Assembly: GCA_021397835.1 (NCBI GenBank) | Contig: JAJFZO010000781.1 | Location: 113,040 to 177,039 of the forward strand | Source: Moringa oleifera | Lineage: Eukaryota; Streptophyta; Magnoliopsida; Brassicales; Moringaceae | Reading direction: 5' to 3' | DNA: 64,000 bases | Shown here: piece by piece, positions 1 through 64,000 of the stretch | Layout of the letters: each line of letters opens with the position of its first letter | Numbering within the stretch: the stretch's first letter is position 1 | Notes under the pieces: model-generated | Databases searched by the model: none | What the model was told of the DNA's origin: nothing | What the model saw: the letters and a program-made list of their open reading frames with translations, nothing else | Made by a program: the position numbers and the translations under genes

Positions 1-2035
1 GTTAGGCTCAATCATTTTTACACCCAATAATGTATTTAGTTAATGCATACTACATCTAATCGTGTATTGGATCTAATTAAATTTTATGTCAATTTATTAA
101 TTAGTCTCATTTTGGCTCTTAAGACCAATTATAGATCAAGTGAAATTATTTTTTAGGCCTAATTATATAATTAAGTCTAATTTTTTGTTAGGGGTCAATT
201 TAATCTTAACCCTAATTATTTGTTAGTCTTTTTTCATTTGTACATTTACTTATAAATCTATTAGGCCTAATTATATATAAAATCTTGTTTTTTTATTAGG
301 CTCAATTAAATTTTTTGTCCAATTAATTTTTGATCACAATTATATTTTACATACAATTAACTATGAGGGGCAATTAATTATTCAACTTAGTTGCGTCACT
401 AATTTTTAGGATAGATGACAAATCAAACTCACTTATATCTCAGCCCCAATTAATTAGTAGACTTAAATAAATTTTAAGCGTAATCATTTATTAAGTCCAA
501 TTATATATTAAACCCCTTTTATTATTAAGCCAAATTAATAGTTAGTCCAAATTAACTCTTAGAAAAAATTAAATCTTGGTCCTAATTTAATAATTAATTA
601 TTAGATCTAATTATTTTTAGGTCCAACTAATTATCAGATTCAATTACCCTTAGATCTAATACTTTATTCAACCCAACTATGTATTGTACTAATTGTTTAT
701 TGAACTTAACTATCTATTAAACTCAATTTTTTGTTAAAGTCAAAATATTTTTATTAAAGGCTCAGTTAATCATTTGACCGAACAAATTACTAGGCTCAAT
801 TATTCATTAGGCCCATTAATATCTTAAGCCTAATATTTTATGAATCTCAATGAAATCTTTGGATCAATTAATTATTTTTACTATAAATTATTTGGTCTAA
901 TTAATTGTTAGACTCAATTATGTCAAGCTCAATTATTTTTATGGTTCAATTAATATACAATAGACTAAATTTCTTCTAAGATTAATTTATTTGTCAGTTT
1001 CACGTCCAATAGACTTAGTTATTTCTTAGACATTATATATTGTTAGATCGAAATATCTATTGGACCCAATAATACTTTAAGTTTAATTAAAATTTGAGTC
1101 TAATTATACCTTAGGCTTAATTCTTTTTCTAGGTTCAATTATTTTTGGGGCCCATGCATGCTAGGTCCAATTAATTATTATCTTTATTATTTTTAAATTC
1201 AATTAATTATCGGATCCAACTATATTTTCGATCTAATTTTATATTAAGCTCATTTAATTCTTAGTTTTGATTATATATTAATTATTGGATGCAATTAATT
1301 CTTAGGTACAATTAAATTTTAACCTCAATTAAGTCTTTGACTCAATTAATAATTAGATTAAATTAAATTTTAGGCTCAATTACAACTTATACATACTTAA
1401 TTGTAGAGCCTATTTTGTTCTTAGGGCTAATTATATGTTTAGGATCAATTAATTATTAAGTTTGATTAATGAAGTCCAATTATGTATAAGGCATAATTAT
1501 ATATTAAGTTCAGTTATCATTTTAGGTCTAACTATATCTAGGTTGAATTCATTCTTTAGCCCAATTAATTATTGGACCTAATTATGATTTAGATATAATC
1601 ATTTATCTGACTTATTTCAATTTTAGGATCAATTATGTATTAAATTATATTATTTATGAAGCCCAATTCATTTTTAAGCAGATCATGTACGTTAAGTCCA
1701 ATTATATCTTAGACTCAAATAATTATTGAGTCTAATTATATCTTAAGCCTAATCATATTTTAGAGTAAATCATTCGTTAAGGTTATTCTTTTCTTGGGCT
1801 TGTTAGTTATTAAAAAATATATATATGTATATATTAGGCCTGATAATCTCATGAATTCTTAGGTACGTTTATATTCTTAGCATATTTAATTATTAGTATT
1901 AGTTAATTGGTATGCCAAATAAAATTTTAGGTCCAATAATCATGAAGTTTCAAGTATATTTTAGGCCCAATTAAGTGTTAGGTCCACTTTTTTCGTAGGC
2001 CTAATAATTTCCTATTTCATGCATGATATGCATAA
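1..2035 (+). repeat. 17-bp minisatellite array, forward orientation
   Basis: Diverged tandem copies of a 17-bp unit close to TTARGYYCAATTAWWTA (for example TTAGGCCCAATTAATTA). The period can be counted directly from successive AGGYYCAATTA cores, which recur every 17 bp, with occasional units of 16-20 bp. Most differences between units are C/T or A/G. A variant unit containing CATGCATG occurs near 1,151. No open reading frame of note is present. Positions 1-1,680 align along their length with 43,680-45,225, so the block is one member of a segmental duplication and probably continues left of the window. Confidence 0.9.
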
Positions 2036-2039
2036 CTAA

Positions 2040-2620
2040 TTCATATTACGACCCTTAAACTTAGTACCAAATCCTAAACCCCTGATCCCTATGCAGTAAC
2101 CACTTAACCTTACCCTTTATGCCCTAAACCCCTAACTCTTGTCTTAATTTTAACCTCTAAACCCTAAAATCAAAAACTTAAACCCCAAAGGCAATTTACC
2201 CTAACTTCTTACCCCTAAACATTAAACCTTAAAATTTTAAACCCTAAACCTTAACCCCTAAATTCTAAAATCAAAACTTAAACTCCAAAGATAATTTAGC
2301 CTATACCTCTTAACCTTAAACTGTAACTCCTAAACGTTAAAACCCTTAACCGCTAGATCCTCAACACTTAGCTGTAAACCCTAAATGTTGAAACCAAAAC
2401 TTGAACCCTGAAGCAAAACTCCTAAATCCTAGACCCAAACCTTAACCATGAACCCAAACCCTAATCAATAAACACTAAACACTAAATCTTAAACCCTAAC
2501 CCCAAACTCCAACTACTTCACCATAACCCTTGAATCCTAAATAAAAAACATTAAACTTTAACCCTTAACCTGTAAACTCTAAACCCTAACACTTAAATGC
2601 TAATCTCCAAACTGGTTATA
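2040..2620 (-). repeat. Degenerate telomere-like repeats, CCCTAAA sense
   Basis: A C-rich strand with many close variants of AAACCCTAA (such as accctaaac, cccctaaac, taaacccta) at irregular 6-9 bp spacing. It stands out sharply from the CAATTA-type repeat on both sides. Plant telomeres are usually (TTTAGGG)n, so this reads as a decayed interstitial telomeric repeat on the minus strand. Few perfect heptamers remain, suggesting great age or origin from a variant subtelomeric array. It is joined head to head with the opposite-sense block that follows. Confidence 0.85.
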
Positions 2621-3310
2621 ATATAAGATTTAGGGTTATAGTTTAGATTTATGGATTAATGATTCGAGGATGAGGTTTATGGTTTAGAGTTTAGCGATTA
2701 AGGTTAGTGTTTAGGGTTTTGAGTTTAGTGGTTAGGTTTAGAGGTTAATGGTCAGGGTTTATGGGTGGGGGTTAAACCAGTTAAGGGGTTAGAGTTTAGG
2801 GGTTAACATTTATGGTTTATGGGTTAGGGGTTTAGGGTTAACATTCGGATTTAGTGTTTAAGTGATCGAGTTTAGGGATAAGAATTTAAGGTTTAGGGTT
2901 TAACGTTTTGATTTTAAATTTAAGGTTGAAGGTTTAGTAGTGCTTAGAGTTTAAATTTTATGCGTTAAGGTTTAACGTTAGGGTTTAATGTTTTGCGTTG
3001 AGGGTGGAGGAGTTAAGGCTAGGCGTACAATTTAGAGGCTTCAGTTTAGGGTTTGTGGGTTAAGGCTTAGGATTTAAAGGTTTAAGCTTGAGGGTTTAGG
3101 GGTTAGACATGGGGTTTAAAGGTTAAAGTTTATGATTTAGTGTTTAGGGGGTTAAGGTTTTTGATTTAAAGTTTAAGGTAGGATTTAAGGTTTAGTAGTT
3201 AGAGTTTAGTTTATGATTTATTAGTTATTCTTTATGTTTTATAGATTAGAGTTTAGGGCTTAGGGACTTGGGATTAGTATTTAAGGTTTAAGGGTCTAGG
3301 GAGTTTTGGC
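2621..3310 (+). repeat. Degenerate telomere-like repeats, TTTAGGG sense
   Basis: The strand bias flips at about 2,620. From here the sequence is G-rich, with many variants of TTTAGGG and GGTTTAG (gggtttagg, ggtttaggg, gtttagggtt) at irregular spacing. With the preceding block it forms a CCCTAAA-then-TTTAGGG inverted pair. It ends near 3,310, where the 17-bp array resumes in the same orientation as before the block. Similar but shorter TTTAGGG-like remnants occur at 4,700-4,790 and 60,900-60,990. Confidence 0.85.
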
Positions 3311-3868
3311 TAATAATTTTCTATTTAGGATTGCTGGGCTCATTTATATCTTAGGCTCAACTATGTATTAAGTCTATTTCATTCTTAGATCCAATTATTT
3401 ATTGTGATCAATTATATATTAAGGTTAATTTTTTCTTAGATCTAGTTAAATCCAAGCATAATTATATATTAAGTCAATTTATATATTAGGCCCAATTAAA
3501 TCTTGGATCTAACTAATTCTTGATCATAATTAAATTTTGGGCCTAATTTATTGTTAACTTCTTTAATAGTTAAGTTCATATTATATATGAAGCCCAATTA
3601 TTTTCTTGGTTCAATTAATTCTTATGCCCATTAGTACACGAGAGGCTCAATTTGTTTTAGGATTGATTTATTTCTCAGTTTCGTATATGATAGAGTTAAT
3701 TATTTCTTAGACGCTATTATTTATTATGAGATCAAAATATCTATTGGACTATATAGTCCAATTGTATTTTTAAGTTTAATTAAAATTTGGTTTCAATTGT
3801 AACTTAGGTTCAATTATTTGTTGGGTCCATGCATGCTAGGTTCATTTAATTATTGATCCAATTAATTA
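3311..3868 (+). repeat. 17-bp minisatellite array, forward
   Basis: The array resumes with the same 17-bp unit and orientation as at 1-2,035. Part of it (about 3,590-3,850) resembles 1,000-1,170, including a run containing the atgcatgctagg variant unit, so the telomere-like block appears inserted into or flanked by duplicated array. No coding sequence is seen. Confidence 0.85.
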
Positions 3869-3950
3869 TCAGAAGCCTCTACAAAAGAGAGAATCATAAA
3901 GAAGAAGAATCCTAAGGAAAAAGAGAAACAAAAGCAATCTCCACCAATCT
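3869..3950 (-). pseudogene. Short gene scrap, truncated copy of the 60.1-kb fragment
   Basis: A non-repetitive, purine-rich stretch (cctctacaaaagagagaatc, then gaagaagaatcc and gaaacaaaagcaatctcc) matches 60,088-60,172. On the minus strand it reads as a pyrimidine-rich tract ending in TTTGTAG then AGGCTTC, like a plant 3' splice site with the first bases of an exon. The rest of the exon seen in the 60-kb copy is missing here. No function can be inferred from so short a piece. Confidence 0.55.
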
Positions 3951-4640
3951 AATTACATTTTAGACTTAATTATATATTAAGCTCATTTAGTTCTCATTCG
4001 CAATTGTATATTAAGCTTAATTATTTATTACGATAAATTATATATTAAACTTAATTTTGTATTGTACGCAATTAATTCTTAAATAACAATCAATTATATC
4101 TTAGACACTTAAGTATTCATCCCAATTAACTATTAGAAAAATTAATTTTATATTCAATTACATCTTACACCTAATTAGTTATACAACCCTTTCATTCCTT
4201 GGTCCAATAATATATTGAGCTCAACTATTTGTTAAGCTCTATTAATTGTTAAGCTTGATTAATTAAGTTTAATTATTTGTAAGGCACAATTATATATTAA
4301 GTACAATTATTCCAAGCTGAATTTGTTCTTTGGGCTCATGCATGCTCAAATAGTTGTCAAGCGCAATTATACCTCAAGGCCAAATAATTACTGGATCCAA
4401 CTATATTTTAGGTATAATTATTTATTTGACCTATTTCATTCTTAGATTCAATTATATATTAAACAATATTGTTTGTTAAGAGCAATTAAATATTGTGCTG
4501 AATTCATTTCTAGGTGGATCATCTATTGTATCGTAGGCTCAAATAATTATTGGTTCCATTCATACTTTAGATCCAATTAAATTTTATGATAAATTATTTG
4601 TTAAGGCTATTTCTTCCTTAGGCTCATTATATATTAAGAT
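3951..4640 (+). repeat. 17-bp minisatellite array, forward
   Basis: Same unit and orientation as the preceding array. It is the central part of the direct duplication shared with 60,172-60,840. It contains the atgcatgctc variant unit near 4,327 and no coding potential. Confidence 0.85.
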
Positions 4641-4795
4641 CAAAAAAAAAAATTTAGTAAAGTTATATTATTTCATTTTTAATACCGTTACTTTAAAATA
4701 TGGTATCAAGTTTGGGTTTAAGAGTCAAACTTTTTGATTTAGGGTTTTAATTGTTAGTATTTAGGCATTTGGTATTAGGGTGTAGCGGTTTTAGC
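4641..4795. other. Orientation-switch island with telomere-like remnant
   Basis: Here the array stops running forward (CAATTA sense) and restarts in reverse (TAATTG sense). The 150 bp between is not 17-mer. It begins with an A-run and ttacttta-type DNA, then becomes G/T-rich with tttgggtttaag, gatttagggtttta and ggtattagggtg, which resemble decayed TTTAGGG repeats. The copy at 60,840-61,000 has the same structure, so the switch is older than the duplication. Confidence 0.7.
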
Positions 4796-7415
4796 ATAAT
4801 TGAGCCCAAAATATAACCAGCCATATAATCAATATGATCTAAGATATGATTTGATCAAATAATTAATTAGGCTTAGCATGCATTAACTTGACAAATAATT
4901 TGACCTAGGAAAAAATTGGGGCTGAGATATAATTGGTTCTAAATTCTAATTACACTTAACATAATTGGACTCAATATATAACTTCACTTAATAATAAATT
5001 ATACTGCTTAAGATATAGTTTTGTATATCATGTACGGAATTGAGCCTAACTTGAACTGAAAATTAATTGGACCATAAAACTAATTGGGCCTAAAATGTAA
5101 TTGAACCAAATCATTAGTTTGGGAGTTTGAACCAAATCTCAAGTCTAACATTTAATTGAATCAAACCATTAGTTTTGCTAAATTATTAATTGGACTTAAT
5201 ATGTATTCGGGCCTAACAAAAACTTAGGCTTTTTATTATTAAACCTAAGAACAAAATAGATCTAACAAATAATTAAGTTTAATATATAATTGAGTCTAAC
5301 AACAAATTAAACCTAACAATACATTAGGTTTGACAATTGGTTGGGTTAAATAGTTAACCAAGCTTAGCATTTAATTTAATTTAATAAGAAATTACACTTA
5401 ATATATAATTAAGCTTAATAAATAATTAGGTTTAATATATAATTAGATTAAATAAAATATTAGACCTACTATAAAATTTAGCCTAACAATTAATTGAGTC
5501 TTTTATCTAAAAATTTGTTGAACTTATTAAGTAATATGGCCTAATAAAAAGTTGAGCTGCACATATAATTGGGTCTAACAAATATTTGAACTCAATAATT
5601 TACTTGGTCTAAGATATAATTGAGCTTGAGATGTAATGAAGTTTAAACAATTAATTAAACCAAACAATTAATGTTGCTAGCCTAATTTATTGAGTTCTAG
5701 ATTTAATTGTCACCAAGAATTAATTGGACACAAGATTTAGTAAAGTCAAATTAAAGATTGAGCTTACTATAAAATTAGGGGTCATAACTAGTTGGGCTTA
5801 ATTTATAAATAAGTCTAAAAACAAAATGAGATAAATAAATAATTGAGCCTAAAATATAATTGGATTTAAAATTTAATAGACTCTAAAATATAATTGGACG
5901 CAGCATGCTTAAACTTGATGCAAAATCAAACCTATTAATGAATTAAGCCTAAGATATGATAGTATTCAAATTATAATTGAATTTAAGATCTAATTAAGCA
6001 TAATAACTAATTGAGCTTAGCATTTATTAATCAGTCCTAAAAATTAATTTGATCTAATGAATCATTGAGTCCAATGTGTAATTAAGTTTAATAATTAATT
6101 TCACCTAACAGTTCATTAGATCTATCAATTCATTGGATTAAATAATTAATTATTTAGAATTTAATTATATTTAATAAAATGGGGCTTAATATATAATTTA
6201 ACTTAATAAATTAATTGGATCTAATACATAATTATACCTAATCAAATATTAGACTTAAGATGTAATTGAGCCTAATAATTCATTGAACCTAGCAAATAAT
6301 TTGACTTAACATTTAATTAAGTCTAGTAATTAATTGGGCTTAAGATTTAATTCAATATAAGAATCAATTAAGCTAGGTTAAAAGTTGTTATTTGCATATG
6401 ATTGAGTCCAATAAACAATTTGATCAAAAGGATATTAGATCTTAATAGTTAACTAGGTATATAATTGGACTTAAAGATGTAAATAAATCTAACAATGAAT
6501 AACCTAACAATTTGTTAAGCATAACAATTAATTGATCTTAATAATTAATTAAATTTAATATTTAACTATAATTAAAATTTAATTAGGCATAAGATTTAAT
6601 CAAATTTAATAAAAATTTAGATTTGATATGTACTTAGGTCTAATAAATAACTAGATAAATGACACTAATAAATAATTAATCTTAAAATATAATTGGGCTC
6701 CAAATTTAATTTAAGAGAAGATATAATGATGTAATGTGCATAAACCCTGTACATAATTTAACATAGGAATGCATTGAATCTAGGATATATAATTGAACCC
6801 AAACTACAATTGAACTTATGATATAATTAAGCGTAATAGTTAATTGCACCTAACAATTATTAATTAGGCCTCAAAATTAATTAGATTTAATATTTAATCA
6901 AATTGAATAAGATTAATAATTAATTGAACTTTGTAATTCATTAAGCTTAACATTTGATGAGGTCTAATAAAAAAAAAAGGTTTATTGTAAAATTTGATAT
7001 AATAAATAATTAGTCTTAATAATTAGGCCTAAAGCCTAAATTGGGCTAATAAATGTGGGCTTGAGAATTAGGCCTAAGATTGGGGTTAACAATTAATTGG
7101 GCCTAAAAATAAATGTGCCTAAGACATAGTTAGGACTAAATATTTAATTTAGCTTAATATATAATTGATTCTATTAAATAATCGAATTTAATATATTATT
7201 GGGCCTAAGAATGAAATAGACTTAATATATAATTGATCTTAAATATGATTAAACTCAACAATTTATTAGATTTAGGATATAATTGCACCGAGTAATTAAT
7301 TGGAGCTAGCATGCATAAACCCAACAAATAGTTAGGCTTAAGAACAAATTCTGCTTAAGATACAATTTAATTGGACCCAAACTATAATTAGACTTAGATA
7401 TAATAAATATTATCT
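4796..7415 (-). repeat. 17-bp minisatellite array, reverse orientation
   Basis: Units read as the reverse complement of the consensus (TAATTGGGCCTAA type cores, 17-bp spacing). A CATGC-containing variant unit occurs near 5,903 and 7,310. The stretch at 7,300-7,420 closely resembles 31,500-31,600 in the other reverse block. No coding sequence is seen. The orientation reverts near 7,420 without an obvious island. Confidence 0.88.
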
Positions 7416-7419
7416 CTAA

Positions 7420-10400
7420 TTAATGATTAGGCCTAGTTATATATTGGGCTAATGTACATTAGGTTTAATTATGTATCAGCCAAATTTTTTATTAAACCTA
7501 ATTATATTGTATATTATAATTTTTTTAGTTATAATTAGATCTCAAGCCCAATTAATTTTAAGTTCAATTATATCTTAGGTCATATTATTTGTTAAGCCTA
7601 ATTATACATCAAATTATTTTTTGATCTTATGCACATTAGCTTCATTAATTAATAAACCTAATTACATCTTTGGCTCGATTATTTCTTAAGCCTAATTATA
7701 CATTAAACTTAATGTTTTATAAGGCTCAGCTAATTTTAAGGCTTAATTATATCTTAATTATTAGGGCCAATTAATTGTTAGATTCAATCAAATCTTATGC
7801 CTAATTATCTATTCTGCCACTTTAGTTCTTATGTCCAATTATATATTAAGGCCAATTATTTATTAGGTCAAATAATATATTAAACACAATTTATACTATA
7901 TCCACTCAAATTTTAGGGCTAATTGCCTTAATGAATTGCTAGGTCTAGTTAATTGTTAATATCAATTATATGTTTAGCTTAATTAAATTTTAAGTTTACT
8001 TAATAAATGTTAAATCCAAGTAGTTGTTAGGCTTAATTAATCTTTATGTCCAATTGTATCTTATATACAATTATAATTTAGGTCTAATTAATTGTTAATA
8101 TCAATTTTATACTAATTTTGAGTCAAATTAATAAACGTTAAACCCAATTACATGTTAAGCTCAATTAAGTGTTTTTTCCAATTATCATTTTAGTCCAATT
8201 AGATCTTAACCTTAATTCATTTCTAGGCCCAATTGTTTAGTGGATTTATGCACTTTATGGCCAATAATATGCCTTACTCACAATTAATTTTTATTTACAA
8301 TTAAATCTTAAGGCTAATTATTAATTTATTGTTAGGCCTAATTAACTGTTAGTTCTTTAATTGTTAGGTTTAATTACTTGTTGAATAATATGTTAGATTC
8401 AATTAGTTATTGGGCTCAAATATATTTTAAGCCCAATCATATATGAAGTCAAACTTTTTATTAGGTTGAATTAGATATTAGGCTCAACTAATTTTTAGGC
8501 CGAATTAAGTTTTAGACCTAATTGATTATTAGAGATTAATTGTTAAGCCATTATTATTTGCTAAGTCTAATTAATTATTGGGCTCAATTATGTCTTAACT
8601 TTAATATTTTATTCAAAATAATCATATGTTAAGATTAATTATTTATTAAGCTCAATTATATATTAAGCATAATTTTTTATTAAACCCAATTAAATTTAAG
8701 GTCCAATTGACGGATTAGTTCAATAAATTATTAGGCTCAATTACATATTTGGCTCAATAATATATTAGGCTCGTTACAATCATATTAACAATTATATATT
8801 AAGTTCAATTTTGAACTAGACCCAATTAAATCTTAGGTCCATTACATGGCACAATGAATTATTTGGTCAAATTAATTTCTAGAATCAATTATATATTAGG
8901 CCCAATTAATTTTTATGTGCCGTTAATATATATTAGTCTCAATTTGTTTATAATTTGAACTCAATTACATTTGATATCTAATTTGTTCATAGGTTCAAAT
9001 ATTTACTGAGCTTATACATGTTAGCCCAATTATATCTTAATTCATTTAATTATTGGGTTCATTTATATCTGAAGCTCAATTATATAATTAAGTTCATTTC
9101 ATTTTTAGGGTTCAATTTTTTTTATTAGATTTACTTAAATTTATATTGTTATTTGACTTCTTTTATGTTAAGTTCAATTATATAAATGATGTAATTTTAT
9201 ATGAAATCAAATTTTTATTAAGTTCAATTCATAATTTGGGCTTAATAGGGCTAATGACTTGGACCGAATTAATTGTTAATTATATATTAAACCAAATTTT
9301 TTTATTAAAGTCAAAATATTTTTATCACAAGCTCATTAATTATGTAACCAAATGAACTACTAGACACAATAAATTATTAGTTAGTTTCAATTAGATGTTA
9401 TGCTCAATTATTTATTAGGCTCATTCATTCTTAGGCCCACTTATCTCTTAAGCTCAATTGTTTGTTAGCCACAATTAAATCTTCGGATCAATCAAATTAA
9501 GCGCAATTTTTTGTAACGCCCAATTAAATTTTAGGCCCAACTAGTTTTCATACACAATTAAATCTTAGGTCAAATTAATTGTTAGGTCTAATTAATTATT
9601 AGATTCAATTAAACGTATATTTATTAGGTCAAATTATATATTGTCTTAATTTTTTATTAGACCTAATCAAATCATAAATCAAATGAATTATCAAGTCCAA
9701 TGATTTTCTAGGTCCAATTAACAGTTAACCTCAATTGCATATTCAATCTAATTAAATATTAAATCTGATTAATTTTATGCCCAATTTCTAAAATTAGGCA
9801 CAATTAGTTATTTGGCCCAATTAACTATTATGTTTAATTATATCTTAAGCTCAATTATAATTTTGATACAATTATATCTTAGGCTTAATCATTTTTAGAT
9901 CCAATAATGTATCTAGTTCATGCATGTTACATCTAATCGTTTATTAGATCTAATTAAATTTTATGCCAATTTATTAATTAGTCTCATTTTGGCTCTTAGG
10001 GCTAATTATAGATTAAGTAAAATTATTTCTTATTCCTATTTGTATATTAAATCTAATTTTTTGTTAGGGATAAATCCAATCTTAACCATAATTATATTTT
10101 AGCCCTAATTATTTGTTAGTCTTCTTTCATCCATACATTTACTTATAAATCTATTAGGCCTAATTATATATAAAATCTTTTTTTATTACGCTCAATTAAA
10201 TCTTTTGTCCAATTAAATCACAATTAAATTTTGCATCCAATTAACTATGAGGCGCAATTAATTGTTCCACCTAATTATGTCACTAATTTTTAGGATAGAT
10301 AACATATCAAACTCACTTGTATCTTAGCCCCAATTAATTAGTTCGCTTGAATAAGTTTTAGGTTTAAATATTTATTAAGTCCAATTATATATTAAACCCT

Positions 10401-10741
10401 TTTATATTGAGCCAAATTAATAGTTAGGCCAAACTAACTCTTAGACAACTTTAAATCTTAGTGCTAATAAATTATTAAACATAATTAATTATTAAGTTTA
10501 ATTATTTTTATGGTCATTTAACTATTGGGTTCAATTACACCTTAGATCCAATATTTTACTCAACCAAAATACATATTGCGCTAATTGTGTATTGAGCTTA
10601 ATTATCTATAAAACTCAATTTTTTGTTAAAGCAAAAATATTTTTATTAAAGGCTCAGTTAATTATTGACTGAATGAATTACTAGGCACAATGAATTATTA
10701 GTTCTAATTAGAACTTATGCTCAATTATTTATGAGGCCCAT
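7420..10741 (+). repeat. 17-bp minisatellite array, forward
   Basis: Forward-sense array of 3.3 kb. It is a patchwork of duplicated segments: 7,445-9,240 matches 39,036-40,860, and 9,515-10,740 matches both 43,315-44,300 and 48,660-49,820. Short open frames inside it (for example 9,146-9,355 and 9,920-10,102) consist of translated repeat units and are not genes. Confidence 0.88.
7445..9240 (+). repeat. Segmental duplication, partner at about 39,036-40,860
   Basis: Collinear direct match starting at a shared unusual motif (gggctaatgtacattagg) and running about 1.8 kb through shared rare units, including the ccgttaatatatattagtct / ccattaatataaatcaatct pair at 8,920 and 40,525. The left junctions differ: here the partner DNA is preceded by a reverse array, at 39 kb by the end of the inverted island A. 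A third partial copy is seen at about 61,570-62,010. Confidence 0.8.
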
Positions 10742-11419
10742 TCTACACATAAAATATCTATTTAATCTAAGTTGACATACTTTTATTTTTTATATAGAAA
10801 CAATTCAAATTAGTGATTGTGTACAATAGATTTTAATTTTAAATTTGTAATAAAGATGAAAAAATATACAATAAAAAAGTCAAATTTTTTTACTATTGAA
10901 AATATATATATTTAAAATTTTTATATTAAAGTTTTTTAAAAATCATGGAAAATAAATTTACTACCAAAAAAATTTTAAATTTTTTTTCATGGTAACTTGA
11001 ATATTTATTTACATTTTCTACAAATTTTAAGACATATTTCGCTGTACAATATCTTTCGTTTGAATAATTTATTTTAAAAAATTAAAGATAATATTTAATT
11101 TAGACTAAATTAAAAAGTTTATATGTAAAATTGATAAAAACTTGATTAAAAATACTCAAATAGTACTATTTAATAAGTTTAAATATTTTAATATTATTGT
11201 AATGTATGATAAAATATAAAAAAATATATAAATAATGTTAGTCTGAATGATAAATAAATTTTTACAATTTACCAAACAAATTTTGATGAAATAGTTTGTA
11301 AAATAAATTTAGCATATCTATTTTTTATATTATAAAAATAAAACAATATCTCCCAATCAAATTAAGCTTCTATCTCATTCAAGTTAAAAAATAAAAAGAA
11401 ATGGGATAAATCACCTAAG
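10742..11419 (+). mobile_element. Fold-back MITE-like element, family B copy 1
   Basis: A non-17-mer, extremely A+T-rich island. Its left part (acacataaaatatctatttaatc ... caattcaaattagtg) is imperfectly complementary to its right part (tttgaataatttatttta ... tagactaaattaaaaag ... aaaacttgattaaaa), so the strand can fold into a long hairpin. The core has ggtaacttgaatatttat. Such architecture, no coding capacity and several copies suit a non-autonomous fold-back or MITE element. The left end is truncated relative to the copies at 50.1 and 18.9 kb. No transposase is present, so superfamily is unknown. Confidence 0.65.
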
Positions 11420-11474
11420 TTTCCAAATGCTCAAACATCATGCTACAAAGTTAATGCTTATTTATTAAACATGG
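11420..11474 (+). repeat. Boundary motif J, copy 1
   Basis: Roughly 55-bp conserved boundary sequence containing catgctacaaagttaatgct and tttattaaacatggt. After it a forward 17-mer array always begins with the same first units (ctatgtgaagcctaattttt). It is shared by islands of both types A and B. Here it follows a family-B element. Confidence 0.75.
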
Positions 11475-12204
11475 TCTAATTCTATGTGAAGCCTAATTTT
11501 TATTAAGTCCAATCAAATCTTATGCTCAATTGGTTATTAATTAATCCCAATAAAATTGCTAGATCAAATGAATTGTTAAGTACAATTGATTGTTAGGCTT
11601 AATTATATATTGGGCCCAATTATATTTTAAATTGAATTAAAATTTGAGTCCAATTATACCTTAGGCTTAATTTGTTCCCGATTATTTTTTGAGCCCATGC
11701 ATGCTAGGTCCAATTAATTATTAGCTCTATTATTTTTAAATTCAATTAATTATTAGATCTAATTATATTTGATCTAATTTTATATTAAGCTCATTTAATT
11801 CTTAGTCTTAATTATATATTAAGCTTAATTATTTATTAGGATCAATTATATAATAAACTTGATTTTTAATTGGACTCAATTAATTCTTGGTTATAATTAA
11901 ATCTTAAGTTTAAGAAAGTTTATCTCAATTAATAATTAGGTTAAATTAATTTTTAGGCTCAATTACATCTTACACATACTTAATTGTAGAGCCTATTTTG
12001 TTCTTACGGCTAATTATATGTTAGGCCCAATTAATTATTAGGCTTAATTAATGAAGTCTAATTATTTGTAAGGCATAATTATATAGTAAGTTCAATTATC
12101 ATTTTAGGTCTAATTGTATCTAGGTTGAATTCATTCTTCAGCCCAATTTATTATTAAATGCAGTTATATCTCAAGGTTAGTTAATTATTGGATCTAATTA
12201 TTTA
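11475..12204 (+). repeat. 17-bp minisatellite array, forward
   Basis: Forward array between boundary J and island A. It is collinear with 51,309-52,085 and, in its first part, with 20,093-20,420. It carries the cccatgcatgctaggtcc variant unit near 11,693. No coding sequence. Confidence 0.85.
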
Positions 12205-12213
12205 TTTGACTAG

Positions 12214-12420
12214 TCACTCATAGATTTTAACTTGGATCTTCAGGTGAAATCCAACTCATTTCGTACGTGAGCCCATACTTTTTACAACGTTTTGCTGAAG
12301 CTCTGCCAGTATAGCTTGGCAGCTATGTGCCATGCTCTGATTTTCGAACAATCTAGTTAGAGATCTTCCCTTGGTTTTTTGTTTCTTCTTGTTTTGATTT
12401 GATTTGCTTTCTCTAGAAAG
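12214..12420 (-). pseudogene. Exon-like fragment of an unidentified plant gene, copy 1
   Basis: Less A+T-rich than its surroundings. On the minus strand a 60-bp polypyrimidine tract ending in TTCTCTTTCTAG (plus 12,413-12,480) looks like a 3' splice site. Beyond it one frame is open for about 50 codons: a lysine-rich start, then residues reading LTRLFENQSMAHSCQAILAE, then LQQN and KSMGSRTK, with a stop at 12,256-12,258 and a further short stretch (GFHLKIQVKI). The copy at 52.09-52.29 kb keeps NQS, ILAEL, SMGS and LKIQV in the corresponding frame. I do not recognise the protein. It may belong to the same captured gene as the fragment at 12,852-13,418, which lies on the same strand upstream. Confidence 0.5.
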
Positions 12421-12851
12421 AGAAATTTTTGAGAGAGGAAGGAAAAGAGATAAGGGGAGGAGGAAGAAAGTGTGAAAGACATGAATTTTATTGTTTAAAT
12501 AAGGTACAAACGGTCATATTTAAAAAAAAACATGTTATATACATGTTTTAATTTTAAAACATGTTTTATAAATTAGGAAACTATACATGTAAACATGTAT
12601 AGTTTTCTGATTTAAATAAAAATAATAATTTATTAATTGATTTTTTATTTTTTAAAATTAAAATATTTTTAATTTTAAAATATTTAATTTAATACAATAT
12701 TTAAAATTCAAAATTTATTTAAAAAATTAAAAAAAATTAAAATTATAAACCTATAAATATATTTAAAAATAATATTGATCATTATAATTAGTAATTAATT
12801 TATATTAATGCTTACTAATGTTGACTATGGAAGCCGATGGAGGGTGAAATT
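12421..12851 (-). other. Intron-like A+T-rich segment of island A with tandem hairpins
   Basis: Between the two exon-like patches, on the same strand. Next to the downstream patch lies a purine-rich block (pyrimidine-rich on the minus strand), then very A+T-rich DNA with two adjacent inverted repeats at 12,541-12,605. Length, base bias and the polypyrimidine-AG end resemble a plant intron. This is inference: no transcript evidence exists, and a possible donor (GTAGGTGC near 12,868) is only a moderate match. Confidence 0.4.
12541..12605. repeat. Two adjacent short palindromes (hairpins)
   Basis: First inverted repeat at 12,541-12,564 has arms acatgtttt / aaaacatgt around a 6-bp spacer. The second at 12,578-12,605 has 13-bp perfect arms aaactatacatgt / acatgtatagttt around two bases. 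The copy at 52,409-52,479 keeps both, with an even more regular form. The truncated inverted copy at 39 kb lacks the region. Confidence 0.8.
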
Positions 12852-13418
12852 CTAATAGGATCTAGCACCTACTAGAAGCTGCAAGAACATTGGTGTCTGA
12901 AAGTTGCAGATGATCTCCAACTTGCAAGATGAGCCATGGAACCCTAGTTTAGAGATGAACATACGGTCATCACCTAGATAATGATGATGATAAAGACAAA
13001 GGATGCTAATGATGTTCCTGAATTCTGCTTCTTTTGAATTACGCTCTGATGTTCATCAAGAATGATTGACAAGACAAGTTGCTTTGTCATGAGCAAATCC
13101 ACTAAAGGTGAATCATGGGAAATTTCTATCGTGCTCTGTGAAGGTCCATACTCGAAAGAACCCCACATTGTGGGCGCAAAGTAAATGTTTTATTGCCATG
13201 CTTACTGCTTGGAGGGTCTCCAATGGATGGTTATATGATGTGATTTGATGAGAAAATAATGGGTTTTGCTTCTGAGTGAGAAGTTCATCCCGCACAGAGG
13301 GATAGTAAATGACAAGGTGGTGAGAGAGAGAACGACCTAATTTGGATTCGAAAATCTTGAATCTGGTAATGGTATGCTCTGGATCTTGAAAATGAAAGAG
13401 ACTGCAAGATACACAGTT
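12852..13418 (-). pseudogene. Captured plant gene fragment, copy 1 (frame-broken)
   Basis: On the minus strand a frame is open from 13,418 to a stop at 13,113. It includes HTITRFKIFES, HHLVIYYPSVRDELLTQKQN and ETLQAVSMAIKHLL, then shifts at an extra G (run of four at plus 13,161-13,164). The shifted frame continues with GPSQSTIEISHDSPLVD and LSIILDEHQSVIQKKQNS to 12,974. Back in the first frame, EFRNIISILCLYHHHYLGDD and GSSCKLEIICNFQTPMFLQL follow to a stop at 12,852-12,854. These stretches recur in the copies at 38.3 and 52.7-53.3 kb with many third-position and conservative changes, so the fragment was once coding. I do not recognise the family. No start or promoter is visible. Confidence 0.6.
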
Positions 13419-14176
13419 CTATACTAGTCATGATGGAGGTCTTGTGGACCTAATCATTTTCATGGTTATGACCATGTTATTTTATCACTCACAAATGATA
13501 ATATCAACTCCTTTTTTATTAAAAAAACTATTTATTTATTTTATTAAATTAACACAAGATTATGATTCATTTAATATATATATATATATAATTATTTTAA
13601 GGAATTTTAAAGTCATCTTCACCATTTAATATATTAAATATGTATAATAATATTTTTAAGATATTAATATTAAATATATTATAAACTTAAAGTTTTAAAA
13701 AATATGAATATCAATAAATTTTATTTATATCATCATATTTTAAATTTAATAATACCTATTTATTAAAATTTAATATTGATTGATATTATTTTAATTTTAT
13801 TTTTAAACCAAAAAATTATATATATAAATAATACAATTTTAGATTTTATTTTAAATTCATACATTCCAATAAATATATAATTTAAAATTATTTATGATAC
13901 TATAATTAAAAAAATTTCAGTGTCGATAATATCATAATACTAATAAATTTTATCTAAAATATTTGAATTGATTAGAACACCATTTAATACTATAAGTCTC
14001 CAAAACATAAAAAGACTAATAAATCCTATTGTCAAGTTTTGTTTTTAGAAAAGAACTACATATGTGCATATAAGATTATTATTTTTTCACTATCACATTA
14101 CATAAGTAAAATTCAATATACTTAGTGAAAGTTAAATAATTGTTATTCAAACATTGAAAAAAAAAATAAGAGGGTG
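13419..14176. other. A+T-rich flank of island A
   Basis: Non-17-mer DNA shared with 37,785-38,300 (inverted) and 53,271-54,010. It includes a short ATGACCATG-type segment with an inverted repeat character, a (TA)n run at about 13,574-13,591, and long A/T stretches. An open frame at 13,444-13,629 is low-complexity and is not conserved as protein in the other copies. It could be intron or upstream sequence carried with the gene fragment. No function can be assigned. Confidence 0.5.
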
Positions 14177-14233
14177 TTTCAAGATGCTTTAACATCATGC
14201 TGCAAAGGTAATGCTTATTTATTAAACATGGTC
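14177..14233 (+). repeat. Boundary motif J, copy 2
   Basis: Same boundary sequence as at 11,420 (catgctgcaaaggtaatgct, then attaaacatggtcc), here following island A rather than element B. The forward array that follows begins with the same first units (atatgtgaagcctaattttt). Confidence 0.75.
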
Positions 14234-16827
14234 CAATTATATGTGAAGCCTAATTTTTTATTAAGTCGAATCAAATCTTATACTCAATTAGTTATTAATC
14301 TCAACGAATTGCTAGACCAAATGAATTGTTAAGTATGATTGATTATTAAGCTAAATTATATATTAGGCCTAATTTTTTTAGCCTAATTAACACATCCATT
14401 ATGCACAATTTATTCCTAAGTCTAATTTTTTTGCAGGTTTATACATGATATACCCAATTAATTATTAGACCTAATAAATTTTAGGTTCAACTAATCACTA
14501 TGTCTAATTATTTGTCTAGTTTAATTATATTTTATCCAAAATTTTATAAAATCCAATTATATATTAGACCTGATTATGTCATATGTCTAATTTTTTATAT
14601 CAAATTAATTTCACATTTAATTGTATCTTAGGCTATATAAGGTTGACCCAAGATATGCAAACTATTTTTTTGGGCTCTTGCATGTTACCTAATTAATTCA
14701 AGCATATTTAGCTCAATTAAATATTTGGTCCAACTAATTCTTAAACCCAATTAAATCACAGACTCAATTAATTGTTAGGACCAATTAATTATTCGGTCTA
14801 ATTAATTATTAAACTCAATTAAATCTTAGAAAAAAGTATTTATTAGGCACAACCAATTAACTTTTTTCTTAATTAATAAATGTTAGGCCCAATTAGTTAT
14901 TAAACATGAGGAATTATTATGCTCAATTATATCTTAAGTCTAATTATAATTTAGATTCATGCATGCTACGTCCAATTATATTTTAAGTCTAATTATACAA
15001 TAAGTCTTATCATTTATTATACTTTATTATATATTAAGCTCAATTAAATTTTAAGTCAAATTAATTCTTAATCACCATTAAATCTTGGATTTGATTAATT
15101 ATTAAGCCTAATTAATCATTTGATCCAATTATTGGCTCAATTATATTGCAAGCCCAAATATATCTTAGTTTTAGTTAATTATTATGCTCAAAAATTATTT
15201 TAGGCCCAATGGTATATGAGCCCAACTTAGGTCTAACTAATTTTTGTGAAAAATTTACATCTTAAGCCTAATTAATTATTAGATTAAATAACTTGCAAGA
15301 CCCAGTCATTTGTTAGGTTTAAAAAATTATTAAGCTCAACTATGTCTTAAGTTGAATATTTTATTTGGTCCAATTATACAGTCTATTTATCAAACTCAAT
15401 TATAAATTAAATCCAATTAAGTCTTCAGCTCAAATAATTATATAACCTAATTAATTGTTAGGTCTAATTAATTACTAGTATCAATTACACATTAAGCTCC
15501 ATTATTATAAGGCTTATTCTTTGGCTAAATTATACATTCAGCTCAATATTTTTTTTACGCGCAATTTAATCTTAGGCCTAATTAATTGTTTGGTTCAATA
15601 AATTATTTAGTTCAATTAACTACTAAGCTCAATTACATATTAGGCTTTTTTTTTAGCCCAATTAATATATGTTAGCCTTAATTTGCTCTTAGGCTGAATT
15701 ATTTGTGAATTTCATGCACTATATACTCAATTATACTTTCGATGCTATTATTAACTATTAGACCTAATTATATTGGGCCGAATTATTTGTGAGACTCAAG
15801 TCAAATCATAATTTCAGTCTAATTATATATCAGGTGCAATTTTTCTCCAGATCTATTTATAATTTAGATCCAATTATATCTTAGGCCCAAATTATTCTAA
15901 GGTTTAAATATTTGTTGCGCCCTTGCACATTAAGCCCAATTATATCTTAAATTCAAATAATTATTTATTCTAATTATATTTTAGCCACAATTATGTACTG
16001 AGCCTTTTTTTTTTTTTTGCCAAATAATATACTGAGACTAATTGTTCATTAAGATCAATATATTAAGACTTAGGCCCAATTAAATGTTAGTCTCAACTAA
16101 TTCTTAGGCAATTATTCATTAAGATCAATTATAATTAAGGCTATCTTTTTATTAAAACCCAATTTAATCTTAAGCTCAATCAATTGTTTGACCAAAAAAA
16201 TTGTAAAGCCCAATGAATTATTAGGCTCAATTACACATAAGGATAAAGTATTTATTAGGGTCATTTCATTCTTAGGTTCAATGATATATTAACCCTTTTT
16301 TTTAGTAGGCCAAATTAAATCTTAAGCTCAATAATTATTTGGCACAATGAGTTCTTTGGTACAATTAATTCTTAAGTCCAATTAATATATGTTAAGTTAA
16401 ATTATTTCTAAGTTTTATGCACAATAGATCTACTTATATCTTAGGCCATCTTATTTATTTTTAAGTGTAATTATGTATTAAGCTCATTAGGTTCTTAAAG
16501 GTAAATATATATTAAGTCCAATTATTTATTAAAATCAATTATATATTAAGTGAAATTTTTTTATTATTTACAATTATATTTTAAGCCCAACTAATTCTTA
16601 GGTATAATTAAATCTTAGGTCTAATTAATTATTAGGTCGAGTTAATTGTTAGGCCTAATTATTTACTAGGTCTATTTTGTTATCTAACTCATTTTAGTCA
16701 TAATTAAATTTTTACTCAACTAATTATTAGTCTTAATTAATTGTTGTACCTATCTAATCATGAAAAATCATTAATCGTTAGCCTTTATTACATCAAATAT
16801 AATTATATCTTTAGATCAATTTAATTA
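14234..16827 (+). repeat. 17-bp minisatellite array, forward
   Basis: Forward array of 2.6 kb. It is present in direct copies at 21,310-22,800 (from about 14,390 on) and 54,068-56,190, and inverted at 35,521-37,729. Shared rare units (cacatccattatgcacaatt near 14,384; gtgctattattaac-type units near 15,740) prove collinearity. No genes. Confidence 0.87.
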
Positions 16828-17310
16828 GTGTAAAAGTTTTATAAAATCTTGATATTTACCTCATGTTACTAATAAAATCATTATATTTAAAAAGTGATAA
16901 ATTGAACCTTGATCCATCAATTTAGTTTAAATTAAACCTTAACAAAAAATTTTAAAAATAAAGATGTTCATATTGAAGAGCTTACAGCAAATTTTGATGT
17001 GAAATTTTTTGACAAATATAAAGGAATATTCAAGCTACTGTCACAAAATTTTCATAATTTTTTGAGTAATTATGTTATTTTTGAAAATTTTTAACATTAC
17101 AAAATTTAAAATATATATATTTTTAGTGCTCAAAAAATTATAAATTTGTTGTATAAGATTTCTAGTTTGAATATCTCTAATTTTTAAATTTTTTGAGATA
17201 GTTTAATTTATACCAAATTGATAGATTAAGATTTGATTTATCACTTTTTGAACGTAAAGAATTGATTGATAATAGAGAATAAACATCGAGCTTTTATAGG
17301 ACCTTTGCTC
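16828..17310 (+). mobile_element. Fold-back MITE-like element, family C copy 1
   Basis: A 483-bp non-17-mer island with long terminal inverted repeats. The left end (gtaaaagttttataaaatct, then gatatttacctcatgttac) is complementary to the right end (gagaataaacatcgagcttt, then ataggacctttgctc), and the complementarity runs inward through atctatcaatttag / ccaaattgatagatt to near the middle. This copy lacks about 60 bp of the right inner arm present in the other three. There is no coding capacity. Superfamily is unknown. Confidence 0.75.
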
Positions 17311-18902
17311 ATTCAATTATTAGGGTTAGATATATTTTAGGCCTATTTTTAGGTTCAATATTTTTATTAGTCCCATTTATTTATTAAGCTCAATTATATA
17401 AGTCTAATTAATTACTAAATTTTACAATATATTAAGTCTAATTTTTATTTAACCCAATTAAATCTTTGTCTTAATTATTTTTTGGGCTAACAAATTGTTG
17501 TGCCCAATGAAGTATTTGGTCCAATTAATTATCAAGTTTAATCACATATTAGGCTCAATCATTTATTCAGTCCATTTTGTTCTTGAGCCTAATTAGATAT
17601 TACTTCCAATTTTAGTGCAATGAATTGTTTGGTCTAATTTATTGCTATGCTCAATTACATATTAGACCCAAATATTTTTATGATCCAATTAATTCATAGG
17701 CCTAATTAATATACATTAGGCTAAAATTTTCTTCATTATTTCTTAGTTTCATGCATGATAGACCTAATTGTATCTTTGATCTTATTAGTTATTATTAGAT
17801 CTAATTGTATTTTGGAACCAATTTATAAAACCTAATTTTATCTAGCTCTAGTTATAGTTTGGCCTAATTTGTTCGTAAGTCCTTTATTAGACTTATGCAT
17901 GTTAGGGTGAATACAATTACTAGGCCCAGTCATATATTAAATCTAATAAATTATTTGACCTTACTTGTTATTAGACCATCTTATTGTTAGACCTAATTAT
18001 ATATTAAGTTAAATTATTTATTAGTATTAATTATATATTAAGTCCCATTTTTATTAAACCGAAGTAAATTTTACACATAATTAGTCAATAAACTAATTAA
18101 TTATTAGGATAAATTATATCTTAAAACAAATGATTATTCAATAAAACTATATTTTAAGTCGAATCTAAGCCTATTTCATTCTTAACCCAATAATTTATTA
18201 GTTCCAATTATTTATTAAGCCAAAAATTTAATTAATTTTGATCAAATCTTAAGCTCAACTAATTATTAGGTAAACTAAATCTTAGGTCAATTAATTATTA
18301 ATCTCAAATAATTATTAGGTCAAATTAATTATTTAGGCTCAATTATTTGTTGTCAGCCCAATTAAGTCTATTACCTCAAGTTTAATGATATTCGACTCAT
18401 TACATTGTAGGCCCAATTATATATAAAACCTAATTATATCATATATCAATTTTTTTTAAGTTCAATTAGATTTTAGGCCCACCTAATTCCAAGTATCCTA
18501 GCTCATATTATTTACTAAGCTTAATTATATGTCGCATTATTTCTTAAACTCATGCACATTAGCCTCATTAATTCGGTCTCATTACTTTATAAGCCCAATT
18601 ATATCTTCAGGTAGACTATTTTTAGGCCTTATGCCTCACCATATTATGGCCAATTATTTATTAGGTCAAATTATATATTAAGCCTAATTTATATTATATC
18701 CAATCAAATCTTAAGGTTAATTATTTACAAGGCCTAATGAATCTTAGGTCCAATTAATTGTTAGAATCAAATATATATTTAGCCCAATTAAAGTTTGGGT
18801 TTAATTAATAAATGTTAAACCCAATTAGTTATTCGGCTCAATTAATCTTTATGTGTAATTATATTTTATATTCAATTATAATTTGGGTTCAATAAATTGT
18901 TA
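17311..18902 (+). repeat. 17-bp minisatellite array, forward
   Basis: Forward array between C1 and B2. It is mirrored by 33,161-34,976 and, as a second inverted copy, by 26,540-28,248. Parts recur in direct orientation at 62,010-62,520 and 62,630-63,070. No coding sequence. Confidence 0.87.
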
Positions 18903-20080
18903 ATTATAAATTACTGCCTTGATTTAATTATACTTATTCATGTGAATACCAACCAAGTGCACATAAAAAGAAAAAAAATTAATTTTAATTTTAAATAATT
19001 TATTTAAAAAATTAAGTGTAATATTAACATTTATCATTATCAATTTTGAAATTTTCAATTCAAAACAAATGAATTTGAAGAGCTAATTAAATAGGAATTT
19101 TGCAAAGCAAAAAAATGGAACAAAGGTTATGAAAACCATATTTGAGTCTTTCTTTCATAATTTTGAAATATGAAGGGAAACAATTTCAAATATAAATTTA
19201 AATTAAACTATATTTCGAGTTTGAGATGATTAACTCAATAATACACTAATAACAAGCTAATCAATCAACAACTAACTCTCTCTAACACAAAAAATAAAAA
19301 TACAAAATCATGGCTTACACGGCTTAATTTTAAAAAATTAAATGATATTATAGATCACCGGATTAGTGAAAAAGGTTAATCTAAAATTATTATATTCTTT
19401 TTTATATCCTTATTCTTATGTTTGATTGAAAGATAATATGAAAATTATTTAATTTTAAATTTAATTATATTTCATAAAGTTTAATATTTTTAATATTATG
19501 TAATTTTATCGAGAATAAGATTCAATAATTTAATAATTAATATTAAGATAAAGATCAAAATAAACTTTATATTATTCACATTTTTCAATCAAGTTCTTAT
19601 AATTTTTTCACGCCAACTCTACACATAAAATATCTATTTCGTCTAAATTGACTTACTTTTAATTTTTTTTTATATACAAGCAATTCAAATTAGTGACTTA
19701 TACAACGGATTTTTATTTTAAATTTGTAACAAACACGAAAAATTATATAGTAAAAAAGTCAAAATTTTTGGGTATTGAAAATATATATTTTTTAAAACTT
19801 TTATATTAAATTTTTTTTAAAAATTGTGAAAATAACTTTACTACTAAAGAAATTTCTAAAAATATTTTTGATGGTAGCTTGAATATTTATTTACATTTTT
19901 TACAAATTTCAACACATATTTCGTTGTACAATATCTTTTATTTGAATAATTTATTCAAAAAATTAAAGGTGATATTTAATTTAGACTAATTAAAAAGTTT
20001 ATATGTAAAATTGATAAAAAAAATATATAAACTTGAGTAAAAATCTCAAATAGTACAATTCAATAAGTTTAATATTTTAA
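18903..20080 (+). mobile_element. Element B copy 2 with long left extension
   Basis: The fold-back core lies at about 19,571-20,050 (ttcaatcaagttcttataat on the left against aaacttgagtaaaaa on the right; core gatggtagcttgaatattt). To its left about 650 bp of unique A+T-rich DNA is also present at 32,450-33,160 (inverted) and 50,115-50,515, including gtgaataccaaccaagtgca and a segment rich in ctaatcaatcaacaactaac. No conserved frame is seen. Only the last part of boundary J remains at 20,080-20,092, so the right end has lost about 0.3 kb relative to copies at 10.7 and 50.1 kb. Confidence 0.65.
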
Positions 20081-20092
20081 TAAACATGGTCC

Positions 20093-23000
20093 AATTCTAT
20101 GGGAAGCCTAATTTCTTATTAAACCCAATCAAATCTTATGCTCAATTGGTTATTAATGAATCCCAACAATTTTCTAAACCAAATGAATTGTTAAGTACAA
20201 TTAATTCTTAGGCTTAATGATGTATTAGGCCCAACTATATTTTAAGTTTAATTAAAATTTGAGTCCAATTATATCTTAGGCTTAATTTGTTCCCTAGTTC
20301 AATTATTTTTTGAGCTCATGCATGCTAGGTCCAATTAATTATTAGTCCTATTATTTTTAAATTTAATTAATTATTAGATTCAATTATATTTTTGATTTAA
20401 TTTTATACTGAGTTCATTTAATTTCTAGTTAAAATTATATATTAAGCCTTTATTAGGTTCAATTATATATTAAACTTAATTTTTAATTGGATGCAATTAA
20501 TTCTTAGTTACAATTAAATCTTAAACTCAAGTAAGTCTGTCTCAATTAATAATTAGGTTAAATTAACTATTGGTTTATTTATATTTTAAATTCAATTAAT
20601 TATTAGATCCAATCATATTTTTGATCGAATTATATATTAAGCCTAATTATTTGTTAGGATTAATTATATATTAAACTCAATTTTTTATTGACCGCAATTG
20701 ATTCTTAGGTACAATTAAATCTTAACCTCAATTAAATATTCATTCCAATTAATTATTAGGTCAAATTAATTTTGGGCTCAATTGCATCTTACACCTACTT
20801 AATTGTAAAGCTTATTTCATTCTTAGGCCTAATTATATATTAAGCTCAATTATATGTTAGGCTTAATTAATGAAGTTCAATTATTTATAAGGTATGATTA
20901 TGTATTAAGTCTAATTATCATTTAAGCCTGACTATATCTAGGCTAAATTCATTCTTTGGCCAATTTATTTATTGGACCTATGCATGCTAGGCCTAATCAT
21001 TTATTAAGCTCAATTATATATCAAACTCATTATTTTTTTATTAAACTTAATTAAATCTTAAGTTTAATTATTTTTGGCCCAGTGAATTGTTAGGTCTAAT
21101 TAGTTATTAGACCCAATTTTGCATTAAGTTTAATTTTTAATTAGACTCAATTAAATCTTAGGCCAATCAATTTTTAGTCACAATTAAATCTTAGGCATAA
21201 TTCATTGTTTGACAAAATGAATTGTTTGGTTCAATTAACTGTTAGGCTAAATTACATCATAAACCCAATTATTTGTAGCACAATTAATTCTTAGATCCAA
21301 TTAATATATGTTTGGCTAAACTTGCACAATTTATTTCTAAGTCTAATTTTTTTGCGAGTTTATACGAGATATACCCAATTAATTATTAGATCTAATAAAT
21401 TTTAGGTTTAACTAATTACTATGTTTAATTATTTGTCTAGTTTAATTATATTTTATCCAAAATTCTATAAAATCCAATTATATATTAGACCTAATTATAT
21501 CATATGTCTAATTTTTTGTATCAAATTAATTTCACATTTAATTATATCTTAGGCTATGTAAGTTTGACCTAAATATATGCAAACTATTTTTTTGGGCTCA
21601 TGCATGTTACCTAATTAATTTGGGCATATTTAGCCCAGTTTTAGATTAGACACAATTAAATATTTGGTCAAACTAATTCTTAAACCCAATTAAATCACAG
21701 ACTCAATTAATTGTTAGGACCAATTAATTATTTGGTCCAATTAATTGTTAAACTCAATTAAATTTTTTAAAAAATATTTAATAGGCACAACCAATTAACT
21801 TTTTCCTTAATTAATAAATGTTAGGCCCAATTAGTTATTAAACATAATGAATTATTATGCTCAATTATATCTTAAGTTTAATTATAAAATAAGTCTTATA
21901 ATTTATTATGTTTTATTATATATTAAGCTCAATTTTTTATTAGACTCAATTAAATTTTAAGTCAAATTAATTCTTAATCATAATTAAATATTGGATTCAA
22001 TTAATTATTAGGCCTAATTAATCATTTGATCTAATTATTAGGCTCAATTATATTGCAAGCCCAAATATATCTTAGTTGTAGTTAATTATTATGCTCAAAA
22101 ATTATTTTAGGCCCAATGGTATATGAATCCAACTTTGGTCTAACAAATTCTTGTGAAAAATTTACACCTTAGGCCTAATTAATTATTAGATTAAATTATT
22201 TGCAAGACCCAATCATTTGCTAGGTTTAAAAAATTATTTGGCTCAACTATATCTTAAGTCCAATATTTTATTTTGTCAAATTATATAGGTTATTTATCAT
22301 GCTCAATTACAAATTAAATTCAATTAAGGCTTCGGTTCAAATAATTATTTAACCCAATTAATTATTAGGTCTAATTAATTATTAGGCTTAATTGCACATT
22401 AAGCTCCATTATTATTAGGCTTATTCTTAGGCCAAATTATACATCCAGCTCATTATTTTTTTTATGCGTAATTTAATTTTAGGCCTAATTAATTATTTGG
22501 TTCAATAAATTATTTAGTTATCTACTAAGCTCAATCACATATTAGGCTTTTTTTTTAACCTGATTAGTATATGTTAGCCTTAATTTGCTCTTAGACTGAA
22601 TTATTTCTGAATTTTATGCACTATATACTCAATTATACCTTCGGTGCTATTATTAACTATTAGACCTAATTATACTGGGCCAAATTATTTGTGAGACTCA
22701 AGTCAAGTTATAATTTTGGTCTAATTATAAATCAGGCGCAATTTGTCCAGAAGTTTAATTATAATTTGGATCCAATTATATCTTAGGCCCAAATTGGACT
22801 AAATAATTATTTCTAAATTTTGTGCATAATAGATCTAATTATATCTTAGACCATCTTATTTGTTTTCAAGCCTAATTATGTATTAAGCTTAAAGATAATT
22901 ATATATTAAAGGTAATTATATATTAAGTCTAATTATTTATTAGAATCAATTATATATTGAGCCATTTTTTTATTATTTGTAATTAAATTTTAAACCCAAC

Positions 23001-23202
23001 TAATTCTTAGGTATAATTAAATCTTAGATTTAATTAATTATTAGGCCTAATTATTTATATCTAACTCATTTTAGTCATAATTAAATTTTTACTTAATTAA
23101 TTATTCGATTTAATTAATTGTTATACCTATCTAATCATGAAGTCATTAATTGTTAGGCTTTATTACGTCAAATGTAATTATATCTTTAGATCAGTTTAAT
23201 TA
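20093..23202 (+). repeat. 17-bp minisatellite array, forward
   Basis: Forward array of 3.1 kb. The first 330 bp match 11,475-11,800 and 51,309-51,640. About 20,560-21,000 matches 45,880-46,300, and 21,310-22,800 is a direct copy of 14,390-15,900. Variant units with catgcatgctagg (20,318) and catgcatgttacc (21,600) occur. No genes. Confidence 0.87.
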
Positions 23203-23746
23203 GAGTAAAGATTTCATAAAATCTTGATATTTACCTCACGTTACCAATGAAATCATTATATTTAAAACGTGACAAATTGAACCTTGATCTATCAATTTAG
23301 TTAAAATTAAACTTTATCAAAAAATTCATAAAATAAAGGTATTCATATTGAAGAGCTTACAATAAATTTTGATGTGAAATTTTTTTGCAAATGTAAAGGA
23401 ATATTCAACCTATTGTCACAAAAAATTTCATAATTTTTTAAATAATTATGCTATTTTTGAAATTTTTTAACATTACAAAATTTAATATGTATATATTTTT
23501 AGTATTCAAAAAATTATGAAATTTTTTGTGAGAGTAGGTTAAATATTTCTTTATATTTATAAAGAAAATTCAAGTCCAAATTTATTATATAAGATCTTTA
23601 ATTTGAATACTTTCAATTTTTACATTTTTTGACAAGATTTAATTTAGACCAAATTGATAGATTAAGATTTGATTTGTCACTTTTTAAATACGAATGTTTG
23701 ATTGGTAATATAGAATAAATATTATGCTTTTATAGGACCTTTACCC
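23203..23746 (+). mobile_element. Fold-back MITE-like element, family C copy 2 (most complete)
   Basis: A 544-bp element whose ends are inverted repeats: left gagtaaagatttcataaaat, right attatgcttttataggacct plus ttaccc. Inverted complementarity extends over most of each half (atctatcaatttag / ccaaattgatagatt; cataattttttaaataatta / ttcaaaaaattatgaaat). The outer flanks read tttaatta on the left and tttaatta on the right, a possible 8-9 bp target duplication, although TTAATTA is common in this array. There is no transposase. Long terminal inverted repeats with 9-bp duplications are known for Mutator-like MITEs, but assignment is not secure. Confidence 0.75.
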
Positions 23747-26165
23747 ATTTAATTATTAGGCTTAGATACATTTTAGGCCTATTTTTAGGTTCAATATTTT
23801 TATTAGTCCCATTTATGCATTAAGCTCAATTATATACGCCCTACTAATTACTAAATTCTACTATACATTAAGCCTAATTTTTATTTAACCCAATTAAATC
23901 TTTGTCTTAATTATTTTTTGGGATAACAAATTGTTGTGCTCAATGAATTGTTTGGTCCAATTAATTATTAAGTTTTATTACACATTAGGCTCAATCATTT
24001 ATTTAGTCTATTTTGTTCTTATTTTATGTTAAGTTCAATTGTATTGTAATTTTATATTAAGTCAAATTGTTTATTAAGTCAATTTCATAATTTGGGCTCA
24101 TAAATCCAATGAATTGTTAGGACCAATTATTATTTGGGCCTTATTAATTGTTAGGCTCAACTTTAGGTCCAGCTTATTCTTAAGTCCAATTATGTGTTGG
24201 GCCATGCACAATAGATCCAAATTAATTACTAGACCTATTAAATTTAGCCTAATTTATTATTAAATCCAATTGTATTTTGTGCTATGCACACGAGCACAAT
24301 TATTTCTCTAGTTCGATTATAAATAGCCCATTATGTCATAGGCCTAATTGTGTATAAGGCATAATTATATCATATGCCATATTTTTTAAGCCCAATTATA
24401 TCTTAAATCGATTAATTTTAAGTCGATATATCTTGGGTCATATTGTTTGGTAGGCCCAATTATACACACTATGCACACTTCTATCTTAAGCACAACTAAA
24501 TATTGGACTCAATTATAATTTAGGTCCAAATATTTATTAGTCTCATTTCATTTTTAAACTCACTTATAAATTAAGCTTAATTATTTATTAGGGTAATTAT
24601 ATATTAATTTAATTTTTTATTATTCGATTCAATTAATTATTAGATGCAATCAATAATTAGGCCTAATAAATTATTTAGATCTTTAATTGTTGTATTCAAT
24701 TATATTTCAAACTCACATATTTATTAAGCCTAATTATATATAAAACTCAAATTTTTGTTACATCTACCGAGATGTTAGGCAAACCAATTCTTATGTAGTA
24801 TTAAATTCTAGGCTTAATAATTAGTAGATTCAATTAAATTCTTAGCTTCACTATTTTATTATGTTTAATTATATATCAAGCTCATTTTTTTTATTAAACT
24901 AAATTAAATCTTAGGTTCAATTAATATACGTTTGACGAAACGAATTATTTGGTCCAATTGACTGTCAGGCTAAATTATATCATAAACCCAATTATTTGTA
25001 GCATAATTAATTCTTAGGTCCAATTAATATATGTTTGGTTAAATTTGCTCATAGACTGAATTATTTCTTAATTTCATACACAATAAACTGAATTAAATTT
25101 TAGGCCCAATTATTTCTACCTCTCAAGCATATCTTTAAGTCCAATTGTAAGTTGAATCCAATTATATTTTAGTCTAATTTTTTTAAGTCCAATTAATTAT
25201 GGGCTTAATTATATCTTAAATCTAACTAATGGTTGGATTTAATTATGTTTTAAGCCCAATCATGTATAATGCTAGTTAGTTCTTTGATCCAATTATATAG
25301 TAAGCATAATTATTTATTAGGATCAATTATATGTTAAGTTTAATTTTTATTAGACTTAAATAAATCTTGAGCTTGCCCTTTGCACAACTAAATTGTAGGT
25401 CCAATTAATTATTAGGTCCAACTAAGTGTTACACTAAAAAAAAAATCTTACTCTTGTAATTTTATGAGGTTAATTCAATTCTTAAACCATATTATATATT
25501 GAGGTTAATTATTTGATAGTTTAATTTTTAGACCCAACCAAAATCTTAAACCTAATTAATCGTTACCCAATTTTTACATTGAGTTTAATTGATTTAAGTG
25601 GATTGATTATATATTAAGGCAAAATTTTTATTAAGAGCTTAATTAATTATTGGACCCAATAAATATCTAGGCTTAATGAATTGATAGGTCCACTTGCTTT
25701 TTAAGCTTGATTACATATTAGGCTCAATTACTTTTTGTGTTCAACTAATTCTTAGCCCAATTTGTTAAAAGCCAAACTCATTCCTAAGCTTAATTATTTT
25801 TTAAGTTCATGCATGATATTTCAAATACATTATTAGACCTTATAGATGTTAGGTCCAATTAATTATTAGCCTCACTTATATCTTGAATCTAATTATTCTT
25901 GCCCTATTATATTGTAAGCTGAATTACATATGAGATCTAATTATATCATACGTCTAATTTTTATGAACTAATCAATTTTAAGTCTAATTTTATCTTAAAC
26001 CATAATATTTATTAGGCTCAATTACACCTCAAATTATTTTCTGAACTTTTGCATGTTAGCCAATTTTAGTTGGTCAAATTAAGTAATAAGCCTAATTATA
26101 TCTTTGGCCCAATTATTTTTAAGACCAAGTTATGAATTAAGCCCAATTAAATTTTAGGCCCAAGA
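23747..26165 (+). repeat. 17-bp minisatellite array, forward, up to the palindrome centre
   Basis: The first 270 bp mirror 27,980-28,248. From about 24,018 the sequence switches to a segment shared in direct orientation with 40,780-43,320 and 46,690-48,640. The last 325 bp mirror 26,175-26,530. No coding sequence. Confidence 0.85.
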
Positions 26166-26174
26166 TTTAATTGT
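26166..26174. other. Centre of giant inverted repeat
   Basis: Forward units ending in aattaaattttaggcccaa are followed at once by reverse units (gatttaattgtgtatgaaaa, then atagttgggcctaagattta). Comparing the two sides outward, the right arm retains about 50 bp more near the axis (about 26,175-26,210) than the left, so the axis is a short asymmetric deletion rather than a perfect dyad. The spacer is essentially absent. Confidence 0.7.
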
Positions 26175-26179
26175 GTATG

Positions 26180-28248
26180 AAAAATAGTTGGGCCTAAGAT
26201 TTAAATGAGCCTTATAAAAAAATTGAGCTTAATTTATAATTTAGTCTTAGAAATAATTGGACCAAAGATATAATTAGGCCTATTACTTAATTTGACCTAG
26301 TTAAATTGGTTAACATACATAAGTTCAAAAAATAATTCAACATGTAATTGAGCCTTAATAAATATTATGGTTTAAGATATAATTAGTTTAAAATTGATTA
26401 GGTCATAAAAACTGGACATACGATTTAATTAGGTATTACATATAATTCAACCTACAATATAATAAGGTAAGTATAATTAGATTTGAGATATAATTGAAGC
26501 TAATAATTAATTGGACCTAACATCTATAAAGTCTATAACTCAACTTTAATTGGACCAAATATGTATTTGATTCTAACAATTAATTGGACCTAGGATTCAT
26601 TAGGCCTTATAAATAATTAGTCTTAAGATTTGATTGGATATAATATAAATTAGATTTAACATATAATTTGACCAAATAAATAATTGGCCATGATATATGG
26701 TTAGGTATAAGAACTAAACTGGCCCAATAGATAATTAAGCTTAAGGTTTAGTTGAGTCTAACAATTAATTGGCCCAAAAATAATTAATTGCTTTATATTT
26801 AATTATTTTTAAAAATTAGTTGGGCCTTATAAAATATTGGAATGAATATATAATAAGGCCTAAAAATAGTCTTGCTGAAAATATAATTGGATTTATTAAT
26901 TAATGAGGCCAAATTAATGAGGCTAACATGCATGAGCCCAAAAAATAATTTGATGATAATTAGGCTTTAGTAAAAAATATGAGCTAAGATATAATTGAAC
27001 TTAAAAAAATATGATATATGATATAATTAGGTTTTATATATAATTGAGCCTACGATGTAATGGGTCGAATATAATTAAACTTGAGGTATTAGACTTAACA
27101 AATAACTTGAACTTACACATAATTAAACCTAGTATGCATTAGTCCAAGATATAACTAGGCTTAATATTATTGGATCGAATAATTATTGTGCTTATCGTGC
27201 ATGAACCCAAGAATAATTAGGCTAACAACAAATAATTGAGCCTAAATAATTAATTTGACCTAACAATTATTTGAGAATAATTAATTTAGTCTAGTAATTA
27301 ATTGACCTAAAACTTAGTTCACCTAATAATTAGTTGAGTTTAAAGATTTGATCAAAATTAATTAAATTTTTGGCTTAAATATAATTGAAACTAATAAATT
27401 ATTGGATTAAGAATGAAATAGGCTTAGATTCGACTTAAAGTAAAGTTTTACTGAATAATAATTTGTTTTAAGATATAATTTATCCTAATAATTAATTAGT
27501 TTATTGACTAATTAGGTGTAACATTTACTTTAGTCTAATAAAAATGGAACTTAATATATAATTAGGTCTAAGAATGAAATAGCCTAATAACAAGTAAGGT
27601 CCAATAATTTATTAGATTTAACATATAACTGGGCCTAGTAATTATATTCACTCTAACATGCATAAGTCTAATAGAGGACTTAAGAACAAATTAGGCCAAA
27701 TTATAACCAGAGCTAGATATAATTAAGTTTGATAAATAATTGGTTTGAAAATAAATTTAGATTTAATAATAGATTATAAGATTAAAGACACAATTGGATC
27801 TATCATGCATGAAACTAAAAAATAACAAAGAAAAAATTTAACCTAATGTATATTAATTAGGCCTAAGAATTAATTAGATTACAAAAATATTTGGGCCTAA
27901 TATGTAAGTGAGCATAACAATAAATTAGACCAAACAATTCATTGCACTAAAATTGGGAGTAACATCTAATTAGACTCAAGGACAAAATAGACTGAATAAA
28001 TAATTGAGCCCAATGTGTAATTAAACCTAATAATTAATTGGACCAAACAATTCACCATGCACAACAATTTGTTACCGCAAAAAATAAGTGACTAAGATTT
28101 AATTGGGTTAAATAAAAATTAGGCTTAATATATAGTAGAATTTAGTAATTAATTGGGCTTATATAATTGAGCTTAATACATAAATGGGACTGATAAGATA
28201 TTGAACCTAAAATTAGGTCTAAAATATATCTAAGCCTAATAATTAAAT
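26180..28248 (-). repeat. 17-bp minisatellite array, reverse
   Basis: TAATTG-sense array. The first 350 bp mirror 25,840-26,165. From 26,540 on it is a direct copy of 33,262-34,976. CATGCATG-type variant units occur near 26,930 and 27,646. No genes. Confidence 0.87.
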
Positions 28249-28788
28249 GGGTAAAGATACTGTAAAAGCTTGATATTTACTCCATGTTATCAATCAAACC
28301 TTCATGTTTCAAAAGTAACAAATCAAACCTTAATCTATCAATTTAGTCTAAATTAGATATTGTTAAAAAATTTAAAAAATGGAAGTACTCAAATTGAAGA
28401 TCTTATACAACGAATTTGGATTTGAATTTTTTTATAGATGTAAAAAAAATCAAAGTACTCTCACAAAAAGTTTCATGATTTTTTGAGTACTAAAAATATA
28501 TATTTTAAATTTTTTAATATTAAAAATTTTAAAAAATAGTATAATTACATAAAAAATTATGAAATTTTTTGTGATGGTAGCTTGAATATTCTTTTACATT
28601 TATAAAAAATTTCATATCAAAATTTATTGTAAGCTCTTCAATATGAATGTCTTTATTTTTTTAATTTTTTGATAAGGTTTAATACAAACTAAATTGATAG
28701 ATCAAGATTGGATCTGTAATTTTTTAAATATAATGGTTTCATTAGTAACATGAGATAAATATTAAAGTTTTATAAAACCTTTACCCTA
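28249..28788 (-). mobile_element. Fold-back MITE-like element, family C copy 3
   Basis: Mirror copy of the element at 23,203-23,746. It has ends gggtaaagatactgtaaaag and tataaaacctttaccct and the same inner complementary halves. Because it sits at the mirrored position, it was probably present before the inversion duplication rather than inserted independently. No coding capacity. Confidence 0.75.
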
Positions 28789-31738
28789 GTTAAATTGATC
28801 TAAAAATATAATTACATTTGATGTAATGAAGCCTAACAATTATTGACTTCATGATTAGATTGGTATGATAATTAATTAAGTGTAATAATTAATTGAGTAA
28901 AAATTTATTTATTACTAAAATGAGTCAAAACAATGAAATAGACATAATAAATAATTAGGTCTAACAATTAACTCGACCTAATAACTAATTAGACCTAAGA
29001 TTTAATTATACCTAAGAATTAGTTAGGCTTAAAATTTAATTACAAGTAAATTTTTTTTATTTAATATATAATTATCTTTAAGAACCTAATGAGCTCAATA
29101 CATAATTAGACTTAAAAACAATTGGATCTAACAATTAATTAGATTTAAGATATAATTGAGCTTAATAATTAATTGGACTTAATGTGCATGGATCCAACAA
29201 CTAATTGAACTTAATTGAGCCTAAGATATAATTGGACCTAAATTATAACTTAGCCTAGAAGTAAATAAGATGGCCTAAGATATAATTTGGCTCAAGAACA
29301 AACTTAGCCTAACATACATTAACTGGGCTAAAGAATTAATTAAACCAAAGAATTTATTGCGCCAAATAACTTATTGAGTATAAGATTTAATTTGGCCTAA
29401 TAAAAAAAATGACATATCATTGAACTTAAGAATGAAATGATCATAACAAATAATTTGTCCTAATGTGTAATTAAACCTAATAATTCGTTGAGCCTACCTA
29501 TTCATTTGGTCAAACAATTGATTGAACTTAAGATTTAATTGGGTTTTAATAACAAATAGCGTTAATTATAATTGAACTTAATATATAATTGCCTAAGAAT
29601 TAGTTGGGACTAAAATTTAATTGGGCTAAGTCTTAATATATTGATCTTAATGAATAATTAAGCTTAGTATATAATTGGGCATAAAGAAAAAACAAGCTTA
29701 GTACATAAGTGTGGATAAAATATAATTGAACAAAATAATTATTTGAATTTAAGATATAATTGGGCTTATTGTGCAATGGCACAACAAATATTTAAACCTT
29801 GAAACAATTTGGGTCTAAGATATAATTGGATCCAAATTATAATTAGATCTAAGGACAAATTATTCCTGATATACAATTGAACTGAAATCATAATTTGATT
29901 TGAGTCTCACAAATAATTCAGCCCAATATAATTAGGTCTAATAGTTAATAATAGCACCAAGGTATAATTGAGTATATAGTGCATGAAATTCATAAATAAT
30001 TCAGCCTAAGAGCAAATTAAGGCTAACAAATATTAATTGTGCTAAAAAAATTAGGTCTAATATGTAATTGAGCTTAGTAGTTAATTGGACTAAATAATTT
30101 ATTGAACCAAATAATTAATTAGGCCTAAGATTAAATTGTGTGTAAAAAAAAAAATATTGAGCTTAATGTATAATTTGGTCTAAGAATGAGCTTAATAATA
30201 ACTAAGCTTAATGTATACTTGAGCCTAATAATTAATTGAACCTAACAATTAATTAGGTTAAATAATTGTTTGAGTTGAAGATTTAATTGGATTTAATTTG
30301 TAATTGAGCATGATAAATAAACTATATAATTAGACCAAATAAAATATTGAACTTAAGATATAGTTGAGCCTAATAGTTTTTTGAACCTAGCAAATGATTA
30401 GGTCTTGCAAGTAATTTAATCTAATAATTAATTAGGCTTAAGATGTAAATTTTTCACAAAAATTAGTTGGACCAAAGTAGGGCTCATATGCCATTGGGCC
30501 TAAAATAATTTTTCAGCATAATAATTAACTAAAACTAAGATATATTTGGGCTTGCAATATAATGAGCCCAATAATTAGATCAAACGATTAATTAGGCCTA
30601 ATAATTAATTGAATCCAAGATTATTTGTGATAAAAATTAATTTGACTTAAAATTTAATTGAGCTTAATAAAGAATTAAGCTTAATATATAACAAAGTATA
30701 GTAAATTACAAGGCTTATTTTATAGTTAGATTTAAGATATAATTGGGCGTAGCATGCATGAATCCAAATTATAATTAGACTTAAGATATAATTGAGTGTA
30801 ATAATTCATGATGTTATATAATTAATTGGGCCTAACATCTATTATTAAGGAAAAATATAATTGGTTGTGCCTAATAAATACTTTTTTCTAAGATTTAATT
30901 GAGTTATCAATTAATTAAATTGTTATTAAAAATTTTGGCTTAATATGTAATTGGTTCACTTAAATAAATTGAACTTAATGTAAAAATTGGCTAGCAATAA
31001 ATAAGGTCTAGGATTTTGATTGGGTCTAATAAAAAATTAAACTAATAAATAATTGACCTTAACATATAACAAGGTCTAAGAACTGAATTGACCTAATAAT
31101 TTACTAAGGATAAGATTTATTTGAGTCTAACACTTAGTTGGCCTAATAATTAATTACACCTAAAATTTAATTGTGCCAAAGTTTGGGCTAAGATTTATTT
31201 AAGCCTAATGAAAAGTAGACTAAATATATTATTGATCCTAATAAATAATAATGCATAATATATAATTGGATCTAAGAAAAAACTGAGCATCATACATAAT
31301 TTGGCCTAAAATATAATTAAATTTAATAATTAATTAGATTTAAGATATAATTGAGTCCATAATTAATTGGACCTAGAAACAAACTGGACTAAGATATAAT
31401 TGGATTCAAATTTAATTGGACTTAAGATATATTTTAGGTGTATAAATAATTGGATCTAATAATTAATTGAATTTAAAAATAATAAGGCTAATAATTAATT
31501 GGACCAGCATGCATGGGCTCAAAAAATAATTGAACTTGGGAACAAATTAAGTCTAAAATATAATTGGACTCAAATTTTAATTAAACTTAAAATATAATTG
31601 GGCCTAATATATAATTAAGCCTAACAATCAATTGTACTTAAAAATTCATTTCGTCTAGAAAATTGTTGGGATTAATTAATAACCAATTGAGCATAAGATT
31701 TGATTGGGCTTATTAAAAATTAGGCTTCACATAGAATT
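28789..31738 (-). repeat. 17-bp minisatellite array, reverse
   Basis: TAATTG-sense array. About 29,940-30,860 mirrors 21,770-22,660, and 31,400-31,738 mirrors 20,093-20,420. The segment at about 31,000-31,400 has no clear mirror partner. Boundary J follows on the right. No coding sequence. Confidence 0.86.
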
Positions 31739-31797
31739 GGACCATGCTTAATAAATAAGCATTACCTTTGTAGCATGATGTTGGAGCATCTTGAAAC
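31739..31797 (-). repeat. Boundary motif J, copy 3 (inverted)
   Basis: Reverse complement of J (accatgcttaataaataagc, then attacctttgtagcatgatg). The array leading away from it runs leftward, so in the motif's own orientation the array still starts immediately after J. Confidence 0.75.
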
Positions 31798-33160
31798 TTA
31801 GGTGATTTTTGTTTTTTTTAAATATAAAAATGAGATATGCTAAATTTATTTTACAAACCATTTCATCAAATTTTGTTTGGTAACTTTTTAATTGTAAAGA
31901 TTTAAGTAACACTATTTTATATCATTTATATTATTTCTTTTATATTTTATCATATATTATAGTAATATTAAAATATTTAAACTTATTAAATAGCACTACT
32001 TGAGATTTTTAATCAAGTTTTTATATTTTTTTATCAATTTTACATATAAACTTTTTAATTAATAAAAATTAAATATTCCTTTAATTTTTTAAATAAATTA
32101 ATCAAATAAAAGATATTGTATAGTGAAATATGTGTTGAAATTTATAAAAAATGTAAATAAATATTCAAGCTACCATCAAAAACATTTTTGAAATTTTTTC
32201 GGTAGTAAAGTTATTTTCATAATTTTTAAAAAAATTTTAATATAAAAATTTTAAAAATATATATTTTCAATACTCAAAAATTTTTAATTTTTGTAATATA
32301 TTTTTTCATGTTTGTTACAAATTTAAAATTAAAATTTGTTGTACCAATCACCAATTGAATTGCTTGTATATAAAAAAATTAAGAGTAAGTCAATTTAGCT
32401 GAAATAGATATTTTATGTGTAGAAATCGTTTGAAAAAATTGTAAGAACTTGATTGAAAAATGTGAATAATATAAAGTTTATTTTGATCTTTATCTTAATA
32501 TTAATTATTAAATTATTGAATCTTATTCCCGATAAAATTATACAGTATTAAAAATTACAATTAAATATATTAAACTTTATGAAATATAATTACATTTAAA
32601 ATTAAATAATTTTCATATTTTCTTTCAATCAAACATAAGAGTAAGGATATAAAAAAGAATATAATAATTTTAGATTAACCTTTTCACTAATCCAATAATT
32701 TATAATATCATTTAATTTTTTAAAATTAAGCCATATAAATCATGATTTTTTTTATTTTTATTTTTTGTGTTAGAGAGAGTTGTTGATTGATTAGCTTGTT
32801 ATTAGTGTATTATTGAGTTAATCATCTCAAACTCGAAATATAATATAATTTATATTTATATTTGAAATTGCTTCTCTTCATATTTTAAAATTATGAAAGA
32901 AAGACTCAAATATGGCTTTCATAACCTTTGTTCTATTTTTTTACTTTGCAAAATTCCTATTTAATTAGCTCTTCAAATTCATTTGTTTTGAATTAAAAAT
33001 TTCAAAGCTGATATTTATATATATTAATATTACACTTAATACTTTTTAAATAAATTATTTAAAATTAGAATTAAAGTTTTTTTTTCTTTTTGTGTGCACT
33101 TGGTTGGTATTCACATGAACAATCATATAATTAAGTCAAGGCAGTAATTTATATTAACAA
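31798..33160 (-). mobile_element. Element B copy 3 with full extension (inverted)
   Basis: Longest copy of the B island, on the minus strand: the part next to J (as at 11,100-11,419), the fold-back core at about 31,980-32,450 (gatggtagcttgaata in minus sense), and the 650-bp extension ending at gttcatgtgaataccaacca in minus sense. It is the mirror of 18,903-20,080 but more complete, so the left-arm copy has suffered a deletion. No open frame of coding character. Confidence 0.65.
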
Positions 33161-34976
33161 TTTATTGGACCCAAATTATAGTTGAACATAAAATATAATT
33201 ACCCGTAAAGATTAATTGAGACGAATAACTAATTGGGTTTAATATTTGTTAATTAAATCCAAACTTTAATTGGACTAAATATGTATTTGATTCTAACAAT
33301 TAATTGGACCTAGGATCCATTAGGCCTTATAAATAATTAACCTTAAGATTTGATTGGATATAATATAAATTAGGCTTAACATATAATTTGACCTAATAAA
33401 TAATTGGCCATAATATATGGTTAGGCATAAGAACTAAACTGACCCAATAGATAATTAGGCTTAAGGTTTAATTGAGTTTAACAATTGATTGGCCCTAATA
33501 ATTAATTAAGCTTTAGATTTATTTGTTTTAAAAAATTAGTTGGGCCTTATAAAATATTGGGATGAATATATAATAAGGCTTAAAAATAGTCCAGCTAAAG
33601 ATATAATTAGGCTTATAAAGTAATAAGGCTGAATTAATGAGGCTAATGTGCATAAGCCCAATAAATAATTCAACATATAATTAGGCTTAATAAATAATAT
33701 GAGCTAAGACATAATTGAACTTAAAAAACATGACATATGATATAATTAGGTTTTATATATAATTGGGCATACGATGTAATGAGTCGAATATAATTAAACT
33801 TGAGGTATTAGACTTAATAAATAACTTGAACTTACACATAATTAAGCCTAGTATGCATTAGTCCAAGATATAACAAGGCTTAATATTATTGGATCGAATA
33901 ATTATTATGCTTATCATACATGAACCCAAGAAATAATTGGGCAGACAACAAATAATTGAGCTTAAATAATTAATTTGACCTAATAATTATTTGAGATTAA
34001 TAATTAATTTATTATAATAATTAATTGACCGAAGATTTAGTTCACCTAATAATTAGTTTAGTTTAAGATTTAATCAAAATTAATTAAATTTTTGGCTTAA
34101 TAAATAATTGGAACTAATAAATTATTGGGTTAAGAATGAAATAGGCTTAGATTCGATTTAAAAATATAGTTTTATTAAATAATAATTTGTTTTAAGATAT
34201 AATTAATCCTAATAATTAATTAGTCTATTGACCAATTGGGTGTAAAATTGACTTCGGTCTAATAAAAATGGGACTTAATATATAATTAGGTCTAAGAATG
34301 AAATGATCTAATAACAAGTAAGGTCAAATGATTTATTAGATTTAATATATAACTGGGCCTAGTAATTACATTTACCCTAACATGCATAAGTCTAATAAAG
34401 GACTTACAAATGAATTAGGCCAAACTATAACTAGAGCTAGATATAATTAGGTTTTATACATAATTAGTTTTAAAATATAATTAGATCTAGTAATAAATAA
34501 TAAGATCAAAGATACAATTGGGTCTATTATGCATGAAATCAAGAAATAATGAATAAAAATTTTAACTTAATATATATTAGTTAGGCCTAAGAATTAATTG
34601 GATCATAAAAATATTTAGGTCTAATATGTAACTGAGCATAACAATAAATTGGACCAAACAATTCATTGCACTAAAATTAGGAGTAATATCTAATTAGGCT
34701 CAAGAACAAAATGCACTGAATAAATGATTGAGCCTAATGTGTAATTAAACTTAATAATTAATTTGGACCAAACAATTCATTGGGCACAACAATTTGTTAC
34801 TCTAAAAAATAATTAAGACAAAGATTTAATTGGGTTAAATAAAAATTAAGCTTAATATATAGTAGAATTTAGTAATTAATTGGGCTTATATAATTGAGCT
34901 TAATGCATAAATGGGACTAATGAAAATATTGAACATAAAAATAGGCCTTAAATGTATATGAGTCTAATAATTAAAT
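33161..34976 (-). repeat. 17-bp minisatellite array, reverse
   Basis: TAATTG-sense array mirroring 17,311-18,902, and a direct duplicate of 26,540-28,248 starting at a shared rare stretch (aaactttaattggactaaat / caactttaattggaccaaat). No genes. Confidence 0.87.
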
Positions 34977-35520
34977 GGGTAAATGACCTATTAAAGCTTG
35001 ATGTTTATTCTATGTTACCAATCAAACCTTTATGTTCAAAAAGTGATAAATCAAACATTAATCTATCAATTTGATCTAAATTAAATCTTATAAAAGAATT
35101 TAAAAATTGGAGGTATTCAAATTAGAGATCTTATACAACCAATTTGGACTTGAATTTTCTTTATAGATGTAAAGAAATATTCAAGCTACTGTCACAAAAA
35201 ATTTTATAATTTTTTGAGTACTAAAAATATACATTTTTAAATTTTATAATGTTAAATTTTTTAAAAAATAGCATAATTACTCAAAAAATTATGAATTTTT
35301 TTTGACGGTAGCTTGAATATTCCTTTACATTTGAAAAAAAAAATTTCACATAAAAATTTATTGTAAGCTATTAATATGAATACCTTTATTTTTTGAATTT
35401 TTTAATAAAATTTAATTTAAACTAAATTGATAGATCAAGGCTCAATTTGTCACTTTTTAAATATAATGGTTTCATTGGTAACATGAGGTAAATATCAATA
35501 TTTTATGAAACCTGTATCCT
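34977..35520 (-). mobile_element. Fold-back MITE-like element, family C copy 4
   Basis: Mirror copy of C1 (16,828-17,310) but without the 60-bp internal loss, so that deletion postdates the duplication. Ends: gggtaaatgacctattaaag and atgaaacctgtatcct. Inner inverted halves are retained (ctgtcacaaaaaattttata against attttttttgacggtagctt). Confidence 0.75.
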
Positions 35521-37728
35521 AATTAAATTTATCTAAAGATATAATTATATTTGATGTAATAAAGCCTAACAATTAATGACTTCATGATTAGATAGGTATA
35601 ACAATTAATTTAAGTCTAATAATTAATTGAGTAAAAATTTAATTATGACTAGAATGAGTTAGATAGCGAAATAGCCTAACAATTAACTCGATCAAATAGT
35701 TAATTAGATCCAAATTTAATTATACCTAAGAATTAGTTGGGCTTAAAATTTAATTACAAATAATTAAAAAAGTTGGCTTAATATATAATTGATTCTAATA
35801 AATAATTTGACTTAATATATAGTTACCTCTAAGAACCTAATGAGCTTAATACATAATTAGGCTTAAAAATAAATAAGATGGCCTAAGATATAATTACATC
35901 TATTGTGCATAAAACTTAGAAATAATTTAGCTCAAGAACAAATTTAGCCTAACATATATTAATTGGACTTAAGAATTAATTGTACCAAAGAATTCATTGC
36001 GCCAAATAACTTATTGAGCTTAAGATTTAATTTGGCCTAATTGAAAAAAAAAGGTTAATATGTCATTGAACTTAAGAATGAAATGACCCTAATAAATAAT
36101 TTATCCTAATGTGTAATTGAGTGTAGTAATTCGTTGGTCCTTACAATTTGTTTGGTCGAACAATTGATTGAGCTTAGAATTTAATTGGGTTTTAATTAAA
36201 AAATAACCTTAATAATAATTGAGCTTAATGAATAATTGCCTAAGAATCAGTTGGGACTAACATTTAATTGGGCCTAAGTCTTAACATATTGATCTTAATG
36301 AATAACTAGGCTTAGTATATAATTAGGCATAAAGAAAAAACAGGTTTAGGACATAATTGTGGCTAAAATATAATTGGACAAAACAATTATTTGAATTTAG
36401 TAGTTAATTGGACTAAATAATTTATTGAACCAAATAATTAATTAGGCCTAAGATTAAATTGCGCGTAAAAAAATATTAAGCTTAATGTACAATTTGGTCT
36501 AATAATTAATTGGACCTAGCAATTAATTGGGTTAAATAATTATTTGAGCTAAAGACTTAATTGGATTTAATTTTTAATTAAGCATGATAAATAAACTATA
36601 TAATTTGACGAAATAAAATATTAGACTTAAGATATAGTTGAGCCTAATAATTTTTTAAACCTAGCAAATGATTAGGTGTCGCAAGTAATTTAATCTAATA
36701 ATTAATTAGGCCTAAGGTGTAAATTTTTCACAAAAATTAGTTAGACCAAAGTTGGGCTCATATACCATTGGGCCTAAAATAATTTTTTAGCATAATAATT
36801 AACCAAAACTAAGATATATTTGGGCTTGCAATAAACTTGAGCCCAATAGTTGGATCATATGATTAATTAGCATAATAATTAATTGAATACAACATTTAAT
36901 TGTCATTAAGAATTAATTTGACTTAAAATTTAATTGAGCTTAATATATAATAAAGCATAATAAATTATAAGACTTATTTTATAATTAGACTTAAAATATA
37001 ATTGGACATACCATGCATGAATACAAATTATAATTAGACTTGAGCATAATAATTTATTATGTTTAATAACTAATTGGGCCTAACATTTATTAATTAAAGA
37101 AAAAGTTAATTGGTTGTTCCTAATAAATACTTTTTTCTAAGATTTAATTGAGTTTAACAATTAATTGGTCCTAACAATTAATTGAGTCTATGATTTAATT
37201 GGGTTTAAGAATTAATTGGACTAAATATTTAATTGTATACTTTAAAATTGGGCCAAATATGCCCAAATTAATTAGGTAACACGCATGAGCCCAAAAAAAT
37301 AGTTCGCATATATTTGAGTCAAACTTATATAGCCTAAGATATAATTAAATGTGAAATTAATTTAGTATAAAAAATTAGACATATGATATAATTAGGTCCA
37401 ATATATAATTGGATTTTATAAAATTTTGGATAAAATATAATTAAACTAGACAAATAATTAGACATAGTAATTAGTTGAATCTAAAATTTATTAGGTCTAA
37501 TAAATTGGGTATATCATGTATAAACCCGGAAAAAAAATTAGACTTAGGAATAAATTATGCATAATGGATGTGTTAATTGGGCTAAAAAAAATTTAGCCTA
37601 ATATATAATTTAGCCTAACAATCAATTATGCTTAACAATTCTTTAGTCTAGCAATTCATTGAAATTAATAACTAATTGAGCATAAGATTTGATTGGACTT
37701 AATAAAAAATTAGGTTTCACATGTAATT
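35521..37728 (-). repeat. 17-bp minisatellite array, reverse
   Basis: TAATTG-sense array mirroring 14,234-16,827. Parts duplicate 29,240-30,540 in direct orientation (shared run tcacaaaaattagttggacc / tcacaaaaattagttagacc at 30,450 and 36,730). Variant unit catgcatgaa near 37,013. No coding sequence. Confidence 0.86.
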
Positions 37729-37784
37729 GGACCATGTTTAATAAATAAGCATTACCTTTGCAGCATGATGTTAAAGCATCTTGA
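37729..37784 (-). repeat. Boundary motif J, copy 4 (inverted)
   Basis: Reverse complement of J (accatgtttaataaataagc, then attacctttgcagcatgatg), the mirror of copy 2 at 14,177. It joins the array to island A. Confidence 0.75.
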
Positions 37785-38300
37785 CATACCCTCTTGTATT
37801 TTTTCGATATTTGAATAACAATTATTCAATTTTCACTAAGTATATTAAATTTTGCTTATGTGATATGATAGTGAAAAAACAATAATCTTATATGCACATC
37901 TGTAGTTCTTTTTTAAAAATAAAACTTGACAATACGGTTTATTAGTCTTTTTATCAATATTAAATTTTAATGAATAGGTATTATTAAATTTAAAATTTAA
38001 AATGACATAAATGAAATTTATCGATATTCATATTTTTTAAAACTTTAAATTTATAATATATTTAATATTAATGTCTTAAAAATATTATTATACATATTTA
38101 ATATATTAAATGATGGAGATGACTTTAAAATTCCTTTAAATATATATATATATATTAAATGAATCATAATCTTATGTTAATCTAATAAAATAAATAAATA
38201 TTTTTTTCATGAAAAAGGAGTTGATATTATTATTTATGAGTGATAAAATAACATGGTCATATCCATGAAAATGATTAGGTCCACAGGACCTCCATCATGA
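37785..38300. other. A+T-rich flank of island A, inverted copy
   Basis: Mirror of 13,419-14,176 but about 240 bp shorter. It includes the (TA)n run at about 38,140-38,155. It leads into the gene fragment at 38,301. Nothing coding is recognisable. Confidence 0.5.
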
Positions 38301-38875
38301 CTGGTACAGGACTGTGTATCTTGCAGTCTCTTTCATTTTCGAGATCTAGAGCATACCATTACCAAATTCAAGATTTTCGAATCCAGATTATGCCGTTCTC
38401 GCACTCACCACCTTGTCATTTACTATCCCTTTGTGCGGGATGAGCTTTTCACTCAGAAGCAAAACCTATTACTTTCTCATGAAATCGCATCATATAATCA
38501 TCTATTGGAGACCCTACAAGCAGTAAGTATGGCAATAAAACATTTATTTTGCTCCCACAATGTGGGTTCTTTCAAGTATGGACCTTTACAGAGCACAATA
38601 AAAATTTCTCATGATTCACCTTTAGTGGATTGGCTCACAACAAAGTAGCTTGTCTTGTCAATCATTCTTGATAAACATCAGAGCGTAATTCAAAAGGAGC
38701 AGAATTTAGGAACATCATTAGCATCCTTTGTCTTTATCATCATCATTATCTAGGTGATGGCCGTATGTTCATCTCTAAACCAGGGTTCCATGGCTCATCC
38801 TGCAAGTTGGAGATCATCTGCAACTTCCAGACACCAATGTTCTTGCAGCTTCTAGTAGGTGCCAGATCTTATTAG
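38301..38875 (+). pseudogene. Captured plant gene fragment, copy 2 (best preserved)
   Basis: Open from just after a stop at 38,298-38,300 to a TAG at 38,646-38,648, about 115 codons without a clear start. Residues include HTITKFKIFES, HHLVIYYPFVRDELFTQKQN, ETLQAVSMAIKHLF and GPLQSTIKISHDSPLVDWLT. This copy lacks the extra G of copy 1, so these stay in one frame. The TAG replaces a CAA codon of copy 1, consistent with C-to-T decay; beyond it the frame goes on (LVLSIILDKHQSVIQKEQN). A second frame then continues with ISILCLYHHHYLGDG and GSSCKLEIICNFQTPMFLQL to a TAG at 38,873-38,875. The protein is not recognised; low-complexity or transposase motifs are not apparent. Confidence 0.62.
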
Positions 38876-39035
38876 AATCTCACCCTCCATCAGCTTTCAT
38901 AGTCAACATTAGTAAACGTTAATATAAATTAATTACTAATTATAATGATCAATATTATTTTAAATATATTTACAGCTTTATAATTTTTTAAATAAATTTT
39001 GATATAAAATTACATCATTTATATAATTGAACTAT
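38876..39035. other. Truncated intron-like end of island A and duplication junction
   Basis: Continues the mirror of 12,715-12,850, then stops near 39,005, before the tandem hairpins. About 30 bp of A+T-rich DNA follow, then the array that matches 7,445 on begins at ctgggctaatgtacattagg. This is the outer breakpoint of the giant inverted repeat. Confidence 0.6.
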
Positions 39036-42000
39036 ACCCTGGGCTAATGTACATTAGGCTTAATTATGTATCAGTCTAAATTATTTATTAAGTTTAATTA
39101 TATCTCAAGTTTAATTATGTGAGGCTTAATTACATTGTATATCATATTTTTTTAATATAATTAGATCTGAAGCCTAATTATTTTTTAGTTCAATTATATC
39201 TTAGGTCATTATTTATCAAGCCTAATTATATATCGAATTATTTTTTGGGCTCATTCACATTAGCCTCATTAATTTAGTCTCATTAATTAATAAGCCCAAT
39301 TACATCTTCGGCTTGACTATTTCTTAAGCCTAATTATACATTAAACTTAATATTTTATAAGACTCAACTAATTTTTGGGCATAATTAAATCTTAAGCCTA
39401 ATTAATTATTATGACCAATTAATTGTTAAAATCAATCAAATCTTGTGCCTAATTATCTCTTCTGCCACTTCAATTCTTATGCCCATTTATAAATTAAGGT
39501 CAATTATTTATTAGGTCAAGCAATATATTAAACATAATTTATACTATATCCAATCAAATCTTAGGGCTAATTAATTTAATGAATTGCTAGGTCGAGTTAA
39601 TTGTTAATATTAATTACATATTTAGTTCAATTAAATTTTAGGTCTAATTAATAAATGTTAAATCCAATTAGCTGTTAGGTTCAATTAATCTTTATGTCTA
39701 ATTGTATCTTATGTTAAATTATAATTTAGGTCCAACTAATTGTTAATATCAATTTTATATTTAGCCCAAACAATTTTTGAGTCTAATTAATAAATGTTAA
39801 ATTCAAGTACATGTTAAGCTCAATTAAGTTTTATGTCTAATTAGATCTTAAGTTTAATTCATTTCTAGGCCCAATTATTTAGTAGGTTTATGCACGCTAC
39901 GACCAATTATATATCTTAGTATCAATTAATTCTTATTCAAAATTAAATCTTAAGGGTAATTAATTATGAGGCTCATTGACTCATCGTTAGGCCTAATTAA
40001 TTATTAGGTCTAATTACATACCAAATAATATCTTAGATTCAATTAATTATTGGGCTCGAACATATTTTAGGTCCAACTATATCTGAAGTCAAACCTTTTA
40101 TTCGACGGAATTAGATATTAGGCTTAACTAATTCTTAGGTAGTATTAAGTTTTTGACCCAGTTAATTATTAGAGATTAATTGTTAATCCATTATTATTTC
40201 CAAACTCTAATTAATTACTAGACTTAATTACCTCTTAACTTAATATTTTATTCGAAATAATCATATATTACGGTTATTTATTCAGCTCAATTATACATTA
40301 AGCATAATTTTTTATTAAACCTAATTAAATTTAAGATTCAATTAACAATTTAGTCCAATAAATTATTAGTCTCAATTACACATATGGCTCAATAATATAT
40401 TAGGCCCATTGCAATCATATTAATAATTATATATTAAGTTCAATTTTGAAGTTGACCCAATTAAATCTTAGGTCCAAGTAATTACATGCACAACAAATTA
40501 TTTTGTCAAATTAATTTTCAGTGCCATTAATATAAATCAATCTCAATTTGTTTATAATTTGAGCCCAATTATATCTGATATCTAATTATTTCATAGGTTC
40601 AAATATTTGTTGAGCTCATGCATGTCAGCCCATTCAGTTGTTGGGCCCAATTATATCTTAATCCATTTAATTGTTGGATTCATTTATATTTAGAACTAAA
40701 TTATATAATTAAGCCCATTTCATTCTTAGGTTTAATTTTTTATTAGATTTAATTAACTTCATATCGTTATTTGACTTATTGTATGCTAAGTTCAATTTTA
40801 TATTAAATCAAATTGTTTATTAAGTCTAATTCATAATTTGGGCTCATAAATCCAATGAATTGTTACGACCAATTATTACTTGGACCAAATTAATTGTTAG
40901 GCTCAATTTTAGGCCCAGGTTATTCTTAAGCCGAATTATGTGTTGAATCATGGACAATAGACCCAAATTAATTATTAGACCCATTAACTTAAGCCCAATT
41001 TATTATTAAATCCAATTGTATTTTGAGCGATGCACATGAGCACAATTATATCTCTAGTTCCATTATAAATAGCCCACTATATCATAGGCTTAATTCTGTA
41101 TAAGGCATAATAATATCATATGCCTTATTTTATTAGGTCCAATTAAATCTTAGATCAATTAATTTTAAGTTGATATATCTTGGGTTATATTGTTTAGTAG
41201 GCCCGATTATATATGTAGAATTATTTTTTGGACTCATGCATGTTAATCTAATTAATTAATAAGCCCAAATAATTCTCAAGCACTATTAATTACTATCACT
41301 AATTAATTGTGCAATCGAATTAATACGAAGCTCAGTTTTTTCTTAAACACAATCAAATTTTAAACCTGATTAGTTATTAGATATAATGAATTATTTGGTC
41401 CAATAAATTGTTAATGTCAATTACCTATTTGACTCAGTTAAATATTAAATTTAATAATTTTTTGGACTTAATTATTACATTTCTCGGCATAATATATTAA
41501 GTTCATACACACTATGCCCACTTTTATCTTAAGCACAAACTAAATATTGAACTCAATTATATTTTAGGTCCAAATATTTATTAGTCTCATTTCATTATTA
41601 AACCCACTTATAAATTAAGCCATATTATTTATTAGGCCTAATTATATATTAACTTAATCTTTTATTATTCGATTCAATTAATTATTAATCACAGTTAAAT
41701 CTTCGATCTAATTAATTATTAGATGCAATTAATAATTAGGCCTAATAAATTATTTAGATCTTTAATTGTTGTACTCAATTATATTTAAAATCCACATATT
41801 TATTAGGCCTAATTATATATGAAATTTAAATTTTTGTTACACCTACTGAGATGCTAGGCAAACTAATTCTTTTTGTAGTATTAAATCCTAGGGTTAATTA
41901 ATTAGTAGATTCAATTAAATTCTTAACTTCACTATTTTATTAGGTTTAATTATATATTAAGCTCGATTATATATCAAGCTCATTTTTTTATTGATCTCAA

Positions 42001-42730
42001 TTAAATCATAGACTTAATTAATTTTTCTCCAGTGAATTGTTAGGTCTAATAAGTTGTTAGACTCAATTTTGCATTAAGTTTAATTTTTAATTCAACTTAA
42101 TTAAATCTTAGGCATAATTCATTGTTTGACAAAATGTATTATTTGGTTCGATTGACCGTTAAGCTAAATTACATCATAAACCTAATTATTTGTAGCACAA
42201 TTAATTCTTAGGTCCAATTAATATATATTTGGCTAAATTTGCTCATAGATTGAATTATTTCTTAGTTTCATACACAATAAACTGAATTAAATTTTGAGCC
42301 CAATTATTTATACGACTCAAGTATATCTTAAGTCCAATTATAAGTTGAATCCAATTATATTTCAGTCCAATTAATTATGGGCTTAATTATATCTTAAATC
42401 TAATTAATGATTAGATTTAATTATATTTTAAGCCCAATCATGTATAATGCTTAGTTAGTTTTTAGATCCAATTATATACTAGGCATAATTATTTATTAAG
42501 ATCAATTATATGTTAAGACTAATTTTTATTAGGCTTAAATAAATCTTAAGCTTGCCCTTTGAACAATTAAATTGTAGATCCAATTAATTATTAGGTCTAA
42601 CTAAGTGTTAGACTCAAATAAATCTTACTCTCATAATTTATTAGGTCAATTCAATTCTTAAACCTTGTTATATACTAAAGTTAATTATGATAGTTTAATT
42701 TTTGTTAGACCCAACCAAAATCTTAAGGCT

Positions 42731-42773
42731 AATCCACTTAAACAAATTGAATATCAATTTGTTTAAGTGGATT
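42731..42773. repeat. Perfect 20-bp inverted repeat (hairpin)
   Basis: Arms at 42,731-42,750 and 42,754-42,773 are exactly complementary, separated by ATA. The right arm (caatttgtttaagtggatt) is the ancestral sequence, also seen at about 48,125-48,143 and 25,592-25,610. The left arm is new: the homologous copies have ordinary array there. Confidence 0.9.
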
Positions 42774-43390
42774 GATTATATATATTAAGGCAAAATTTTT
42801 GTTAAAAGCCTAATTAATTATTGGACCCGGTGAATATCTAGGCTTAGTTAATTGATAGGTCCACTTACGTTTTAAGCTTGATTACATATTAGGCTCAATT
42901 ATTTTTTGTGTTCAACTAATTCTTAGCCCAATTTGTTTTAAACCAAACTCATTCTTAAGCTTAATTATTCTTAGGTTCATGTACGATATGTCAAATACAT
43001 TATTAGACCTTATAGATATTAGGTCCAAGTAATTATTTGCCTCAATTATATCTTGAATCTAATTATTCTTGCCCTATTATATTGTAAGCTGAATTATATA
43101 TGAGATATAATGATATCATATGTGTAATTTTTATGACCTAATCAATTTTAAGTTTAATTTTATCTTAAACAATAATATTTATTAAGCTTAACGACACCTC
43201 GAATTATTTTTTGAACTTTTGCATGTTAGCCAATTTTACTTGGTCAAATTAAGTAATAGGCTTAATTATATCTTTGGCCCAATTATTTCTAAGACCAAAT
43301 TATTAATTAAGCCCAATTAAATCTTAGACTCAACTACTTTTCACACATTATTAAATTTTAGGTCTTATTAATTATTACGTTCAATTAAAC

Positions 43391-43412
43391 ATATATATAT
43401 ATATATATATAT
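43391..43412. repeat. (AT)n microsatellite
   Basis: About 22 bp of uninterrupted AT inside the array. The homologous positions near 9,608 and 48,731 have only a few alternating bases (acgtatattt, acatatattt), so the run expanded in this copy only. Confidence 0.9.
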
Positions 43413-43679
43413 TAGGTCAAATTATATATTGAGTTTTAATTTTTTATTAGACCTAATGAAATCATAAGCCAAATTAATTATCAAGTTCAATGAGTTTCTA
43501 GATCCAATTAATTATTAATCTCAATTATATATTCAATCTAATTAAATATTAGATCTGATTAATTTTATACCAAATTCATAAAATTAGGCACAATTAGTTA
43601 TTCGGTCCAATTAATAATTATGCTTATCATATCCTAAGCTCAATTATAATTTTGATACAATTATATGTTAGGCTCAATA

Positions 43680-45225
43680 ATTTTTATACCCGATAATGTA
43701 TTTAGGTCATGCATGCTACATCTAATCGTGCATTAGATCTAATTAAATTTTATGCCAATTTATTAATTAGTCTCATTTTGGCTCTTAGGACCAATTGTAG
43801 ATCAAGCGAAAGAATTTTTTAAGCCTAGTTATATATTAAGTCTAATTTTTTGTTATGGGTCAATTCAATCTTAACCCTAATTATTTGTTAGTTTTTTTTT
43901 TTCATTCGTACATTTACCTATAAATCTATTAGGCCTCATTATATATAAATTTTAGGCATAATCATTTGTTAAGTCCAATTATATATTAAACCCTTTTATT
44001 ATTAAGTCAAATTTGTAGTTAGACCAAATTAACTCTTAGACAACATTAAATCTTAGTCCTAATTTAATAATTAATTATTAGGTCTAATTATTTTTAGGTC
44101 CAAACTACTGGGTTCAATTACACCTTAGATCTAATATTTTATTCAATCCAATTACATATTGTGTCCATTGTTTATTGAACTTAATTATCTATTAAACTCA
44201 ATTTTTTGTTAAAGTGAAAATATTTTTATTAAAGGCTCAGATAATTATTTGACCGAACGAATTACTAGTCATAATGAATTATTAGTTCCAATTAGATGCT
44301 ATGCTCACTTATTCATTAGGCCCATTTATATCTTAAACCTAATATTTTATGAATCTCAATGAAATTTTTGGATCAATTAATTATTTTTACTATAAATTGT
44401 TTGATTCAATTAATTGGTAGACTCAATTACATGTCAAGCTCAATTATTTTTATGGTCCAATTAATATATGGTAGGCTAAATTTCTTCTAAGATTGATTTA
44501 TTTGTCAATTTCACGTCAAATAGACTCAATTATTTCTTTAGACATTATCTATTGTTAGATCGAAATATCTATTGGACCCATCAATATTTTAAGTTTAATT
44601 AAAATTTGAGTCCAATTATACCTTGGGCTTAATTTTTTCTTAGGTTCAATTATTTTTTGGGCCATGCATCTATCCCATTAATTATTGGCCCTATTATTTT
44701 TAATTCAATTAATTATTGGATCAAATTATATTTTTCATCTAATTTTATATTAAGCTCATTTAATTTTTAGTCTCAATTATATATTAAGCTTAATTATTAA
44801 TTAGGATCAATTATATATTAAACTTAATTTTTAATTGGATGCAACTAATTCTTAGGTACAATTAATTTTTAACCTCAATTAAGTCTTTAACTCAATTAAT
44901 AATTAGGTTAAATTAAATTTTAGGCTCAATCACATCTTATACATAATTGTAAAGCCTATTTCGTTCTTAGGGCTAATTATATGTCTAGAACTAATTAATT
45001 ATTAGGCTTGATTAATGAAGTCCAATTATTTATAAGGCATAATTATATACTAAGTTCAGTTAGGTCTAACTATATCTAGGTTGAATTCATTCTTCAGCCC
45101 GATTAATTATTGGACCTAATTATGTTTTAGATATAATCATTTATTTGACCTACTTCACTCTTAAGATCAATTATATATTAAATTATATTATTTATGAGGC
45201 CCAATTCATTTTTAGGCGAATCTCA
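43680..45225 (+). repeat. Segmental duplication, partner at 1-1,680
   Basis: Collinear direct match beginning with catgcatgctacatctaatc and ending with atattatttatgaggcccaa. The first part also matches 9,900-10,740 and 49,015-50,110, making a four-member family of this roughly 1-kb segment. Confidence 0.8.
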
Positions 45226-48200
45226 ATTATATATTAAATTTTTGGCTTAATAAATTATTAAACATAATTAATCATTAGGTCTAATTATAATAGGTCTAAT
45301 ATTTTATTCTACCTAATTATGTGTTGAGCCTAATTGTTTATTGAGCTTAATTATATATTAAACCAAATTTTTTTATTAAAGTCAAAACATTATTATCATA
45401 GGCTCAATTAATTATTTAGCTAAATGAACTACGAGGCATAATAAATTATTAATTCCAGTTAGATATTATGCTCAATTGTACATTATACTCGACTATTTAC
45501 TAGGCTCATTCATTCTTAGGTCTACTTATATCTTAGATCAATTAATCATTTTTCACTGTAAATTATTTGGTCCAATTGATTGTTAGGCTTAATTACATGT
45601 CAAGCCCAATTGATTTTATGATTCAAATAATTCTTAGGCTAATTAATATATAGTAGGCTAAATTTTTTGCAAGATTGATTTATTTCTCCATTTCACATTA
45701 AGTAGAGTCAATTATTTCTTAGACGCTATAATTTACAATTAGATCAAAATATCTATTAGACTTAATTATTTATATGGCTTAATTATACTTTAACTGTAAT
45801 TAAAATTTGGATCCAATTATATCTTTGGCCTAATTTGTTCCTGGGTTCAATTATTTGTTAGGCCCATGGGTGCTAAGTCCAATTAACTATTGGTCTATTT
45901 ATATTTTAAATTCAATTAATTATTATATCCAATCCTAGTTTTGATCTAATTATATATTAAGCTCATTTAATTCTTAGCCTTAATTGTATATTAAACCTAA
46001 TTATTTATTAAGATCAACTATATATTAAAATTAATTTTTTATTGACTGCAATTAATTTTAGGTACAATTAAATCTTAACCTTAATTAAGTATTTATTTCA
46101 ATTGATTATTAGGTTAATTTAATTTTTAGGCCCAATGACATTTTACACCTACTTAATTGTTCAACTTATTTCATTCTTAGGTCCAATTGTATATTAAGCT
46201 AAATTATATGTTAGGCCTAATTATTTATTTAAGGTTGATTAATGAAGTTTAATTATTTATAAGGTACAATTATATATTAAGTCTAATTATCATTTTAAGC
46301 CTAATCATATCTTAGGTTATTGCACACAAGCACAATTTTTATATTAGGTGCAATTATATCTCAAGTTCCATTATAATTAGCCTATTATATCATATGCCCA
46401 ATTAATTTTTATGCGTCATTAATATAAATTAGTCTCAATTTGTTTATAATTTAAGCCTAATGACATCTAATATCTAATTTGTTCATAGGTTCAAATTTTT
46501 ATTAAGCTCATGAATATTAGTCGAATTAGTTATTGGGCCCAATTATATCTTAATCCATTTAATTGTTGGGTTCATTTATATCTAAAGCTCAACTATATAA
46601 TTAAGTCCATTTCATTCTTAGGTTCAATTTTTATTAGATTTAATTAAATTCATATCGTTATTTGACTTATTTCATGTAAAGTTCAATTAGATAAATGATG
46701 TAATTTTATATTAAGTCAAGTTTTATTAAGTCCAATTCATAATTTGGGCTCATAAATCCAATAAATTATGAGGACCAATTATTACATGGGCCTAATTAAT
46801 TGTTAGGTTCAACTTTAGGCCCAGCTTATTCTTAAGTCCAATTATTTCTTGGACCATGCATGATAGACCCAAATTAATTATTACACCTATTAAATCAAGT
46901 CTGATTTATTGTCAAATCCAATTATATTTTGGGCTATGCACAAAAACACAATTATATCTGAAGTTCCATTATAATTAGCCCACTATATCACAGGTGTAAT
47001 TGTATATAAGGCATAATTATATCATATGCCTTATTTTTTAGGCCCAATTAAATCTTAGATCAATTAATTTTAAGTCGATATATTTTGAGTCATATTGTTT
47101 ATTAGACCCAATTATATGTGTACAATTATTTTTTGGATTCATAAGTTATTAGGTACAATAAATTATTAATCTTAATTGCGTATTTGACTCAGTTAAATAT
47201 TAAATTCAATAATTTTTTGGAACTAATTATTGCATTTCAAATCCGATTACAACTTAACTTAATTCATTTCTCGGCACAATATATTAAGTTTATACACACT
47301 ATACCTACTTTTATCTTAAACTCAATTAAATCTTAGACTTAATTAATTTTGTTCTAATGAATTGTTAGGTCTAATAAGTTATTAGACCTAATTTTGCATT
47401 AAGTTTAATTTTTAATTAGATTCAAATAAATCTTAGGCCAATCAATTTTTTGTTACAATTAAATCTTAGGCATAATTCATTGTTTGACAAAACAAATTAT
47501 TTGGTCCAATTAACTGTTAGGTTAATTACATCATAAACCTAATTATTTGTAGCACAATTAATTCTTAGGTCAATTATATATATGTTTGGCTAAATTTGCT
47601 CATAGACTAAATTATTTCTTAGTTTCATACAGGATAAACAAAATTATATCTTGGGCCCAATTATTTATATGCCTCAAGTATATCTTAAATCCAATTATGA
47701 GTTGAATCTAATTTTTTTTAGGTCCAATTAATTATGGAGTTAATTGTATCTTAAATCTAATTAATGATTGGATTTAATTATATTTTAAGCCCAATTATGT
47801 ATGATGCTCAGTTAGTTCTTATATCCAATTATATATTAAGCATAATTATTTATTAAGATCAATTATATATTAAGTCTAAGTTTTATTAGGCTTAAATAAA
47901 TCTTAAGCTTGCCCTTTGAACAATTAAATTGTAGGTCCAATTAATTATTAAGTCCAACTAAGTGTTAGATTCAAGTAAATCTTACTCTCGTTATTTATTA
48001 GGTCAATTCAATTTTTAAACCTTGCTATATATTAAGGGTAATTATTTGATAGTTTAATTTTTTTATTAAACCCAACCAAAATCTTAAGCCTAATTAATTG
48101 TTAGCTCATTTTTACATTAAGTTCAATTTATTTAAGTGGATTGATTATATATTCAAGTAAAATTTTTATTAAAAACTTAATTAATTATTAGACCTAATGA

Positions 48201-50114
48201 ACATCTAGGCTTAATGAATTGATAGGTCCACTTACTTTTTTAGGCTTGATTACATATTAGGCTCAATTATTTTTCGTGTGCAACTAATTCTTAGCCCAAT
48301 TTGTTTAAAGCCAAACTCATTCTTAGGCTTAATTATTTCTTAAGTTCATGCACGATATGTCACATACATTATTAGGTCTAATAAATTATTAGCCTTAATT
48401 ATATTTCAAATCTAATTATACTTGCCCTATTATATTGTAGGCTAAATTTATATGAGAGCTAATTATATCATATGTCTAATTTTTATGACCTAATCAATTT
48501 AAAGCTAGTTGTATCTTAAACCATAATAATTATCAAGCTCAATTACATGTCGAATTATTTTTTGAACTTATGCATGTTAGCCAATTTAACTTGGTCAAAT
48601 TAAGTAATAGGCCTAATTATTTTTTAGACTAAATTATAAATTAAGCTCAATTTTTTATATAGGGTCCAACTATTTTTCTTGCACTATTAAATCTTAGGTC
48701 AAATTAATTTTTAGGTTCAATTAATTTAAACATATATTTATTATGTCCAATTATATATTGAGTCTTAATTTCATATTAGACCTAATCAAATCATAAGCCA
48801 AATTAATTATAAAATCCAATGAGTTTCTAGGTCCAATTAATAGTTAATCTCAATTATATATTTGATCTAATTAAATATTAGATCTCATTTATTTTATGCC
48901 TAATTCATAAAATTAGGCAAATTAGTTATTCGGCCCAATTAATTATTATGTTTAAATCTTAAGCTCAATTATAATTTTGATACAATTATATCTCAAGCTC
49001 AATCATTTTTCTACCCAATAATGTATATAGTTCATGCATGCTACATCTATTCGTATATTAGATCTATTTAAATTTTATGCCAATTAAAATCTAGCAAAAT
49101 TATTTTTTAGGTCTAATTATATATTAAGTCTAATTTTTTTTAGGGGTCAATTCAATCTTAACCCTATTTATATTTTAGTCCTAATTATTTCTTCGACTTC
49201 TTTCATTCATGCAATTAATTATAAATCTATTAGGCCTAATTATATATAAAATCTTATTTTTTCATTAGGCTCAATTAAATATTTTGTCTAATTTTTTCTT
49301 GATCACAATTAAATTTTGCATCTAATTAACTATGAGGCACAATTAATTGTTTCAGCCAATAATGTCACTAATTTTTAGGATAAATGACATATCAAACTCA
49401 TTCATATCTTAGCCCCAATTAATTAGTAGGCTTAAAAAAATTTTAAGCGTAACCATTTATTAAGTCCAATTATATATTAAACCCTTTTATTATTAAACCA
49501 AATTAATAGTTAGGCCAAATTAACTCTTAGACAAAATTAAATCTTACTCCTAGTAAATTATTAAACATAATTAATTATTAGATCTAATTATTTTTAGACA
49601 AATTAACTATTGGGTTCAATGACACCTTAGATCTAATATTTTATTCAACCCAATTACATATGGTGCTAATTGTTTATTAAGGTTAATTATCCATTAAACT
49701 CTATTTTTTGTTAAAGTCAAAATATTTTTATTAAAGGCTCAGTTAATTATTTGATCGAACGAATTACTGGACACAATGAATTATTAGTTCCAATTAGATG
49801 TTATGCTTAATTATTCATTAGGCCTATTTATATCTTAAACCTAATTTTTTATGAATCTCAATGGAATTTTTGGATCAATTAATTATTTTTCACTATAAAT
49901 TGTTTGGTCCAATTAATTGTTAGAGTCAATTACATATCAAACTCAATTATTTTTATGTTCTAGTTAATATACAATAGGCTAAATTTTCCCTATGAATGAT
50001 TTATTTCCCAGTTTCACGTCAAATAGACTCAATTATTTCTTTGACATTATTTATTGTTAGATTGAAATATCTATTGGATCCAATAATATTTTAAGTTTAA
50101 TTAAAATTTGAGTC

Positions 50115-51250
50115 TAATTTCAAATATAAATATAAAGTATATTATATTTTGAGTTTGAGATGATTAACTCAATAGTACACTAATAGCAAGCTAATCAATC
50201 AACAACTAACTCTCTCCAACACCAAAAAACAAAAAAACCCATGGTTTATACAGATTAATTTTAAAAAATTAAATGATATTATAGATCATTGGATTAGTGA
50301 AAAAGGTTAATCTAATATTATTATATATTTTTTATATCCTTATTCTCATGTTTAATTGAAAGATAATATGAAAATTATTTAATTTTAAATTTAATTATAT
50401 TTCATACAAATTTAATTTAATTAATTATAATTTTTAATATCATGTAATTTCATTGAGAATAGAATTCAATAATTTAATAATTAGTATTAAGATAAAGATC
50501 AAAATAAACTTTATATTCACATTTTTCAATCAAGTTCTTACAGTTTTTTCACACCAATTCTACATATAAACTATTTGATCTAAATTGACTTATTTTTAAC
50601 TTTTTTTTTTTTATAGAAACAATTCAAATTGGTAGTTTTGTATAACAAATTTTAATTTCTTGTAACAAACATAAAAAATATACAATAAAAAAGTCAAAAT
50701 TTTTGAGTAGTGAAAATATATATATTTAAAATTTTTATATTAAACTTTTTTACAAAAATTATGAAAATAACTTTACTGCTAAAAAAATTCTAAAAATGTT
50801 TTTGATGGTAGCTTGAATATTTATTTGCATTTTTTTACAACTTTCAAGACATGTTTCGCTGTATAATATCTTTTATTTGAAAATTTATTTAAAAAAATTA
50901 AAAACAATATTTAATTTAGACTATATTAAAAATTTTATATGTAAAATTGATAAAAAAATAAAAACTTGATTAAAAATATCAAATAGTACCATTTAATAAG
51001 CTTAAATATTTTAATATTATTCTAATATATGATAAAATATAAAAGAAATAATTTAAATAATATAAAATGGTGTTATATAAAACTTTTGAATGATAAATAA
51101 ATCTTTACAATTAAAAAGTTACCAAACCAATTTTGATGAAATAGTTTGTATAATAAATTTAGCATATCTATTTTTATATTAAAAAAATAAAACAAAATCT
51201 CCCAATCAAATTAAGTTAAAAAATAAAAAGAAATGAGATAAATCACCTAA
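50115..51250 (+). mobile_element. Element B copy 4, nearly complete
   Basis: Starts with part of the left extension (gtttgagatgattaactcaa at 50,151), then the fold-back core at about 50,515-50,985 (ttcaatcaagttcttacag on the left, aaaacttgattaaaa on the right, gatggtagcttgaatattta inside), then the region leading to J. It is the direct counterpart of 10,742-11,419, which lacks the left extension. No coding capacity. Confidence 0.65.
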
Positions 51251-51308
51251 GTTTCAAGATGCTCTAACGTCATGCTACAAAGGTAATACTTATTTATTAA
51301 ACATGGTC
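51251..51308 (+). repeat. Boundary motif J, copy 5
   Basis: Contains tttcaagatgctctaacgtc and tttattaaacatggtcc. It follows element B and is followed by forward array with the usual first units (ttatgtgaagcctaattttt). Confidence 0.75.
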
Positions 51309-52089
51309 CAATTTTATGTGAAGCCTAATTTTTTTATTAAGCCAAATCAAATCTTATACTCAATTGGTTATTGATTAATCCCAAAAAATTGCTAAACCAA
51401 ATGAATTGTTAAGTACAATTGATTGTTAGGCTTAATTATATATTAGGCCCAATTATATTTTAAGTTTAATTAAAATTTGAGTCCAATTATATCTAAGGCT
51501 TAATTTGTTCCCAAGTTCAATTATTTTTTGAGCCCATGCATGCTAGGTCCAATTAATTATTAGCCCTATTATTTTTAAATTTAATTAATTATTGAGTTCA
51601 ATTATATTTTTGATCTAATTTTATATTGAGCTCATTTAATTCTTAGCCTGAATTATATATTAACCCTTATTATTTATTAGGATCAATTATATATTAAACT
51701 TAATTTTTAATTGAACAGAATTAATTCTTAGGTATAATTAAATCTTAACCTCAAGTAAGTCTATCTCAATTAATAATTAGGTTAAATTAACTTTTAGGCT
51801 CAATTACATCTTACACATACTTAATTGTAGAGTTTATTTCATTTCTAAGGCAAATTATATGTTAGGCTTGATTAATGAAGTCCAATTATTTATAAGGCAT
51901 AATTATATATTAAGTTCAATTATCATTTTAGGTTTAATTATATCTAGGTTGAATTCATTTTTTAGCCCATTATTTATTGGTCTCATGCATGCTAAGCTTA
52001 ATTTGTTATCAAATGCAGTTATATCTCAAGGTTAATTAATTATTGGGCTTAATTATATTTTAGATATAATTGTTTATTTGACCAATCAC
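51309..52089 (+). repeat. 17-bp minisatellite array, forward
   Basis: Direct copy of 11,475-12,204, with CATGCATG-type variant units near 51,535 and 51,984. No genes. Confidence 0.86.
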
Positions 52090-52293
52090 TCAGATTCTAA
52101 CTTGGATCTTTAGGCGAAATTCAACACATTCCGTCCATGAGCCCATACTTTGATTTTACTAAAGCTCTGCCAATATAGTGCAATAGCTATGTGTTGTGCT
52201 TTGATTTTTAGATAGTCTAGTTGGAGATATTCCCTTGTTTTTTTTTTTTTCTTTTTTGTTTCTTCTTGTGTTGATTATATCTGCTTTCTTAAG
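52090..52293 (-). pseudogene. Exon-like fragment of an unidentified plant gene, copy 2
   Basis: Counterpart of 12,214-12,420 on the minus strand, preceded by the same long polypyrimidine tract (plus 52,294-52,350) ending in TTCTTAAG. The traceable frame reads LSKNQSTTHSYCTILAEL then two stops, then NQSMGSWTECVEFRLKIQVR and a stop at 52,090-52,092. It is more decayed than copy 1 in the middle but keeps the downstream part open where copy 1 has a stop. Identity of the gene is unknown. Confidence 0.48.
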
Positions 52294-52734
52294 AAAGAGG
52301 AGCTTTTGAGATAGAAAGGAAAAGAGAGAAGGGGAGGAGAAAGAAAATGTGATGAATTTTGTTGTTTAAATAAGGTACCAATGGTCATATTTTAAAAACA
52401 TGTATAGAACATGTTTTAACGTTAAAACATGTTTTATAAATCAGAAAACTATACATGTATAAAACATGTATAGTTTTCTTATTTAAATTAAAATAATAAT
52501 TTATTAATTAATAATATTATTTTTTAAAATTAATATATTTTTTATTTTAAAACATTTAATTTAATTAAAAATGTAAACAATTTAAAATTCAAATTTTATT
52601 TAAAAAATTAAAAACACAAATAAAAATTATAAAGTTATACATATATTTAAAAATAATATTGACCATTACAATTTAGTAATTAATTTATAGTAATGCTTAC
52701 TGCTGTTGACTATGGAAGTTGATGGATCTAGTAC
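52294..52734 (-). other. Intron-like A+T-rich segment of island A, second copy
   Basis: Counterpart of 12,421-12,851: purine-rich block, tandem palindromes, then A/T-rich DNA. The palindromes here are more regular than in the first copy. Confidence 0.4.
52409..52479. repeat. Two adjacent palindromes, regular form
   Basis: First, a 24-bp perfect palindrome at 52,409-52,432 (half-site acatgttttaac). Second, 16-bp perfect arms at 52,443-52,458 and 52,464-52,479 (agaaaactatacatgt and its complement) around five bases. The equivalents at 12,541-12,605 have a changed centre and shorter exact arms. Confidence 0.88.
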
Positions 52735-53270
52735 CTACTCGAAGCTGTAAAACATTGATGTTTGAAAGTTGCAAACAATCTCTAACTTGTAGGATGAGCC
52801 ATGGAACCCTAGTTTAGAGGTGAAAATATGGTCGTCGCCTAGATGGTGATGATGATAAAGACAAAAGATGCTAATGATGTTCCTGAATTTTGCTCCTTTT
52901 GAATTACACTCTGATGTTCTTCAAGAATGATTGACAAGACAAGCTACTTTTTTGTGAGCCAATCCACTAAAGTTGAATCATGGGAAGGTTCATACTCAAG
53001 GGAACCCAAATTGTGGGAGTGAAGCAAATGTTTTGTTGCCATGCTTACTGCTTGTAGGGTCTCCAATGGATGATTATATGTTGCTATTTAATGAGAAAGT
53101 AATGATTTTGCTTCTGAGTGAAGAATTAATCCCACACAGAGGGATAGTAAATGATAAGGTAGTGAGAGCGAGAACGACTTGAAATGGATTCGAAAATCTG
53201 GAATTTGGTAATGGTATGCTTTGGATCTCGAAAATAAAAGAGACTACAAGATACACAGCTTTGTACCAGT
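52735..53270 (-). pseudogene. Captured plant gene fragment, copy 3 (most decayed)
   Basis: Minus-strand counterpart of 12,852-13,418. Readable pieces are HTITKFQIFES, HYLIIYYPSVWD followed by a stop where the other copies have GAG/GAA, FTQKQN, then a frameshift. An in-frame loss of about 21 nt lies near 52,986, removing the equivalent of part of QSTIEIS. Further on, GDDHIFTSKLGFHGSS and KLEIVCNFQTSMF are kept before a TAG at 52,735-52,737. A plus-strand open frame at 52,973-53,182 and a minus-strand one at 53,074-53,256 are in other frames and not the conserved one. Confidence 0.58.
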
Positions 53271-54010
53271 CATGACAATGGTCCTATGGACCTAATCATT
53301 TTCATTGATATGACCATGTTATTTTATCACTCATAAATGATAATATCAACTCCTTTTTCATGAAAGACACTATTTATTTATTTTATTAAATTAACACAAG
53401 ATTATGATTCATTTAATATATATATATATATATAATTGTTTTAAGCAATTTAAAGTCATCTCATCATTTAATATATTAAATATATAATAGTATTTTTAAA
53501 ACATTAATATTAAATATATTATAAATTTAAAGTTTTAAAAAATATGATTATCGATAAATTTCATTTATATCATCTTAAATTTTAAATTTAATAATAGTTA
53601 TTCATTAAAATTTAATATTGATTAATAATATTTTATTTTTATTTTTAAACTAAAAAGTTATGTATATAAATAATATAATTTTAAATTTATACATCCTAAT
53701 AAATATATAATTTAAAATTATTTATGATACACTATAATTAAAAAAATTTAGTGTCAATAATATCATAATACGAATAAATTTTATTTAAAATATTTGAATT
53801 GATTATAATACCATCTAATATTATAAGTCTCCAAAACAAAAAAAGACTAATAAACCGTATTGTCAAGTTTTGTTTTTTAAAAAAGAAACACTACAGATGT
53901 GCATATAAGATTATTATTTTCTTGCTATCATATTACATAAGTAAAGTTTAGTATACTTAGTAAAAGTTAAATAATTGTTATTCAAATATTGAAAAAAATA
54001 CAAGAGGGTA
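53271..54010. other. A+T-rich flank of island A, third copy
   Basis: Direct counterpart of 13,419-14,176 with the (TA)n run at about 53,416-53,434. No gene is seen. Confidence 0.5.
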
Positions 54011-54067
54011 TTTCAAGATACTTTAATATCATGTTGTAAAGGTAATGCTTATTTATTAAACATGGTC
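54011..54067 (+). repeat. Boundary motif J, copy 6
   Basis: Contains tttcaagatactttaatatc and attaaacatggtcc. It follows island A, with forward array after it, as at 14,177. Confidence 0.75.
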
Positions 54068-57000
54068 CAATTATATGTGAAGCCTAATTTCTTATTAAGC
54101 CCAATTAAATCTTATACTCAATTAGTTATTAATCTCAATAAATTGCTAGACCAAATGAATTGTTGAGTACGATTGATTGTTAGGCTAAATTATATATTAG
54201 GTCTAATTTTTTTAAACCCAATTAACACATCTATTATGCACCATTTATTCATAAGTCTAATTTTTTCATGGGTTCATACACGATATACCCAATTAATTTG
54301 CTAGATCCAATAAATTTTAGGTTCAACTAATTACTATATCTAATTATTTGTCTAGTTTAATTATATTTTATCCAAAATTTCATAAAATCCGATTATATAT
54401 TAGACCTAATATATCATATGTCTAATTTTTTTATATCAAATTAATTTCACATTTAATTTTATCTTAGGCTATATAAGTTTGACCCAAATATATGTCAAAC
54501 TATTTTTTTGGGCTCATGCATGTTACTTAATTAATTTGAGCATATTTAGCCTAATTTTAGATTAGGCATAATTAAATATTGGGTCTAACTAATTCTTAAA
54601 CCCAATTAAATCTCAAACTCAATTAATTGTTAAGACCAATTAATTATTTGGTCCAATTAATTGTTAACTCAATTAAATCTTAGAAAAAAGTATTTATTAG
54701 ACACAACCAATTATCTTTTTCCTTAATAATAGATGTTAGGCCCAGTTAATTATATAACTTAATGAATTATTATGCTCAATTATATCTTAAGTCTAATTAT
54801 AATTTGGATTCATGCATGCTAAGTCCAATTATATCTTAAGTCTAACTATAAAATAAGCCTTATAATTTATTATACTTTATTATATATTAAGCTTAATTCT
54901 TTATTAGGTTCAATTAAATTTTAAGCCAAATTAATTCTTAATCACAATTAAATCTTGGATTCAATTAATTATTAGGTCTAATTAATCATTTGATCCAATT
55001 ATTGAGCTCAATTATATTGCAAGCCCAAATATATCTTAGTTTTAGTTAATTGTAATGCTTAAAAATTATTTTAGACCCAATCCTATATGAGCCCTACTTC
55101 AGTCACCTAATTTTTGTGAAAAATTTACATCTTAAGCCTAATTAATTATTAGATTAAATTACTTGCAAGACCCAATCATTTGCTAGGTTTAAAAAACTAT
55201 TAGGCTCAGCTCAACTATATCTTAAGTTCAATATTTTATTTGGTCTAATTATATAGTTTATTTATTATGCTCAATTACAAATTAAATCCAATTAAGTCTT
55301 CAGCTTAAATAATTATTTAACCCAATTAATTGCTAGGTTTAATTAATTATTAGGCTCAATTATACATTAAGCTCAGTTATTATTAAGCTTATTCTCAGGT
55401 CAAATTATACATTAAGCTCAATATATTTTTTACACAATTTAATCTTAGGCCTAATTAATTATTTGGTTCAATAAATTATTTAGTCCAATTAACTACTAAG
55501 CTCAATTACATATTAAGCCTAATTTCTTTTTTTAGCCCAATTAATATATGTTAGCCTTAATTTCCTCTTAGACTGAATTATTTGTGAATTTCATGCACTA
55601 TGTACTCAATTATACCTTGGTGCTATTATTAACTATTAGACCTAATTATATTGGGCCGAAGTATTTGTGAGACTCAAGTCAAATTATAATTTCGGTTCAA
55701 TTATATGTCAGGCACAATTTGTCCCTAGATCTAATTATAATTTTGATTCAATTATATCTTAAGCCTAAATTAAATATTTGTTGTGCCCTTGCACACTAAG
55801 CCCAATTATATCTTAAATTCAAATAATTATTTTGTTCAATTATATTTTAGCCAAAATTATGTACTAAGCTTGTGTCTTCTTTATGCCCAATTATATACTA
55901 AGCCTAATTATTCATTAAGATCAATGTATTAAGACTTAGGCCCAATTAAATCTTCATCCCAACTAATTCTTAGGCAATTATTTACTAAGCTCAATTATAA
56001 TTAAGGCTATTTTTTTATTAAAACCCAATTAAATCTTAAGTTCAATCAATTGTTTGACCAAAAAAATGTTAGGGTCAATGAATTATTAGGCTCAATTACA
56101 CATTAGGATAAATTATGTATTATGGTCATTTCATTCTCAAATTCAATGATATATCAACCCCTTTTTTTTTATTAGGTCAAATTAAATCTTATGCTCATTA
56201 CGTTATTTGGCGCAATGAATTTTATTTGGTGTAATTAAATATTAGACCTAAACTAATTCTTTAGCAAAAGGAAGTTTTAGGCCCACTTAATTATTAGAGA
56301 TTAATTGTTAGGATATAATTATTTGCTAAGTTCAATTAATTATTATGCTTAATTACGTCTTAAATCTAATATTTTATTTGGTTCAATCATATATTAAGAC
56401 CAATTATTGATTAAGCTCAATTATATTTTAAGTTTAATCTTTTATTAAACCTAATTAAATTCTAAATTTAATTAACTATTTGGCCCAACATATAGTTAGG
56501 TCTAATTAATTGTTTCACTCAATTACACATTACGCTCGACAATATATTAGGCCCATTTTATTCTTATTGACAATTATATATTAAGTCTAATTTTTTATTA
56601 GACCAAATTAAATTTAAGTTAAATACATTGCATGGTGCAACAAATTTTTTGGTCGAATTAATTGCAAGAATCAATTACTTATTACGTCCAATTAATTTTA
56701 TGCGCCATTAATATAAGTTAGTCTCAATTTGTTCATAATTTAGGCCAATATCTAAGACTCAATTAATTCATAAGTCCGAATGTGTGTTAGGTTCATGCCT
56801 ACTAGCCCAATTAATTACTAGATCCAATAATATCTTAATCCAATTAATTATTGGGTCAATTATATCTTAAGCCCAAATCTGTATTAAGTTCATTTTATTT
56901 TTAGGCCCAGTTATTTATTATGATCGATTATATATTAGGTCTAATTTTTACTAGATCCAATTAAACTTAGACCTAACTAATTCTTAAGCACAATTACTTG

Positions 57001-59876
57001 TCAGGTTCAATTAATTCTAAAATTTAATTGCATCTAAGATTTAATTATTTATTAAACTCATTTTGTTTACTGACTCATTTTTATAGTAAGTTTAATTATT
57101 TGAATGACATAATATTAAGCCGAATCATATTTTTGACTCATAAACCCAATGAATTGTTATGCCTAATTATTCTTTGTGCTCAATTAATATATTAGGCATA
57201 AGTTTTTACATTATGCTTAACCCGTTTTTAAACCCGGTTATTTATTAGGTGCACGATAAACCCAAATTAAGTATTAAACCCATTAAATATTAGATCCAAT
57301 TATAGTCTGGGCTATTATGCACTAAGCTCATTTTTATATTAGGCGCAATTATATCTCAAGTTCAATTATAATTGGTCTATTATACCATAAATTTAATTGT
57401 ATATAAGACCTAATATATTATATGCCTAATTTTTTTAAGCCCAATTAAATTTGAGTCTAATTAATTCTAGGTCTATATGACTTAAGATCATATGTTTGTT
57501 AGGCCCAATTATATATCCAATTACACACGTAGAGTTATTTCTTGTACTCATGCACATTAAAGTAATTAATTTGGTCCAATTGATTAATAGGCTCAATTAA
57601 TTCTCAAGCATAATTAATTGTTATTGTCAATTAATTGTTTGATCAAATTATACACCAAGCATAATTTTTTCTTAAATCCAACAAATTAGACCTAATTAAT
57701 TATTAGGTATAACAAATTATTAGGTCTAATAAATTGTCAATTTCAATTACATATTCGACTTAATCAAATATTAGATCCAAATAATTTGTGGGCCCAATTA
57801 TTATATTTCAAGTCCGATTAATTAATGTTATCAATTATAAATTAAGTTTACTTTTAATTTGATTCTAATTATACCTTTAAGCTCAATTCATTTCTCAATA
57901 TAATATATTTGATTCATGCACACTACGCCCACCTTTATCTTGAGCCCAAATAAATATTGGACCTAATTATATTTTAGGTCTTAGTATTTATTAGCCTCAT
58001 TTCATACTTAAACTCAACTATAGATTAAGCTCAATTATTTATTAAGCCTAATTATATAATCTAAGTTTTTATGAAGCTCAATTAAATATTCGATTCAAAT
58101 AATTATTAATCACAACTAAATCTTTGGTCTATCTAATTATTAGACTCAAATGATTGTGAGGCCTAATTAATTATTTAGATCTTTAATGGTTAGAGATAAG
58201 TACATCCCAAGTCAAATTATATTTCAGACCCGTATATTTATTAGACCTAATTATATATGAAATTCATATTAAGCCCAACTAATTTTTATGTAGAAACTTA
58301 GGTTCCATTAGCAGATTCAATTAAATTCAAATTCATTTTTGGACGTTAGGTTAAACTCATTCTTAAGCCCAATTATTTTTCATGTTCATGCATAATAGGT
58401 CGAATAAATTATTAAACATTATAGAGTTAGGCCCAATTAATTATTAAGCTCAACTATATTTGAAGTATAATTATATATGAGATTTAATTATATCAATATG
58501 TCTAATTTTTTTGGCATAATTAATTTTATGTCTAATTGTATCTTAGGCCATACTATTTACCAAGCCCAATTAAATATCAAATTATTTTTTGAACTCATGC
58601 ACGTTAACCAAATTAATTGTGTCAAATTAAGTAATAAACCCAATTATATCTTGGAACTCACTATTTTAGACCAAATTTTTATAAGGCCTAATTAAATCAT
58701 AGGCCCAACTATTTTTTATGGACTGTTAACTCGTAGGTCGAATTAACTATTGAGTTTAATTAATTGTTAAACTCAATTAAATCATAGATCTAATTATTTA
58801 TTAGATAAAATTATATATTAAGTCTCAATTTTATTGTACCTAATCAAATCGTAGACCTATTAATTATTAGGTCTAATGAGTTGCAAGGTATAATTAATAT
58901 TTAATTATGTAAAATTTAATTGAGATTAACAATTAATTATGCTTAGTAACTCATTGTTAATCTAATTAAATTCAACCTAATTAAAAATTAGATCTAATTA
59001 ATTTTATCCTTATTAATAAATATTAGACTTAATTAGTTATCAGACTCAATTAATTAGTACGCTTAATTGTATCTTAAGTTCAATTATAATTTGGGTCCAA
59101 TTATATCTTAGGCTCAATTCATTTTTTAAGCCCAATTATATATTTAGTTCATGCACACTATGCCTAATTGTATGTTAGATCTAATTAAATCTTATACTTA
59201 TTAAATTTTATGTCAATTTATTTATTAGTCTCATTTGGTTATTAGACCAATTATATAGCAAGCAAATTATTTCTCAAATCTAATTATATATTAAGCCCAA
59301 TTTTTTGTTAAGGGTCAATTCAATGTTAACCCTAATTGTATTTTGGTTCTAATTATATAAATTAGTCTCATTTGGTTCTTACATCCAATTATAAATCTAT
59401 TAGGTCTAATTATATTTTAAATCTATTTTTTTTATTAAGTTCAATTAAATCTCATTCTCCATCAATTCTTAAGCAAAATTAAATTTCATATACAGTTAGT
59501 TATGAGACGTAATTAATTATTTAACCTAATTAAATTAGTGGTCTGAATTATATTTTAAACTTAATTATTTATTGAGCCTAATTATATATTAAGTACATTT
59601 ATTTATTAAACCAAATTAACAATGCCTAACTAATTCTTAGTGAGATTTATATTTTAAACTCAATTAATTGTTAGGCTTAATTATTTGTTAGGTTCAATTA
59701 ACTATTAAGTTTAATGAATTGTTTGTTCCAATTAATTGTTCTACTCCATTACACACTATGCTCAATTATTTATTAGGCACATTCATTCTCATGTCCATTT
59801 ACATCTTAGGCCTAATTTGTTCTTAAGTTCAATTATTCATTGCGTCCATGAATGCTAAGTTCATTTAATTATTGAT
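54068..59876 (+). repeat. 17-bp minisatellite array, forward
   Basis: 5.8 kb of forward array. The first 2.1 kb copy 14,234-16,345. At about 56,240 it switches to a segment also found at 63,530-64,000. Later parts resemble the 8.9-kb/40.5-kb family (ccattaatataagttagtct near 56,705) and the 1-10-kb family, more diverged. A short open frame at 58,477-58,695 is translated repeat, not a gene. Confidence 0.87.
56240..56720 (+). repeat. Segmental duplication, partner at 63,530-64,000 (window end)
   Basis: Collinear direct match beginning with agacctaaactaattcttta and continuing to the right edge of the window, so the second member is incomplete here. It includes tgttaggatataattatttg / tgtcaggacataattgtttg. 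By eye it is among the closest pairs in the window. Confidence 0.82.
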
Positions 59877-60172
59877 CCAATTTTTGAATCTGAAGCCAAG
59901 TTCTATGTGATCAATGTCGACACTTCCTACACTTTTAGGAGGGCCTTGGCTCCACCACTATTATGTGGTGCCTTCAACACTCCACCAGTACTTAAAGTAA
60001 AAATGGGGAGACGAGGAGTATAGAGAGAGATCTTAAACCCTTCAGTCTCAACGAAATCAAATACGAAGACGCGAGATACTTCTTCATAGCCTCTACAAAA
60101 AAAAAAAAAAGTCACAAAGAAGAAGAATCCAAAGGGAAAAGAGAAACAAAAGCAATCTTCATCGATCTAATT
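59877..60172 (-). pseudogene. Isolated gene fragment with splice-acceptor-like junction
   Basis: A 300-bp island of more balanced composition inside the array. On the minus strand a T-run followed by GTAG (plus about 60,089-60,107) looks like a 3' splice site. Then a frame stays open to a stop at 59,927-59,929: residues YEEVSRVFVFDFVETEGFKI, then YTPRLPIFTLSTGGVLKAPH and SGGAKALLKV. The methionine start upstream of the T-run is in intron-like sequence, so I do not trust it. Before the T-run a pyrimidine-rich stretch can encode MKIAFVSLFPLDSSSL but has no support. Only 3,869-3,950 is related. The family is not recognised. Confidence 0.45.
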
Positions 60173-60840
60173 ACATTTTAGACTTAATTATATATTCAGT
60201 TCATTTAGTTCTCATTCCCAATTATATACTAAGCTTAATTATTTATTAGGATAGATTATATATTAAACTTAATTTTATATTGTATGCAATTAATTCTTAA
60301 ACAAAAATTAATTGTATCTTAAATTTACTTAAGTATTCATCCCAATTAACTATTAGGACCAATTAATTTTATGCTCAATTACACCTACTTAGTTATACAA
60401 CCCATTTCATTCCTAGGTCCAATAATATATTAAGCTCTATTAATTGTTAAGCTTGATTAATTAAGTTTAATTATTTGTAAGGCATAATTATATATTAAGT
60501 ATAATTATTCCAAGCTGAATTTGTTCTTTGGCCTAATCATTGGGCTCATGCATGCTCAAATAGTTATCAAGCACAATTATATCTCAAGGTCAATTAATTA
60601 TTAAATAACTATATTTTAGGAATAATTAGTTATTTGATTTATTTCATTCTAGGCTCAATTATATATTAAACTATATTATTTGTTAAGCCCGATTAAATAT
60701 TGTGCTAAATTCATTTCAGGGTGGATCATCTATTATATCGTAGGCTCAAATAATTATTGGGTCCATCCATATCTTAGGCCCAACTATATTTTATGGTAAA
60801 TTATTTGTTAAGGCTATTTCTTCCTCAGGCTCATTATATA
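60173..60840 (+). repeat. 17-bp minisatellite array, forward
   Basis: Direct copy of 3,951-4,640, with the gctcatgcatgctcaaatag variant at 60,544. No coding sequence. Confidence 0.86.
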
Positions 60841-60998
60841 TTAAGTTCAAAGAAAATTTTTAGCAAAGTTACATCATTTCATTTCTAATACCATTCCTTT
60901 AAAATATAGTATCAAGTTTGGGTTTAAGGGGTCAACTTTTTGATTTAGATTTTTAATTGTTAGCAATTTGGCATTTGGTGTTAGGGTGTGGCATAATT
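60841..60998. other. Orientation-switch island, second copy
   Basis: Counterpart of 4,641-4,795. It has caagtttgggtttaaggggt, gatttagatttttaattg and ttggtgttagggtg, again resembling decayed TTTAGGG units, between forward array on the left and reverse array on the right. Confidence 0.7.
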
Positions 60999-61171
60999 GA
61001 GGCCAAAATATAACTAACCATATAATTAATATGATATAAGATATGATTGGATCAATAATTAATTAGGCCTAGCATGCATTAGCTTGACAAATAATTTGAC
61101 TTAGGAAAAAGCTAGGGCTGAGATATAATTAGATTCAAATTTTAATTACACTTAATATAATTGGACTCAAT
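60999..61171 (-). repeat. 17-bp minisatellite array, reverse (short remnant)
   Basis: About 170 bp of TAATTG-sense array matching 4,796-4,985, including the tagcatgcattagcttgaca unit. It is cut off by element B copy 5, so the 2.4 kb of reverse array seen after 4,985 is absent. Confidence 0.8.
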
Positions 61172-61566
61172 GTATATTATTCACATTTTTCCATCAATTT
61201 CTTACAGTTTTTTCACACCAATGCTACACATAAAATATCTATTTGATTTAAATTGACTTACTTTTAATTTTTTTATATAGAAACAATTCAAATTGTTGAT
61301 TCTGTACAACAGATTGTAATTTTAAATTTGTAACAAACATGAAAAATATACAATAAAAAGTCAAAATTTTTGAGTGTGGAAAATATATATTTTTAAAATT
61401 TTCATATTAAATATTTTTAAAAAAATATTATGAAATTAATTTTACTACTGAACAAATTCTAAATTTTTTTATGGTAGCTTGAATATTTATTTACATTTTT
61501 TACAAATTTCAATCACTTATTTTGCTATACAATATCTTTTATTTGAATAATTTATTTAAAAAATTA
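61172..61566 (+). mobile_element. Element B copy 5, fold-back core only
   Basis: Begins with tattattcacatttttccat and ends with ttgaataatttatttaaaaa, covering the fold-back core (ttatggtagcttgaatattt) but neither the left extension nor the J side. Its right end joins forward array of the 39.6-kb type directly. Its different neighbours from other B copies fit either an independent insertion or a deletion-truncated duplicate. Confidence 0.6.
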
Positions 61567-64000
61567 AATAAATATTAAATCCAATAAGCTGTTAGGCTCA
61601 ATTAATCTTTATGTCCAATCGCATCTTATGTTCAATTATATTTAGTTCTAATTAATTGTTAATATTAATTTTTTATTTAGCCCAAAAAATTTTCTAGTCC
61701 AATTAATAAATGTTAAACCCAATTACATGTTAAGCTCAATTAAATTTTATGTCCAATTATCATTTTAATCCAATTAAATCTTAAGCTTAATTCATTTCTA
61801 GGCCCAATTATTTAGTGGGTTTTATGCACGCCATGGCCAATTATATATCTTAGTCCCAATTAATTCTTATTCACAATTAAATCTTAAGGCTAATTAATTA
61901 TGAGGCTCATTGATTCATTGTTAGGCCTAATTAATTGTTTGTTATTTATTTGTTAGGTTTAATTGCATGTCGAGTAATAATACCTTAGATTCAATTAATT
62001 ATTAAATACTAATTAATTAAGTCCATTTATGTATTAAGCTCAATTATATATTAAGCCTAATTTTTATTTAAACCCAATTAAATCTGTGTCTTAATTATTT
62101 TTTAGGATAACAAATTGTTGTACCTAATGAATTGTTTGGTCCAATTAATTATTAAGTTTAATAACACAATAGGCTCAATCATTCATTCAGTCTATTTTGT
62201 TCTTGAGCCTAATTAGATATTACTCCCAATTTTATTGTAATGAATTGTTTGGTCTAATTTATTATTATGCTCAGTTACATATTAGGGCTAAATATTTTTA
62301 TGACCAACTAATTCTTAGGACTAATTAATATACATTAGGTTAAAAATTTTTTTCATTATTTCTTAGTTTTATGCATGATAGACGAAATTGTATCTTTGAT
62401 CTTATTATTTATTATTAGATCTAATTATATTTTGGCACCAATTATTTATAAAACCTAATTATATCTAGCTCTGATTATAGTTTGGCCTAATTATATTTTA
62501 GGCAGCCCAATTATTTCTTAGGTTCATGCACGATAAGCACAATAATTGTTGGATCCAATAATATTAAGCCTAGTTATATCTTGAACTAATGCATAGTAGG
62601 CTCAATTATGTGTAAGTTTAAGTTATTTATTAAGTCTAATACCTCAAGTTTAATTATATTCGGCTCATTACATCGTAGGCCCAATTATATATAAAACCTA
62701 ATTATATCATATGTCATATTTTTTAAGTTCAATTAGATCTTAGGCCCACCTAATTCCAAGTATAATTATATTTTAGCTCATATTATTTAATAAGCCTAAT
62801 TATATGTCGAATTGTTTCTTGCGCTCATGCACGTTAGTTTTTATTATGATCAATTATTTATTAGGTTAAATTATATACTAAACTTAATTTATATTATATC
62901 CAATCAAATCTTAAGGCTAATCATTTAAAAGGCTTAATGAATCCTAGGTCCAATTAATTGTTAGAATCAGATACATATTTAGCCCAATGAAAGTTTGGGT
63001 TTAATTAACAAATGTTAAACCTAATTAGTTATTCAGTTCAATTAATCTTTGTGTAAAAATATTTTATGTTCAACTATAATTTGAGTCCAATAAATTGTTA
63101 ATATCAATTACATATTTGGCTCAAACAATTTTTAGGTCCAATTCACAAATCTTTAACTGAATTAGTTATTTAGTTCAATTTATTTTTATGTCCAATTACA
63201 TCTCATGTTCAATTATAATTTGGGTCCAATTAGATCTTAGACTTAAATCATTTCTAAGTCTAATTATTTAATGGGTTTATGCACATTATAGTCAATTATA
63301 TCTTAGGCCCAATTAAATCTTGGATCCAATTAATTCTTAATCATAATTAAATTTTGACCTAATTAATTATGAGACTCAATTAATTCTTAGGCCTAATTTA
63401 TTGTTAACTCTTTAATAATTAAGTTCAATTATATCTCATACCAAATTATATCTTTAATTCCATTAATTCTTGGGCTCCAATATATTTTTAAGCCAAATTA
63501 CATATGAAGCTTATCTTTTTATTAGGCGTGATTAGATATTAGACCTAAACTAATTCTTTAGCAAAAGAAAGTTTTAGGCCTACTTAATTATTAGAGATTA
63601 ATTGTCAGGACATAATTGTTTGCTAAGTTCAATTAATTATTATGCTCAGTTACGTCTTAAATCTAATAATTTATTTGGCTCAATCATATATTAAAACCAA
63701 TTATTTATTAAGTTCAATTATATATTAAGTTTAATTTTTTATTAAACCCAATTAAATTTTAAATTTGATTAACTATTTGCTCCAACATATAATTAGGTCT
63801 AATTAATTGTTTCACTCAATTGCACATTAGGCTCAACAATATATTAGGCCCATTTTATTCTTATTGATAATTATATTTTAAGTCTAATTTTTTATTAGAC
63901 CCAATTAAATTTAAGTCAAATTCATTGCATAGCGCAACAAATTATTTAGTTGAATTAATCCCTAGAATCAATTACTTATTAGATCCAATTGATTTTATGC
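61567..64000 (+). repeat. 17-bp minisatellite array, forward, to the window end
   Basis: A patchwork of segments found elsewhere: 61,570-62,010 with 39,640-40,070, 62,010-62,520 with 17,380-17,880, 62,630-63,070 with 18,360-18,910, and 63,530-64,000 with 56,240-56,720. The array runs off the edge. No coding sequence. Confidence 0.86.

What the first reader, a model, noticed from the sequence alone, without database searches (positions are those of the whole stretch)
12715..39005. Giant inverted repeat with ~13-kb arms and almost no spacer
Seen directly: gene fragment, boundary J, elements C, B, C and arrays appear in order on the left and in mirrored order and strand on the right, meeting near 26,170. 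Such palindromes are unstable and usually arise by breakage-fusion, template switching or inverted duplication. The arms have since diverged (about 25 differences in 245 bp compared by eye over the gene fragment, near 90% identity), so the structure is old and has escaped arm-to-arm homogenisation. Transcription across it could form very long double-stranded RNA, a substrate for small-RNA production (inference).
Basis: partly seen in the sequence, partly recalled or inferred. Interest (0 to 1): 0.75.

Follow-up and report, generated by a model that had tools for sequence, protein, structure and literature searches.

The report
Inverted block in plant satellite array
The giant palindrome is real, but it lies in a long, AT-rich plant satellite array that switches strand repeatedly, and its two halves look like ordinary repeat units facing opposite ways rather than one segment copied backwards.

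Summary
The mirror symmetry is real: an inverted diagonal runs from 12,739 to 38,988 with its axis near 26,184, and non-array islands lie in order G-H-B-H | H-B-H-G. A second contig, C12, carries axis and right boundary at 98.7-98.9%, so assembly error is unlikely. The special reading fails. The window (23.75% G+C) is mostly an array of a degenerate 17-bp motif in long units. The same island order occurs in direct orientation about 27-29 kb upstream. The left arm is closer to that unit than to its mirror (90.9 vs 86.0%, 19 of 23 tiles); the right arm is equally distant from both. The mirror is the best match for 11 of 54 tiles. In 4 of 4 C84 copies checked, both halves of the axis match C84 better than each other. 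Nine strand switches occur in 124 kb of C45 and eight in 120 kb of partly allelic C12; one switch type is itself repeated at 82-91%. The arrays look (peri)centromeric; not shown. Closest precedent: Tribolium 'macro-dyad symmetries'. No dsRNA evidence was obtained.

The parts
12739..26184 (+). Left arm: forward-oriented unit G-H1-B-H2-E of the 17-bp array
   Evidence: direct copy upstream in C45
26185..38988 (-). Right arm: reversed block; islands in the order H-B-H-G, truncated in G; its inner part (27.2-30.9 kb) best matches left 14.8-18.4 kb, not the mirror position
   Evidence: G lacks the part equivalent to 12301-12738
25834..26535 (.). Axis: 350-bp imperfect inverted repeat, 82.9%; the + to - switch lies near 26,184-26,201. 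Both halves resemble the end of segment E
   Evidence: allele at C12:8490299-8491298, 98.7%
38989..39053 (.). Right boundary: truncated G joined to forward array that resembles the + side of junction J from about 39,033
   Evidence: in the held DNA of C45 and C12 only this locus and its C12 copy match across it at 500 bp or more
12301..14100 (+).
37801..38988 (-). Element G, right copy, truncated
52051..54000 (+). Element G, third copy, direct
18901..20100 (+). Element B, left copy
31801..33150 (-). Element B, right copy
16801..17250 (+). Element H1, left; the H family is itself an imperfect inverted repeat
23251..23700 (+). Element H2, left
28201..28800 (-). H element at the H2 position, right; does not group with H2 copies
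34951..35550 (-). Element H1, right
24800..26163 (+). Segment E, with direct copies at 42.0-43.3 kb (86%) and 47.5-48.6 kb (85%, part)
4802..7401 (-). Smaller reversed block of the same array; its right edge is the recurrent - to + junction J (7,402)
39002..64000 (+). Forward-oriented array to the right (apart from about 200 bp near 61.0 kb), with further copies of E, B and G

Best explanation
The 26.2-39.0 kb block is a stretch of a large, AT-rich satellite array that lies in reverse orientation beside forward units of the same kind. Shown: the array is built on a degenerate 17-bp motif; at least two forward units carry islands in the order G-H1-B-H2-E; strand switches are frequent; the reversed block is no closer to its neighbour than to another forward unit; the two halves of the axis are closer to copies on another contig than to each other; axis and right boundary are present on two contigs. 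Inferred: the reversal arose by recombination or template switching between the many oppositely oriented repeats of the array, with loss and patchwork at its edges (G is truncated, and turning the block back would not give a joint seen in the forward units). Later long duplications copied units and, with them, some strand switches. Also inferred, and weaker: the arrays are centromeric or pericentromeric, because they sit inside large contigs, several contigs end in or near them, and no protein-coding gene was recognised in the parts read.
For: 17-bp periodicity (peaks at lags 17, 34, 51); about 40 motif sites per kb on one strand against 1.4 in one letter shuffle of the window. Nine strand switches in 124 kb of C45, eight in 120 kb of C12. 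Island order repeated directly upstream. Left arm closer to that direct unit in 19 of 23 tiles; right arm a tie, 11 of 21. Mirror best in 11 of 54 tiles. Left half of the axis 86.7-88.8% and right half 84.9-89.6% identical to four C84 copies that show no switch, against 82.9% to each other. Junction J in four further places at 82-91%. C12 copy spanning the axis, 98.6% over 14,564 columns. 520 genome matches to a 24-base motif with up to 2 mismatches, 0 for the reversed control.
Against: The mirrored collinearity is more than twice that of any other centre in the held DNA, so this is the largest such symmetry seen here, not a typical one. In the core of G the arms are closer to each other than to two of the direct copies. 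The inner right H does not group with the other H2 copies (it falls with the H1 side at 0.937), so the right block is not a clean reversed copy of the whole unit, and more than one event is needed. The upstream G is partial and rearranged. Low G+C alone does not mark the array: short samples of C12 outside it range from 16.5 to 35.6%. No chromatin or cytological support for (peri)centromere.
Confidence: 0.75

Rival explanations
1. Fold-back (inverted) duplication: a replication fork or broken end switched template near 26.18 kb and copied the ancestor of the left arm backwards; direct duplication of the left unit came later.
For: Mirrored order and a 350-bp fold-back at the axis. The G tree, with the right copy sister to a clade of direct copies, also fits if direct duplication followed the fold-back; G-core distances put the arms closer to each other than to two direct copies.
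Against: Both halves of the axis are closer to four C84 copies than to each other, where a fold-back should leave them closest. The mirror is best for only 11 of 54 tiles. Most of E (24.0-25.8 kb), which a fold-back would have copied first, has no good mirror partner, though an E-like piece lies off the diagonal at 30.9-31.7 kb, 76%. Right B does not group with left B; the inner right H does not group with left H2.
Confidence: 0.15
2. Assembly artefact: two haplotype or repeat copies were joined head to head at 26.18 kb.
For: Repetitive DNA at the end of a 177-kb contig (one search shows other contigs ending near such arrays).
Against: C12 carries the axis (98.7% over 1,001 bp) and the right boundary (98.9% over 1,001 bp), with about 1-1.5% divergence of its own and one unbroken alignment of 14,564 columns across the axis.
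Confidence: 0.03
3. The symmetry is maintained by selection: long dyad symmetries with recurrent switch points help to organise (peri)centromeric chromatin, as proposed for Tribolium satellites.
For: Recurrent junction J; many switches; the proposal and conserved inversion sites in PMC13081366 (passages).
Against: J copies lie in duplicated array segments, so their similarity needs no selection. C12 lacks 3.5 kb including the 4.8-7.4 kb reversed block beside J, so a switch can be absent. Arms are unequal and mosaic.
Confidence: 0.08
4. A hairpin-RNA locus: read-through of the palindrome yields long dsRNA and small RNAs.
For: None obtained; only the geometry.
Against: No expression data were available and no promoter scan was run; the only RNA test was Rfam at gathering thresholds, with no match in the window. 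Arms of about 74-92% identity would pair imperfectly.
Confidence: 0.03

Closest known systems
Macro-dyad symmetries of major and minor satellites in Tribolium madens, T. freemani and T. castaneum (PMC13081366; 12 of 26 places read as passages)
   Same: Satellite subarrays in opposite orientation form palindrome-like structures of several to tens of kb, with recurrent conserved inversion sites, in putative (peri)centromeres.
   Different: There the satellites derive from a ~110-bp element, arrays mostly hold two subarrays and tend towards equal lengths. Here the motif is a degenerate 17 bp inside units of tens of kb with interspersed elements, in a plant, with irregular switches. The paper says such symmetries were so far documented only in Tribolium; the one later paper found with the term (PMC13427858) has it only in its reference list.
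Plant centromeric tandem repeat arrays (e.g. Salicaceae, PMC12046899; passages only)
   Same: Centromere-associated repeat arrays with higher-order units and inversions between haplotypes.
   Different: The centromeric monomer named there is 156 bp (Palv156), and monomers of 50 bp or less were not analysed. No CENH3 data exist here.
Inverted (fold-back) duplications from template switching or breakage-fusion (recalled, general knowledge)
   Same: Mirrored order without spacer.
   Different: The arms, taken tile by tile, are not each other's closest relatives here.

Membership tests
Satellite macro-dyad symmetry (Tribolium type) | Long subarrays of one satellite in opposite orientation meeting at a switch | tested here: met
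   Orientation map and segmentation
Satellite macro-dyad symmetry (Tribolium type) | Recurrent, conserved inversion sites | tested here: inconclusive
   J (- to +) recurs at 82-91% in four further places, but within duplicated segments. The 26.18-kb axis: (40 of 1,040 candidates scored) the full 401-bp probe matches in one piece only in the window and C12, besides their own reverse complements; partial matches across the axis on C84 (83%) and C563 (76%) exist, and the C84 one and three others on C84 show no strand switch; C563 not checked
Satellite macro-dyad symmetry (Tribolium type) | General symmetry of arm lengths across arrays | tested here: not met
   Reversed blocks of at least 400 bp held whole in C45 measure about 1.5, 2.7, 2.6 and 12.8 kb between forward stretches of about 13-27 kb
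Centromeric satellite | One island per chromosome, internal | tested here: inconclusive
   Listing cut at 100 of 520 matches. For C2, C12 and C25, where the ordered list appears complete, the 8, 33 and 10 matches each fall in one interval of at most 200 kb; contig lengths; contigs are not whole chromosomes
Centromeric satellite | CENH3 binding | not testable with these tools
   needs ChIP or CUT&Tag
Fold-back inverted duplication | Arms are each other's closest relatives | tested here: not met
   B tree. The G tree is compatible with a fold-back followed by direct duplication
Hairpin small-RNA locus | Transcription across the axis and arm-specific small RNAs | not testable with these tools
   no expression data

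The most novel reading that the evidence does not exclude
A plant has independently evolved satellite macro-dyad symmetry: one array per chromosome of a very degenerate 17-bp repeat, kept alive by duplication of units of tens of kb, in which recurrent strand-switch junctions are functional parts of (peri)centromeric chromatin.
Probability: 0.1. Interest if true: 0.7.

Novelty: new member of a known kind. Interest (0 to 1): 0.33.

Why it matters
It shows how a striking palindrome can follow from array architecture alone: where units share one order, a reversed unit makes a 'giant inverted repeat' with its neighbour. The array is a useful case for satellite evolution: neighbouring 17-bp monomers are strongly diverged (48% identity at lag 17), while left-arm tiles match a forward unit about 27 kb away at a mean of 90.9%. 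That points to long-range duplication and not monomer-level homogenisation as the dominant recent process (inference). If the arrays prove centromeric, it would extend macro-dyad organisation to a plant.

Tried and rejected
Protein origin of the 'gene fragment': Pfam gave nothing above its cut-offs for two frames, nor for a frame of another G copy in C12 (protein 2), and the right copy's frame found no relative (1 candidate, none scored). RNA families: no Rfam match at gathering thresholds in the window. Telomere fusion as cause of the palindrome: the telomere-like stretch lies at 2.0-3.3 kb, away from the axis, and has CCCTAAA-type before TTTAGGG-type repeats, the reverse of the order expected for fused telomere ends (expectation recalled). 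The block beside J as a transposed element: the C12 allele lacks window 3876-7378 with a blunt joint and no target-site duplication, and the upstream unit is continuous across the place equivalent to 3876, so a deletion in C12 is more likely. A similar switch on C84: the partial axis matches there carry no switch in the four loci held. Telomere positions: the listing (100 of 475 matches) filled almost wholly with one locus and was not informative. Species: a nuclear HIR gene (L037) is at best about 91% identical to plants such as Prunus, Dovyalis and Persea, but the intact matK on C232 is 96% identical to a grass, so the species was not settled. Literature: seven searches; in their listings and the passages read I saw no degenerate 17-bp plant centromere array, but most papers were seen only as listings and most subscription papers are not held.

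Full report
What the window is. The window is C45:113040-177039, the last 64 kb of a 177,039-bp contig in a 279.5-Mb, 669-contig assembly. The genome is a plant: a 6-kb sample of C12 carries a hypersensitive-induced-response gene (recognised by eye; its relatives are plant HIR proteins). The window has 23.75% G+C, against 35.6% in that genic sample; but other short samples of C12 outside the array have 16.5 to 35.5%, so low G+C alone does not mark it. Most of the window is an array of a degenerate 17-bp motif with the consensus CCAATTATTTATTAGGC. Base-to-base identity peaks at lags of 17, 34 and 51 (0.478, 0.424, 0.388 against a median of 0.319 in 39.1-50 kb). In array stretches about 40 sites per kb score above threshold on one strand, against 1.4 per kb in one letter shuffle of the window.

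Self-comparison gives a chain of inverted matches from 12,739 to 38,988 with the axis at about 26,184. A scan of possible centres (steps of 250 bp) finds 11,074 bp with a collinear inverted partner at this axis and at most 4,680 bp at any other centre more than 1.5 kb away in 124 kb of C45. In 120 kb of C12 the allelic axis has 11,016 bp and the next 4,706 bp. This is well above the repeat background.

It is unlikely to be an assembly error. Keeping alignments above 95% and 500 columns, C12:8,471,712-8,528,926 matches window 7,379-64,000 in order and orientation, in pieces of 97.5-98.9% identity with small gaps between them, one of them of 14,564 columns across the axis (98.6%). In the held DNA of both contigs, a 1-kb probe over the right boundary finds only the window and its C12 copy (98.9%). 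A 1-kb probe over the axis finds the window, its C12 copy (98.7%), their reverse complements (83%) and one 535-column match of 75.7% to its right part (pieces of 500 or more). C45 is probably the other haplotype of C12: two B copies and one G copy near the start of C45 lie at a constant offset from copies in C12, and that offset changes by about 96 kb before the window, so C45 would be longer there (positions; of C45:1-53040 only a 4-kb locus was fetched, so this is inference).

The two arms are not a closed pair. Cut into 54 tiles of 500 bp, the region 12.5-39.5 kb has its mirror partner as best non-self match in C45 in 11 tiles, one of them the axis. For most left-arm tiles the best match is a forward unit at window coordinates -16.6 to -0.5 kb, which carries G (partial and rearranged), H1, B, H2 and E in the same order. 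In a three-way test the left arm is closer to that direct unit than to the right arm (mean 90.9 against 86.0%; higher in 19 of the 23 tiles with both matches, out of 27; p = 0.0026). The direct unit shows the same (88.5 against 83.2%; 23 of 28, out of 34). The right arm is equally distant from both (86.8 against 87.1%; 11 of 21, out of 25). Matches in this test could lie anywhere in the other unit. The two halves of the axis are both like the end of segment E, but each is closer to four copies on contig C84 (left half 86.7-88.8%, right half 84.9-89.6%) than to the other half (82.9%); these four C84 loci show no strand switch.

Trees of single elements. The tree of G (16 sequences: 10 from held C45 and C12 and 6 further loci, out of 62 matches listed) puts the right copy next to a clade of the left copy and three direct copies (that clade 0.988; both together 0.995). 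In the B tree (12 sequences) right B does not group with left B but, weakly, with a copy at -49.0 kb (0.803). In the H tree right H1 falls with upstream H1 copies (0.714) and left H2 with other forward H2 copies (supports 0.76-0.81). The inner right H, at the H2 position, falls with the H1 side (0.937) and not with H2, and the left H1 copy was dropped by the length filter. This agrees, where the inner right part 27,214-30,917 best matches left 14,799-18,364 (82.7%) and not its mirror position (about 80%). The right block is thus a patchwork, not a clean reversed copy of the whole unit.

Divergence. K2P between arms is 0.072 for G and 0.083 for B. Between the left copy and direct copies in C45 it is 0.063-0.118 (G) and 0.071-0.106 (B), and 0.134 for a reversed B copy at -58.8 kb. 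The arms therefore lie within the range of other copies. In the 700-bp core of G the arms (0.080) are closer to each other than to two direct copies (0.143, 0.147), which counts towards shared ancestry of the two G copies. Transitions outnumber transversions (57 to 12 in G, 62 to 29 in B), and CpG is depleted (0.35 of expectation against 0.47 in the one genic sample), which would fit methylated heterochromatin (inference).

Strand switches are normal here. Segmentation by motif orientation, counting blocks of 400 bp or more, gives nine switches in 124 kb of C45 and eight in 120 kb of C12; the two palindrome switches are allelic and counted in both. Of the oriented array, 21.3 of 98.6 kb in C45 and 20.7 of 87.3 kb in C12 are reversed relative to the rest. 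One junction type, J (reverse to forward, at 7,402), recurs in four further places of C45 and C12 at 82-91% over 1.6-2.0 kb, so such switches have been copied with the segments that carry them. The right boundary of the palindrome joins a truncated G at 38,988 to array that resembles the forward side of J from about 39,033. The C12 haplotype lacks 3,503 bp (window 3876-7378), including the reversed block beside J, with a blunt joint.

How it probably arose. Where units share one order, a reversed unit beside a forward one makes a mirror image with no spacer. The account I favour is reversal of array sequence by exchange or template switching between its many opposite repeats, with patchwork and loss at the edges, followed by duplication of forward units. 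Turning the block back would join E to a truncated G on the left and an array segment to J-like array on the right, neither of which I saw in the forward units, so the history has more than one step. A fold-back of the ancestor of the left unit followed by direct duplication remains possible but is disfavoured by the axis comparison.

Where such arrays lie. A 24-base motif with up to two mismatches has 520 matches in the genome and none for the reversed control. The listing stops at 100 matches; ordered by mismatches and then contig, it appears complete for C2, C12 and C25, where 8, 33 and 10 matches each fall in one interval (7.424-7.529, 8.350-8.549 and 7.666-7.708 Mb of contigs of 10.5, 8.7 and 9.6 Mb; lengths). 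Listed G and B copies on C12, and G copies on C25, lie in or beside these intervals; a G match on C1 was not checked for motif. In the 244 kb held of C45 and C12 the longest open frame has 170 codons, and of five frames scanned against Pfam one matched, a reverse transcriptase. I infer (peri)centromeric satellite; it is not shown.

Comparison. The nearest published case I found is Tribolium madens and two congeners, with inverted satellite subarrays of up to tens of kb and conserved inversion sites in putative (peri)centromeres; the authors state that such symmetries were so far documented only in Tribolium (PMC13081366, passages). The present case shares opposite subarrays and a recurrent switch site, but differs in the very short degenerate motif, the long mosaic units, the irregular block lengths and the kingdom. 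I rate it a new member of a known kind, of modest interest; the palindrome itself needs no special explanation.

Noticed in passing
window 2000-3300: Degenerate telomere-like repeats, CCCTAAA-type followed by TTTAGGG-type, turning at about 2,610; window 2198-3875 matches C12 at 96.8%.
   Followed up: partly
window 3876-7378 against C12:8471711/8471712: A 3.5-kb presence/absence difference between the two contig copies that removes a reversed block; blunt joint without target-site duplication.
   Followed up: yes
window 7402; C45 window coordinates about -38.0 and -22.4 kb; C12:8531.2 and 8553.1 kb: A recurrent reverse-to-forward array junction, 82-91% alike.
   Followed up: partly
window 10737-16650 and 50554-56514: A 6-kb direct duplication at 84% identity that includes element G.
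   Followed up: partly
C45:19000-112000 against C12 near 8467000: The C45 haplotype appears about 96 kb longer than C12 in this array, judging from positions of repeat copies.
   Followed up: no
C563:4059296-4059627: A partial match (76%) that runs across the sequence of the palindrome axis; strand orientation there was not examined.
   Followed up: no
C232:42629-43636 (L067): The only matK match over the whole model without stops is grass-type (96% to Streptostachys), while the nuclear gene sampled is closer to non-grass plants: a contaminant plastome or a mixed sample is possible.
   Followed up: partly
C584, about 0.02-1.56 Mb: Dozens of mostly stop-bearing partial matK matches on one contig: probably a very large cluster of nuclear plastid DNA.
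   Followed up: no
C12:8556954-8557430: A reverse-transcriptase fragment (PF00078, E 1.2e-19) at the edge of the array.
   Followed up: no
C42:169401-170723: Part of element G (its positions about 735-1040) is tandemly repeated on C42; C519 shows the same.
   Followed up: no
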